Shown here: positions 1-64,000 of the stretch, piece after piece
Position numbering within the stretch: position 1 is the first letter of the stretch
Layout of the letters: every line of letters begins with the position of its first letter
Source of the DNA: Trissonchulus latispiculum
Taxonomy: Eukaryota > Nematoda > Enoplea > Enoplida > Ironidae
Direction: 5' to 3'
Assembly (NCBI GenBank): GCA_030248195.1
Contig: JASAND010004132.1
Coordinates: 54,741 to 118,740 of the forward strand
Length of the DNA stretch: 64,000 nt
Notes under the pieces: model-generated
The model's input: the letters and a program-made list of their open reading frames with translations, nothing else
Database searches by the model: none
Told to the model about the DNA's origin: nothing
Program-made: the position numbers and the translations under genes

Positions 1-2
1 AA

Positions 3-3000
3 CTTGGTCACCGCGATATTTTGCTAACTTTGTCGTTTCCCTAAGTTTAACACATGTCAGGGCCACCTTTGGAGGACTATTGTGTACAGTAGCGTAGGTA
101 CAAAAAATTTTCAGGGGGGCGGTTTTGATAGGACTTTAGAGATGGGGGGGAATGTTCTAATTTTTATATTTATATAAATTTATTTTAGCGTTTATATAAA
201 TTTATTAGAATCAAAAACAAATTCTACAGTAATGTTAGCTCGAAAATAATGGTCTTGCAACATCATTAAAAAATTTTCTCGCCATTGGCGCGAATTTTGT
301 CTATTTGAATTCAATTATCTAAATTATTATTTTTCATGTGTCTTAAATGTTTGTATGGTTTTGCCTTGTAATTTTGTTATCTGCGTTATTCCCAACTGCA
401 TCAGCCTTGATACGATTGCTTGATATGATCAACAGAATGTATACCCACTTTTTAATGGGAGAATCTTAGCTTGAGTTTTCGGACAAGACAGTTTGTAGTG
501 AAATTTAACAATTTTCTCAACTTCTGGGGGACTGCCCCTTGATCCCCGATTTGGATGTTAGGATGTCCTTTCATTTGTGACAAATCGAGATTATGAACCA
601 TGGGGAACCATTAAGTAATAGAACAATTAGCAGTATAGCAAGGTTCACAAAAAAACAATCACCCCGAAAATTCACAAAAAAAATCACCCACCTAGACGGC
701 TAACAACAAGCCGCAGCCGGAAAATTTTTTGCATGGTAATAGCCACAAGTCCCAACCCCAACATATGTAAGTTTGGCTGCCGAGGCTCAACTCCTCCGAC
801 TAGGGTGCCCAAAATTGTCGACCCACCCAAAATCGGACCCTCGGACAACTCCGGATCAAAATTGAAATTTTTGCTGGTACTCACTATGGACTTTGCGCAG
901 GTACCCCATACCATGCATGTGACATGTCCTAACTCTAAGCTATCCAACCATATATTGGATTCCCTGCCATGTCCTCTGGGTTCGCCACCGGTGGGTGATT
1001 TTTTTGTGAACAAGTTCACAAAAGAAAAATCACTATCAACTTTTTGTAAAATGCCTCTGGGCAACCACTAGGGTAAAACTAATGCCAAATTCGAGCTCAG
1101 CCACCCGGAAAACCTATATAGAGCATGTTTTAGGTACCTCAACCCCCTTCTGGCAGACGGTCCGGCCGATGGACCCGGCCCGGACCCTCCGAACCCAGGG
1201 GGTGGTCAGGATCACCTATCTGGGCAAAAGCTACCTAAAAACTAATGCCAAATTTGAATTCTACGCACCGAAAAACCTATATAGGCGAGTTTTTAGGCTT
1301 CTGGGACCTTGAAATAAAATTTTTGGTTAGTCACGTGACCCCGACCCAAGTCACGTGACCCTAGGCCAAGTCACGTGACCATTCCAGATATGAAATTACT
1401 CCGCCAAATTGTTTGTTCTGTGCTTACTAGAGCAATAGAACACAAAATAAGTGGATTCCTAGCTTCCTGGTATCAATAATAAAGGTCAAGCACATTGGTC
1501 TGGGTAGCCACTTTGGACCCGGGGGCCTAGAACCAAAATTCGAAGTTCAGCCTGTGCAAAAAAAACTTGGGGGTCCAAATTTTTTTACATAATAACACTA
1601 TGGACTATGCTCTATTTATGCATGAAAAGAAAAATTTCCTAGCTATATCCTGAGATCAGATCCGGTGGTGATTTTTTTTTGTGAACGAGTGATTTTTTTT
1701 GTGAATTCGTTCACAAAAAAAATCACAAAAATTTTTTATTACTCACGCTACACGAGGGCTACCGGCATGAAATTTGCACCATATGTAGAGGGGGTCACTA
1801 CCGTTCCATACGTACCAAAAGTTTTTCGATCGGACTTCATTTGCGAAATTGCCAGCAAAAATTCGATTTTTGATTTTTTTTTTTGTGAACCTTGCTATAT
1901 AATGTGTATAGTCAAGCGAGAAAAAAAACTCACTTCAGATTTTTGGCCAGAACTTTTCAATGGTTTGACATGTTGAAATGCTGACTATACAGGTAGCTAG
2001 GCCTAGTCGTAAGCTTTCTTATGAGCTATAGAACACCTCTCTAGGGTGTGCCGTTAGCGAGAAAAATTGTCCCAAACTGGCGGGAAAAAACCCACTGCGG
2101 GAAAAAACCCATATGCGCGGGAAAAACCCACCCCAAAAAATTTTTGGCAAGCTGCCAGGAGCATTTCTAACCATTCCAAATGAAAGAGCGGGTTGTTTTT
2201 AGTACAACTGCATCAAAATATATTAGTTTTTGTACTAAAATTGAGGTCATTGGTCATTTGAAAATGTTCTATCTTTAACACATATATAAACATAGCGTCC
2301 CTCTAGAACAAGAAGGTCGTAACTCACAATTTTTCAAAAATTGACTTATCATATACAAAAGATAGCCCTACGTTCAGGAAATATTGTGGCAAAAGGACAA
2401 ATCTCCAAGACGCTTTTTGGAGTAGATAATGCTCTTGTAACCATTTGCCACGCTTGCTAATTTTTGAAAGTTTTGTAGCAAAAAAGACATAAGTGACACT
2501 TATGGCTTTCGTTCACTCTAATCCATGGCACCTCCTCCCTTTCTTCCCTTTAATTGAAATTCTAAATGCCGTAAGTGCCGTAAGTTACGACCTTTTGTTA
2601 CAAAACACGCACAAGCAGTAAACTTACAATGTTTTGTAGCAAAAGGTCGTACCTCCTTTTCAGTAAGTTTTTGAGCACTGGTGTTGCGCAATGAGTAATC
2701 GAAGTAATGGAAATGAAAAAGCTCGGGTAGACGCACATTTGGGATACAGAGTAAAAAGTCGAAACTTAAACACATAATCAGTTATTCGCGACCAAATGCT
2801 TGAAAAGGCCATAACTCAAAAACATGAAAATGTGAGTTACGACCTTCTTGTTCTAGAGGGACGATAGGCAAATTTTGGAAATTTTTTGAAATTGTTTATT
2901 TTCGGCAGTTTAAGCATTTCTATCGTGTAGAAAACGTGTTTTTCTTGTATTTAGAGCCAAACTAGACCCATTTTAAGACAAAAATAAGCATTTTTGGTCA

Positions 3001-3761
3001 AAATTGAAATTTTGGCTTGAAATGGCACCGTGTCCGATTTAGACCCCCTGGACCACCCATAACAGTACGAACTCAGGTAAAACCTATACCAATTTAATCT
3101 ATAGGCTCTATTAAACAAATGTATGTATTGGTTTGACCTTTCCGGTCAATGGTTAGAAAAAAATTTAATTTTGAAAAGTGGGTTTTTTCCCGCCGTGGGT
3201 TTTTTCCCGCCAACTCCAGGTCACCCCCAGGTCGCACCGGAGGGGTCAGAGCAGTGTGACATATATCATCATGAAGCGCAACAGATGCCCTACAGGTACA
3301 TATAATTCGCTTTGGTCTAAGTCTTTCCAGTAGTTCAGGGTGGCCCATCAAAGTTTGCCAAATTTCGGCACTTGGTCGGACCAAAATTTCCAAAAATCTC
3401 AAAGTCCCAAAAAATTTGCAGGGAAGCAGTGGGAGCTACCATAATACACCCTCCAGGGTTATTTTGGATGCTCTTCAAGATAGGCCATTAAAATCCTAGG
3501 TAGCTCATACCGGTAAGCCCACACTGGGGGTGGGTTTTTTCCCGTATTGGCGAGTGGGTTTTTTTCCCGCTTGACTATACTTGGGTACAATTGTTGTGCA
3601 AAAAAATTAGAACATTCCCACTCCCCTTCTCTAAAGTCCCATCAAAACCGCCCCCCCCCTGAAAATTTTTTGTACCTAACGCTACTGTTCCAAAGGTGAC
3701 CCTGACATGTGTGTTAAACATCGGAAAACGAAAAAGTTAGCAATATTTCGCGGTGACCAAG
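3..3761. repeat. Composite inverted-repeat element with nested insertions
   Basis: The first about 190 bases reappear as a reverse complement at about 3600-3761. Both arms carry the same ordered blocks: a TTGGTCACCGCG end, an ACATGTCAGGG block, a GTACAAAAAATTTTCAGGGG block and a GAATGTTCTAATTTTT block. This makes an element of about 3.76 kb with long terminal inverted repeats; its left end may lie just outside the window. Inside it are further inverted units (635-1900) and two clusters of a GCGGGAAAAAACCCAC motif in both orientations (about 2080-2135 and 3180-3215/3530-3570). I see no transposase reading frame, so it is probably non-autonomous. The superfamily is not assigned. Confidence 0.7.
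635..1900. repeat. Nested terminal-inverted-repeat element
   Basis: TATAGCAAGGTTCACAAAAA at about 635 is matched by its reverse complement ending at about 1900. Further copies of the TTCACAAAAAAAATCAC motif in both orientations lie at about 672-690, 1006-1035 and 1668-1725. These subterminal copies and the TA at both borders suggest a TA-targeting DNA transposon relic (inference). The short open frames inside carry no recognisable domain. Confidence 0.5.
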
Positions 3762-3838
3762 AGCTGTGCGCTGTGCAAGAGCAGATGAGCTATAACTTGG
3801 CACAATGTTGATCTGGACTAAAGACTGACACAAAAATG

Positions 3839-4318
3839 TGTGTACAAAACTTTTATCACTTATACTGCATTTATTATTCATCTGAGGCCCATAATACTTG
3901 TAACAAAAATGCCCTAACGGTCATTGCTAAAAGGGAGAATAGGGAAATGCTGCTGAAGCGGAAAAATGTCAATACTTTCGTGTAGATTGATGTAGTCAGC
4001 GCCTATAGGCGCTGACTAGATTCCCTATTCTGTACTAAAAAGCTGGTTTCAATCATTTTCACATATTTTGTACGGATGCATGGGTGCACGGGACCGCAAA
4101 ACAAGACAGTTGCGTCTACATATGTCTAGTCTACGCCTATTAGGCGCTGACTAGACATCAATCTGCACGAATCTATTGGCATTTTCCGCTTTAGCAGCAT
4201 TTCCCTATTCTCCCTTTTAGCAATGACCGTTATAGGGCATATTTTGTTACAAGTGTTATATATGGGCCTCAGATGAATAATGAATGCAGTATAAGTGATC
4301 ACATTTTTGTATATATAA
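3839..4318. repeat. Foldback element
   Basis: Two arms of about 180 bp (3839-4020 and 4122-4318) are reverse complements of each other with scattered mismatches. They share TATACTGCATT, TCATCTGAGGCCCATA and GGGAGAATAGGGAAATGCTG blocks. Each arm also contains a short palindrome built on AGTCAGCGCCTA/TAGGCGCTGACT. No coding capacity. Confidence 0.7.
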
Positions 4319-7300
4319 ACGTAAAATTTTTCTTTTTCCCAATTTTTCCAGGGGGGCAAATTTGTTCCGGGGAGGGCGGCCGGCCCCCCGTGTGTATCTA
4401 CGCTAGTGATTGGAATTGTAAATGATACCGAAGGTTTTACAACAGACGCAACTGTCTTGTTTTGCAGTCCCGTGCTCCCATGGATCCGTACAAAATATGT
4501 GAAAATGAGAAAAATCGGAGATGGTCGAAAATTGGCTACCCCCCCTAATTGTAATTTAATTAGTAGTTTGTATTAATTGTTTGTACACGTATTCTCATTA
4601 ATTTTACTACAAATAACAATCTGTATATATTTACCCGTAATTGTTGCGAAATCTGCATTTTCCTTAAAAAATTGAAAGTTTGAAATCTGGACTCTCACTT
4701 TCAGCTGCAGCTCTTGTGGCGGCCAGCGAATCATCCCTTACCAATACTTTCTGCTGAAGCAATTTGAGGTTTTGTAATTTACACCATTTTAATCAGGAGT
4801 CTAGCATAGCCATATGAAAGCATTGAGATACATCACAAATGGAGCAGAAGACTACCTGTTATAGGGGGCGCTATAGCGAGCCCCTATAATATGGATGTAA
4901 AAGGCTTAGCACGGCCCTTGGAACCCGTTCAAGCACCGTGCCAGCTAAAATACTCAGCTTTGAAAATTTTCACTTCCGGACAAGTCAGGTCCGTTTGTTT
5001 TTTCCGTGTAAGTCACGCTTGGAGAAACACTTTTCTTCGAACTCAAAAACTGAACGATCTGGGCACTTTCAGCCGGTGAAGTTTGGTTTTTCTGAGAGTA
5101 GTGTTTGTGTTAACGTACCTTTTGGACAATTTTCCGCTGCCCGGCCAGGCCGGCCACCTGTGCGGCCGGCCAAAGGTGGCCGCCAAAAAAGGCCAATTTT
5201 GTGTCACGGCTACAGGGCTCAGGGAACAAGCTAGAGAGACGCGGCTTGTTGCATAAGAAACTTTGGGATAGGTAGCCTGTCATAACTGAGGCGATTTTCG
5301 ATATCTGTCCGGGATCGTTCAGGCGGCCGGCGCAAAGTTGGTCCGGCCAAATAGCCATTTTGGAAAAAATTTCCCGACTCCACGGAAAAGTCCCAACTCC
5401 ACAGAAAACTGGGCTTTTTTACTGGGGGTGGGGGACGTCCCCCCTTTCGGTTCGCCCCCCCCCCCACTCGGCCCCACCCCCATTTTTTTGGGCGTCCCCC
5501 AGCGCTCACTATAAGGTGCCCACAAAATGCCAAATTCTAAGGACTTTTGGTCAAAATTTTCAAAAATGTTCGGCTTCGCCGGAAGTTTTTGCTCAAAATC
5601 GTCTATTTTGTTGCTCAAGTTCAAATTTTGAGCACTTTTAAGCATAGTTATAGCAGTATATGTGGAAAACAGGCTATTTTTACTGCATTTTTAGCGATTT
5701 TAGACCACTTTAGATTCCCCCCACTTTCGGGGTTCCCCCCCACTCTCCCCACTCCCACTTTTTCGCCTAGAAAAAGGCCATGAAAATAGTAAAAAATAGG
5801 CATGAATATGCAGTTTTGGGCCATTTTATGGGACGCATTTACGGGTTATTGGGATTGCTAGGCACGATGAGCATAGTCGCAGCGGTGTGCGGTGTTGCTA
5901 TCGTGCTGTACTGTCATGCAGCAACCATAGCACGCAGTCTTTAGACATACTGTAAACGGCTAAACATATGAACCTTGGTAGTAAGTATTTGTGTCTGTCA
6001 TAAGGGGAACTGTAGCTATGTTAGTTGGTGCATTCTCCAGCTTTCACCGTGCTGTACGTGTTGCCCCAAATACAGCACCTTTGATAACAAGCTATTCATT
6101 CGTCACAGGTATATATTTGAAATTCAGCATACAGGCAGCTTAGGACGTGACATACCATTATAGATACGTTTTGTATATATACTAATTACATATGTTTGCG
6201 CTGCACTAGAGTGCTGCTGAAGTACAGCACGGCCTATAACTAGCTGCACATAAGTTGCTATCGTTTGAAATTCCGCAGGCAAGTGCAGAATAGCAATAGA
6301 AATCCTACCGTATAGCTTTCCTTCATTGACAGTATAATTTGCATCTGGTTGCGCTGCAGTAGAGTGCTGGTGAAGTACAACACAGCCAATAACTAACTAC
6401 ACGTAAGTTGCAATCGTTCGAAATCGAAAAGTGGATGAGGGTTTTTCTGTCATTATCGAGAAAAAGGGAGAAATTGGTACTTTTCAAGCTTCTTTGTTGT
6501 ATGGTTCGGTTACGTGACTATTAATCATTGGGGAGAATTTTTTCTTTTCTTTTTTCTTTTATAAACTTTAACATTTTTGCTTAAATTTTACTGAGAACCT
6601 TAAAAATGAAATAGGTCAAGAATAAAAATGCTCCGATGAAGCATGAAAAATGCAATATGGGTTGCATTAGGTTTTAAGCGGACATAGGACTAGGTTAAAA
6701 GCGCACTAATATGGACCAGCTTCGCTGAACAACCCATATCCGCGGACACTCATGCTCCACTCCGCGTTTGACGTTTAATTGGCATAAGTTCTAAATTCGT
6801 CAGCTTTCCAGGCGAGCATGCTGATTTTGAAATATTAAGCTTACTTCAAGCGTTTTATTCTTCACTGCTAGCGTAGAATTTGTGACATCAAGACAATTTT
6901 TACTGTATGTTTTATTAACTTATAATGCATATAATCTTAAGTAATTGTTAGGCATTATGAGAATAACTATATACATAGTAGACGCAGAGTTATGCTCACG
7001 AATTGGTAAATTGTTACTGAAGAACTGCCGTCAGCATCAATCTGGGCAGTTTCCGCGAAGCTGGGTTGTTCAGCGAAACTTGTCCATATTATATAGTGCG
7101 CGTTAACCTAGTCCTATTGTCATTTACAACCTGCCCCTCCCATATTAACTTTTTAAAACCTTGTCCTGTGTTTGCTTAAAACCTAATGTAACCCATGGCA
7201 TTTTTCATGCTCCATCGGAGCATTTTTATTCTTGTGGAAAATCAGCAATTAGTTCCAACATTTATGTTAGGACAAGGTTCCAGAATTTTTCTTGCAAAGA

Positions 7301-7397
7301 TCACAGAATACAGATATCACAGGTTAACTAAACTTTATTATTGCAGCAACTTTTGAGTCTCATCTTTAATCTGCTTGTACTTACTTTTATGCTTTAG
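4319..7397. other. Gene-free repetitive stretch
   Basis: No supported gene. A motif around 4060-4115 (TTTTGTACGGATGCATGG...CAAAACAAGACAG) recurs inverted at about 4440-4505. A CCGGCC-rich block lies at about 5135-5350 and a C/G-homopolymer block at about 5420-5760. The upstream exons of the FKBP gene should lie in this direction, but I could not find them here or anywhere to the left. Confidence 0.5.
6618..7234. repeat. Inverted-repeat (MITE-like) element
   Basis: The left arm (6618-6735) and right arm (about 7060-7234) are reverse complements. Shared blocks include AAGAATAAAAATGCTCCGAT, GCATGAAAAATGC, ATTAGGTTTTAAGC, GGACTAGGTTAA and TCGCTGAACAACCC. The right arm carries a short extra segment. 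The spacer shows no open frame. Confidence 0.65.
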
Positions 7398-7420
7398 GCT
7401 GGGATGAAGGTGTCGCCAAG
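7398..7420 (+). CDS. FKBP exon: 23-bp micro-exon (GWDEGVAK)
   Basis: Flanked by a CTTTAG acceptor and a GTATAT donor. It enters in phase 1 (two bases complete a Gly codon) and leaves in phase 0. It encodes the conserved tryptophan loop at the floor of the FKBP pocket. Confidence 0.88.
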
Positions 7421-10400
7421 GTATATATGATTGCTGTTTATGTACTTTTTGTCTGTTTTACCTTAATTTATTGCTGTCTACGGGATAATATGTTGAATTG
7501 GCCATCGGCTACACCAGTGATCAGTTTTTTGAATCCTCAATGACACAGTGCGTTGCCACATCCTCTTAAGCAAGGGACTAGTCTTGTCAGTTTCAGTTGC
7601 TGCGGTTTTAGCTAAATTAAATTAGTCTGGGCTTATTCTACTGGGGGGGGGCGGGGGGCCCCTCCCCCTTAAACACCCTACCCCCCCAAAAAATCGTTCC
7701 CCCCCCAAAAAAAATCGCCCCCCCCCCCAAAAAAAGTGGGTGCCCCTTTTGGTACCAACTTTTGCCCTGAAAAAATCGCTCAGAAGGCCAAAGTTTCAAA
7801 AATTTTCCGGCTTCGCCGGAGATTTTTAGTCGATTTTTGCCTATTTAAGCACTAAATCCGCTTATTTTCCTCGACTGATTTTTAAGATGTTGTCTTTTAG
7901 CTGATTAGCTTTGAAACTCTTCAATATAAGGACTTGCGACTTATCATTACTACACTACCTACCTAGTTCTCAAAATCGTGCCAACAGAGCCCTCAATTGG
8001 AATTTTTATTTTGATAAAAATTCTCCTTTGAAAACAATCGTAATCGTTATTTATTCCCAATTTCATGGTTCATATATTGATGAACAAGATAAGGTGTCAG
8101 CTAAATCAATTATTGTAAACGTCTGGGCTAGACCAAACGTGGGGGTACTGAATAGCCTATTTTCTTTTTATACTGCTAGAAATTGCCCAACAATTCAGGT
8201 TTACTACCTACGTAGACGAATTTAAACAATCCTGAATGCTTTTTGAGAATTGCGATCAAAAACCTAAACGTTTGGCACTTTATGGACACCTAGTGAGGGG
8301 TACCCTAAAAGTTGAGTGTACATAACGGTACACAAAAAATGTCCAGTCCACCGGTACATTTCTGGCTTGGTTGCTGAGAACATGACGACAGGATAATCAG
8401 TCAACAGCACCAATAACTATACCCATCGATAGGTTGAAGTTCATTGGGGGGACTACTAAAATAGATTTGCCCCGACTTTGTCCGATTGGCTTACTTTTTG
8501 GGGAAGATATAAAGCATGGGCGTGTTAAAAAATATCGGGTACTGAGATCTTAGCTGCCTTCCAGGCATATGCAGCCGTCGCGCTGATGTGCCCGAACCCC
8601 CCCCCTTTTCACAACTATCAACATAATTAATTAAAAATCTCTGCTGGCTGCAAGACCCTCGCTTCAAGGTTGCCATTTGCCTATATGATTTGGCACATGT
8701 GCCCCTATCTGCAGACAAATACTAGACGTCTGTATCTGATCTGCGTCTAAGTGAATTACTCTTCAAAGCTGAAGTTTCCAGTTCCGGCAAAAATTTAAAA
8801 ATTTTTGGCTAAGGAAAGAAGAATTTTACTACTGGTGCGAGCTATAAGGCTGTAATTTGGCATATACAGAGGTCCTGTAGGAGTACTCATTCGTGTCAAA
8901 TGGCAAGAAAATCTACCGCCTGAACAAATTTTTGTGTCAACTTTAATCTTCTAGGGTCTTGACACCAGCAGAAATTTCTAATTAATTATATTGGTAGTTG
9001 TGAGAAAGGGGAGGTCGGGTCGGGCACATAAATGCGACGGCTACATATGGCTGGAAGGCAGCTAAGATCTAAGTACACGATATTTTTTGACCACCCCATG
9101 CTCTATATCTTCGCCAAAAAGTAGGCCAATCGGACAAAGTCGGTGCAAACCTTTAGTATCCCCCCCTTAAGATGATGATTTCCTTTGGGCACGTTTTCTT
9201 GGTTGACGGTTGAAATCAAAATGGAATTTGATGAAACTTTCCAAAAACTCTTATTTTAGCGTTCTAACACCCTCCGAGCGATTTCTTTTAAAAATTTCTA
9301 CTATTTCGTTCAGGGCAGTTTTTGCCAATGCTTGACAGTTTGACAGCAGCTGCATAGTTATAACTTAATTTGATTTAGAGATCTTGTTATGCTCTATATT
9401 TTTGCTTCTGGAAACAATTTTCTAACTTTTCTCTGTCGTGAGATACAGCCAACTTTCTTATTTTGTTGCCAAAATTTGTCATTTTTGCAGAAACCAAATA
9501 TACAAATGCATTACTACTTAGCTTCGCAATCTGTAAAATCAAACTAAAGGTGTCGATTTGAAGGTCTCACAGAGGCCCATTATTTGAGGCTGAGGCATAG
9601 TCATCTTCCAACTACTATCCCGTAGGCTGCTATCATACAAAATGTGGTTTTTGCAAAAACATAACCCAATTTTTTCCAGCGACTGTGGAGAATTTCCTAG
9701 GCGGCTGTCACTTGCGTAGGGTATTGTTTACAGGGGGGGAGGGCGCGGGGAGTGCCCCCGAAATTGACCTTGCCCCCCCCCGAAACAGGGTTTTTTGGTC
9801 GCCGAACGGCCAAATGGTCTCAACGAAACAAATTTTTTAGGCCATTACCCAAAAAATTCAGGCCATCCGAATTTTGTTAATTTTTAGGTTGCACGGTATT
9901 GTACGCATTGTTAAAATTACAGTTATCATGTATTCATGCGTTATATATATTCAAAAATCGCTGTTTAACAACAAAAATCACTATCGTCACTGCACAATAC
10001 ATCAGAAAAACTACGTTTTTTACTTAATAATATAGCAGAAACAGAACCTTGTTAGCATAGAAATAAATAATAGTGCACGACAGTATTAATGTCATGAATT
10101 AATGAATTTTTTATGAAAATTAAAAAATTAAAATAGGTAGGAGCATACGAGTATAGAGAACCAAAGAAAGAAGAAAACTAAACTATAACAGAAACAGTTA
10201 AACTACGAGAAAATAGCATTTCTTCGATGAAATTTTTATAACAGTAAATGAAATGGCCGGCCAATGAAATTATAACTTGAATGTATTTGTAAGTGCAAAT
10301 AGACAATGTAACTAGCTGGCGCATCCCAGAAATACAAGTGAAAAAGTATAAATTCGCGGCCCCGGGATTTTGGGCTTCCCCCTTAAAATGAGGTTTACAT

Positions 10401-11470
10401 TTTTGCCAAAATGGGCAAATTTTCGGAAAATTTCCCACTTCGCAATTGAATGCATGATTGCTGTAGTCAGTGTTTCTATATAATTTCAGATGAGCGTTGG
10501 TGAACGGGCCAAGCTGACCTGCAGTCCTGACTACGCATACGGGTCTAAAGGAATTCCCGGAGTATATCCTTTTCTAAAGCGTTGCGTGCAAATTGTAACT
10601 AATATAACTTAATGCCGGTAACGGTAACATTTCATGCCTTCGTGCAGGGTGTTTCATACTGTTAGTTAGTACGCCTGTGGCATGATCTGTACGATAACGG
10701 CTGACCCACCCGACAGAATGGACCCTAGGAAACCTTGTATATATTATGTTTGATGTTATGAAGCTCAAAACGTGCATCAATAGTCTCGTCATTTCGAGAT
10801 TCAAGACTTAAACAAACAAGGAAGTGAATGCACTACCTGTTTCGAGTTCGACCGCGTATTGATTCCTGGGGCGGGGAGGCGGTCACTGGGATCCAGTTTG
10901 TCGGAGGGGAAAGACGTTATCGTGCTGATTATTTCACAATCGTAATGACAGAGAGTGCGGCGATTGCCATACCCAGCTATATAATTTAAGTATATACTCT
11001 TTGGTATTAGTGCTTGACAGCGACAGAGTTGTTTGTCATCTGTTCAGGTCATAGGAATGGATTCATGAAATTCCGGTAAGCTTGGTGTATATATATTTTT
11101 GGGAAAGAAGCATGGATAGCTTCTGTATTGCGATACTAACTAGAGATTGAGCTGGATTAGAACCAGTCACATCTTTACAGAGCCAACTATTATTAATAAT
11201 ATACTTGCTTTGAACCAAAGTATTGGCAATTGTTGCTTTGTTGTATATGCTTCCTCAGTCAGGACGCACACATACTGTTTCCTTGATATCGTGCGTAATC
11301 ACTAAAAGGTACCGGACCTTCCTATTTATTTTTCACAGGATAGTGTTTTATATGTAGTGTTTGTTGTTTGCTCATATAAATTCGAATTTTCCGTTATTCC
11401 TTAACTTCGTTGCACGATTCCCCAGAATGCAACCCTGCTGTTTGATGTGGAGTTACTGGGAATAAAATGA
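7398..11470 (+). CDS. FKBP12-type peptidyl-prolyl isomerase (3' exons only)
   Basis: Three exons, 7398-7420, 10490-10563 and 11416-11470, join in phase into the C-terminal half of an FKBP12-like peptidyl-prolyl cis-trans isomerase ending at TGA 11468-11470. The encoded stretch contains the family landmarks GWDEGVAK, then [18 protein letters not shown], then [19 protein letters not shown]. These correspond to the active-site tryptophan loop, the SPDYAYG segment and the final beta strand with IPxNATLxFDVEL. FKBP12 proteins are small cytosolic prolyl isomerases and FK506/rapamycin receptors. The N-terminal exons (calcium/ligand-binding front half) are not visible in this window. The first intron shown is 3069 bp and holds a MITE; the second is the AT-AC intron. 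Identification rests on protein motifs and exact phase agreement. Confidence 0.93.
8446..9166. repeat. Inverted-repeat element in the FKBP intron
   Basis: Arms of about 210 bp (8446-8655 and 8950-9166) are inverted copies. They share the GGGGGG-CTACTAAA terminus, CCGACTTTGTCCGATTGG, AAGATCTTAGCTGCCTTCCA and CACAACTA blocks. It abuts a TTAA at 9167 that begins another repeat, related in inverted orientation to sequence ending at 61495. No coding frame. Confidence 0.7.
10490..10563 (+). CDS. FKBP exon encoding SPDYAYG
   Basis: Preceded by a pyrimidine-rich TAATTTCAG acceptor. The frame starts ATG AGC GTT and ends ...GGA GT, in phase 2. The 3' boundary was chosen because only a break after GT, joined to the G at 11416, restores the conserved Val-Ile-Pro. 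Confidence 0.92.
10564..11415 (+). other. AT-AC U12-type (minor spliceosome) intron
   Basis: The intron begins ATATCCTTTT, the exact consensus 5' splice site of AT-AC U12 introns. It ends in AC at 11414-11415. A perfect U12 branch site, TTCCTTAAC, lies at 11397-11405, about 11 nt before the 3' end. There is no polypyrimidine tract. Splicing here joins GGA GT to G ATT CCC and yields GVIPQNATL, the conserved FKBP C-terminus. A GT-AG reading (GT at 10562, AG at 11424-11425) is also in frame but would delete the conserved VIPQ. Confidence 0.93.
11416..11470 (+). CDS. FKBP terminal exon
   Basis: Encodes the last 17 complete codons, [17 protein letters not shown], plus the stop at 11468-11470. The first base completes a Val codon split by the AT-AC intron. 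Confidence 0.93.
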
Positions 11471-14400
11471 ACACTGCTGCTGGAAGAATGTCTGTAGAAG
11501 AAGGTCTGGCCTAGGCTCGGTTAATATTTACAACAATATAAATGAAATTAAACATTGACACTTTCCATATTGCGTCAATATATACTTATCATTTAAAATT
11601 TCATTATTTTTGCGTTTGTTTGATTTTCGTACATATTGGTTAAAGCATAACAAGCTGATCCTAATTGCCTAAATCGTAGCTTTAAAACGTTACTGTTATT
11701 CGATTTCTAGTATCAGTTAACATTATAAGTGTCGTAATACATCGTACATTTTTTCACAAATTTCGTCTTTTTTTCTAAAATCTATTTGATTTTTACTTTT
11801 TTCAGCAACCTCACTTTTGGTGTACTAAGTGATTGTCTCCTCTCTTTATCAGTATCATTGTTTATTCACCGTTTTGCATATTATCATTTTTATGCTTTTC
11901 TGTCTGGATTTATCCTAAAATGTCTCATCGTTTGTTGTTCTAACATTTGATTTTTATTTTATTATAGCCAATTACTATTTTGAAAGATTAAAAGGACACT
12001 TTAGGGTAAATCCACTATGTTTCGATGCGTGTTTAATTGTGTTTTATAAGCAAATATTTTTGAAGGTTTGAGTCTAAATCCGTGGAATTCTTGGCTTTTG
12101 CAGCTTAGATTGATCCCTAAAAATGAAAGTTTTTGTTTTGTTGTAGTAGATTTGCGTATTGTGCTTGTGTTTGTAGTTGCGGTTCCTACTAAATTCGTGA
12201 ATTAAAGTGGTCACGGTGTCTTTGTAATGTAGAGTTTAGGTTAAGACTTGTTTGTCGCCGACCTGCAAAGCTGCTGAAATCGGCCAGGCCTCTGCTACCG
12301 GCCGGGACCCGCATATTTGTAATCGGTGTAACTGGAATACGCATTCTAAAATGCGTAGCTACTTGGGAGAAGCAGCATATTTTAGTGTTTCATCACATGC
12401 TATTATATGCTTCATATAAATACAATGAGCATGTTCGTCGAGAAATATAAGAAATAATCGCTGCACACTGCACGGCAATAATTGCATTGATACGTAGTCT
12501 TTAATAAAAGAGATAAAACACCTTTCCTTCCCTAAATTTGAATTTAATGACGTAATGGCCCTAAATGATTTTCCCATTTATTCTATGAAGACTAGGTATC
12601 AATGCGATTGTTGCCGTGCAGATATTTTTATATTTCTCTACTCATGTTTATTACTTATTTATATTGAGTATATAATGGAACACTAAAAGTATTCTGCTTA
12701 CGTATTCCAAGCACACACACTTTTTAAGCGTTTACGTGTTTACGCTACATATTTTAGGATGCCTATTCCAATTAGGGGGGGGGGGGGGGCCACGAAGGGG
12801 TTGGTACGACATCGTCGGAGAGCTACTTTTCCCCCCAACATTAGCCAACATATCAAAGTAAAAAAGTTTAGGGTGGGCAACAATATGTCTCATATACATC
12901 GTTTTTGGCAGGGCGCCAAAGTACAAATTTTGGTGGGAAAAATGGGATTTTTCAAAAAGGTTTTTTCAGCTCTGGCGGATTAACGGTTTGACCAATTATG
13001 AAACTCAGCCATGAATGTTATCTGTTACTAGTGCTAAATATTAAAAGTATTCCGGCTTTCGAACGTTGCTTCCTTCTTCAGCTATAACAGCTCAAAGTTT
13101 GAAATTTGGCAAAAAGTTGCGATGTGACCGTGCGCCGTTTTCGATCTAATAAAATTGACAGCCCCTAGCCTACCCCAGCTTTTTAGCAAATATTAGGCTC
13201 TAATAGGGGCAAACTGTCTGTAGGTTTCGAGGACTTTAGCTTTCTGGTTAGTGTGCTAGCAAACTTTTTGTTAAGAAATAACCATTATTTTTAGGCCTGA
13301 AAATCTATCTAAGCGCAGTAAAAATGGGGTCAAAATTTTTGTCTCCGATTTCGCCGAAAAGGTGGTTATAGGGGTTATTTGACCTGCTGAATCCGAATAT
13401 GAAATCCGTTTTTCGATATGACGGTTCCTTCGTTCAGTATGCGCTTGCAACTGTCTTAGAGTTTTTTGGAGCGATAGCCATCCATACTTGGAGAAATCAA
13501 TCTAGCATTTCTAAACACTGCAGGGAGATTTAGTGACATAGCTTTCTGCATTATCTTGGTACACTCACTGGCCTGTAATGCGCAAAGTTTCAGCCGATTC
13601 TGCCAAAGTAATTTGGAGTAATTGGCTCACATCTTCGAAATATCACCAAATAACAGCGACAATATCGATAGGGTAAACTCGTCTATAGTTGACACTTTTT
13701 GACAAAAATTCATTCCGAGAAAAATTACTGAAAATTTTCAGCGGCTACCCCATATAAATTTTATATCAAGTAAAAGAACGCTTTCTCCTCTTTCTAGCGA
13801 CATATCACATGTAGTTTTGTATTGAGAAGTGGAAAAATTCTTCGCAAAACTGTAACTGTACTAAATTTTTGACAGCTCGGATAATGTGGACACATAGTCC
13901 GGGCTAAGTGGACACAACTCGGCTAATGTTGTCACGTATGTTTTACACGTATTTCAGACTGCAATAAAAGCCAAAAACAAGAAATTGGTAACAAATGTTA
14001 AAATGATCAAATTAGTGGTTTTGCGGTAGAAGTTTTAAAACTTTTTGTGCTGTCAAGTTTCCACTCCTGTAGGCCTCACAACTTAACCAAATGAGCTGAA
14101 ACTTTGTAAGGGTATGTTTTTCAATGCGCTGATTTCGAATATGCAAACAAATTTCGACTTAAAGGATTTCTTTGATTTCGGGGTGTCCACTATGCCCGAC
14201 GAAATTGTCAACTTAGGCCGAGTTGTTTGAAATTTGATAGAAAATAGAAAAAATTCAGAAAAATTTTTTGCACTGCGAAATTTTAATTTTCATTAGCTTA
14301 TATTAATCTGCACAAAATTTGCTTTCGGATGATCGTAAGGTTTTTTTTTTTCTGTACGCCCCACTCCAGTTGGTCTTACACCGGTTAGGAGCAGTGTCAG

Positions 14401-15308
14401 CTCGGCACTAATTTTGAAAACTTTTACTGGGTATAGCTGACACCGAATAATTGTAATCACAATTATCCGAGGCGTTTCGCAAGGATGGAGATTTGCCCAT
14501 CACCGGCTGTGTGATGAACGCACCTCGGCAGCTCCACCCGGAGGCGGCCGCCCCTTAACTCTCGGCTAATTGTTTACATTAGGGGGGGATGAGCTAGTAC
14601 TGGCACCGGCAGGCACCAAAGAAGAAACTTCGAAAGTTGGGTCTGGTTCAGCTGAACCATAAGTTGGGGTGTTTAACCGCTCAAAAAAGTTCATATATAT
14701 ACAACAAACAACAACCCACAAGAAGCAACAAAATTGAGTAAAGGTTTAAGCTATTATTTCCTTTATCCAACTCTGGTCTTTGAAATCATGCACAGTTGTT
14801 GTGGTCAAGATGAATTCCACTGAAGGTAGTGCCATGGAGGGGACCCAGACAGGAAAATCGGAATTTTCAGAAATTTGAGTTGATGCGGTGAGATTTATAC
14901 TTTGAATCCGTTTGATATCATTCATTCCAGCTGGAACTTTGTGACCAACGGCTTGGCTTTTGGAGTTCCATGGCTCGTTTTCTTTATTATCAGCGAAAGC
15001 GCTATACCATTGCGAAGAGGAGGAAAGTAGACACAGTAGGCTGACTTTAATGCTCAAGGGTAATGAGCCTGCAACAAAACAGCTGACGCAGGTTTTGGGT
15101 CGAAAGTTTCAATTGCACACGCCTTGAACTACTAAACAAGTTGCTAGATCGCTTCAGCTATGTATGTACACCCTTCGCGTCTCTGTAAAAATCCAACTTA
15201 TCTTCCTACAGTGTTGACCGTTGTCCTTGTTTAGACATAGCGCATATAGTGGTTGTGCACTATCTGCACCGGCCCCCAAAGTGCACCACCTAAAATTTGA
15301 CTGCTTGC
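11471..15308. other. Gene-free stretch downstream of FKBP
   Basis: No supported gene. The beginning is presumably FKBP 3' UTR. A run of G lies at 12775-12790 beside a block related to the C/G-rich family. Parts of 13600-13950 (short phrases about GACACTTTTTGACAAAA and GTAAACTCG) recur inverted near 17340-17420, which suggests another degraded inverted-repeat element across about 13.6-17.4 kb. Confidence 0.4.
14746..15057 (-). CDS. Unrecognised open frame, possible exon
   Basis: A 103-codon open frame without low-complexity bias whose first potential ATG lies well inside it; the outermost start is only TTG. The predicted peptide has a hydrophobic, serine-rich start followed by a polar body with two potential N-glycosylation sites. 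It could be an exon of an unrecognised secreted protein or chance. I recognise no domain and see no convincing splice sites. Confidence 0.15.
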   Translation of the reverse strand: MSIKVSLLCLLSSSSQWYSAFADNKENEPWNSKSQAVGHKVPAGMNDIKRIQSINLTASTQISENSDFPVWVPSMALPSVEFILTTTTVHDFKDQSWIKEIIA

Positions 15309-15316
15309 TATTCATT

Positions 15317-15861
15317 CATAGGTGTAACGGGGATTTTGGTTGGGGGGCCCCCTCCCCCCAAAATTTGGGGGCGGGCCCCCTTTTTAGACCTCCCCCAAAC
15401 CCCCCCCCCCAAGACCCCCCCCAAACCTCCCCCAAAAATTTTTTCGTATTTTTATGCCAAAAATCGCATTTTCAGCCATTGCTAATGCGAAAAAACATCC
15501 AACCATTAACTAATTTTAACATTAGACAGGGGTTTTAAACTCGAAAACTTGGTTGCCAACATGTTTCTAACTACAAAATAAGGTCAATATTGAGTCAGAA
15601 AGTCCATTAAACTGTTGAAAACGTGTATTTCACGCACTAATGAACACTTTAAGCCAAAAATTTGAACATTTTTGAAAAATTTTGCAAAATTTACCCTAAA
15701 AATACCCGATTTTTGGCCAATTTTTCGCGCCTTCGGCGCGACTACCCCCCCCCCCCCAGTTGGGGGGGGGGCCGGGGGCCCCCAAAAATTTTTGGGGGTG
15801 GTTTGGAAAAATGGCTGGGGGGGGTTACCCCCCCCCAAACCTCCCCCCAATTACACCTATG
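15317..15861. mobile_element. hAT-like non-autonomous element with exact 8-bp TSD
   Basis: Ends are CATAGGTGTAA (15317) and TTACACCTATG (15861), perfect 11-bp terminal inverted repeats. They are flanked by an identical 8-bp duplication TATTCATT (15309-15316 and 15862-15869), the hallmark of hAT transposition. The 545-bp body is dominated by C and G homopolymers in both orientations and contains no transposase. Confidence 0.85.
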
Positions 15862-15869
15862 TATTCATT

Positions 15870-18553
15870 CGAAATAAGAAGATAGACCATGAGTCGCATA
15901 GCAAAATTTAGCCAATCATCTTGTGTATTTCGTCATGTAAAAATTATTTCTATTGGATGTTTGTATAAAACGCGCTAACCAGCCAAAGGATTAAAATTAA
16001 ATCCAGTGGTGCAGATTGCGCATTGTACACAATCTATGTCCATCTGCAAAAACCTGGTAATTTAAAAATGCGGCTGTGAACTTAAAATTCAACGATTTGA
16101 AAAATTAGAAAAACGGATATTTAGTCTAATTCCGTAGAATATGACTATATAAAAATTTCTTACCGCCTTGAAATATTTATTTTGATTTCACTTGAGTGGT
16201 TCACTTTCTGTACGCGATGGTTCACATTTGAGACAGTGGCTTTAAACTGCACCATCAATTAAATTTAATTAAATAAAAATTAATTGCCACTTTTATAAAT
16301 TAATTATCACGATGAAACTTGCTGTAGTTGTTGCGAAAATCGAAAGGAAAAAGTTAATACAAAAATTGTCTGATATAAATAGTGTTTGGATTTTCTTCAG
16401 ATTTTTAAAGACAAAAATTTAATGATTTTTTAAAAAAGTGGTGCAAATAGTGCACAACCACTATATAGGCTATCTTAATTAGAACCTGTTATCCCAGCCG
16501 TGGAAGCAAAGAACGGGGAAGTCAGATTTGGGAGGTAGATTACCTTAACGCCATTTGTCAAAACTACGCCATTTTTAAATTTTAAGAGTTTAGGCAAAAT
16601 AGTCATTAACAGAAACTTAGCGTATCCTTATCAGTCTGGGCAATTTGTCGAGCATGAACATCCCTTCAAACATGGTGAATAATTCCTTTCAGAGTTGCCC
16701 CTGTTTCTGTGACTAATGTTTCCGTGGTTTAAACTAGAATCAATAGCAAGAACATAAATAGCATTGATTTCAAAGTAACCAATAGTTGAATCGCAAGTAG
16801 TCGTAATGCATGTTCGGATCATCTGTATTCTGGTTTTTACCGTGTTCAAGTTGGCTTTACATGTTTAATTCAAAGTGAAACTGAAAGTAGGTACGAATAG
16901 GCGATAAGCGTAACATCAAAACATGTTGATCCAGGGTGGATCTTTTAGATGAAGATCATTTTAAAAGCATTCCATAAAATAGAGCTCGCCCAATTAATGA
17001 AAGTTCATCTTTGAAACCTGGTTTTGTTGCCTAATCTGAGTTTAACGTAAATGTAAAATGCATTCGAAAACTTATCTGTAATGATACAGCCGGTCCGCAA
17101 CGTGGTAGATCCTATCCTCCTCGTAAGGTTTTCAACTTCACTGGCGAAAATGGGCACGAACTCAAGCTCTGAAGCTTAGTATTTTTGCCAAAATCATTAA
17201 CATTTTTGAACTTTCACAAAATGCTTGATGTTTGGATGCTTCGTATTCGCAGTGTGTCCAACGGAGCATCACAAATGATATGTCGTTGGATAGCCCAAAG
17301 ATTGCGCTATCACATGTAGTTAATTTCCGCAGAAGAAAATATTCCTACTGGATTATATTTGCACAGAAGCTTAGTATTGTCAACTATACCCGAGTGTCCA
17401 CTATAAACGAGTTTACCCTAATGTAATCTAGCACTGCAAACGCAAGGATTAACGAAATCACGTCATTTTTACAAGTTAAGACAGATACTTGGGGTATTAA
17501 TTGGAGCAAAGTTGGGTTCATTTGGTAAACCACAGCTCATTAGACGTTAGTTAGCCTCCACCCGTATAGACCTACAACACCCAATTTTTCGCACTTTGAT
17601 TGTATCTCACAGAAAAGTATACATTGATCTAAGGATTATTTTGCACTATTTTGCACGATATCAAAGTGCTATATGCCAGAACTATTTCTGGAAAATTTGG
17701 GTAACATACCTTGCCCATAGCGATCAGGGCGAGGCGAAGTTTGCAGACGTGCCATGTCGAGCTTTGGACCGACAACACCAACTTCTGATGGCTCCACAGG
17801 ACGCTATGCTGCATGGAATTCTTTCAAACTTTAAACTATTTTACACCAAACCTAATACTATTATGTGGCAAAAAACTAGCTAGCTTTTCCAACATCGAAC
17901 TTTTAGTGAAATTCGTAGTCCCCTCCCTTAAACAGATTAGAAGCATGCAGCCGGGCACTACTTGCATTTGCCAGGCCGGTTGTTGAGTTGGCGGTCTTTC
18001 CGGTTGCCCTGATCACGCCACTGCCGCGCCAGCACCATACCACTGGGGTCAATCTAAGGAAAGGACAAAGAGATTGCAGTGTTTTGGTTCCTGCTGATAC
18101 ATTTGATTAGGAATGGGCACGGATTCAAAAATTTGTACCGGGTACCTGGTAATACTCGAAGCTCTGTGTCGGTAATTGCGACACTACCCAGGTACCCGAG
18201 CACTTTCGGGTAATCGAGAAATTTTAGCCCATTTTTCGGATTTGGCCATTTTGAAATTTAACTTTTTCAGTGGGGTCTTTATTCACATTGAGCTTAGACT
18301 GGATAGATTTTCATTCCTAAGTTATTTTAAACGCGGTTTAGCGACTTAAAATGGATTATAGGAAGTTTGAACTATAATTGTCAGGGTATCAGAAGGTGGC
18401 AGTGTGCAAGTGGCTGACTGCTGACAGCTGAGGTTGCTTCCCTGGGAATAACGTTTCTATCACTGATTTTCGTTTCTTCGCTTCGTGTCAGCTTTTTGCA
18501 AATAGACGGGGGAGAGCAGCATCATACAAAGCGCGACTGCACTAGTGCGGCAA
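15870..18553. other. Gene-free stretch
   Basis: No supported gene. Short open frames at 16631-16849 and 17596-17883 have no recognisable domains. A somewhat GC-richer patch at about 17705-17815 ends, on the - strand, at a good GTATGT donor. I could not extend it into a gene. Confidence 0.4.
17982..18400 (+). repeat. Dispersed repeat, copy 1
   Basis: About 400 bp with clear direct similarity to 21351-21770. Shared blocks include TTTCCGGTTGCCCTGATCAC, GCCACTGCCGCGCCAGCACC and CATTTGATTAGGAATGGGCA, then GGGTACC-type motifs. The 21.4-kb copy forms the left arm of a hAT-like element, so this is probably a truncated relative. Confidence 0.75.
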
Positions 18554-18561
18554 CTGATTAC

Positions 18562-18912
18562 TAGTGTTTGAGGCCGGCCGGGGTTTCACCGGAACCCATC
18601 GGCCGGCGGCCGGTGAGCCCGTAGGCCGGCCGGCCGGCTACAGGCCTAGAGCAGTTTGCAGTGCAGTTATTATAACTGCTAAGATATTTATTTTCGGATG
18701 TTACCTTAGAAAAATAGCACAGCATAGCATAAGCAATTAGCAAAGCTAGATTTGGAGTCCATTCTAAGCTTAGTTGCTCTATCTATCTTGTAAATTCTGA
18801 TTGGTGATTTGTATCCCAGCCGGCGGCCAGCCGACCGGCCGGTCGGCCTTTAGCCGGCCGGCCGGCGAGTAAAAGTCGTCGGCCGGCTTTAGCCGGCCGG
18901 CCCTAAACACTA
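18562..18912. mobile_element. hAT-like MITE with CCGGCCGG subterminal arrays
   Basis: Ends TAGTGTTTGAGGCCGGCC (18562) and GGCCGGCCCTAAACACTA (18912) are inverted repeats. Flanks CTGATTAC (18554-18561) and CTTATTGC (18913-18920) agree at 6 of 8 positions, consistent with an aged 8-bp hAT target duplication. Blocks of alternating CCGG occupy both sides (18575-18645 and 18815-18905). No coding capacity. Confidence 0.65.
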
Positions 18913-18920
18913 CTTATTGC

Positions 18921-19765
18921 TTACACAGTGAATGCGCCCTGACCTGAACTTGTGTTTGCATTACAATGTAAAATAACCATGCTAATTTTCCAGCTATAAC
19001 TTCAATCGCTGTAAAGATTAATTAACGTTTATCGATACAAAAATTTATAATGTAGGTACCTATCATTTGCTATCATCAACGGCGTACATAATTTTTTGTG
19101 TCGCAAAGCAGATCAGTTAAAAGATTATATACGTACTAAAATTTGAAGTTTACGAATTTTAATCCCCTTCTAACTCAGCTTTAACGGACAACAGCGAACG
19201 ATGGAAATAGATTATACAATTGACTATATAAAGCATTGACTGACATAAATAGAAAGGAATAATTTTTCAATGCTATAATGAGCAGCTTAGGATTATATTA
19301 GACCGTGTGGATGGTTTTCGTCATAAAGAGATCGTCGTTCATTAATCAGTCAGTAGAATGTCATTGTGAGGTTTTAGTATTAAAACATGGTTAATCTGGT
19401 TATACATACTTACATACAACTCACAAGTTAGGTACAACATGACAATAACCAAGATTCTATCATAATAAGGGTGAGATACACAAAGCTCTTCATGATAGAC
19501 TAAGTTTGCAACATGTAATGATAAACATGTAATTTTGACATGAGCGCGGTTAGCCTATCAGATCAGATGTGCCTTAAATTTAGTTCCATCAGATGTAGTG
19601 GTAGTGACAACGGTAAAGTAGTACTATCTGCAAAAGTTTGGTCTCAGCGTGTTGAAAAACCCAGCCTATCAGGAAAAGCTGAGAGTCTCACAGCTATTAT
19701 CATAAAATCTTAACACACATAAATTGAGCATATAAAGCTATATTTACAATTATTTAATAAATTCG
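18921..19765. other. Gene-free stretch downstream of collagen
   Basis: AT-rich with no repeat or gene I can support. The part next to 19766 is presumably collagen 3' UTR. An ATTAAA hexamer on the - strand lies at 19753-19758, shortly after the stop, and may serve as polyadenylation signal. Confidence 0.4.
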
Positions 19766-20830
19766 TCAATAGCCAGGAGGGGTTCGAGGCGGATTGCAGG
19801 AGCCACAATCTCCCCTGGAGCCAGGAGGTCCAGAAGGTCCAGGAGGGCCCGGATATCCATTCTTTCCTACAGCTCCGTAGGATCCCGGATTTCCCTGAGG
19901 TCCCATCATCCCGAAAGAGCCGGGCTGGCCGTCTGGACCAGCATCCCCAGCTGGACCAGGTCTGCCCTGAGGACCCATTGGTCCAGGAGGTCCCGGAGGG
20001 GCATCCAGAGGATTCTGCTTTCCGGGCCATCCTTTGGGTCCTTTTGATCCCTTCTTTCCCGGCCTCCCAGGATTACCTTCGTCGCCAGGAGGACCCATTC
20101 CTCCTTGACGACCTGGCATTCCAGGAGCTCCATTTTCTCCTCTTGGCCCCAGTTTCCCTGATTTGCCCATCGGACCCGGTGGTCCAGGAGGCCCAGATGG
20201 ACACTTCATGCACATTTTGGGCACTGAATCCGGTTTCATCACCTTCCCGTCCTTGCCAGGATTTCCATCAGCTCCCTTGGGCCCAGTCTCACCTGCTGCT
20301 CCAGGATCTCCAGGCGATCCCGGCGGTCCGGCAGGACCCTGTTGACAGGGACAACAAAGACCAAATGGATTCAAAATCGGCATGCCGTACATTCCCATTA
20401 CAATAGGTCCATAGCCTCCCCCAAAACCGCCACCCATCCCACCGCCACTGAACCCGTTCATCCCCCCAAATGCAGAAGGACGACTGCCTCCAAAGGCGTT
20501 CCCTGCAGAACTCATTCCACCAAACCCCCCAGATCCACCTCCGTCATTCCACTGTCCAAACATCCAGGAACGGGCGGATCTTCTAGGTTTAACTCGCTTA
20601 TAGGCATGGACGTTAACAATTTCTCGGGAAACATCACGAGTTCTGCTGCGGCAAAAGTCCACGCCATTGTAGAAATGACTCTGAAATTGTTGGACGTAAA
20701 GATAAAGCAGAGGCAGAGTAATGATCGCCGTTGTGACCGCAACGGTTGCTAAGGCAGTTGCAATAAAGGCAATTCGTCGAATGCGACGATTTTCATCCTC
20801 AAGATCGTCCACGGATTTCGGAAGCGACAT
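19766..20830 (-). CDS. Nematode-type cuticle collagen
   Basis: 354 residues from the ATG at 20830; an in-frame GTG at 20833 is not used as start. Layout: cytosolic N-terminus; one membrane/signal-anchor segment at about residues 19-46; a nematode cuticle collagen N-domain ending ...GVDFC at 60; a basic KPRRSAR at 81-87 suitable for subtilisin/furin-type release; a Gly/Met/Phe-rich low-complexity spacer at about 97-150; a Cys cluster CCPC at 159-162; a first Gly-X-Y block; MCMKC at 206-210; and long interrupted Gly-X-Y blocks to a terminal Cys pair. Such proteins are secreted by the hypodermis, trimerise, are disulfide- and tyrosine-crosslinked, and build the exoskeleton. A pyrimidine-rich stretch ending CTGACAG lies 3 nt upstream of the ATG and could be a cis- or trans-splice acceptor. 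The single long exon is intact. Confidence 0.95.
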
Positions 20831-21289
20831 CACCTGTCAGGACAAATCTCGAGAAAGGATTGAAAATTAGGAAAAACTTAATTTGTGAAACAGAGTTGGC
20901 TGCTTTGCGAAACAATCTTTCTTTTCCATTTCATCTTTCTTTCTCTTCATTAACTTGACCTGCTCTAATCTCCTAGTTTCAAGAAAAACAAATGACATTG
21001 AAACTTTTCCCAAATGAAGGTCGTTTTCACAAATTATGTGAAACTTTTATAGGCTTGCTTATGCATACGGGTAGTTTATTGTCTATTAAAGTCTGCTTAA
21101 AACTTGTCAAGTTGTTAATCATTAAATGACCTGTTTAAGATTTCAGAGAACTGGGTGAAATTTTACAAAAAATTTATATTAATAAACAATTTTTCAAACA
21201 GCACAATTTTATGGAAAGATGGCATACATATTATGATTCTATAATTTCTGCAGTAAACATATCAAATTCAGTAAGATGACCTATTTGAG
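20831..21289. other. Collagen 5' flank
   Basis: Presumed promoter and 5' UTR of the collagen on the - strand. No motif beyond the possible splice acceptor by the ATG can be supported. Confidence 0.35.
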
Positions 21290-21339
21290 CAGGGCCTAGC
21301 AAGCAACAGCGGCACACAATGTGACCATTACGTTGCTGC
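21290..21339 (+). repeat. Left piece of an interrupted dispersed repeat
   Basis: Begins CAGGGC and aligns with 47790-47838 (shared CAGGGC..., GGCACAC and the GTTGCTGC/GTGGTGCT stretch). The repeat continues at 42637, 21 kb away, because a hAT-like transposon carrying an LTR element inserted between the two pieces. Its last 8 bases, GTTGCTGC, are the target-site duplication. Confidence 0.75.
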
Positions 21340-22871
21340 TAGGCATGGGCACTCATTGTTGAGTCGGCGTTCTTTCCGGTTGCCCTGATCACGCCACTGC
21401 CGCGCCAGCACCATACTACTGGGGTCAATCTAAGGAAAGGGCAAAGAGATTGCAGTGTTTTGGTTCGTGCTGATACATTTGATTAGGAATGGGCAAGGGC
21501 ACGGATTCAAAAATTTGGACCCGGGTACCCGGTACTACTCGAAGCCCTATGTCGGGTAATTGCGACACTACCCGGGTACTCGGGAAATTTTTAACTCATT
21601 TTTCGGATTTGGCCATTTTGAAATTTAAATTTTTTCAGGGGTCCTTATTCACATTGAGCTTAGATTGGATAGATTTTCATTCCTAAGTTATTTGAAAGAA
21701 GTTTTAAAGACTTAAAATGGATTATAGGGACTTTCAATTAATTGTCACGGTATCAGAAGCTGATGCTGATACGGACAACATTGGTTTTTAATTTTTATTT
21801 TATAACCGCGCTCAGATCAGAAATTTTCTGAGTTTCGTGCCACCGTTGCCCTGTCCGCTTCCTCTAACCTTTAAATGCTAACAAATTTTAGAAATCATTT
21901 GGATTATAAGAGCAAATCCCCATGACAAAATAAATTTAGCTAACTTCAACTGCTTGTCTCTGGAAATTGGAACAGCACAAAAGGCAGCAAACAAGCAAAG
22001 CCTGTACGAAGTATTATGTAAGTTTTACCTAGTTTCTTTTCGTTTCCTTTTAAGTAATTTCTTAATGAAACCTGAATGAAAAAATAAAATGTCTTGGGTA
22101 AAAAACTTAACTTTTTGTGATCGGACACTACAATTTACTGACAACAAATGTAAAATTTTACACTCACTCACTCAATAAATTGATTTATGTGTTGAGATTA
22201 GTGTTCACATTTTCCATTTAGATTAATTTTATAAATTTTTACCTGAAAGGAATTGTTCCAATTTCCTTTCCCTTTGTCTGACCTTTTGAAGTAACCTTAC
22301 TAAACGTAAAACTGATGAGAGGTGCAGGTCCTTTAGAACTTTTATTAAACGTTTACAAGACATTTATTAAATATTCCTTGAAATAAATTCATTTATGTCA
22401 TTACGATTCCACTGTATCCGAAGAAAGACGAAGTAACCATCTCCCTCAACTTGGATAAACTTTCTCAGTCACTAAAGGCGTGCGCATACCAGAGAATCAT
22501 CCAAAAGCTCGTATGCTCAAGATTTGGTTAAATGAATGTTCAAATGGCAAAAATTGAAACTTAATGAGCGTTGGGAATGTAGTGAAGAAACTTTTTCAAC
22601 GTTGGAATTGACCATGTGGCATTAAATAGGATCACTAAACTTTCAAGATCAGTTCAGTCACCATTGGCATTGACACCATCTAATGGTAATTTGTATTGTT
22701 TTACTTACAGTTTAGAAAACAACGCAGAGCTGTGGCAAAAGTCACTAAATTGATGCGAACAGTTTTGTTTGTATCTTGTGAATTTTAAGTTTTAATTAAT
22801 TCATCGATTTCCGCATATTGCTCTAACAGGAATTTAAAGAAAGAAAACATTATTAGAGCAAGGTAAGGAAC

Positions 22872-23208
22872 CGTGTCAAAATTAAGCTTAAAATTTAGCG
22901 TGTACACGATTTATTTACACGTTTTAATTCGTGTAGAAATCGTGTAAGCGGTATATTTGATGTCAACTTTTGAAGTTTTTTCAGAGCTGTGCTTTAAGTC
23001 AGTGCTGTAATAACAGCAAGAAGCTGAAGCTGACATATATTCATGTTTCTGTATCAAAGTTAGTCAGCAGCTGGTTATTTTCAAAACAAGAAAGTGAAGC
23101 CAAAATATTACCATAAAAACAAAACGTTTAGAAATCGTGTAAGTTTTATCGAAAACGTGTCAAGAGTCGTGTAAATTTTATCGTGTACACGATTTTATTT
23201 TTGACACG
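22872..23208. repeat. Inverted-repeat element with CGTGTACACG motifs
   Basis: CGTGTCAAAATTAAGC at the left is mirrored by ...TTTTTGACACG at the right. Subterminal CGTGTACACGAT and TTTACACG copies occur in both arms. It is 337 bp with no coding capacity, and I see no clear target duplication. Confidence 0.6.
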
Positions 23209-23319
23209 AAAATTTAATATTTTAAAAACAAATCTAAAAATGGAAAATTATAAAATGTTTGAAAAATACAAGAACTAATTCCTCTTCCTAGTACTTCGTT
23301 TTTCTGTTGTAGTATATTT

Positions 23320-23322
<3 letters not shown>

Positions 23323-23409
<87 letters not shown>
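23323..23409. repeat. (TA)n microsatellite, LTR element target
   Basis: About 85 bp of alternating T and A with one ACAT interruption. The tract resumes directly after the LTR element at 42378, so it was the insertion target. Confidence 0.9.
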
Positions 23410-23413
<4 letters not shown>

Positions 23414-25107
23414 AAAACGGTTCTAGTTTGAGTAAGTTGTAGGTCGCTTTAGGAACTTTTCCAATGGATATACGTTCCCCGTAGATGATTTCACTGCCGT
23501 TTTACTACAATATAGGTACAATGCAGTCTCAGAGACCCTGAAAGACTTAGGTATGACTCAATCTACGCTCTGGAGAGTGCTGGTGAAGTGACTCTCTCTG
23601 ATTACCGCAATATCCGGTATTACTTAGCAAAAGCGGGTCTATTGACTCGTATCAATCGTAATAGTTCTGAACCCGCCGTAAGAGCACTGGTTAAATGACT
23701 CTTAAATTCTATGTAACCGAGCGCTGGTGAAATGGCTCGTCTCACACTGAAAAGTTAATTCGACAATCAAAGTTATTTTAATATTACAGAATTTCCAGGC
23801 ACTTCATAAACTGTAGGCTTACTGAACAGGTGAACCAGAGACACAGGTATGTTACAAGTGAGAATACCTAATTATGCACATTGATAATGATATGAAGTTA
23901 ACAAATAGTCACGTTAGCACGTCCCATCTTTCTAACTAATTATGCACATTGGTTTGCTCTTTTGAACATATGCTATACAGAGATTTCACAAAACAGACAA
24001 TCAAGTTTTAGAAACTACCAGCAACTAATATAGCATATAACAGCACAGTACTGAGTCGAACACGTAATCCACCAACTAATGTTGCACATTCAGTAAACAA
24101 ACATCGTATCATAGATAGTTTTCCAGGACTTTGATGTGAATTTTAAAACTCTTGGAAAAGCAGCTTACTTTACTCACTTATAATGAACAAGATGGCAAAC
24201 CTTTCGACAGATCCACAGATCGAAATTACCTTACTGATCCGGCTCAAAGGAATGTAATCCAATCAAATGTTCCACTGAGGAAGTAGGAAGGCAGGTGTGG
24301 GGACTGAGGAGTCGAGGGCACGTAATCAAATCAGACTGAACGGTTCTCGGCACCGTGGGCCAACAGACTTATCAGAACTAGGCGCTAACGGCCTGTATAA
24401 CAGATCACAAGACTGGTCTTACAAGACCGACCAAACTCTAACCAAGACAAACCCAAGACTGACCGGAAAAATGGGGGGAACCTGTCAGTCAAAACCCTAG
24501 CTCCGCCTCTCGACTATCCCAGGTGCGTGACGTGCAATTTTGGATACTGTAGTCGGAAAATCTTTGTGTCTCTTTTGATGCCAGGCGATTGTATTGTGTG
24601 AACGAAAGTTACGTAATTTTAGGTGACATAGTGGTTTGCTCAAGGGCTCATGGGGTTCCCCAAAATTCCCGATTAATCCTGATTAACCCCAAAGATAAGT
24701 TTTAACCTCTAAATTGCAAAATTACCCAAATTAAACGGTTTGTTCAAGTATTAACAGAATATGATTTAAGATCCCTTTTTCTATTAGAGTCTTTTGTATG
24801 TTTCTCAACAAAGAACGAATATGTCCAAAAACGACCAAACAAGTTACATAACAGTCAGCCAGAAGACTCCCAACAATTCAACAGATACGGCAGATACAGC
24901 AGTTCAATAGAGGACAGTTTAGGCTCAAAACAGGACTTAAAACAGATTATAGAGAGTACACACTTCGGCTCCTTTAGACTCAAAACCGATCCAAACGAGG
25001 TTCAAAACGCAAAAGCAAACATCTCAGCAACCTCAGCAACAACTCAAAACAGATTACTGCAAAACCAACTCAATCCCTTTTTCATTGCTTTTTCTACTTC
25101 CCTCACA
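23410..25107 (-). repeat. 3' LTR
   Basis: 1698 bp, TGATAAAACGG to TTCCCTCACA on the + strand. About 99.3% identical by eye to 40680-42377 at a constant offset of 17,270. It contains three related 20-24-bp motifs of type GAGYRCTGGTKAARTGRCTC at 23573-23596, 23682-23701 and 23719-23738, and two TAATTATGCACATTG copies at about 23870-23945. Confidence 0.97.
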
Positions 25108-25116
25108 CTCCTTCCC
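25108..25116 (-). promoter_or_regulatory. Polypurine tract
   Basis: On the - strand GGGAAGGAG abuts the first TG of the 3' LTR, the position of the plus-strand primer in LTR retroelements. It independently confirms the LTR edge. Confidence 0.75.
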
Positions 25117-26930
25117 GCAAAAAATGGGGTAATCTTTTACTAGGGGGAGGGATGATTACAGACAGTGACGGTAACGGTACAACTGGCAAACAAACACATG
25201 TAGTAACAGCTATGTACAAATATTGATGCTTAGGCCCATAACAGTGGTAGATTCTGTTCCTTAGTCTTGGAGATAGTTGGTTGGCATGGTGCAGCGATGT
25301 TGAGTAGAGTAGAGTAGAGGTGACCGGTTTCAGTCCACGTCGGTCAGAGCTCTGATGTGAAAGGTTGAAATCAGGACTGAAGGTAGGATGGGAAGGTGAT
25401 CGGTTATAGTCCGCATTGATCAGAGCTTCCGGGGCGCCAAAAGGCGTATTGGCCGGGGCATCGACAGCAGGTGGATGGGCAGAGGGAACTTCGATGGAAA
25501 CGTAGTCCGGTAGGTGGGTGTTCCACGGTTCTCCCTGACAGGGGGATGATGAAGGGTAGATACGGCCGCGAGTGAAGTATGCGGTCGTTTGGCAGACTTC
25601 CAAGGACCGGGAGCTATCCGGGTGGACAACGCCGTCGCCGTTGACATCATGAAACGGGGCATCGAACTACGGACCAGCCAATCATCGGAAGAATCGAACC
25701 ACGGACCAACCAAAGAAAAAACCACTGCTAGCAAAACAGCCTATAAGCGAACACAAACAAATAAGCAACACAAATAGACAAGCTAAAGCACACGCGATTA
25801 ACAAATTTCAAAGTCTTCAGCTCCTTTTCTATTTCTATCATATGCTAATAAACCCAAAGCAAAAGGACAAATGGGAAATCAGCGTGTGCAAGCACAAGGA
25901 AAACGAGGTGAGTACGTGCAGTGCAAGTGCGGTGTTAGTGTGTCTTAGTCAACTTGGAACACGCATCGCTCAAATCAATCAGGTTAGTTTCTTTCCAACA
26001 GGGTTAGTCAACTCCAACCAAGAACCTATGTGTAGGTGTGTGAGGCGTTAGTAGGTCAGTATTCAAACATTAAAAATTAAGCCCAAGAAAACAAGTGTTA
26101 GTTAAAACTTGGTTAAGGTGCGGAATGAGATCCAAGCAGATGGAAGGGTGAAGGCAGCCAAGCTTCAAAGAAAAATATCAAGCTAAAAATAGTACAGACA
26201 TAGCACGGGCCGGACAATAACTGCTACTTCCAAGTTTATTCGTGTTTATTCTTCATAATTAATTAAACCTAAGTTCCTTTTAATCAAGTTGATAAAAGTG
26301 CTAGCCTACAGTCTTTCCGTTGCGTGGTGCTCTAATCAAACCAAGTGTCTAGGAAATTGTGTCCAAACAAGAAGCAAATAACAACATAACAATAAGCGAA
26401 CGTGAAGCGATTAGTCAAAACATAGCGAACACAGAGCCTATACAACAAAAACATTAACAGTGCGATCAGTCGATTAACTATACATATTTACGTATCTTAG
26501 TAATCAATAATTAGTTCCAAAATCCCAACTTGTGGTCAAAAATAGTTTATTCCATCGAAAGTTAGTTAGTCCAAACACAGGTAGAAAGACAAATTCGTAT
26601 CTACGTTCTACGCTTCAAATTCCTGAATTAGAGTTCATTAGGGTCTTTTTCCGTTCAGCTATTCGAAATCAGTCAGTGCCCACCATAGCTAATACATCGG
26701 ACAATTATTATTTCAGCAGATCCGGATCGGTGCAGTACGTACAATAAACATGCAAACATGCGTGCGTTCCCGTAAGTTGTCTCATAACTTGTAATAAGGG
26801 AGTCAAACGGTAGGGAATGGGCAATTATCTGGATAGCGCGACAAGGCTGACAAGCTCTACCAAAAGCAATCACTAAAATCAGTTCTTACGGGAACACATC
26901 AACAGACACAGAAACAGAAACATGCAACAG
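25117..26930 (-). other. Long non-coding tail of the LTR element
   Basis: 1.8 kb between the last accessory gene and the polypurine tract. Two overlapping open frames (25103-25603, TTG start only, and 25420-25734) are Pro/Ser-rich and show no domain. I treat them as unsupported. Confidence 0.5.
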
Positions 26931-27602
26931 TTACAAGTCAGGGCATGCAAAGTCAGGCGGCAATTCAGGGTGCACACGGGGCAAAGCATCCAAAAACATG
27001 CGAACAGTACTGGGGACATGGTAGGTGGTCCAATAACAGCGGTTCCACCCCAGACGAGCTTTTAACACAAGCACACGTTCAGACAAGCACAAGCGATTAG
27101 GACAATGGTACTCAACATTATAGTCAGTGGGCATGCGGGACTGCAGACGTGACTTAGGGAGGGAGGACGCGTAGAGAAGGGAGAGGGGAGCAGCGCGAAT
27201 CTGTGTAGGAATACCATGATAAGACAAAGAATATCGCCAGAAACAATTTGTACAGAGAAGCGTGCACATGTCAGTTACCTCCGGTTCGAGGATGCGAACC
27301 GTCTTTCCGGGAGCAAACAATGCAGTAGTGCCTGGAGCAACGTAGATCTTGGTGGTCCGAAAACAGCGGCGCAGTGAATCAGGCAGCGGGAGGTCAAGGC
27401 GCTCAGGGCCTCGCTGGTGAGGCAAGAGCCAGGATTCTGCAGGGGGACCCGACTCATACTGGATGGTGGGAATGCGCGGCTCAGGTGGGAGTGTGGAACG
27501 AGGAACTCTATGGGACCCTGAAGGTGGAGACAAGCTAGACAGATCAGTAGAGGTGACAAAACTCTCAGAACCAGACAACCAGGCTTCGAGTGACAGAGGC
27601 AT
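26931..27602 (-). CDS. Element accessory gene C (NCFWR family)
   Basis: 223 residues from an ATG at 27602, third of three tandem paralogues downstream of pol. A Pro/Ser-rich N-terminus of about 75 residues precedes the conserved core: LC-x-NCFWR with Cys 117 and 120, HG at 129-130, CPNRLC with Cys 167 and 172, then VLVL and Trp 186. The Cys pairs are 46 residues apart, exactly as in genes A and B, which points to one zinc-binding fold (inference). No signal peptide or membrane segment is evident. The 93-nt gap to gene B suggests that all three share one transcript. Function is unknown; I recognise no family. Position after pol is where retroviral-type elements carry env or regulatory genes. 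Confidence 0.8.
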   Translation of the reverse strand: MPLSLEAWLSGSESFVTSTDLSSLSPPSGSHRVPRSTLPPEPRIPTIQYESGPPAESWLLPHQRGPERLDLPLPDSLRRCFRTTKIYVAPGTTALFAPGKTVRILEPEVTDMCTLLCTNCFWRYSLSYHGIPTQIRAAPLSLLYASSLPKSRLQSRMPTDYNVEYHCPNRLCLSERVLVLKARLGWNRCYWTTYHVPSTVRMFLDALPRVHPELPPDFACPDL

Positions 27603-27694
27603 CCTGCTTTAAGACTACAAACAAAAATAGAATACGGTCAGAAAAGTGTAACGCTCAGACAGCGGGAACCTAACTAGCAGCGGGACAGGACAAC

Positions 27695-28324
27695 TTATTC
27701 TCCTAAGATGTTAGGGACAAACAAAGGACTTTCACCTGGCATGCGCATTCGGAAATCAAGGATATCTCTAGGTAACCAAGCGGACAAGCAATGACAAACA
27801 GAATACAGAGCGGATATCGCATTCGGCTCTAGGCTCTGGACACCACGAGAGTGCATCCATCCTTCGAGCTCATGCAGTACAAGCACAGAAACATGTTGAC
27901 AGTAAATATTGGGACATCGAAAAATACCAGCGCCAAAACTAGGTATACTATCTATTAATCTATGTTTAATCGGGTTATTACATCTACGTACTTCATCTGA
28001 GACGGGATATACTGTGATAGGGACGCCATGAAAGTTTAAACCTACGCGCCAGAAACAGTTAACACAGAGAAACGTACAAACTTGCGCAATCTGGGGGCTT
28101 ACTAGATGAACTCTGGAATTGACCTTAAAATCCTTATGAGTGGGATCTGTGTAAACGTCTACCGTTCCGGGGAGCATCATGAGACCAGTGGGTGACTCGG
28201 CGGGGGTGCGACGTGGACCTTCAAACTCCTGCGGGCAATCTAGGCTATAGGGGATTTCTAATGCAGCATCATCACTAACGAACTCGGGTTCAGACAAGAC
28301 TTCAGGTGGGAGCTTCGGAGCCAT
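27695..28324 (-). CDS. Element accessory gene B (NCFWR family)
   Basis: 209 residues from the ATG at 28324; the codon before it is TTG. An acidic N-terminus of about 45 residues is followed by RVHL, then LC-x-NCFWR with Cys 87 and 90, HG at 99-100, CPNIYC with Cys 137 and 142, VLVL and Trp 156. Spacings match gene A and gene C exactly (CX2C-X46-CX4C-X13-W). The C-terminus ends with a PNILG motif that gene A also has (PNLLG). Likely a small metal-binding nuclear or RNA-binding regulator or host antagonist, but this is only inferred from the position and cysteine pattern. Confidence 0.82.
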   Translation of the reverse strand: MAPKLPPEVLSEPEFVSDDAALEIPYSLDCPQEFEGPRRTPAESPTGLMMLPGTVDVYTDPTHKDFKVNSRVHLVSPQIAQVCTFLCVNCFWRVGLNFHGVPITVYPVSDEVRRCNNPIKHRLIDSIPSFGAGIFRCPNIYCQHVSVLVLHELEGWMHSRGVQSLEPNAISALYSVCHCLSAWLPRDILDFRMRMPGESPLFVPNILGE

Positions 28325-28441
28325 CAATTGTTATTCCTAAAGGTAAGACGGGGACAGTGTAAACGCGACGGGGCTTAAGGATAAGTTATGATCAGTTCCT
28401 AATAACACATCAACCAACAGCATTGCAACACACAACATTCA

Positions 28442-29137
28442 TCACACATAATTATATTGATAGCCCAACAGGTTAGGTAGATAGAGAATAGTATCCTCCG
28501 ACATAGGCATGAAGGGATCACAAACAGAGGCAGGCAAATCAGGATGCACAAAACCGACTTTATCAAGCAAACTAATCTGGTACTCATCATACACAATATT
28601 AGTGGCATGCGACCAATCCTTATGCTCAAGCAACATAACAGTCTTATCAGATTGACAGTGAATATTCGGGCAACAAAACATCGGATCTTGGACAGCAGGG
28701 AACGCACGAAGAAGACAACGCTTGAAAATGTTTGTCTTCTTGAGGAATTTGTCCTCCAATGGGTACAGAACAAACGGAACACCATGAAACGACAAGCCAA
28801 ATCGCCAAAAACAATTCAAGCACAGATAGGCAGCCATTTGGGCAACATGCATACCTTCCTTCAACAGATGAACTCTACGATTTGGGGGAAACAACTCCGG
28901 GAAACGAGGATCTGTGGCAACGAAGTATCGGGTTCCTTGACGGACTCTGACCAGTCCAGATGGTAAGTGATCACGTTCCCTCAGGGGACCAATCTCATGG
29001 CTCATCAAGCTGTAGTACAACGACTCGGGGTCTGGAGGAGAAGACACAGGATTCTGCAGGACAGGATTGGGCGGAGGAGTTGGAGGCTGGTAGTCTACTA
29101 CAGGTTCATCTCGGTAGGGCAGATCCGTTGGCGGCAT
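28442..29137 (-). CDS. Element accessory gene A (NCFWR family)
   Basis: 231 residues from the ATG at 29137, which has a favourable A at -3. The frame is open a further 32 codons upstream but without ATG. A Pro-rich start precedes RVHL, LC-x-NCFWR with Cys 106 and 109, HG at 118-119, CPNIHC with Cys 156 and 161, VMLL and Trp 175. It is the closest of the three to pol. It shares its C-terminal PNLLG motif with gene B, so A and B look more alike to each other than to C. Function unknown. Confidence 0.82.
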   Translation of the reverse strand: MPPTDLPYRDEPVVDYQPPTPPPNPVLQNPVSSPPDPESLYYSLMSHEIGPLRERDHLPSGLVRVRQGTRYFVATDPRFPELFPPNRRVHLLKEGMHVAQMAAYLCLNCFWRFGLSFHGVPFVLYPLEDKFLKKTNIFKRCLLRAFPAVQDPMFCCPNIHCQSDKTVMLLEHKDWSHATNIVYDEYQISLLDKVGFVHPDLPASVCDPFMPMSEDTILYLPNLLGYQYNYV

Positions 29138-30202
29138 GGTGAAATCTCGGTTTATCCGCTCAAACCTGAACAACACACACGCGAATTTATATCCGTTCAA
29201 ACGGTTATTTCCCAAATATACAGACACAAACAAACAGCCAGAAGGAATTCTATTGGTGGACTGACGACTATGACGACTCTCACTATACTGTTAAAGTTAC
29301 TTCACTTTCAAGCCTCTATAATTAACTAATGGTTCACTGAATAATATTTCACGCAGCACACACAAGAAAACTAATAACTAAACAGACAATTAATTACTGA
29401 TATCAGATTCAAACAACAACACAATTATAAGAAAGAAAGAATGGTTTTTGTGTATTTTTTAAGATTTTTATGAATTTTATCTATTTTTATAGGGTGATTC
29501 TGTATTTTTTAACCTACTGTACAATGGAAACTACATTAGAGGAAATTACATCTTATAGTACAATCATTATAAGAGAACAGGAGACCTCTATGTTACAACA
29601 AAATAGTATTCACTTTACAATAGAGTCACGTGTTTTTTGGGTAATATTTTAAGCGGGTTTTACATCATTTTTATGGTGTTTAGTTTCAGAATGATCCTAA
29701 ACTTTTATATGCAGCGATTGTTATCGAAGCCACTACGGAAGCTGCATTCCGAGCACCTCACAGGGGCTTATAGCCCGAAGACCAGAACTTCTGCGAGTAC
29801 ATGCCTCTACCTGCGACAGATGTTAGGGTCGAGGTACTGTGCCCAACATGGAGCAGACGGCAATCAAAATACATTTCCTCCTCTAGTACGGATGTTATGT
29901 ACTGAGGCAATGCCCAACATGGAGCAACTTTAACACAATTCAAGGTTCTAGATCATCGGTTTAGATGTTGCAACCGAGACCTTTCAAACAAATAACAATA
30001 CTATTCGCAATTCGCAGTAAAGAAGTTGGTCAGACATGTTATACAGGAAAAGTTATACAAGTTTTCAATAAAGTAGAGCTTTACATAATTAGAGTGCAAG
30101 GCACTAGTTATGCTACTATACAAGGCATGTGACAGATAGATATGTTTACAGTCTTTACAATAATTCTATGTTACAGATCACAGGGTTGTTTAGCGTCCAA
30201 GT
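29138..30202 (-). other. Non-coding gap between pol and accessory genes
   Basis: About 1.07 kb without a supported gene inside the element. GCCCAACATGGAGCA occurs twice at about 29839 and 29911. It could hold a splice acceptor or subgenomic promoter for the accessory genes; none can be assigned. Confidence 0.4.
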
Positions 30203-33200
30203 TTACTGCTCAGACGAGTGTCGACCCGATAGGGGTCCAGAGGAAGACTTCCCATGTTGGGACTTCCTAAAGGGATTTCTAAAGATGGGGCTAGCACCAG
30301 AAAGCAATGGGCTTTCGGAGAATAGTTTCTCGACATTTGGTGCAGACGATCTGCCACCTTGGTTGGCACGATCAGCGGGGGACGACTGGTTGGAGGAGGA
30401 AGAAGATACTAACTCCATAATCGAGATTTTGGGGTTATTGCTGGTAGGCCATTTCCAGTCAGCTGGTGTTTGCACTGAAAGCACTACCATGAAATGATCA
30501 CTGTTTTCATTGTACAGATACAGTGCATTTCGTTCGTAACTTTGGCTAGAACCTAATAGAGCATCGGGCAGAAACTGTTGCCATGCCCATACTTTGCCAA
30601 ACTTTGAGTAAGATTGAATCGGAGTACGTAACCAGGCAGCAGTCAAAAATAACTCATCGTCAGTTGCATATTCTGCAGTTTTAGTCAGTCTATTTCTAAC
30701 AGCTTCTGGGTCAGTAAAAAGTGTCCGAAATCGGCGTTTATGTTCATAAGTAGAGAAAAATTCTAATAACCCACGCTTTACAGTTTTCCAATGATCTTCC
30801 GATCCCGTAATAGCTAGAGAGATAGCTCGATAGAAGCAATTTCCGTCACCCACCACATTGATTACCTCATATGGTTCGTGAAGGGGGGTGTGTCTCATCA
30901 TTTCCGGAAGACGATGCTCTACTGGAAGGCCGCGTAATAAGGCCATATGTCCTTGCCAACGTGCATCTACAGGATTAAAAAAGTTCCTACGATTAAATGC
31001 TATGGGATCATTTTCGGGAGAAAGTGATTCCTCTCCTACGAATTGCGGAATGCTGTCAGTTTCAGAAGCAGACTCTTGCGAGGAAACTACAACCTTTGGC
31101 GGAACGACACTTTTCTGTTTAGGAGAGAGAGGTACACGTTTCCTAGGCTGAACGGGAGGTTTCTCGGGGCTAGTGTCAGGACGACTGACCTTAGATCTCC
31201 GGCTGGGTTGTTTGCGGACGAATGGCTTGGGAGTCTCATTTTCGGAAGGTGAATCGGCTGGGGGTGGCGTCTTAGGTAGGTTAGCTTTCTGTAACTTGGA
31301 AACATTCTTAACCGGTTGTTCGTCAGGGATAGGAGATTCAGCTCTATCAGAGCCTTCGTCGTCGTGATCGTGAACGGGCGCGGTAATCACACGAGGTTCA
31401 ACACAGGGGTACATATTATTGAACTGTACCTTGACCCTCTTGGCACGGCGATTGCCGGCAGGGTATACTTCCGCAACACAACCGACAATTTTCTCGACAC
31501 GGTATGGGCCAATCTTCTTATCTAAAAGTTTATAGACTTGATCGCGCTTAGCTACATTCGAAGCCTTAATCATGACTAAATCACCAACCTGGAATTTTGG
31601 TTCTACAGCGTTTTTATTATAATTTCTATCGTTTTCCCGTGCAGCGCCGATCTTTTCGCGTGCTAACGACCAAGCAAGTTGGAGTGCCTCAGTGGCTTCC
31701 CGCACATAGTCGAATCCAGAATACTTTCTATCGGTGGGAATTGAAACGTTAGTAGCACTGGGAAGAACAGGATCCCAAGCATGCAGCAAATAATGAGGGG
31801 TTTCGCCTGTAGTCGAATTAATGGAGGTGTTGTACGCAAACTGGCAGTACGGTACCATATTATCCCACTCTAGGTGGTTCTCGGTAACCGTAGCAAGCAT
31901 ATCCAACAGTGTCCTATGCCAGCGTTCGACCTGTCCGTTTGCGGCAGGATGATATCTAGTGGTTTCAAGTTTGCGAGTCTGTACCTGTGAGCAAATTTCC
32001 TTATTCAGCTGGGCGACAAATTCTTTGCCCTGATCTGAGATCAACAACTTTGGAGAGCCATACTGTAAAATAACAAATTCGAGAAAACTTTGTGCAATAG
32101 AGTAAGCGGTTTTGTTCTTAATGGGGATGGCAATCACATATTTTGAAAAGGCATCAATGAAGCTCAAAATGTGTTTCATCCCGCTTTTGGAAGTTTTGCT
32201 GACATCCATTAGATCACAGTGAACGCGTTCGAAAGGTTCGACAGCCATGGGAGCATGTCGAAGCAGGGCTTTTGGGTTCTTCGGGGGACCCTTTCGTTTT
32301 TGGCAGCGGGGACAAGATTCAACCCATCGCTTAACATCAGCGTACATTCCGGGCCACCAGAAATGCTGCGATAATCTGAAGCTAGTTTTATTCCGACCGC
32401 CGTGTGCGGCATAAGGGCTATCATGGCATGCGGCTAAAGCTTCGTCACGCAAACTTTCGGGAACGGCTAACACTTCCAAAGTAGTGTCCCTGACCTTTTC
32501 GAGATGAACTAATACGTCGTCGCGCATGTCACATTGTTCGGCCAATGACGTAATTTTGACAGCCAAATTGAAATTACTAGGTAAATTTCCCAGCGTTTTA
32601 TAGTCAATAATTCCTTTCAAAAGTAAGTCCTCGCGCTGCAGAGTTTGCAACTTAGCCCAAGATTTAGGATTTAAAGAGAGGTTAGAATTGTCCCGGACGG
32701 CATGGTGAAAAACGTCACTAAAAACGGCTGTCACCGGATCAACTCGCTTCGAACGACCAGCTTCCGGTGAGACTTCTACCGGCTTTTCATAAGCTTTACT
32801 TGGATAGTCTAAATCTAGTATGCGTGGTCGCGGGGCTGGTTTACGGTCCGGCTCATCTTCGCTTGTTTCCGAGCTAGAAATTTTCCGCGCACTCCTCAAT
32901 TTCGGTTGTTTTTCAGGTGATGGTTGACCTTGTTCCTCATCAGAATCGCTGGAGCTAGAGGGTTGCGAAATCTTTGAAACTTTGGATCGAACGGCTGGCG
33001 GTCCCTTTTTTGCTCTTAATTTGTTAACAACAGCGACATTAGGGTCTCGGGCCCGTCGGGCCTGTCCACGAATAATAACCAGATTTATGTGAGCGACTAG
33101 CTCCTCACTCTCGTCCTGATAAATTTGCACAAATTTTCTGTCATTTTCCTGTTCATCTCCTAACAGACCCTTTGCAATATCGGCAAATAGAGGATTCCTA

Positions 33201-33406
33201 GAGAGTCCATCTGCGTTCCTAAGCTGAGGATTATTTCGGTGCTTAATTTCAAAGTCATATTCTGAAAACGTCATTTGCCAACGGGCTAATCGAGAATTTC
33301 GGGGTGGATGCTTCATCAACCAGCGTAGCGCAGAATGATCAGTGAACAAGGTAAAAGGGGGACCACCATAGAGATAATGACGAAAATGCTCGATTCCAAA
33401 TTTCAT
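30203..33406 (-). CDS. pol: Pol 3' part: RNase H end, integrase, OTU protease domain
   Basis: 1067 codons from the ATG at 33406; the real product continues from the upstream RT frame. Residues 1-70 finish RNase H (FTDHSAL, then HRNN...ADGLSR). A linker of about 200 residues rich in charge and Ser follows. Integrase: zinc finger His 328, His 335, Cys 365, Cys 368; catalytic Asp 398, Asp 458 and Glu 494 with the canonical 35-residue gap; GPY at 633-635. After a basic, Pro/Ser-rich stretch (680-800) comes an OTU-type cysteine protease module: GDGNCFYRA with Asp 854 and Cys 857, and a SDHFMVV strand with His 971. OTU enzymes usually cleave ubiquitin chains. All key residues are present, so it may be active. 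Confidence 0.93.
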   Translation of the reverse strand: MKFGIEHFRHYLYGGPPFTLFTDHSALRWLMKHPPRNSRLARWQMTFSEYDFEIKHRNNPQLRNADGLSRNPLFADIAKGLLGDEQENDRKFVQIYQDESEELVAHINLVIIRGQARRARDPNVAVVNKLRAKKGPPAVRSKVSKISQPSSSSDSDEEQGQPSPEKQPKLRSARKISSSETSEDEPDRKPAPRPRILDLDYPSKAYEKPVEVSPEAGRSKRVDPVTAVFSDVFHHAVRDNSNLSLNPKSWAKLQTLQREDLLLKGIIDYKTLGNLPSNFNLAVKITSLAEQCDMRDDVLVHLEKVRDTTLEVLAVPESLRDEALAACHDSPYAAHGGRNKTSFRLSQHFWWPGMYADVKRWVESCPRCQKRKGPPKNPKALLRHAPMAVEPFERVHCDLMDVSKTSKSGMKHILSFIDAFSKYVIAIPIKNKTAYSIAQSFLEFVILQYGSPKLLISDQGKEFVAQLNKEICSQVQTRKLETTRYHPAANGQVERWHRTLLDMLATVTENHLEWDNMVPYCQFAYNTSINSTTGETPHYLLHAWDPVLPSATNVSIPTDRKYSGFDYVREATEALQLAWSLAREKIGAARENDRNYNKNAVEPKFQVGDLVMIKASNVAKRDQVYKLLDKKIGPYRVEKIVGCVAEVYPAGNRRAKRVKVQFNNMYPCVEPRVITAPVHDHDDEGSDRAESPIPDEQPVKNVSKLQKANLPKTPPPADSPSENETPKPFVRKQPSRRSKVSRPDTSPEKPPVQPRKRVPLSPKQKSVVPPKVVVSSQESASETDSIPQFVGEESLSPENDPIAFNRRNFFNPVDARWQGHMALLRGLPVEHRLPEMMRHTPLHEPYEVINVVGDGNCFYRAISLAITGSEDHWKTVKRGLLEFFSTYEHKRRFRTLFTDPEAVRNRLTKTAEYATDDELFLTAAWLRTPIQSYSKFGKVWAWQQFLPDALLGSSQSYERNALYLYNENSDHFMVVLSVQTPADWKWPTSNNPKISIMELVSSSSSNQSSPADRANQGGRSSAPNVEKLFSESPLLSGASPIFRNPFRKSQHGKSSSGPLSGRHSSEQ
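30467..30871 (-). other. OTU deubiquitinase-like domain in pol
   Basis: Covers residues about 846-980 of the integrase frame. The GDGNCFYR signature lies at 30829-30850 and the catalytic His codon at 30494-30496. Cys-to-His spacing of 114 residues fits OTU domains. The domain is C-terminal to the integrase GPY region, separated by a disordered linker. Confidence 0.85.
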
Positions 33407-35570
33407 AGCTTAGACACTCTTTATCGTGGGTGGAATAATTTCGCTCATACTTTTTCAAAGATCGGGCGGCATAAGCAACAGGGTGGTATTTACCGTCATC
33501 CTGTTCCTGAGACAACACAGCACCTAATCCTAAATCAGATGCATCGGTATGCAGAATGAAGCCCTTAGCAAGGTCAGGATGTGCTAACACGGGTGCTTCG
33601 ATCAAACTCTTTTTTAGGAGATCGAACGATTGCTGGTGTGTGTTATTCCAGACAAAACAAACAGCCTTCTTTTTAAGAGAGTATAGCGGAGCAGCCAGAT
33701 GCGCAAAACCTTTAATAAACTTCGCATAATAGGCGCACATTCCTAGAAAACTTTCCACGTCCTTAATGTTTTTAGGTACGGCTAGATCATGTATGGCTTG
33801 GATTCTCTCCTTTAGAGGTTCAACCCCTTGCTCTGAAATGATGTGCCCCAAGTAAGTGACAGACTTTTTCAAAAAATGACATTTACCAGGATTCATTTTC
33901 AAGTCAGCGGCGCGCAGTCGGTCAAAAACTTCTTGCATGATCCCCAAATGTTCCTCAAAAGTCTTTGAAAAGATCAAAATATCGTCTATGTAAATAATGC
34001 ACTTTTTCCATTGCAAATCGCCTAGAATTCTTTCCATGCAGCGTTGAAAATTTCCGGGAGCGCACTTTAGACCAAAAGGCAGTACGTTATACTCAAACTG
34101 GCCGTGAAAAGTATTGAAGCTTGCTTTTGCTTTGGATTCCTCATCAAGTTCGATCTGATTGAATCCTTTGCTCAAATCGATAGTGGAAAAGAACTTTGAC
34201 CCTTTTAGTGACGTCATGATGTCGTCAATGCGCGGAATTGGATACACATCCGGGTCGCTAATTTTGTTGACTCTCCTAAAATCAACGCACAAGCGTAATT
34301 TACCTCCCGGTTTGGGTACGTAGATCATAGGCGAACTCCAAGGACTGGTGGAGGGCCTGATTAAACCATATTTCAACATTTCGGTAAGCTCCTCAAGCAG
34401 CGGCTGTCTCAAGTGTACGGGAAGCCTATAGGGCGTGGCGTATAGCGGTTTAGCATCTCCCGTGTTAATGTGAGCTTTAAAAATGGTGCATTTGCCAATG
34501 TCGAAAGGATGTTGAGAAAAACAGTTTCTATTCGCATTTAGAAGACCCAGAAATTGCCCAATTTTCGTTTTTGACAAATTTTCCTGATCGAAAGAAATTT
34601 CGCGCATTGGTTCCGGCAAGTCGTTTAACGTACACGAGCGGCCAGTGAGACAAGTATTGACGCTATAACCAAACTTTTGGCTAATACTTCTGCCAGATTT
34701 CGGAGGATTTCTCAAACAAACGGGCTCCCCATTTTCATAGACTAGTGGTCGGTAATTTCGAATGTTACCGCCTCGCCGGAGTTCATTCTGAGGCGTTACG
34801 TTTCCTAGGGTAGAATTTTCATAGATGGTAACCGCTTGTCCTGTCTTGTTTTTCATAAGAACAGGAATCAATCTTTGCCTCAAATTTACCATAGCAGGCA
34901 TCACCTGAATGCTAGAGTTTTCTGACGCGAATTTAGCTTCAGTTGGCTCAAGATGACCATCATATTTCAATTTTTCCATACTCTCAACTAATGCGGGCAC
35001 TGCAACTTCTGAGTAGGCCGGTATGGTAACTTTCTGTATTGCAGAAACCCGGTAAGCGGTGTGAGTAACCGGCGTTTGATGGATAAGCTTAGCGACCATC
35101 GGAGGGCGTTCAGGCTTACACAGCCTCAGTTCACCTTGCGCAAAACTTAGTGTAAGATCCCCACCGTGTTCGTGCAAGAAATCAGTACCTATGAGACAAT
35201 CCTCAGCTAGTCCCTTAGGAACCAGAAAGGTATGTTCAATAGTTATTCCCGGTGTATCATAGAATTCAACAGGTACTTTGACGGCTCCTCGAAATTTTAA
35301 GGCCTGGCCGTTTACTCCTTCGGCCCGCAATGGTCTATCCATGGGTAGTACTTTCAAATTTAAAAATTTAACTAAACTTTCGTTCATCAGGCTGAAATTT
35401 GCGCCAGTGTCTAACAGCGTTTGAACTGGCTGCCTTTTCAGATTAACATAGATCATGGGTAATGGCCTTGGTGGCATCGCACTCACTTCCTCCATACAAC
35501 AAGTGCATGGTTCTCGCTGTGTCATACCTATCTGAAAAACTTCGTTCTTCCTAGGCTTAGCTGGTATCAT
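33339..35570 (-). CDS. pol: Pol 5' part: second protease, reverse transcriptase, RNase H
   Basis: 743 codons from the ATG at 35570, overlapping the upstream env/protease frame by 14 nt. Second retropepsin: VQTLLDTGAN with Asp 54, then CLIGTDFL at about 125-132. Reverse transcriptase about 375-570: LRLCVDFRRVN, FSTIDLSKGF and YIDDIL with the catalytic Asp pair at 529-530. The RNase H start follows: HTDASDLGLGAVL with Asp 676, and HDKECL. In the middle of RNase H, after KECL, the frame runs into a 25-residue nonsense tail. The true continuation (KFG...HFRHYL) is in the +1 frame beginning near 33411, so a one-base insertion or assembly error sits at about 33410-33413. Confidence 0.95.
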   Translation of the reverse strand: MIPAKPRKNEVFQIGMTQREPCTCCMEEVSAMPPRPLPMIYVNLKRQPVQTLLDTGANFSLMNESLVKFLNLKVLPMDRPLRAEGVNGQALKFRGAVKVPVEFYDTPGITIEHTFLVPKGLAEDCLIGTDFLHEHGGDLTLSFAQGELRLCKPERPPMVAKLIHQTPVTHTAYRVSAIQKVTIPAYSEVAVPALVESMEKLKYDGHLEPTEAKFASENSSIQVMPAMVNLRQRLIPVLMKNKTGQAVTIYENSTLGNVTPQNELRRGGNIRNYRPLVYENGEPVCLRNPPKSGRSISQKFGYSVNTCLTGRSCTLNDLPEPMREISFDQENLSKTKIGQFLGLLNANRNCFSQHPFDIGKCTIFKAHINTGDAKPLYATPYRLPVHLRQPLLEELTEMLKYGLIRPSTSPWSSPMIYVPKPGGKLRLCVDFRRVNKISDPDVYPIPRIDDIMTSLKGSKFFSTIDLSKGFNQIELDEESKAKASFNTFHGQFEYNVLPFGLKCAPGNFQRCMERILGDLQWKKCIIYIDDILIFSKTFEEHLGIMQEVFDRLRAADLKMNPGKCHFLKKSVTYLGHIISEQGVEPLKERIQAIHDLAVPKNIKDVESFLGMCAYYAKFIKGFAHLAAPLYSLKKKAVCFVWNNTHQQSFDLLKKSLIEAPVLAHPDLAKGFILHTDASDLGLGAVLSQEQDDGKYHPVAYAARSLKKYERNYSTHDKECLSYEIWNRAFSSLSLWWSPFYLVH

Positions 35571-38500
35571 GAGCGGCAGGGTTACGCATGTACCATCTGA
35601 AGCAGGCCAGGTAATGGTGTGCTGGCCAAAATCCCGGAAAGGTTACCATAAAATCGGATCCCAAGATGCAATCGGTGGTCAATTTCTCTACCACCAGAAA
35701 TTTCCAGTTATGCACAGGTAAGCGTTTTTCAGCCCCAGCAAAAATTATGGGAATTTTCACGTAACCCAAAATTTGACACTTTCCCCCATTGGCGGTGCGT
35801 AGGGACCCCAAGGTTTCCACAGGCGTAGTGGTCAATCCTAGCCTATTCACCAAATTCTGAGACACTATTGACAGCAAAGATCCGGTATCAAATAGGGCGT
35901 TGACTGGCTGTCCTACCAATAACAGACTAATCATAAGTGGTATGGTCCTAACCATTAAGACTGAGTGAGCATTCACCATTCTCCCAGAACCTCGAGTGGA
36001 CAGTCGTGTCTGTGGTCCCGATCCATCAGACTCAGGACTGACGGGTCTTACATTCCGTTTAAACGGACTGGTCGCGGCATCCGCGTGTGCTTGAGAGGTT
36101 GCTGGAGAATCTTCTTCCTCAGACCCTTCGATAGCTACCTGACGTGAGAACCGTACAATCCTATTACCTTTTCCCTTATGATCACACCCTAGGTCTATGA
36201 GTGGTGAGGGTTGACTCTCCTGACTATCATCAGTCAATGGTCGAGAGCTGATATCCAATGGATCCTGTCCATAGTCGGACATAGACGAGGCATATGAGGT
36301 GTCCCTTGAAATCGGTTTATAGTGAGTGGTTGCGTGGCACCGGTTCGCCATGGACTTACGGTTGCGCTCAGCGAACGTAGTTTCTAGACTTTCTCGGGGT
36401 CGATAAGGCATCGGATCGCTCTTGACTGAGAGGTTGCCTAACTCAATCGGTACCTCTTCTTCATCGTCACTGAACAAATTTTCCTGCAGTTTCTGATTCT
36501 CAATAGGCGCCGAAATAGCGGGCCGATTGGGTCGAGGGGAGGGAGACTTACGGTTTCTAATCTTGGCCCTAAATTTTCTACCACAAGGAGTAATCCACCA
36601 GATAATACAACAGCCTAATAGCACAATGACTATAACTACCATTAAACCGTGCTTGAGCTCTAAGGGAATTAAAGGTAAATGCACATAATTTTTGACTTGA
36701 TTTTGAATTAAGTTTTTCGCTTGCTCGTTCTCATATTCCGCCGTTGAAAGTTCGGTAAAGTGTAACGGGATCCGTCCCAAAGGGACGGGAACAATCGTTT
36801 TTTTCAAGTCTGAGGTAGTTACCGTAGTCTTAGCAATGCCTAGCCTGCTGGTTAAAATGGTATTACCGATAATCAAGTGCAGGTATCGACCGTGCTCGAA
36901 CCAGAGCGTTCCAGTTTCTGGTACGGGTACTCTTTCACCTTCGGCTACGTGATTTAGCGAGGGCGATCGCGCGACAATTACCTCAGTATAATTTGTCCTA
37001 ACCAGTACACCTGCGGGCGTAGTACGATAGATAGTAGAATTATCCAATACTTTGACCTGTATGTATTCGCGGCAGTGCTCAAACTCTTCACCTACGCGCT
37101 CGGGTGGATAACTAATAAGAATCTGTAGACACTTCGCTCTTAAACTCATCACAATTGCATTAGGAGGACAAAACCATAGACCCGGCGCTGTTTTACACGC
37201 GGATACGTCTATCTCCCTAATCTCGCCAGTATCTAACCGTTGCGCGTAATCCGGCAAAGGTACCAAAGAAGTAATTCCGTTTTTTCGTGAATTGTAACCT
37301 ACGTTCTGAATCGCATATAGGGGTCTTACCTCCTGTTCTAACGGTACAGGGATTTCCAACATAAATCCGAATCGCAGCGTATTGAAATCGATCTTAATTG
37401 GGTAAACCTTCCCGAACTGGTAGATCAAACTCGGTTCCTGACTAAGTAGAGAATTTCTCAGAGAGGGATGGGTACGGATGATCCCTTTCAAAGTTTGCAA
37501 GTTTACCAAGTTCGGATTAATCTCAGAGTGTAGACCAGCTCGCATGACAGAATTTAAACCGTTTCGTAAAGATGAAGTAAAAATATGAGCGAGTAGTTGC
37601 ATGTAAATTTGGCGCATGTAAGAGAAGTTTGAGCAGCGAGCCCTAATAAGCAAAGTGGTCAAGTCTTGAACAGTGTGGTGCAAAAAAGCATAGACCGGCT
37701 CATTAGCGTGGACAATCCGTTTGATTGAATCAGTAATTTTGAGTTGGTCTTCCCTCAAAACGTTAAACCCATGTTCCACGGCCATTACTCGATTATCTAG
37801 TTCGCCCAAGTGATAAGAGTTACCCAAACTATTAGCAAGTCCTCCTAGTCCTAGTGCTCCAGCTAACAGAAATTCAATAAAGCGCTTAGGTCGGCTGTGC
37901 GTTTGCTCCGGTACCGGATAAGAAGTACAGACCCCAGGTGTTGAACGACACAAACTTGAGAGCAACTTTGAGTAAAAGTGAGTGTTTAAAACTCCCGAAT
38001 ACAATTTTCGATATTCAAGCTTAATCGAGTCAATTTCACGTTCCAAAAAGTCAAATTGCGGGCAACTTTGGTTTATCATACGAACACAGTACTGATCAGT
38101 CTTAGCCTTTCCGGTTGAAAGGTCAATGCAATCTTCCTCATTAGCCCATTCGGGGGGCTTCCACTGAGGAGACATAGGCGGTACGGCCAGCTGCACGATT
38201 AGTGCCAGATATTCTGTTTTCTGCGAGATTACCCCAATCCCAGCAGGACTTAATACTGCTCCCCAACGGGGCAAAACTAAGGTACCAATTTTGGCAATTT
38301 CGTCTGCTAGAAAACGAGACGAGTCAGAATCGGCCTGTGTCTGCGCATTAGCTTTAGATACAAGAAAGGCCAACAGAACCCAAGCGGCAGGTACAGCTGC
38401 CTTCCTGCAAGTTCTTACAGCAGCTGCTAGAGTCCACATCAAAAACAGGAATAGGTAGGAAAAAGTGTCCGCTTCGGGGAACAACGTATCCTCATCCCGG

Positions 38501-39051
38501 CCCGATTCAGTTTCTACCTCCCTCGATTTCTCAAGGTTACACTGAGTTGCTACCGTGTTAGTGTCAACGATAGGTTCAAATACTGTTCTGTCCCGTCTCA
38601 GACTAGGCATCCGGGGGGGTCGCCGCGGCAAGGGCACAAACAGTTCCTCTTCCGTAGAGGTAAAAGAACTTGCGCTGGGCGGGCGGTAAACGGGTTCCCT
38701 CATTTGACTGTATGCGTCAGGCGTACGACATGTGCAGACCAATGGTCGACGGCACACCAGGACTTTATGTTGGAAATGTGGCGAGACTAAACAACGCTTT
38801 GCGTGCATCATGCAATCTTTGGACACCCTACGAGTCGTGCGGACAGTATACTGGCCCGAAGAGTCGGATCGAGAATCTTCTCTACGTCTGGGAGAACGAT
38901 AATGTTCCCGGGTCGAATACCCGTTGCGACAGTCGCTGCCGGCCGAATCAGATGTACCAGAATACTGGCGGTTTTGGCTGTTTTCCTTATAATATTGCCC
39001 CTCATTTTGGGTCCGAGAAACGGCGAATTTAGGCCCGTATTCTCTTTTCAT
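35557..39051 (-). CDS. env: Envelope-like glycoprotein fused to first retropepsin
   Basis: 1164 codons from the ATG at 39051, which overlaps the gag-frame stop as ATGA. The frame is open upstream to 39390, through the gag zinc knuckle. Residues 1-190 are basic and disordered. A hydrophobic leader (about 197-236) ends SKANAQ. The ectodomain has cysteines and four NxS/T sites (327, 475, 671, 687). RPKR at 387-390 is a furin-type site followed at once by a hydrophobic Gly/Ala/Leu stretch (391-410) and a helical heptad-like region, as in class I fusion proteins and F-like Env of errantiviruses. A membrane anchor lies at about 801-820, then a basic and acidic cytoplasmic region of about 200 residues. 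At about 1038-1135 is a retropepsin, NALFDTGS with Asp 1055, then CILGSDFM. The protease C-terminus continues in the +1 frame after TTT-C-CGG near 35638. Confidence 0.88.
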   Translation of the reverse strand: MKREYGPKFAVSRTQNEGQYYKENSQNRQYSGTSDSAGSDCRNGYSTREHYRSPRRREDSRSDSSGQYTVRTTRRVSKDCMMHAKRCLVSPHFQHKVLVCRRPLVCTCRTPDAYSQMREPVYRPPSASSFTSTEEELFVPLPRRPPRMPSLRRDRTVFEPIVDTNTVATQCNLEKSREVETESGRDEDTLFPEADTFSYLFLFLMWTLAAAVRTCRKAAVPAAWVLLAFLVSKANAQTQADSDSSRFLADEIAKIGTLVLPRWGAVLSPAGIGVISQKTEYLALIVQLAVPPMSPQWKPPEWANEEDCIDLSTGKAKTDQYCVRMINQSCPQFDFLEREIDSIKLEYRKLYSGVLNTHFYSKLLSSLCRSTPGVCTSYPVPEQTHSRPKRFIEFLLAGALGLGGLANSLGNSYHLGELDNRVMAVEHGFNVLREDQLKITDSIKRIVHANEPVYAFLHHTVQDLTTLLIRARCSNFSYMRQIYMQLLAHIFTSSLRNGLNSVMRAGLHSEINPNLVNLQTLKGIIRTHPSLRNSLLSQEPSLIYQFGKVYPIKIDFNTLRFGFMLEIPVPLEQEVRPLYAIQNVGYNSRKNGITSLVPLPDYAQRLDTGEIREIDVSACKTAPGLWFCPPNAIVMSLRAKCLQILISYPPERVGEEFEHCREYIQVKVLDNSTIYRTTPAGVLVRTNYTEVIVARSPSLNHVAEGERVPVPETGTLWFEHGRYLHLIIGNTILTSRLGIAKTTVTTSDLKKTIVPVPLGRIPLHFTELSTAEYENEQAKNLIQNQVKNYVHLPLIPLELKHGLMVVIVIVLLGCCIIWWITPCGRKFRAKIRNRKSPSPRPNRPAISAPIENQKLQENLFSDDEEEVPIELGNLSVKSDPMPYRPRESLETTFAERNRKSMANRCHATTHYKPISRDTSYASSMSDYGQDPLDISSRPLTDDSQESQPSPLIDLGCDHKGKGNRIVRFSRQVAIEGSEEEDSPATSQAHADAATSPFKRNVRPVSPESDGSGPQTRLSTRGSGRMVNAHSVLMVRTIPLMISLLLVGQPVNALFDTGSLLSIVSQNLVNRLGLTTTPVETLGSLRTANGGKCQILGYVKIPIIFAGAEKRLPVHNWKFLVVEKLTTDCILGSDFMVTFPGFWPAHHYLACFRWYMRNPAAHDTS

Positions 39052-40142
39052 TTCAGGAGGAAAGTCCCTACCCTGAGCAGGTTTCCTATCATAGCGATCG
39101 TTCCTCTCATAGCGATCACGTCTCGGGGCATAATCGTCGCGCCTGTTGTCCTGATAGTTTCGATTATCCCGCCCATAGCGGTTTCCTCGACCGTTCTGGT
39201 CGTAGTTCCCTTCTCTTGGGTTCTGAAAATTTGAATTATTTCGGAAATTCTGGTTTCCATCCGATCTACGCTGAAAATTTCGATCGGAACCCTGGTTATT
39301 GGGTCGGAACGCTCCTCCGCCAGGTTGGCGACATTCTCGGCGAACGTGTCCAGGTCTATTGCAGTTAAAGCAAGTCGTACCCGGGGTAGATCACGTCCCT
39401 TTCCGGTCCTATTTGGATTTCCTCTCTGTTTGGAATCCAACTCGAATTGCTCAAATTTGGCCTTCAATTCTTTGACTGCCTTTTCAGCCTCAGCGATGGC
39501 AGCAGGTCTGTCCCTATCATTTCGAAAGTTTGGTTCAATAAAAGAGGGATAGGCCTCCCCAGGGTATTCACCCTCAGCCTGAAGGGCCTTCTCAACAGCA
39601 CGCTCCATGGTTTTACAACCGGGAGGTACCCGTGCCTTCAAATCACTTCGCAATCCGAAAAGGAATAATCTCAACTTCAACAGTTCTAGCTGGTCCTCCG
39701 TGAACCCATCCTTTTCTGTGAAACTTAGTCGCGCGTATCTATTGAGTCTCATCAGATAATCCATAACTGGTTCACCCTTCTCTTGTTTCACTTGAAACAT
39801 GAGCGACGATGCATGGAGAGCAGTGTGGGGGGGGATCATAACCTTTTTCGTGGCCTCCACCATCTCAGCCCACGTGCCACGGCTGGGTTTTGGCACTGAC
39901 CTAAATAACTCTAAAGCTCGTCCTTCTAAGGAACTAGAAAAGGTAAGGACTTTTTGTCCTTCCTCAAAATCCATGACCTGACAGAAACGGTCATATTTTT
40001 CGAGGTGTTCCTCGAACGACTCAGAGGGCAGCCCATGATAGATAGGCACCGAGCTGTAGGCGGTTGCTACACCCTGAGCCCTAATGGCAGAATTAAACTC
40101 TGTCAACGTATCGTTCAGTTTAGCTAAGACTTGTGATTCCAC
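39048..40142 (-). CDS. gag: Gag (matrix/capsid part)
   Basis: 364 codons, open from 40196. The first possible initiator of this frame is only GTG at 40142; no ATG lies between the upstream stop (40197-40199) and the body of the protein. An ATG at 40216 opens a short overlapping frame (to 40124), suggesting that the true start is there with one base missing downstream, or a non-AUG start. Residues about 30-230 resemble Ty3/Gypsy capsid (retrotransposon Gag family): FEEHLEKYDRF, LRLFLFGLRSDL. A charged coiled region follows at 225-255. The last about 115 codons are probably read out of frame, because the zinc knuckle lies in the next frame. Confidence 0.85.
   Translation of the reverse strand: MESQVLAKLNDTLTEFNSAIRAQGVATAYSSVPIYHGLPSESFEEHLEKYDRFCQVMDFEEGQKVLTFSSSLEGRALELFRSVPKPSRGTWAEMVEATKKVMIPPHTALHASSLMFQVKQEKGEPVMDYLMRLNRYARLSFTEKDGFTEDQLELLKLRLFLFGLRSDLKARVPPGCKTMERAVEKALQAEGEYPGEAYPSFIEPNFRNDRDRPAAIAEAEKAVKELKAKFEQFELDSKQRGNPNRTGKGRDLPRVRLALTAIDLDTFAENVANLAEERSDPITRVPIEIFSVDRMETRISEIIQIFRTQEKGTTTRTVEETAMGGIIETIRTTGATIMPRDVIAMRGTIAMIGNLLRVGTFLLK
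39052..39390 (-). CDS. gag: Nucleocapsid region with CCHC zinc knuckle (frame of env)
   Basis: The frame that becomes env/protease is open from 39390. It encodes CFNCNRPGHVRREC (39331-39372), a perfect CX2CX4HX4C retroviral zinc knuckle, followed by a Gly/Arg/Asn-rich nucleic-acid-binding tail. The capsid frame above is offset by one base, so reaching the knuckle needs a -1 shift near ACCCCGGG at about 39380-39388. That could be programmed, a lesion, or an assembly error in a homopolymer. Confidence 0.85.
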
Positions 40143-40657
40143 GCTTGGTGGAACGGCATTGGCCCTCTGGGCCCAGGTTGCGCCGGTACTCCTAACTCAG
40201 CTAAATCGTTCGGCATTCTGCTATATTATTAAAACGTCTGCTATTTCGCCTGTCTCAAACCTAACGCAGTATATTCAATCTAACTTTCTACTCACAAGTT
40301 CAAAGTTCACGAGTCTCGAATCTAACGTAAGGTATGCTGCTTAACGTTATATTCTAAAGTTCAACGATCAAGTTATAGCTCATGAAAAACGAATCAGTGT
40401 CAATTCGACGGAGATATGATAGGTGAATTATTGACATACGTAATTAATAAAATTTCAAGGCCTACGTACTTGATAATTAGTTAAATTAACAGGTTACACA
40501 TACAGTGAATCAATACATACAGTTATTGTAAACCAGGGGTTTTATTTTTGTTGGTCGTGAGAATTCTTTTCGAGGAAAAGGCTAGATTTTCAAACAGGTA
40601 AGACAGATTCAATTAGTTTGAACTGCAGAGCTCATGAAAAATCACCCAGTTTTTCCC
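40143..40657 (-). other. 5' leader of the LTR element
   Basis: Region between the primer site and gag, expected to carry packaging and splice-donor signals. None can be assigned from sequence alone. Confidence 0.45.
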
Positions 40658-40675
40658 TCGCCTGAGGGAGCTCCA
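40658..40675 (-). promoter_or_regulatory. Candidate tRNA primer-binding site
   Basis: Four bases after the end of the 5' LTR the - strand reads TGGAGCTCCCTCAGG. TGG is the usual first triplet, complementary to the CCA end of a tRNA. I could not match the tRNA by memory. The adjoining CCCTC-AGGC-GAGGG forms a small hairpin. Confidence 0.45.
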
Positions 40676-40679
40676 CATG

Positions 40680-42377
40680 TGATAAAACGGTTCTAGTTTG
40701 AGTAAGTTGTAGGTCGCTTTAGGAACTTTTCCAATGGATATACGTTCCCCGTAGATGATTTCACTGCCGTTTTACTACAATATAGGTACAATGCAGTCTC
40801 AGAGACCCTGAAAGACTTAGGTATGACTCAATCTACGCTCTGGAGAGTGCTGGTGAAGTGACTCTCTCTGATTACCGCAATATCCGGTATTACTTAGCAA
40901 AAGCGGGTCTATTGACTCGTATCAATCGTAATAGTTCTGAACCCGCCGTAAGAGCACTGGTTAAATGGCTCTTAAATTCTATGTAACTGAGCGCTGGTGA
41001 AATGGCTCGTCTCACACTGAAAAGTTAATTCGACAATCAAAGTTATTTTAATATTACAGAATTTCCAGGCACTTCATAAACTGTAGGCTTACTGAACAGG
41101 TGAACCAGAGACACAGGTATGTTACAAGTGAGAATACCTAATTATGCACATTGATAATGATATGAAGTTAACAAATAGTCACGTTAGCACGTCCCATCTT
41201 TCTAACTAATTATGCACATTGGTTTGCTCTTTTGAACATATGCTATACAGAGATTTCACAAAACAGACAATCAAGTTTTAGAAACTACCAGCAACTAATA
41301 TAACATATAACAGCACAGTACTGAGTCGAACACGTAATCCACCAACTAATGTTGCACATTCAGTAAACGAACATCGTATCATAGATAGTTTTCCAGGACT
41401 TTGATGTGAATTTTAAAACTCTTGGAAAAACAGCTTACTTTACTCACTTATAATGAACAAGATGGCAAACCTTTCGACAGATCCACAGATCGAAATTACC
41501 TTACTGATCCGGCTCAAAGAAATGTAATCCAATCAAATGTTCCACTGAGGAAGTAGGAAGGCAGGTGTAGGGACTGAGGAGTCGAGGGCACGTAATCAAA
41601 TCAGACTGAACGGTTCTCGGCACCGTGGGCCAACAGACTTATCAGAACTAGGCGCTAACGGCCTGTATAACAGATCACAAGACTGGTCTTACAAGACCGA
41701 CCAAACTCTAACCAAGACAAACCCAAGACTGACCGGAAAAATGGGGGGAACCTGTCAGTCAAAACCCTAGCTCCGCCTCTCGACTCTCCCAGGTGCGTGA
41801 CGTGCAATTTTGGATACTGTAGTCGGAAAATCTTTGTGTCTCTTTTGATGCCAGGCGATTGTATTGTGTGAACGAAAGTTACGTAATTTTAGGTAACATA
41901 GTGGTTTGCTCAAGGGCTCATGGGGTTCCCCAAAATTCCCGATTAATCCTGATTAACCCCAAAGATAAGTTTTAACCTCTAAATTGCAAAATTACCCAAA
42001 TTAAACGGTTTGTTCAAGTATTAACAGAATATGATTTAAGATCCCTTTTTCTATTAGAATCTTTTGTATGTTTCTCAACAAAGAACGAATATGTCCAAAA
42101 ACGACCAAACAAGTTACATAACAGTCAGCCAGAAGACTCCCAACAATTCAACAGATACGGCAGATACAGCAGTTCAATAGAGGACAGTTTAGGCTCAAAA
42201 CAGGACTTAAAACAGATTATAGAGAGTACACACTTCGGCTCCTTTAGACTCAAAACCGATCCAAACGAGGTTCAAAACGCAAAAGCAAACATCTCAGCAA
42301 CCTCAGCAACAACTCAAAACAGATTACTGCAAAACCAACTCAATCCCTTTTCCATTGCTTTTTCTACTTCCCTCACA
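40680..42377 (-). repeat. 5' LTR
   Basis: 1698 bp, same borders as the 3' LTR. Followed at 42378 by the continuation of the TA tract that receives the element. Confidence 0.97.
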
Positions 42378-42636
42378 TATATATATATAATATTAAATTT
42401 TATAATACACTGAAAAAATCAACGGTGGTAATAAATTTTCTTAGCCAAAAATTTTCGGTGGTTAAAAATTTTCTGAGCCAAAAAATTTTTCTTTGCTTGA
42501 TCCAGATTAATCCGGCTTTATCCGGTTTTTTCCGGTATTAACTGGATATCGGGTACCCGAAGCAAGACCCGGGTACCCGAAAATTTTCGGGTACCCGGGT
42601 ACCCCTCGGGTACCCGACTACCCGAGCCCATGCTTA

Positions 42637-42870
42637 GTTGCTGCTGTCCGCAGACCGTTTAAAAATACGGACGAGGCGGAGAAGCGAAGGTCAAGGATAG
42701 AAACGCGACCCCCAAGCCAGCCAGCACGCTTATTTTAGTTGCACCCAAGTAAACAATGGTTGTTTGGCCAACCACCACTGACCCCGCATGTTAAGCTGAA
42801 CTAGGATGGCTGAAAACTAACAGAGCTTGCTCGACAGCTTGAGAAAAACCACATTGCTGCAGAAAGGGAG
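42637..42870 (+). repeat. Right piece of the interrupted dispersed repeat
   Basis: Starts with the TSD copy GTTGCTGC, then aligns with 47831-48070. Shared blocks: TCCGCAGACCG, GAGGCGGAGA, AAGATCA/AAGGTCA-GGATAGAAAC, CCCCAAGC and GCTGCAGAA. With 21290-21339 it reconstitutes one repeat copy. Confidence 0.75.
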
Positions 42871-42884
42871 TCGGAAGGGAATGG

Positions 42885-43110
42885 CGAACTCTTTTAAGCC
42901 CTATTCGCGAGTTCGCCTATTACTCAGCGAGTTAATTTTAACTCTCCCGATTTTAACTCGTTTAACTCTGCTCGTTTTAACCCTGCTAGAGTTAAAAGTG
43001 TAAAAACAGGCAGGGTTAAAATTAACTCGCTGAGTGCGCGAACAGGGGTTAAAATAGTTAACTTTAACTCGATTAACTCTACTCGTTTAACTCGCGCGCG
43101 AAAAGACCCC
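42885..43110. repeat. Foldback element with TTAACTCG motifs
   Basis: ACTCAGCGAGTTAATTTTAAC on the left is matched by its reverse complement GTTAAAATTAACTCGCTGAGT on the right. Further TTAACTCG/CGAGTTAA copies lie throughout about 220 bp. No coding capacity. Confidence 0.65.
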
Positions 43111-44170
43111 CAGGCAATTTTCCCTATACAGTCTTCGATTATGGAGCGTCAATGGGGTGTACATTTGAAAATTGATCTAAAGAATTCATTTTGCCCCGAT
43201 GTTGGCAGGCTAAACGTATTTCGTGCTTTTTTAACGACTTTTAGGGAGCGGCAAGAAGGCCAATGTTGAGGATAGTTCACAAAACCCTTTAACTGTCATT
43301 AACTTAAATTTGGTACATTTGTGGACCATAGCCCAAGAAGAAAAAGTGTTCCCCGCATTAAAAGCTTTCGATTGATGTAAAAGTTGTTATGTTTTGAGAA
43401 ATTTGATAAAATCTACATTTTGCTATATGAGTGCCAGATCGACAGATTCAGATGCAACGACCACATTGGGCTACTTAGCTGGAATAATTGTAGTCAACAC
43501 TGAACTACAGCCACCAGAAAGAACGTCCAGTGAGATATTTTGGCATTTGGTAGCTGCTGATTGCAATTGTTACAGGCAAAAAACCTTACGTTACAGACAA
43601 AAAAATCGAAAAAAATTCAAAATCTTGGTAAAAACCAAATTTCTAGTGACGAAAAATCTCGAAACTGGGCAAAAATTATCAGCATCATTTGGTATCGTTA
43701 GAAACGTCTGCTTATATACTGTGATTTGCTAGAATCAATTTTTTGAGCTAGGCCTTTGAATTTATGTAATGCTTGATCAAAATTGAAACACCCCAGTTTT
43801 CAGTAACGAAAAACGTCAAATTTCACAGTCAGAAAGATTCAAAAATTATTTTAAAAAATTCAAAGACCTAACTCAAAAATATAATTCCAACAAATCACAG
43901 TATATAAATAGACGTTTCTAATGATACCAAATTATGCTGATAATCTTTGCCCAGTTTCGAGATTTTTTGGCACTCAAAAAATTGAAAATTTTCCAGTTTC
44001 CTATGTTTAACACATGAGATCTCAAATTTGAAGTGAAATTACTCGTTAACCGTAAAAGATCCGACTTTAGTTTCAAAAACTCGTTGAAATATACTAACCG
44101 GAGAACAAAATATGTGAAAATGAGCAAAATCGGAGATGGTCGAAAAATCGGCCAAAAATGGACACCCCCT
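43111..44170. other. Gene-free stretch
   Basis: A 112-codon frame at 43394-43732 has no recognisable domain. Short phrases about 44104-44150 (AATATGTGAAAATGAGCAAA, CGGAGATGGTCGAAA) recur directly at about 4492-4535, so part of this is dispersed repeat. Confidence 0.4.
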
Positions 44171-45131
44171 TTAAGGTGCTGGTTCGGGTATTTGCAGCAA
44201 ATTTTGAAAGACTGTAATTTGCTCAATTTTTGGTGTTCAACGATAATTTTTACATCATTTGAAAGCTTAGAATGTGCTTGTTACAACTAGGTACAGTATA
44301 GCTGTCTCATTTCAACTCTTCGGCTTAAACAACATGAAATTTGAACAACAACTTGCAATAACATGAAAACAATTTTTGAACATGGATTTCTCGAAGTGTG
44401 GGAAAGCTAAAGAAAAGCGACCAGTTCAGGCTTCAAAAGAAACGTCTTCCCGAGGGCTATTTTTTCTGAAATTGTTTAACGAGTAAAGAATCTTAAGATT
44501 TAGAGAAAAACGTAAATTTTGTCCGATTTTCCTCAAAATTTTCAAGTTTGGACGCTTATTTCTCGAACTGAAAGACAAAAAGCAAAACCATGAAAAATAG
44601 CCCTCGACAATTGTCTCAAAAATACGTGTGTAAAGCCCGTGTATACGTTTAACTGATTGCATGAGTTGAGAGTCGCTGCTGTGCGAAGGCTGAGAAGCCG
44701 CAGAGAGCTCTCCGTTGGACATGGCATGTCCTTTAGGACTACAAATATGGACAATACTTGACCGACGGACCAACGCTGTTGAAGCTGTCGAAATCTTGCA
44801 ATATTTGATTTTTCGAAAAATGGCCTGTTTTGAACTTCGAAAATCAATTTTCGCTATTATCTCTTAAACCTTTACGAATCGAAGAATACTCTCAAGAACA
44901 AAGTTCAATCTTGGTGAGAGGAGTCGAATGACAATAAGTTCTTCTTTGTAGGGTGGCCACAGTGCAAATTATGGCGGATTAAAGCTAATTCCAAAACTCA
45001 AATATTCAAGCCGCGATTTTTCTAAAATGTTTTATAGGCTAAATAATGTAATTGTAGCAAATTTAAACGAATTTCAACTACAATTGTGCTTTTAAAGCCC
45101 AAAAATACACTAACCCGAACCAGCACCTTAA
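44171..45131. mobile_element. TTAA-flanked non-autonomous element
   Basis: TTAAGGTGCTGGTTCGGGT at the left is mirrored by ACCCGAACCAGCACCTTAA at the right. The TTAA at both edges fits a TTAA-targeting (piggyBac-type) transposon with GGTGCTGG ends (inference). It has 961 bp with no transposase. Internal phrases resemble 53235-54257. Confidence 0.7.
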
Positions 45132-47789
45132 ACATATTGTTTCATAATAATTCCTTTGCTAATAACACTTTCATAATAGCATTTTATTTATAATGACACT
45201 TTATTACGTGAAAACATTCACGCACATAAAGGGCGCCCTAACGCACCATTTGAGCGCCCTAACACGCCAAAACTAAAATGACCAAAGTTCACGGGCACTT
45301 TCACAGGCACGTTGACGCAACTTTATCAAGACGCAGGCAGATTCTATCTTTGGAATATGAATTTTTTGTCTACTGTCGTATAGAGATCAAAAGCTTTGAA
45401 ACTCCCAAATCTTGTTTGACCCATAGCTTTAATTCCTGGATATGGTGCGTATATAAGATTTAACAACTAAACTGAGTGACAATTAATTTGTACACTGTGG
45501 TTTTATCTATAACGACGCAAATTTGTTTTCCTACATTTAGCTTGTTTAGTTTCAAGTTCATCGCTTCATAGAGCAAAAATATCAATATAAAATAACCCAA
45601 CGAAATATAATTTTTGACAATATTAAAACAAATAAGTAGTAATTTATCATTTTTATTTCTTAATTACAAAAACCTGCTCTTGATTTGAAATTCAGGTCTG
45701 TAGTTCTTACATTTCTTCAATGGTTAGTTATTATGATGTTGGAAGGCAAATGAGAAGGGTTTCTACTTTTTTCCAGAGACAGCACGGCTAATCAACGATG
45801 GGGTTTTCCTGAGCCCAGTTCCAAACAATGAAGCCTAGCTTAAGCATATCTTAATATAATTAGCTTGTCTCAACGAGATTCTAGATTTTGTTTGTGTAAA
45901 GCATAACTGTTTTCTAACTGACTTTTACAGTAGCATAGGAGTATAATATGCGCAGCATATGAGTTGAATTACAGCTAAACAGCCTCTAACCTATATATAG
46001 CTGTTATGAATTTATGAATTTAACTGGAAGACTAAACTTTTGATAAATTTTATATTCAAGTGTAATTTCATTTTATGAGTAATCTTAACGATTGTTTATT
46101 ATTATTTCTAAGAGACATTATATTGGAATTTGGCCAATGGATATGTACAAAATTTGAGTTTAATTTTACTCAGCCGGTAATATGTACTTAATTTTTATTT
46201 GATCTTATTTAAATAGCTTCGATGTTCGAAGTTTTATAGAGTATGAGGACAGCTTAGACTTGAACAAGCGGATAGTAGGGCTGTTTTGAGTTCGTCTTTT
46301 CGGAATTTTGATTTTGATGCAAAGTTAATTTTTGGCATTTTGATTTTTAATTTTTGATGCAGGTGCCAAATCATGTAATTTTGATTTTTGATGCGTCCTC
46401 AAATTTCACTAATTCCACTTTTTTGCCTAATTCCACATATTCCACTTCCACGCCCACTGACTGGGATGGCTGATCGCTCTATAGCCCAATTTTATCTAAG
46501 GTTTCGGTCAGTTAAGACTGTATTGTGTTGTATGCTGCTGTATTGTGCATTGCTTATCTGCTCTTATGATACACAGATTTCCAATGCAAATGTGGCATAT
46601 AATGTGCAACATGTTATTTCACTTCTCCTTCTACTACTTGACCAGTACATCTTTTAACTTTCAAGTTTCAACATCAGCTTTTATCCAATCTATTTTGTAT
46701 TCATTTAAGAGGTGTTTATATCCTTTTAGTATGCTAGCTAACCGAAGGGGTTATTAATTTTCAGAAAAGAAGTGTTCAGAAATGACAAGAATTTTATCAC
46801 TTCTTGAGATAAATTTATTACTGGATCTCAGTAATATCAGGATCCTGTTCTGCCTACAGTTCTGAATTATCACTTCTAACAAATTTTATGCTACTCTGTT
46901 AATCTTCGAAAACTAAAACTAATGGTCACTGGAAAGTTAGGATAAGGTGTTAAATTCCAAGAGTGCTAAAATTTACAATGCTAGCTGGAGATTCATGACA
47001 TGCTGAAAAATAATTGTCTTCCCGCAATGCAAATTTGTCCAGAATTGCCTGTTCACAGCCCATTCCCCTACTTTGTTTTTAACACTTCAATCAATATCTT
47101 TGAGTATCATATCCTCCCATAGAGTTAGAAATCAGTTCTGTCTCTTTACGACGAGACTCCCCCTGCCCACTTCTATCTTCTAACTTTAGCCACAAACTTA
47201 ATTTCACCCCCAAACATGTGCCATTTTATTTCTGTAATGGCTAATTTAGCTGAATTTTGTATCCTGGATAGTCCACACAAAAGTTGAAATACAATGTTTC
47301 CATCCAATCTGACGGAAGATTCTGCACGGAACTGACGTTCCTGTCGACTGAAGATAAGTATATCTCAAGTCGTGTTTTCTCATATCAGAGGGCAGCAATT
47401 TCAGATTCTTCAACATTTCAGCAAAACAGGATATGCTTCTCGCCTACATGATACGAAAATCTGCATTTTCTCTGCCTAAAATTCATGAAATATTCATTTA
47501 TACGACCTTTTGCCTTTTTTGGAATCACCATTCCATTCCTTAGACATTTTCCTTGACGACTGGTTAGATCAAAAGGTTTGAATAGTAAACATCTCTGAAC
47601 CGATTCCCCTTCCGGAGTTGAGTCCTTCCAGCACCTCTGATGGATAAGTAAACTCTAACTGTTAGTGTTTGCTTAGTTTGAATTTCAGCACGATAGCAGA
47701 GTCAATCAACCTTTGCGTTAACTTATTAAGCAACACTTTAATGATTGGAAGTTCATGGAAAATGATTTCTTTTGTTTTTTTTTTTTGGT
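45132..47789. other. Gene-free stretch upstream of the SK channel
   Basis: AT-rich DNA without supported genes. It could contain promoter and non-coding upstream exons of the potassium channel gene, but I cannot identify them. Confidence 0.35.
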
Positions 47790-48070
47790 CAGGGCTCACC
47801 CACTGTTTAGGCACACGACGTGGCCCGTAAGTGGTGCTCTCCGCAGACCGCAGTCAAGAGGCGGAGAGACGAAGATCATGGATAGAAACATGATCCCCAA
47901 GCAAAACTACCATACGGTTATTGGCACCGAAGCACCTCAGTCACGCCCAAGGCAGCAACAGTCGTGAATCCGACTGCTGTTGCCCCCCGCTTGGTAATAG
48001 CAACTATGATGGCGGAAAGCTAATAGCCTGCTCGGAAGGCAAAAGGGATTAAAAATAGGCTGCAGAAGCG
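47790..48070 (+). repeat. Uninterrupted copy of the dispersed repeat (empty site)
   Basis: Aligns on its left to 21290-21339 and on its right to 42637-42870 without a gap. It represents the pre-insertion state of the locus now holding the hAT-like and LTR elements. No promoter boxes or coding frame were recognised. Confidence 0.75.
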
Positions 48071-49416
48071 GAATCGTTAGTGGAGGCCGAGCTCTAATAT
48101 AGGAAAGACTGAAAAATGCGGTCTGAGAAGCTCTGAAATGGACATAAAAGTTTCGAACTCTAGTGTTTCGAAAGTCAAGTTTATGTAGTTTTAAGGGTTA
48201 ATTGGAAACTTGACACATGTTTAAAATATTTTTACGTTTTGCACCTCCTTCTAAAACCCCTACCTTTAAATTGACAAAGAAAGATTATTTTAATTCAAGT
48301 TGCAATAGACACAGGGGGACCTTTTTCACCCCCCATGCCCATCGCAACTTGAAATTCTAAGTTTAAATATACATCAGCTATATTTGCATTATGTGTAGAA
48401 TGCTGGCTGTGAATGCAGTGTAAACTTCATAACGAGTAAAGTTTCACTGAGCCAGACATTCAGCGTTTTTGGTTGATAATTAATGATATGTTATTGGATA
48501 ATTTTGGTAAAAAAACGGTGGGACTTTTTCGTCCCCCATTTCTATCACTTGCCCCAGTCAAGAAGCACTGATCTAATGGTGTTTTAATCGAATTTTACTC
48601 TGCATACTCATCAACTTAGCTGTGTAAATTCAGAGTTGGATTGCCAGGTCCTTCCACCAATTCCTTCCAATTCCACGAAATGTTAATAACCATTAAAAAG
48701 CACAGGAGAATGTTGCTTCCATTCTCCCCATTGTGCGATTGAAGAACACAGTAGAAATGGTATCTAAGAAAAGTAAAAACAACGGAAGCGGAGGAAACAG
48801 CTACACTCAATAGTAAACATTTGCCTGGTGATAAATGCCTTCTGTTTTGTCTGTTTTATGATTTTAATGGAGGGCGTTTATGCTAAGCTGTGGAAAAACG
48901 TCTTTGAGCTTCGGTGTGTTGAACATCTAACTTTAGCTTGCAACCTAGTTACGACAATAGCTTCTTAGTTGAAAAACCCAAAGCTCCTTAAAAGACTAAG
49001 TGAACTTCGACACTAAAATAAAAATTCTTGAACCTAACTTTTAGGCAAACAGCTAATTTTAAAGAAATTATTCAAAGCGTTAACTTATCTTCCATAAAAT
49101 GTCGCCATCCTCCAGCAAGTAGTTGATGCAATCCTATCTCCAGTCGATTTCTTTTGTTGACAGTTTCGTATGCTCATGCATCTGTTTAGCTTCGTAAAAG
49201 AACTGATTTTAGGTTCCTTATTGTTTAACAATAAGCTTCTGCAGGTTAGAAGTTTCTGAACCAAAGCTAGTCCAGCTCATGGAATGACTGAAAAATCTAA
49301 AAAATTAAACTATCCCGTTTTAAGCATTTGGCTTGGCCATAGTAAAGTGTCACATTGAGTTCATGTTTGGGTTTTAATTATATTTTCATTTCACGTTTCA
49401 TGTTGCTTCTTTTTAG
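48071..49416. other. Upstream flank or intron of the SK channel gene
   Basis: No supported gene. It ends in a pyrimidine-rich TGTTGCTTCTTTTTAG that looks like the acceptor for the first recognised channel exon. Confidence 0.4.
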
Positions 49417-50191
49417 TATCCTTAACCTGAGGATTCCTCATTCAATTATGCTACGTACTGCTGTAAGCGAAGACAGTCCATCTGTCATCAGCAACGGCAA
49501 CGAGTCCAAACCAAACAAGTTGGAGATTCCAGACCAACTCCGACTCAATGATTGTCTGGGCAGATCAGTTGCCTGTCTGCCGATTGATGTCACTGATCAA
49601 GGGACCAGTCCAACCAGTCTGGGATCGGATGCTTTTCATCGCAGTGAGTCTTTGCGGAATTTCGCCCTACATGATAGCGGGACGAGTCACAGTAAGCCGA
49701 ATCCGTTTGCCCAAATCAGTTCAGATGTGGTGTCAGTGGTTCAGTGTCAGCGATTTCGCCACCTTCTTGGCCGATCTGTTCGACGTGGGCACACTCAGGA
49801 GGACGCCGGCAGCGGGCCGCCCACCGGAGAGCTCCGCGGAGATCAGTCTGTTTTACAGAACGGACCCAATATCGGGCAAATTCCCCAGATGAGCATCGAC
49901 CTAAATTCCATGGACAGTGAACCCCTCCAGCAGAGACTTAGTACCGCCAGTATTCCTGACTCGCCCGGTCTAATTTCCATAGGAGTGCCGCCAATTTTTA
50001 AGCCGAAACCGCGACCATCTACCGGCCCAGCCCTACTCAGCATCGATGAGGCAAAGTTGGGTTTGGTCACGCGAAAATTATTGTATAAGAAAAGAACCAG
50101 AATTGCTGATTTAAGCCTAATTGTGGCAGTTGGCGGGATTTTGATAATGATTTTGGAAGGAGAACTCACAGCGACCAAAGTTATAACGAAG
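49417..50191 (+). CDS. SK channel exon 1 (N-terminus and S1)
   Basis: Likely acceptor CTTTTTAG at 49409-49416, donor AAG|GTAATT at 50191. From ATG 49448 it gives 248 codons ending in phase 0. If the acceptor is used, the first base completes a codon from an unseen upstream exon. Confidence 0.8.
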
Positions 50192-53100
50192 GTAATTAAT
50201 GAATAAATGTTGTCTTTGACTTTGATTAACAACTGGTGTAAATAGTAAGTAATGGTGTCAAATTTTCAGAGACTCCTTCTTCAGAGTCTGTTTTACAATA
50301 AATTATGCGCCAATTTAATTATTTTCAGAGTTCAATACTGTCTCTGTTTCTTCGTCTTTGTATTTTGTGCTCAAGCATCGGGCTTGTGGTGTTGGTAGTT
50401 TCATATCATGCCTGCGAAGTTGAGGTATTCTGCGTAAATAGTCAACATTTGTTTTTAATATTTCTAAGTTAGAACAATAATTTATAAAAGCAGAAATAAA
50501 ATGTGCAACAAACTATGTATTGAATATTTCTACATTTACACAAGAGGTATGGTATTGAGAACTAAGAAGGAAGAGCAGAAGGCTCGTTAGGCGAATGCTT
50601 TTGGATTGGATGCACTTTACATACATGTCGGTAATATAATTTACTAGAATTTATATTTGACAGAACTTACCTAATTATAATTTCAGCTGGTAATGATTGA
50701 CAGCGGGACCGATGATTGGCGAGTCGCCATATCAGTTGAGAGGATCGTTCGAGTGTTTCAGGAAGCATTTTTGTGCTTGATTTGTCCATTTCCGGGTACA
50801 GGAGAATTAAGTTGGCCTTATCTGAGGTCTGACAACGAACCGCTTATCAGTTCAAGGGAGGAGCCCCGGGTACCTATTGATGTACTCCTATCAGTCCCCA
50901 TGTTCCTGAGAGCTTATTTGTTGGGTCGTTGCATGGTTCTTCACAGTCATCTGTTTCAAGGTAGTTAACGATATATAAGCTCTATGCACATCAAAAACAA
51001 AAAGAAATAATTAGAGGGACATTAGGTTAGATTGAAACCTCTGCAAGGGCACCCGTAAAGTATCGCGCTAAAGCGAACTAGATTAGATAGTGAGCCAGTT
51101 CCGATTCTAATTCTAATTCTGCAGTTTATTAACTTCCACAGCAAGTGTAATTCACTTCAATTGCGTTTTAGCATTTGTTTGGTTTTAACTCCCAAAGGAG
51201 ACTTGTAAGTTTTCATAGAATAACAGATAATCCAAGCAGGTGGTTTTTGGTTCAATCGCATATAGACCGTGGTTACCAAGGATAATGAGTGCTTTCGTTC
51301 TTGATGTGCCGAACGACAGTCTCGCAGGCCAAAATGTTTTACTCTTGATGTTTTATTTAACGTCTGTCAAAGCCATAATTTTTATTATTTGATTCCAGAT
51401 AATTTTGTCCTTTTCAGATGCAGCAACTCGAAGCATCGCCGCAATGAATCGGGTTTCTGTTGACTTTAAGTTTGTCATGAAATCCAAAATGAGAGCCAGC
51501 CCTATACGTGTTCTGATTGTCGTAACTGTTTCTCTTTGGGTTATTGTCAGCTGGCTGGTAACTCAGTGCGAAAGGTACTATTTTAAGAATTTAGTTAGCT
51601 AATTAGCTAAAACTAATCAAATTTTTCTCAGCTACATCCCCCAGTCGCTCTTTCGGTTACAGGTACTGCCAACTTTGATCATTCTTGAGAGAAGCAGACT
51701 CTGACTAGTGAATAATTGCTATAGCAGTTATCCAAGGTGTTCTACAAAGGCTATCTAAACATCCGTTTGGTCAACCCTAATGGGGTTGCTGTGGTAGCTA
51801 CATCTGACAAGCGGCCATCCTTGACAGTCTCGTTAATTTCCCAGGGAGTTAAATACAATAGTTAATTTTGAATCCGGTAGAAACGAAAGTAATTAAAATT
51901 TTCAATCGGTAATTTTTCGGCCTAATCTGACACTATTAATTTTAATATGTTTGGACCTGTCTATTTTTAGATACGCCAGCCCGTCACTTTCTGATTCTGC
52001 TGGACATTCGTCATACCTAAATTCCCTCTGGCTGATTGTGGTTACCTTTTTGTCAATTGGATATGGAGATATTGTACCCCATACTTACTGTGGTCGCGCC
52101 TTATGCGCTTTGACTGGAGTTGTGGTAGGTATAGGCAACTTACGCTTGCACTCTCTATTATTTAACATCAAGCAAAATGCGATGCGGACAGTAAATCGTT
52201 ACAAAACTTTTAATAATGGGCATTACTTGAATTGTAACATTATACAGGAACATAGAGCAACTCGTTACTGTAAAGTAGACACGAGCTACTAGTAGATACG
52301 AGCTGAACTAGAGCTGACTAACCAACTCCCATTTTGTGTTGTGGTGCTATACCTAAATTTTCCAGCTATAAAAACTTACATATGTTTCTTAAATTTGACC
52401 TTGGATTGGATCAACTGTGGCTCGGTTTCTTAGGGTAATACGGTAATTTGGATAATGAGTTTGGTCTTCACCTAAGTCTTAAAAAAGGTTTTTCGGAACC
52501 CATGTGCCTACTGCCTATGGCAAATGTTCACATTTGATGCAATTTGTTATTCCAAATACAATTTATTTTGCGGAAGTTGCTAGTTTGTCAGTCTCTAATC
52601 AATGTTATTGGTTGCTTTCAGGGTATCGGCGTTGCCTCTGCGTTGATTGCGGTGGTTACAACCGCCCTTGATTTGACCAAAGCTGAAAAACATGTCAATG
52701 CATTTATGGCTGAATCAAAAATGATAACCAAAGTTTGATTTGATTTAAATTTTATTTCATAATTACTTTCTAAATGACTGAATTATTCAAGATTTTTTGT
52801 GTTTTTAATTGTACTGATTACATAAACTTTCTTTTGAACATGAACTGACTGTTATGTTGATCTGATTTTTAGCGAAATGAAATAGCCGCGCGCGTTCTAC
52901 AACAAACCTGGCTCATCTACAAGCACAGAAATGTAACTATGGATGACATGCGGACACGGTATCACCAAAGAAAATTCTTGGAAGCAATCACTAGGTAAAT
53001 TATTCTCGTGAGGATCTGGTTACATTTCACCAAGAGTACATAATCTAAGAGTGTGCCACTAGGCACACTCTCTGTTATCAGAGCAAAAACAATGCTCTGC

Positions 53101-56100
53101 TCGCTAACGGCCAACCACCCCCCCCCCCCCCGCAAATCAGACCCATCACTTCAAAGAATTTCGTGCGTTATGTTTGTGTTTTAAAGCTCGAAGCAGGCAC
53201 AAAATTTGCGCACGTAGTGCCTGTGTTTTCGAGCTTAAGGTGGTGGTATCCTTTTGTGCAGTGCTTTTTTACTGATTTTTTTGAAACGCTATAACTTTCG
53301 CAATTTTTGGAGTTGCAAAGACAAAGAGCTTTAGACATCGTTTTAAAGCTTATTATCTGTACATTCACATGAGCTTACAGAACTGGCAAAATTAGCGGAT
53401 AAATAGCAGACATTTTCTGACAAGCTGACATCTAACAGAATGAATATAGATCAAAAGTTTTTGAACATCGATTTCTCAAAACTGAAGAATTGGCCAAAAG
53501 TTCTTTTTGTGCCACGATATGAAGGACATATGGGCCGAGGGACGTTTTTTTGGATTTGGCTCAGCAGGTCTTAACGTTCGAGAAAATCGGCCCAATGCAC
53601 AGTAACACGAAATTTCGCAACTTCGCATTGAGTTTTCTTGCTACTCAATATGTTTTAGCCCAAACCAAGAAAAAGGTCCTTCCGCAGAAGTGCGAATTTC
53701 GATTCTGCCGAAAATCTCCGGAATCCGTCGAGTAGTGTTTGAGAAATCCATGTTCGAAACAAAATAATCGCAGTTTTGCCAAAATGGTTTTTCGGCCAAA
53801 TCTCTAGCTGAAAGCAATAAAGTCCGGCTAATAGGCATTCATAAAATGTGCATTTGGACGATGTATCGATTGAGTATAACTAAGCCAATTTTGTCCTTAT
53901 CATGTGGCAGTAATTTAGAAAAAACTGATTTCCTCGAAAATGGCCATTTTTTGACCCTAAAAACAGTTTTTTGCTTATACTGACTTAACCACTGGAGATA
54001 GCTCAAAGGTTGTAAGAGCAAAAATGTTCATTTTCGAGTCCTCTTTCCAGCCATACCAACCAATCCCGTGTCTTGTTTACGTACTGGGAGCTTAAGACCA
54101 AAAACCAAAACTTTCTTATCTTTTGGCCTAAGAATACGGAACTGGTCCTAAAATGTTAAGGAGCAAGGAAATAGGTTATTTCGTAAGTTTTAGCCCTTTG
54201 CGTAAAGGATTAAAGCCGTAGGAATCAAAAATACCCGAAAGAAAACCAGCACCTTAAGCACATAAACATATAGAGCGAGTGAGCGTACCCCTGTATCGAC
54301 TAGGTACTGATTTGCGGGGGGGGTCACTACGGTCTGATTTGCGGGGGGGGGGGGTCACTACGGTCTGATTTGCGGGGGGGGGTGGGCCGTCAGCGTGCAG
54401 AGCATAGTTTTGCTCGGGATAAGAGAGAGCTTGCCTAGTGGCATACTCTTGTCATTCTGTACTCTTGATGTCACTGACTTTGAAGGAAATGCAATAATAG
54501 ATAAATTAAAAATTGAAAGTAAATTAAACGGAAAATTAAAGGAAAAAGGTATGCCTGCACTGATGTGGATCGGATCGGATCGGCAGCCAAAATCATCTAC
54601 CGATCCGATCCGGCAAATGGCCGGCGATCCGATCCGGCAAATGGCCGGCGATCCGATCCGGCAAATGGCCGGCGATCCGATCCGATCCGATCCAGCCCCG
54701 GATCGGACCGATCCGATCCGATCCGATCCGACCATAATTTTAATTTTTTAATTGTAGACACTTAAGGGGGCGCTTGCATTATCGGGATTATAGATATAAA
54801 ATTTAGACCAATAGCTCAATTTTAAAGATATCCCAACTAAACTTACTTTGGTTGGCGGGGCATCTTTTGACAAAATTTTGGCAACGGAGATCACGTGCTT
54901 GGCTAGCTACCGTTATGGCTTAAAATTTCGAAATTTTATTAAAGCTGCAAACGGCAACGTCACATGCACTAGGTGAAAGAGCATAAAAAGCCCGTGACAA
55001 CGATGGGCATATCTCTCCTGTACGTGGTTGCAATCAAAAGTTACAGGCGGTTGAATATATGACAAAGTTACGTTTACCATTCCCAACTCGAATGCTAATG
55101 TAAAAACCAATCGTCCGGAAATGAATTCTACAGTGCTTTTCACGTTGCTTTTGTGTTGGATTTGTTAATTATTTTATGAAATACACTGTGCGACTTATTA
55201 AAAGCATAATATTTGCGAAAAACTGAAATGATTAGTGCGAAATTTTTCATTTTGGTTTTCTCACAAATGCTGCGACCAAACTCGCTCAAATTCTGCATGC
55301 ACGTTTATTTGTCGGGTACGCAGGAGCAATTTTTTTAGTTTTTGTTTAAATCGCATATTCCGTGAGATATTGACTTTCAAAGTTTTCGAATATTCATAAA
55401 ATACACAAAACTGCATAAATCGAAATACTGAAAAAATTGCCGCTGCGCTATGTTCATTTACGCATTTGTGCCAAATTTGAGCTAATTTCATTCAGCCGTT
55501 AATGAGTGACAGCGTTTTGAAAATTTCAGCTTATCCCTCTTGTGTAAGTAGCAAGCCAAGCACTGGATTATTCAAATCCTACATATTGTTAGCATTTAGC
55601 ACCAGCTACCTATGCTAAAAGTTTGAAATAGATTCGTTGGAAAATAAACTCAGGAGAACCGTTCCCGGTAATGCAAGCGCCCCCTTAAATTGCTATATTT
55701 TCCCATTTCTCATTATTTTGTAAAACTCTTCATCAAACTTCGCATCTGAATCTTATTGAATAGTTCTGAAAGTCCGTATCAGAAACTGCTGCTGCAGAAT
55801 GGTGTGTAGTCGCCTTTCAAAAATAACGATTTGTTTTGTTTTGGGAGATTAAGATCTAGTGAGAACTACACAAAAGACAGTGAGAACTGTTAACTATATA
55901 AGCACTATATAAGCACTTATGAAATTGAAGAAGCTAGGGTGTAAGAACACAAACAATGTGCGTACAAAATTTGATCGAATTTAGAAGCAAGCAATGTATC
56001 CTATGTTTTAATATCATTCTGAATTGAAGACGACAGGGAAAATCGGGAAAATCCGGGATTCCGGATTTTATTTACGGAAAATCTAAAATATTCAAAGGTT

Positions 56101-59100
56101 TGCTAAAATTTATGCACATTGAAGATTTAGCTTTCGTGATCAAATAGATCTGGTTCCGCGGCATATTTTTGCACTTACAACCTTTTCAACCAAAGTGTAC
56201 CCTATTTTCGGTTTTCCAAGATTTCCGGATTTTAAATATTTTAATGCTCACGATATGGTTTTAAAAGCACATCACAACCTGAACACGTTTATAATACAAT
56301 CATTTCCCAAAGAACACTACAGATTCCCAAATTCAAGAAAACAAGATTTTTCCGGATTTAAATGTTTTCCATTAGCAACAGTTAGTTAAGGGCCTATGGG
56401 TCTTGTCCATACGTGTGCTTGGGGGGGGGTTGGGGTGGGTTTCACCAACCCAGACCTGAGCTCACCCCCCAGAGGGGTCCCTCACCCCCCCCTGAATCCG
56501 TTTTTTCCCGGTAAAAAACCGGAAAAATCCGTTTTTTCGGCGGCCTGGGGCCGCCCTTCACCCCCCCCCCCCCCCAGAACTTCCCCTCCTGCACATGTCT
56601 GGTCTTGTCTCGAAAGGTATTGACGAGCTGAACAACCTTTATAATACAACCACATTCCAGAAATGCGCCCTGTTCTCGGAATTCACAAAAACTTCCATTT
56701 ATGAATAGTGAACTCGAGAAGTTGGTACTTTTTCAGGTATTGGCTCCAGCTCATAATTACCTTTTAAGTAAAACCCTATCATTCGAATGCAAGTGCAAAA
56801 ATATGCACCTGGATGGTACAGCTCTATTCGAACACAAAATTTTGAATGTGGTAAAATTTTGGAAAAATATGTAGGTTGTTCTAAATCTCCAGTTTAGGAC
56901 GATTCTAAAAATATATATTGTTGGGGTTTGCTCTGAAGTCATATTTCGCAACAAACGACACCGAATTTTGCACACACAATTTTGGTCGTAGAATAGCATA
57001 TACAAAAGTGCGTGCGGTCAAGAGTACATAATACCAAGAGTACATAATAACTAAAGAGTGTGACAAGCGTCACACTCTTAGTTATTAAGGCCGGGGACAT
57101 CATCAGCACGATGACGGCGGCTGTGTGACGATTCCCCCAAATTTAATGAGGCTGAATTGAAAGGTCATTTGTCAACTGTCTCTTAACTCAGCAGGGTGAC
57201 TCGTGTTAAAATAGAAATCTATTGAATTCTGCTACAGTATAGTGGCTGAACCTATTCCATTGCTCCCAAGTGAAGATTTTAAAGAAAATTGTAAGTTAGA
57301 ATTAGTTTTTTTAAAAACTTGTAAAACTAAAATTTGTTATCAATTGATATTTTAAAAGTCTGATGAAAACTTAAGCATTATGTAATAAATTCAGACTGGG
57401 AAATCGTTTAATTTCAAAATGTTTAAATAAAATCATATTGTTTAAGATAAAATAGTAGCAAGTAGATATTTTGAAATTCAAAATGAAGTTATATTTGCTT
57501 TATGCACAAATTGAAATATTGTCTGATAAAATAGTGGGATACCTAAAAAACGTCAATCAATTCAATCCTAAAACAAAAATTTATAATATTGCAATAATGG
57601 TCAATCATTTTTAACGTAAGTTTCAGTTGACAACTAGTTAAGAAAATTTAAACATCTTTAATGAATTGAAGCAAAAGTATAACGACTAATAACTCGTATT
57701 TCCATATTTGCATGTAGTTCATAACGAACTCTCAGTTTTCTTTCCTTTTCACCCCTCTTTCTTCTTTCCAACTGTCCCTCATGTTTAATCTTAAGTGACC
57801 ATTAAATTTGACATATAACTGTCAACATTTTGACAGCGGCATGCCCTTTTTGGGGGAATCGTCACACAATCGTTGACGGCTGACCCCCTACACAAATTAG
57901 ACCCCAGTGACCCCTCCCACAAATGAGTACCTGGTACACATTTGTGTATGCTCACTCGCTTGTATGTTTATGTGTTGAAGCTCAAAAGTGGCCAGTTGCT
58001 GATAGAACATTTTAGGCTTCAACACATAAACATGCGAGTGATGGTACACAAATGTGTACCAGGTACTCATTTGTGGGAGGGGTCATTGGGGTCTACATTG
58101 TGTAGGGGGTCAGCCGTTATCGTGCAGATGATGTCCCCGTCCTTAATAACTAAGAGAGTGGCGCTTGTCACACTCTTAGTTATTATGCACTCTTGACAAT
58201 ACATAAGAGTGTGACAGCTGGAAGTTTCTCTGTTATCAGCTGCAGGTACATGCTCTGCACGCTAACGGCTGCCCCCCCACAAACGTGTATGTTCACTTCA
58301 AACAAATTTGGCCGCTACGCTTGCATGCTGAAGCTCGAAAACACAACTACTCAGTTGGTTCAATGTGCGTCTGTTGCGAGCTTTAACACGCAAAGATAGC
58401 GTTCTAATTTCTTTGAAGTGAGCGTACATATTTGTGGGGGGGGTCAGCCGTTAGCGAACATGTACCTGCAGCTGATAACAGAGAGCTTGCCAGCTGTCAC
58501 ACTCTTATCTATTATGTACTCTTGGTGCGGTGGATGTTGCAAACTTTCCTCTTCTGAGCAAACGTACTTGGGCAATAAATTTCCTTCTAATTTCAGACAA
58601 CGTTACTATTAGTTGAGAACTCTCAGTAGTCAGCGGTGCTAAATTTAAAAAGAGGAACAGACTGAGATTAGAGAGCAATTCCATTTGACTCTTTTTGCAT
58701 ATACATTTAAGAAATTTATTTATGCAAAGAGAGAACATAAAACAAAAACATAAACAAAAGAAAATTCAACATTTGAACCAACTTCAGGAATGATTGAAAA
58801 TTTCTTCGAAAAAGTTTTGCAAGTTTGTAAAAAATTGGTACAAATTTTCAAAAGTTTCCTCATTTGCCGGATCGGCGATCCGGAAAAATCAAGCCGACCC
58901 GATCCGGCCGATCCGATCCGAAAATTTGTCGATCCGATCCGATCCGATCCGATCCGCCGATCCGATCCCCATCAACTGCAAGCAACAAATTTACCGATCT
59001 GACTGAACCTAAGTAACTTTCAACAAATAAATAATATTAATGCAACTGAGCCAGCTGGCAGTTTTTCTGCATTTTGTTTGGGTCTATATATTTCTTTAAA

Positions 59101-61930
59101 GATTAAAATGGTCGGATTAAACGGATTAAAAAGTCAGTCAGATTAAAACATTAACGGCTGTTTCTTTAATATAGGATTAAATAGATTAAACGGATTAAAA
59201 TTAACTCGTTTAATCTGGCCATTTTTATTCCTCAGATTCAACTAGTTACTTTTAAATCCGTTTAATCCGCCATTACAGAAACAGCGATTAAAACTTTTAC
59301 TCCGCCAACTTTTAATCAGTTTAATCTGTAGCTGCACGAGGATTAAAAACTAGTTGAAAATATACAGAGGATGGATTAAATGGGTTTAAGGTTGTGATTC
59401 CCTATGGTCACATAAAGTTTGCACCATTATTACTCATTCATTACTTGGAGTTGAGAAGCCATTCTTATCAGAGATGAAACCGGGTCACTATTTGCTGACC
59501 CGGTGACCCGGTCGACCCCTGACCCGGTGACCCGGTATTTTTGAAAATTCAGGTTTAAGCTTGGAAAAATTAAAAATATTTATATTAGGATGGGTTGAGT
59601 GGTTTTTTACTTTATTTGGACATTTTTGGCGTCTAAAATAGAAAGTTTTTGCAAAATTTTTGCTTTCTTAAAGTAACATTGGAAAGTAAATATTGTATGT
59701 ATATATGTAATCCGAAAAAATCAAAACTGATTTGCACAATTTCACCCTCAATGTGACCTGAAGAAACTTACATAGCTTCTTAAAGCAAACAAATTCGAAC
59801 AAAACATTTCGCCAAAGTCATCACATCATCTAATTTTAATCGTAGAGCTTAACATTAGAACTTTTGTGTTTTATCATTATATATTTTAGTAAAATATTTT
59901 ATTTAGCTGTATGGCTGAGGTTTCACTCAGTGGAGATTCTTTGAAAATATTGCTGTTCATGGCTGGGATTAGAAAATATGTTCTATAAATAAAATCAATC
60001 ACAACTCTATTAGTTCCTGGAGATAGTAAGCCATAACAATTAGAAAAATGCAAAGCAAAACTCAGCATCTGTAGATCTTGTTTTGCTGAGATTTTCCTTC
60101 TTGCCGAGATTTGAAACACACAGTTTGACCCCCTCCCTCCAAAAAATCACTTACAGTGGATGGACCATGGAGAATTTTAGATTTTAAAATAAAGATTTCA
60201 GATTCTAAGGGCACAAGTAATAATTTTATTTTCTAGTTAAGATTCAACGGAATCATTGTAGTGTCAAACCGAGTTCTAAGCTTGACAGGACATTCCAAAT
60301 ATTATGAGGACACTACAGGGACAGGCATTTAATAAAACTACACGATTAAGTTAAGAATATTTTTATTGCTAGTTTTTGAGTAATTATGGAAGTTTTCAAT
60401 TGGTAAAAACTGGAAAAAAACTCTAAAAAATATGCTATAACAGCAAAACATTCCTCCAATTAAAAATACCGGGTCAAGACCGGGTCAGAGCTCTTGACCC
60501 GGTGACCCGGTGACCCGGTGACCCGGTCCATAGAGTGACCCGAACTGACCCGGTGACCCTGTGACCCGGTTTCATCTCTGATTCTTACATCAAAATGTAG
60601 CTTGGCATTTTCTCGTTTTAATGCATGCCACGCAACTAATGTTGCTTTTCTAAAATATTTTTAACACATTTTAGAAGAAGTATAATTTTCCAGAAAGTTT
60701 GCAGACTCAAGTAAATTTTTTCGCGAGACATCGATTATATCATTCGATACCTCCATCAAGTAGCTGGGGTCAATTTTTTATTTATTGTGAAATGGCTCTT
60801 CGTTAAAGAGAAATAAGCTGAAATGTGTGCGTAACCTGTATTTTGCCTACTTTTTCTAAATTTGTCAAGCGATTACTTTAGCTATAAAGCAGCAGCCGGG
60901 GCAACTAAAAAACCGTCCCTGGGTATATTTGTGCAGAACACATTTGTTCAGTAGCGGCCCTCCAGCTTGCTTGTGAATGCTCCACAATCTTTGGAAAAAA
61001 TTGGTCATGTTTTTGCAAAAACTACATTTTTTATGATAGCAGCCTTCAGGACAGCAGTTGGAAAACGATCATGCGTCGGTTAATTTGTCCCTGTGAGACC
61101 TTCAGATCGCCGCTCTTAGTAGTAGATCGACGATCAACGCGTAGTTCAAGAAATATTGGATTATTTGATTTCTGCAAAAATGACAAGTTTTCGACACCAA
61201 AACAAGAAAATCAGCTATATCTCACGGTATAGAAAAGCTATAAACTTGCTTTAAAAAGCAAAAATGTGAAGCTCAATGAGATCTTTCGAATGAATATAGT
61301 CATAACTGTATAGCAACTGCCAGACGTTCAGAAATTAGGAAAACCACTGTGGCCGGAAATCTCGAATTTTTGAATCGGGATTGCGCGGAGGGTGTTAGAA
61401 CGCTAAAAGAACTTATTTCGGAAAGTTTCATCAAATTTCATCTTGGTTTACGCCGCCAAATAACAATGTGTGCCCAAAAGGAATCACCACCTTAAATTAT
61501 TCTTGAAAGGAACAGTGATTAAGCAGGTCGGATTAAAATTAAATCTTCCATTTTAATCCGACGTGAGAATAAAGAAGCAGGATTAAATTGAAACTTTTAA
61601 TCCCAGGTACATTAAAGAAACCGTTTAATCCGTTTAATCCAAGGTGCTGTTTCTTTAATCCGGATTAATTTTAATCTAATCTGTTTAATGTTTAAAGAAA
61701 TTTGGCCTTTCACAAATAATTATTCAAAAATGTACCTGTCCCAGATAAGAAAAGTCGTTCGTCAGAAACATCTTGCGAACCAGTAAAAACTTTATTTTGC
61801 ATTGACTGATTTTTGATTGAGTCAAAATCATCAACAAGTTCTAATGTTACTCTGTTTTAGTTTTCGAAAAATTAAATGGGAAGCTAGAAAATTGGCTGAA
61901 CACAGCAATCGTTTAATCGATGCCGGAAAC
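49417..61930 (+). CDS. SK-type small-conductance Ca2+-activated K+ channel (KCNN family)
   Basis: Eight exons join in phase: 49417-50191, 50329-50424, 50687-50960, 51418-51574, 51971-52124, 52622-52732, 52873-52994 and 61861-61930. After a polar N-terminus of about 215 residues come S1 ([19 protein letters not shown]), S2, S3 after [14 protein letters not shown]4 ([18 protein letters not shown]), S5, the pore with selectivity filter [12 protein letters not shown]6 running into [12 protein letters not shown], and the calmodulin-binding domain ([41 protein letters not shown]). SK channels are voltage-independent, gated by calcium through constitutively bound calmodulin, and shape afterhyperpolarisation in nerve and muscle. 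The start is uncertain: ATG 49448 is first after a likely acceptor at 49416; ATG 49400 is alternative. The distal C-terminus lies beyond exon 8, not found in the window. Confidence 0.95.
50329..50424 (+). CDS. SK channel exon 2 (S2)
   Basis: ATTTTCAG acceptor, GAG|GTATTC donor, 32 codons, phase 0 at both ends. It encodes the hydrophobic S2 helix ending SYHACEVE. Too short for a free-standing open frame. Confidence 0.92.
50687..50960 (+). CDS. SK channel exon 3 (S3-S4)
   Basis: TTTCAG acceptor, CAAG|GTAGTT donor, enters phase 0 and leaves phase 1. Contains [12 protein letters not shown] and the [18 protein letters not shown] segment with few S4 positive charges, as in SK channels. Confidence 0.95.
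51418..51574 (+). CDS. SK channel exon 4 (S5)
   Basis: TTTTCAG acceptor, GAAAG|GTACTA donor, phase 1 to phase 2. Encodes [11 protein letters not shown] and the S5 helix ending VTQCER, typical of the family. Confidence 0.95.
51971..52124 (+). CDS. SK channel exon 5 (pore)
   Basis: CTATTTTTAG acceptor, GTG|GTAGGT donor. Carries the pore helix and K+ selectivity filter GYGD followed by IVPHTYCGR, diagnostic of SK channels. Confidence 0.97.
52622..52732 (+). CDS. SK channel exon 6 (S6 and linker)
   Basis: TTTCAG acceptor, 37 codons, phase 0 to 0. Encodes S6 and [12 protein letters not shown], the start of the calmodulin-binding region. The donor AAA|GTTTGA is weak, but the phase match to exon 7 (ITK then RNEIAARV) fixes it. 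Confidence 0.9.
52873..52994 (+). CDS. SK channel exon 7 (calmodulin-binding domain, first half)
   Basis: TTTTTAG acceptor, ACTAG|GTAAAT donor, phase 0 to 2. Encodes [12 protein letters not shown] and [10 protein letters not shown]. Missed by simple open-frame searches because it is short. Confidence 0.93.
53031..54467. repeat. Foldback element with AAGAGTGTG ends
   Basis: Left arm from CAAGAGTACATAATCTAAGA (53031) through a C run and GCAAATCAGACC. The right arm is its reverse complement ending at TACTCTTG (54467). Shared blocks include GCCACTAGGCA, ATGCTCTGC and GCAAATCAGACC. A TTAA element (53235-54257) is inserted in its middle. Confidence 0.75.
53235..54257. mobile_element. TTAA-flanked element nested in a foldback
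   Basis: TTAAGGTGGTGGTATCC at the left and AAACCAGCACCTTAA at the right are imperfect inverted ends with TTAA at both borders. Related to 44171-45131. It has 1023 bp and no transposase. Confidence 0.65.
54762..55688. mobile_element. TTAA-flanked element with GGGGGCGCTTGC ends
   Basis: TTAAGGGGGCGCTTGCATTA at 54762 is mirrored at 55688 (TAATGCAAGCGCCCCCTTAA). The 20-bp perfect inverted ends include TTAA. 927 bp with no transposase. Confidence 0.78.
57019..58196. repeat. Foldback element, copy 1 of the AAGAGTGTG family
   Basis: Arms 57019-57125 and about 58085-58196 are inverted (TCAAGAGTACATAAT, TAACTAAGAGTGTGAC, GGGGACATCATC). A second inner inverted pair (AATGAGTACCTGGTACACAT) flanks about 57920-58070, and an inner GGGGGAATCGTCACAC pair spans 57120-57870. 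Likely layered insertions or self-templated foldbacks. Confidence 0.65.
58200..58525. repeat. Foldback element, copy 2 of the AAGAGTGTG family
   Basis: TACATAAGAGTGTGACAGCT at the left and AGCTGTCACACTCTTATCTA at the right, with inner blocks CTGTTATCAGCTGCAGGTAC and GCTAACGGCTG mirrored. 326 bp, nearly a perfect hairpin. Confidence 0.7.
59386..61495. mobile_element. TTAA-flanked element interrupted by a hAT-like element
   Basis: TTAAGGTTGTGATTCC at 59386 is mirrored by GGAATCACCACCTTAA ending at 61495. Parts of 60900-61450 are inverted relatives of 9240-9720. The hAT-like element 59469-60580 lies inside. Confidence 0.65.
59469..60580. mobile_element. hAT-like non-autonomous element with GACCCGG arrays
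   Basis: Ends CAGAGATGAAACCGGGTCAC and GTGACCCGGTTTCATCTCTG are perfect 20-bp inverted repeats. They are flanked by ATTCTTAT and ATTCTTAC, an 8-bp duplication with one difference. Subterminal tandem GACCCGGT copies sit at both ends (59495-59535, 60465-60570), as expected for transposase-binding sites. 1112 bp with no transposase. Confidence 0.85.
61861..61930 (+). CDS. SK channel exon 8 (calmodulin-binding domain, second half)
   Basis: TCTGTTTTAG acceptor, AAC|GTAAGT donor, 70 bp. Its first base completes the phase-2 codon from exon 7. It encodes [19 protein letters not shown], matching the SK pattern RxxKxEQRKLxDxxNxLxD. It lies 8.87 kb from exon 7. Confidence 0.88.
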
Positions 61931-62283
61931 GTAAGTTTTGAATTGAATCTTCCCATTGTTAACCAATTTAGTTCATGATTCAGAAGAGCTCTTTTGGGCA
62001 GAATTCCGCAGGCTATGATGCAATCCTCCCCTCCCTCCCCAAACAAGAAAGAAACCATAGGAAGGAGCATTTGATAAAGGATTGATCTGATACGTCACAT
62101 GCTATTTCATAACGGTTAATAATTCACCTGCTATTTGGCGGATAGTCCCAGTCCAGATGCTGTAACAGTTAGAAGCGGGATTTTTTGGTTTTCGGATTTG
62201 CGTCAACTTTGCCTCCCACTCAATTTAAGCTGCGTTTTTTGCGATATTTTGCTGGAATTTTGTCATAGAATTGTTTCACACTG
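61931..62283. other. Intron flank after SK exon 8
   Basis: No gene. 62160-62240 contains GGATTTTTTGGTTTTCGGATTTGCGTCAAC-type sequence that recurs directly at about 63583-63620. Confidence 0.4.
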
Positions 62284-63098
62284 GTTTGCACCAAATGTGA
62301 TTAGCAAATGGTTAGCGAATTTCCTGCTAAGCAATTGCTTAGCAAGTGCTTAATCCCAAACTCATTTGCACCAAATCAAGTTAACCAACTGCTAAGCAGA
62401 TGCTAATCAACTGCTCAAGAAGTAAATATTTAATCCTATTCTGGAGGAGGATTAACTGCGAAATTCCAGCTAATTTTTCGAAACTATTACTATCTCCAGT
62501 CAAACCTAATGGTAAAAATGTTTAATAGATACCCAGAAATTTCCCATGTTGCTGCTTAATAGCAAGAAACCAAATTAAAAAGTTCGCTAAACAGTTTTCA
62601 AAATTTTACAAGATGAAAGCATTTTAAGATTCTTAAATATTTGGAAGTATTCGACACTTTTAGTTTTATATACTACAGCTAACACAACAGCAGTACTCAT
62701 CCCAGATAGAGGCATGTATAATTCAACCAATTCAATTCATAAAATGCTTTTTGCAGCAAATTTACAGACTGGTGATTTTCCTATATTTCCTGAGAAAAAG
62801 TTAAGCAAGTGATTAGCAGATGCGACAGTTTCTTGCAATCACATGATAATGTCATAAAATTCCAGTAGCTGATTGGTTCAAATACAAAAATTCAGTATTT
62901 TCATTGGCCATTTCTACGCAATGCTAACCATTTGCGAAGCATCTGCTAAACTGATGATCTGTTAATCAATTGCTAATCAGATATGGTGCAAAGGAGTTGT
63001 TACTAAGCAAATGCTCAAGATTAGCACTTGTTTAGCTGATCATTTGGTCTTTGGATTAGCAAATGCTTAGCAAATAGTTAATCACATTTGGTGCAAAC
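62284..63098. repeat. Inverted-repeat element with GTTTGCACCAAA ends
   Basis: GTTTGCACCAAATGTGATTA at the left is mirrored by TAATCACATTTGGTGCAAAC at the right, perfect over 20 bp. The subterminal zones are arrays of short words such as TTAGCAAATG and GCTTAGCA in both orientations. 815 bp with no transposase. Confidence 0.8.
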
Positions 63099-64000
63099 GG
63101 CCGTTAGCGTTTTTTGTACGAAAATTGCTTTATTCATGAAAATTTCGATAATTTCTTTAGTGTAACATGATCTTAATCGCATGAAAGACTATCTAGAAAC
63201 TTGACGCTGTCTAACAGCAATGCACGATTACAAGACAGATATATACCTATAGATGTGTCCAGTCCAATCAATATACACGACATGGGGTCTGAGGGGAGGA
63301 CCCCCTTCAGAAGCTGAAGATGTTTTGTAATTGCAGAAACATCCGTAATGGAAATAATTAAAATTTGGCATCTGATTTGTTGCATCTACGCATATCGTGA
63401 TTCGTGACTAATTTTCGATATTATTGACACAAATCAATATTCCGATGTTTCATTCAATGTTATATAAAACATAGATTAAACATAAATTCTGTTTCGAAAA
63501 CTCTGATAACCACTGACTGTTCCCTGAAAAGATTATTGGAAATGAGTAGCGGGAGCAGGGGGTCTGGGAGGAGGGCGGAGCCCAGGGTTTTTTTTGGTTT
63601 TCGGATTTGCGTCAACCTTGCGTCCCGCTAAATTTAAGTTGCGTCCCGGTAAGAAGTTTTGCGTCCAAGCAGAATTCTTGTTTTAGCGTGTTTTTAGTGC
63701 AAAATGCCCCCCAGAAGTTGAAGAATTTTTTTGAAATTACAAAACAATCCGTAGTGGAATTGTTTTAAAAGATTTTATTTGGCATCTGTTGCATGTAACG
63801 AATGCTAACGAGTAATTTTCGATATTATTGACACACAGACTATTCCGATATTTCAATGTTAGTTAAACTAATTAAAGTATTAAAAATTTATGAAACATTT
63901 AGGAATATCATTAAGAAAAAAGGTAGTAAATATTAAAACACACATTCGGTTTAGAAACTGTGAGATCTACTGATCCTTGATACCAATATTGCAAATGAGT
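63099..64000 (+). repeat. Directly repeated units at the window end
   Basis: 63300-63460 (AGAAGCTGAAGA..., ATCCGTAATGGAA, TTTGGCATCTG, TTTTCGATATTATTGACACA, TTCCGAT) recurs directly at 63713-63860. The spacing of about 410 bp suggests tandem partial copies of one repeat. No gene is supported; the unit may continue past the window. Confidence 0.65.

What the first reader, a model, noticed from the sequence alone, without database searches (positions are those of the whole stretch)
23410..42377. 18,968-bp LTR retroelement with an unfamiliar gene order
Seen: intact 1698-bp LTRs about 99.3% identical by eye, PPT, TATA flanks, and gag - knuckle - env-like - PR1 - PR2 - RT - RH - IN - OTU - three small paralogues on one strand. 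Known: Metaviridae use gag-pol(-env) and are usually 5-12 kb. Inferred: a distinct lineage of nematode env-bearing retroelement that gained and rearranged modules.
Basis: partly seen in the sequence, partly recalled or inferred. Interest (0 to 1): 0.92.

Follow-up and report, generated by a model that had tools for sequence, protein, structure and literature searches.

The report
Nematode retroelement with mid-polyprotein envelope
This is a 19-kb virus-like jumping element of a roundworm, present in many copies, whose best-preserved copies encode an envelope-like protein in the middle of one giant polyprotein instead of as a separate gene at the end, an arrangement that I found described before only from flatworms.

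Summary
The element is 18,968 bp (23410-42377, minus strand) with 1,698-bp LTRs that differ at 11 sites. The order gag, zinc knuckle, env-like, PR1, PR2, RT, RH, IN, OTU and three small paralogues is correct. It is not a chimera: 35 of 47 A/B-type RT matches in the genome have an env match 929-955 nt upstream, and 20 of 20 RT loci fetched keep the end of env there. The window copy's four ORFs are broken pieces. In 18 of 20 mostly preselected copies the frame is open from the gag ATG through env and both proteases into RT, within frames of about 3,350 codons. Five types (A-E) share this order. Env is as constrained as RT (dN/dS 0.003-0.004), keeps a furin-type site, fusion-peptide-like stretch and TM helix, and has no detected relative. 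A membrane-threaded Gag-Env-Pol polyprotein is the likely mechanism, inferred. Precedents: planarian Burro, env in frame between gag and pol (PMC6431247); hookworm Atlas, one Gag-Pol-Env polyprotein (PMC9094657). Tandem proteases, terminal OTU and accessory ORFs make this a new variant.

The parts
40680..42377 (-). 5' LTR, 1,698 bp
   Evidence: 11 differences from the other LTR; TG...CA ends
40661..40675 (-). primer-binding-site-like TGGAGCTCCCTCAGG, 4 nt inside the 5' LTR
   Evidence: found in 11 of 20 other copies (8 A/a, 3 B); the tRNA was not identified
39393..40196 (-). gag capsid region
   Evidence: Retrotrans_gag E 7.8e-8; N-terminal start out of frame in this copy
39331..39369 (-). CCHC zinc knuckle (nucleocapsid)
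38344..38469 (-). internal hydrophobic / signal-peptide-like region ending in ANA|Q
   Evidence: AxA kept in 6 of 6 types while sequence drifts (39% A-C identity)
37882..38343 (-). Env N-terminal (SU/F2-like) part up to RPKR
37825..37881 (-). fusion-peptide-like FIEFLLAGALGLGGLANSL
   Evidence: kept in the 6 copies looked at, one each of A, a, B, C, D, E
36571..37881 (-). Env C-terminal (TM/F1-like) part with TM helix 36595-36648
35974..36570 (-). basic cytosolic tail and spacer
35640..35973 (-). PR1, retropepsin with DTG (35878-35895); frame broken near its end
35178..35474 (-). PR2, retropepsin with DTG (35397-35417)
33837..34319 (-). reverse transcriptase core, YIDD at 33981-33992
   Evidence: RVT_1 E 1.8e-38
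33257..33650 (-). RNase H, split by a frame break near 33410
   Evidence: RT_RNaseH_2 in one ORF, the C-terminal half of RT_RNaseH in the next
31496..32464 (-). integrase: H2C2, DD35E core, GPY/F
30485..30850 (-). OTU cysteine-protease domain (DGNC ... SDHF)
   Evidence: E 4.4e-6
28442..29137 (-). small paralogue a (CxxC...CPNxxC)
27695..28324 (-). small paralogue b
26931..27602 (-). small paralogue c
25108..25118 (-). polypurine-tract-like GCGGGAAGGAG
23410..25107 (-). 3' LTR, 1,698 bp

Best explanation
The element is one copy of a multi-subfamily Ty3/Gypsy-type (Metaviridae-type) endogenous-retrovirus-like family of a nematode. Copies with an open frame encode one polyprotein of about 3,350 residues in the order Gag-NC-Env-PR1-PR2-RT-RH-IN-OTU, followed by two or three small cysteine-motif ORFs. 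Inferred mechanism: the internal signal peptide directs the growing polyprotein to the ER, so that Gag stays in the cytosol, the Env ectodomain is translocated, glycosylated and cut by signal peptidase and furin, the Env TM helix stops transfer, and PR1-to-OTU is again cytosolic, where the twin retropepsins release the parts. The OTU domain would act as a viral deubiquitinase and the small ORFs as regulators made from spliced mRNAs. Shown by sequence: architecture, recurrence, purifying selection and motifs. Inferred: topology, processing, fusogenic role, OTU and small-ORF functions.
For: One frame: 18 of 20 upstream pieces are open from the gag ATG into RT (19 of these 20 contigs had frames of 3,100 codons or more, so they were preselected); 21 of 59 scored RT matches lie in frames of at least 3,000 codons with no stop inside the match; 27 of 73 scored env matches lie in frames of at least 3,000 codons. 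Two pieces of further types D and E, chosen only by the position of the small ORF, are open over the 2,043 and 2,063 codons read. Same place. Selection: env dN/dS 0.003-0.004 between types A and a (one pair), like RT (0.004) and lower than capsid (0.028); env 81% identical between A and D/E while PR2-RT is 64%. Env anatomy: AxA, R-x-K-R, fusion-peptide-like stretch kept in 6 of 6 types; four N-glycosylation sites and TM helix in 5 of 5 aligned. No splice-acceptor-like site is shared upstream of env and no Met column is shared before the signal region, whereas 6 of 10 small ORFs have an acceptor-like site within 30 nt of the ATG against 49 of 1,357 ATGs. OTU catalytic motif kept in the window and in one a, one B and one C copy.
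Against: Env has no detectable homologue by sequence: no convincing Pfam, PDB, protein-database (8,000 and 7,995 candidates scored) or viral-contig match, and the AlphaFold model is unusable (pLDDT 31), so 'envelope' rests on motifs, layout and constraint. The signal region passes a 19-residue hydropathy cut-off of 1.5 in only 4 of 6 types (A 1.47, C 1.26). No transcript or protein data: env could be made from a spliced or trans-spliced RNA that the crude scan misses. 12 of 47 A/B RT matches had no env match listed, though only 73 of 1,126 env candidates were scored. Equimolar Gag, Env and Pol would be unusual for a retrovirus (recalled).
Confidence: 0.62

Rival explanations
1. Same architecture on DNA, but Env is made from a separate spliced or SL-trans-spliced RNA (as CERV is from a spliced RNA in Cer1), and the single frame merely lets gag-pol read through or splice around env.
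For: Cer1 makes a spliced product overlapping its single gag-pol frame (PMC3315495, PMC10309623). Acceptor-like sites exist 338 nt upstream of env in 4 of 4 type-A copies and 134 nt upstream in 3 of 4 type-a copies.
Against: These sites are not shared: 6 of 7 B copies, 4 of 4 C copies, and the one D and one E copy have none within 700 nt. No Met column is shared by the six types in the 112 columns before the cleavage site. In the synonymous-site scan the strongest excesses lie near the gag/NC junction and in the tail; the only one at an env border, just after the TM helix, ranks 12th (excess 0.15).
Confidence: 0.25
2. The middle module is not an envelope or fusogen but another membrane-anchored secreted protein captured by the element.
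For: No sequence relative; no usable fold; it evolves very slowly, unlike typical env genes (recalled).
Against: Signal-peptide-like region, furin-type R-x-K-R followed at once by a Gly/Ala-rich hydrophobic stretch, conserved N-glycosylation sites and a single C-terminal TM helix with basic tail: the layout of class I fusion proteins (class I comparison recalled).
Confidence: 0.2
3. The window copy is a chimera of nested insertions or a misassembly.
For: At least four frame breaks in this copy; homopolymer gaps between the LTRs of another copy suggest assembly indels.
Against: Gene order is repeated on many contigs and in five types; LTR pairs at 17.05 and 17.2 kb in two other copies, 99.2-99.3% identical.
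Confidence: 0.02

Closest known systems
Burro giant gypsy-like LTR retrotransposons of planarians (PMC6431247, passages seen)
   Same: One giant polyprotein with Gag and zinc knuckles at the N-terminus and an env-like region in frame between gag and PR; extra ORFs; very long element. [quoted passage not shown]
   Different: Burro ORF1 is 4,873 aa with BIR, ankyrin, MATH, BCL2-like and dUTPase-like domains, and its env region matched gypsy Env by HHpred. Here Pfam shows none of those domains, there are two retropepsins, a C-terminal OTU, and an env without a detected relative. No profile-profile test against gypsy Env was possible and Burro sequences were not on hand, so homology is untested.
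Atlas virus and other nematode belpaoviruses (PMC9094657, passages seen)
   Same: Nematode host; one polyprotein holding Gag, Pol and Env without stops.
   Different: Env is C-terminal and class II (phlebovirus-like), RT is BEL/Pao with YVDN; here Env is internal, RT is Ty3/Gypsy type with YIDD.
Cer1 of C. elegans (PMC3315495 passages; PMC10309623 outline, sections 6 and 9 and passages)
   Same: Nematode Gypsy/Ty3-related element with one gag-pol frame; accessory protein from a spliced RNA.
   Different: About 8 kb, no env or OTU described in the parts seen; CERV shares exons with gag.
Errantiviruses / gypsy of insects (recalled)
   Same: Ty3/Gypsy-type pol plus an env with furin site and TM helix.
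   Different: Env there is a separate 3' ORF from a spliced RNA; no Baculo_F-type Pfam match to this env in 12 members.
Ginger1 DNA transposons (PMC2836005, passages seen)
   Same: Gypsy-type integrase followed, in part of the families, by a C-terminal OTU domain.
   Different: DNA transposon with TIRs; gag, RT and LTRs are not part of it.

Membership tests
LTR retrotransposon / Metaviridae (Ty3/Gypsy) | LTRs with TG...CA, PBS, PPT | tested here: met
   (PBS tRNA not identified)
LTR retrotransposon / Metaviridae (Ty3/Gypsy) | pol order PR-RT-RH-IN, GPY/F-bearing DD35E integrase | tested here: met
LTR retrotransposon / Metaviridae (Ty3/Gypsy) | RT groups with Ty3/Gypsy RTs | tested here: met
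   the tree includes hits that sources name Ty3-I (P0030) and Gypsy (P0048); no standard reference clades were available
Errantivirus | env as 3' ORF of baculovirus-F kinship | tested here: not met
   env lies between NC and PR; no Baculo_F match in 12 members (lack of a match alone is weak)
Burro-type | env in frame between gag and pol in one ORF | tested here: met
Burro-type | BIR, MATH, BCL2-like, dUTPase-like domains | tested here: not met
   none among the Pfam matches at E<=1 of the window's ORFs
Burro-type | sequence kinship of RT and Env to Burro | not testable with these tools
Belpaoviridae (Atlas-like) | BEL/Pao RT, C-terminal class II env | tested here: not met
Class I viral fusion proteins | signal peptide, furin site, adjacent hydrophobic fusion peptide, C-terminal TM | tested here: met
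   the signal region is below the hydropathy cut-off in 2 of 6 types
Class I viral fusion proteins | trimeric helical-core fold | tested here: inconclusive
   model pLDDT 31
OTU cysteine proteases | catalytic Cys (DGNC) and His motif | tested here: met
   activity not tested

The most novel reading that the evidence does not exclude
A deep lineage of nematode retroviruses, active until recently, in which Env is a transmembrane segment of the Gag-Pol polyprotein itself (flavivirus-like threading: Gag inside, Env outside, Pol inside), with a twin protease that could pair within one chain, and in which Env, unusually, evolves as slowly as RT, implying a fixed and essential use of Env such as obligate cell-to-cell or germline transfer.
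Probability: 0.35. Interest if true: 0.85.

Novelty: new variant of a known kind. Interest (0 to 1): 0.66.

Why it matters
It would be a second phylum for the env-inside-gag-pol layout known from planarian Burro, with a different set of extra domains. If the membrane-threaded polyprotein is real, it shows another way to make and package an envelope without a spliced env RNA, and a retroviral-type Env under as strong constraint as RT. The family has many copies with a long open frame in one sequenced nematode, so the expression question is directly testable by RNA and peptide data.

Tried and rejected

Literature: the rows listed by searches (open-licence PMC text; at most 20 rows seen per search) showed no nematode element with env between gag and pol and no Ty3/Gypsy polyprotein ending in OTU; subscription papers and preprints were not covered.

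Full report
What is there. The 18,968-bp element at 23410-42377 lies on the minus strand. Its two 1,698-bp LTRs differ at 11 positions with no gap, begin TG and end CA; a PBS-like stretch follows the 5' LTR and a polypurine stretch precedes the 3' LTR. Its left end abuts a (TA)n array, so the TATA flanks are compatible with a 4-bp duplication but weak as proof. The host is a nematode: the window holds a cuticle-collagen gene with the nematode N-terminal domain and exons of an SK-type potassium channel.

Domains. Pfam finds Retrotrans_gag (7.8e-8), CCHC, two separate retropepsins, RVT_1 (1.8e-38), RNase H, Integrase_H2C2, rve and OTU, in that order. RT has YIDD, integrase has DD35E and GPY, both proteases have DTG and OTU has DGNC...SDHF. 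One B-type copy reads DAG in PR1. Between the zinc knuckle and PR1 lies a region of about 600 residues with the layout of an envelope protein.

The window copy is broken; the family is not. The window copy has four coding ORFs because its frame is interrupted at least four times (gag N-terminus, gag/knuckle, PR1, RNase H). A search of the host genome scored 59 of 6,964 RT candidates: the window, 21 at 91-97%, 25 at 84-87% and 12 at 75-76% identity. I call these A (with the 92-93% subset a), B and C. Of 59, 21 lie in a frame of 3,000 or more codons without a stop inside the match, typically about 3,350. I read 20 upstream pieces, 19 of them from contigs preselected for long frames; 18 of 20 are open from a conserved gag ATG through env, PR1 and PR2 into RT. 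Two further pieces, found through the small ORF and not through frame length, belong to two more divergent types (D, E; 72% identical to each other in the PR2-RT part) and are open over all 2,043 and 2,063 codons read. Of 73 scored env matches (of 1,126 candidates), 27 lie in frames of 3,000 codons or more and 5 have stops inside. So the natural order is one frame: Gag-NC-Env-PR1-PR2-RT-RH-IN-OTU.

Not a chimera. Among 47 A- and B-type RT matches, 35 have an env match on the same strand 929-955 nt upstream (12 lack a listed one, but not all candidates were scored). All 20 RT loci fetched automatically (A/a types, the window's own included) hold the end of env and both proteases. LTR pairs with nearly the same spacing as the window (17,270) occur at 17,216 (contig C10800) and about 17,051 (C14655); these pairs are 99.3% and 99.2% identical over 1,645 and 1,110 aligned bases, so several insertions are young. 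The C14655 pair differs partly by one-base homopolymer gaps, which raises the chance that some frame breaks of the window copy are assembly errors.

Env. Across one copy each of A, a, B, C, D and E the region keeps an AxA signal-peptidase-like site, R-x-K-R (RPKR in five, RQKR in D) and the stretch FIEFLLAGALGxGGxANSL; four N-glycosylation sites, one TM helix and a GRKF tail are kept in the five aligned. The hydrophobic region before AxA drifts (39% A-C identity); its 19-residue hydropathy maximum is 1.26-2.14 and passes 1.5 in 4 of 6. Env is under very strong purifying selection: between one A and one a copy, dN/dS is 0.004 and 0.003 for the two Env parts against 0.028 for capsid, 0.004 for RT and 0.008 for integrase; between more distant types dS is saturated and no ratio could be given in most rows. 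Between A and D/E, env is 81% identical, gag 75%, PR2-RT 64% and PR1 54%. For a retroviral env this is unusual (general knowledge). No relative was found and the structure model is unusable (pLDDT 31), so the name Env rests on layout and conservation.

How it probably works. The signal region has no Met column shared by the six types in the 112 columns before the cleavage site, and no splice-acceptor-like site within 700 nt is shared: sites occur in 4 of 4 A, 3 of 4 a, 1 of 7 B and none of 4 C, 1 D and 1 E copies, at different distances. This favours translation of Env as part of the polyprotein. By topology rules (recalled), Gag would remain cytosolic, the Env ectodomain would be lumenal and the rest cytosolic, with cuts by signal peptidase, furin and the element's own proteases. 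The two proteases are 30-37% identical to each other and could pair within one chain. OTU has weak but top PDB sequence matches to viral OTU domains listed as RNA polymerases (6dx5, E 2e-4; I recall these as nairovirus deubiquitinases) and to VCPIP1. The small ORFs share C-x-x-C-[FY]-W ... C-P-N-x-x-C and have no relative found; 6 of 10 have an acceptor-like site within 30 nt of the ATG against 49 of 1,357 ATGs in the same sequences (the ten ORFs are related, so they are not independent trials). They look like products of spliced RNAs, with Cer1 CERV as an analogy only (PMC10309623). The window and one a copy have three such ORFs, one B and one C copy two.

Comparison. [quoted passage not shown] PMC9094657 (passages) describes the hookworm Atlas virus with one 2,828-aa Gag-Pol-Env polyprotein. 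The layout here is therefore a variant of a known kind: Burro-like order in a nematode, with twin proteases, a terminal OTU (as in part of the Ginger1 transposases after a gypsy-type integrase, PMC2836005) and cysteine-motif ORFs. Whether it shares ancestry with Burro is untested. In a quick RT tree of 108 rows the window groups with two proteins without organism names (SH-aLRT 98, no bootstrap).

Noticed in passing
window 19769-20836: Nematode cuticle collagen ORF (Col_cuticle_N, Collagen), minus strand.
   Followed up: yes
window 49346-52289: Exons of an SK-type calcium-activated potassium channel, plus strand.
   Followed up: partly
window 54299-60570: Tandem arrays: a perfect 24-mer CGATCCGATCCGGCAAATGGCCGG (3.5 copies), a 31-mer, CGATC runs and TGACCCGG arrays.
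   Followed up: no
window 38470-39330: The NC-Env linker holds a conserved Cys/His-rich stretch (HAKRC...HKV...C.C) of unknown role.
   Followed up: no
L048, L049 (contig C14655): LTRs of one copy differ partly by single-base homopolymer gaps, suggesting assembly indels.
   Followed up: partly
L046 start (contig C10800): A second A-type copy also sits beside a TA-rich stretch, hinting at a TA-rich target preference.
   Followed up: no
contig C1309: Two paralogue-b-like matches (2234-2854 and 19338-19958) flank the element that holds gag and RT there, so two elements lie close together.
   Followed up: no
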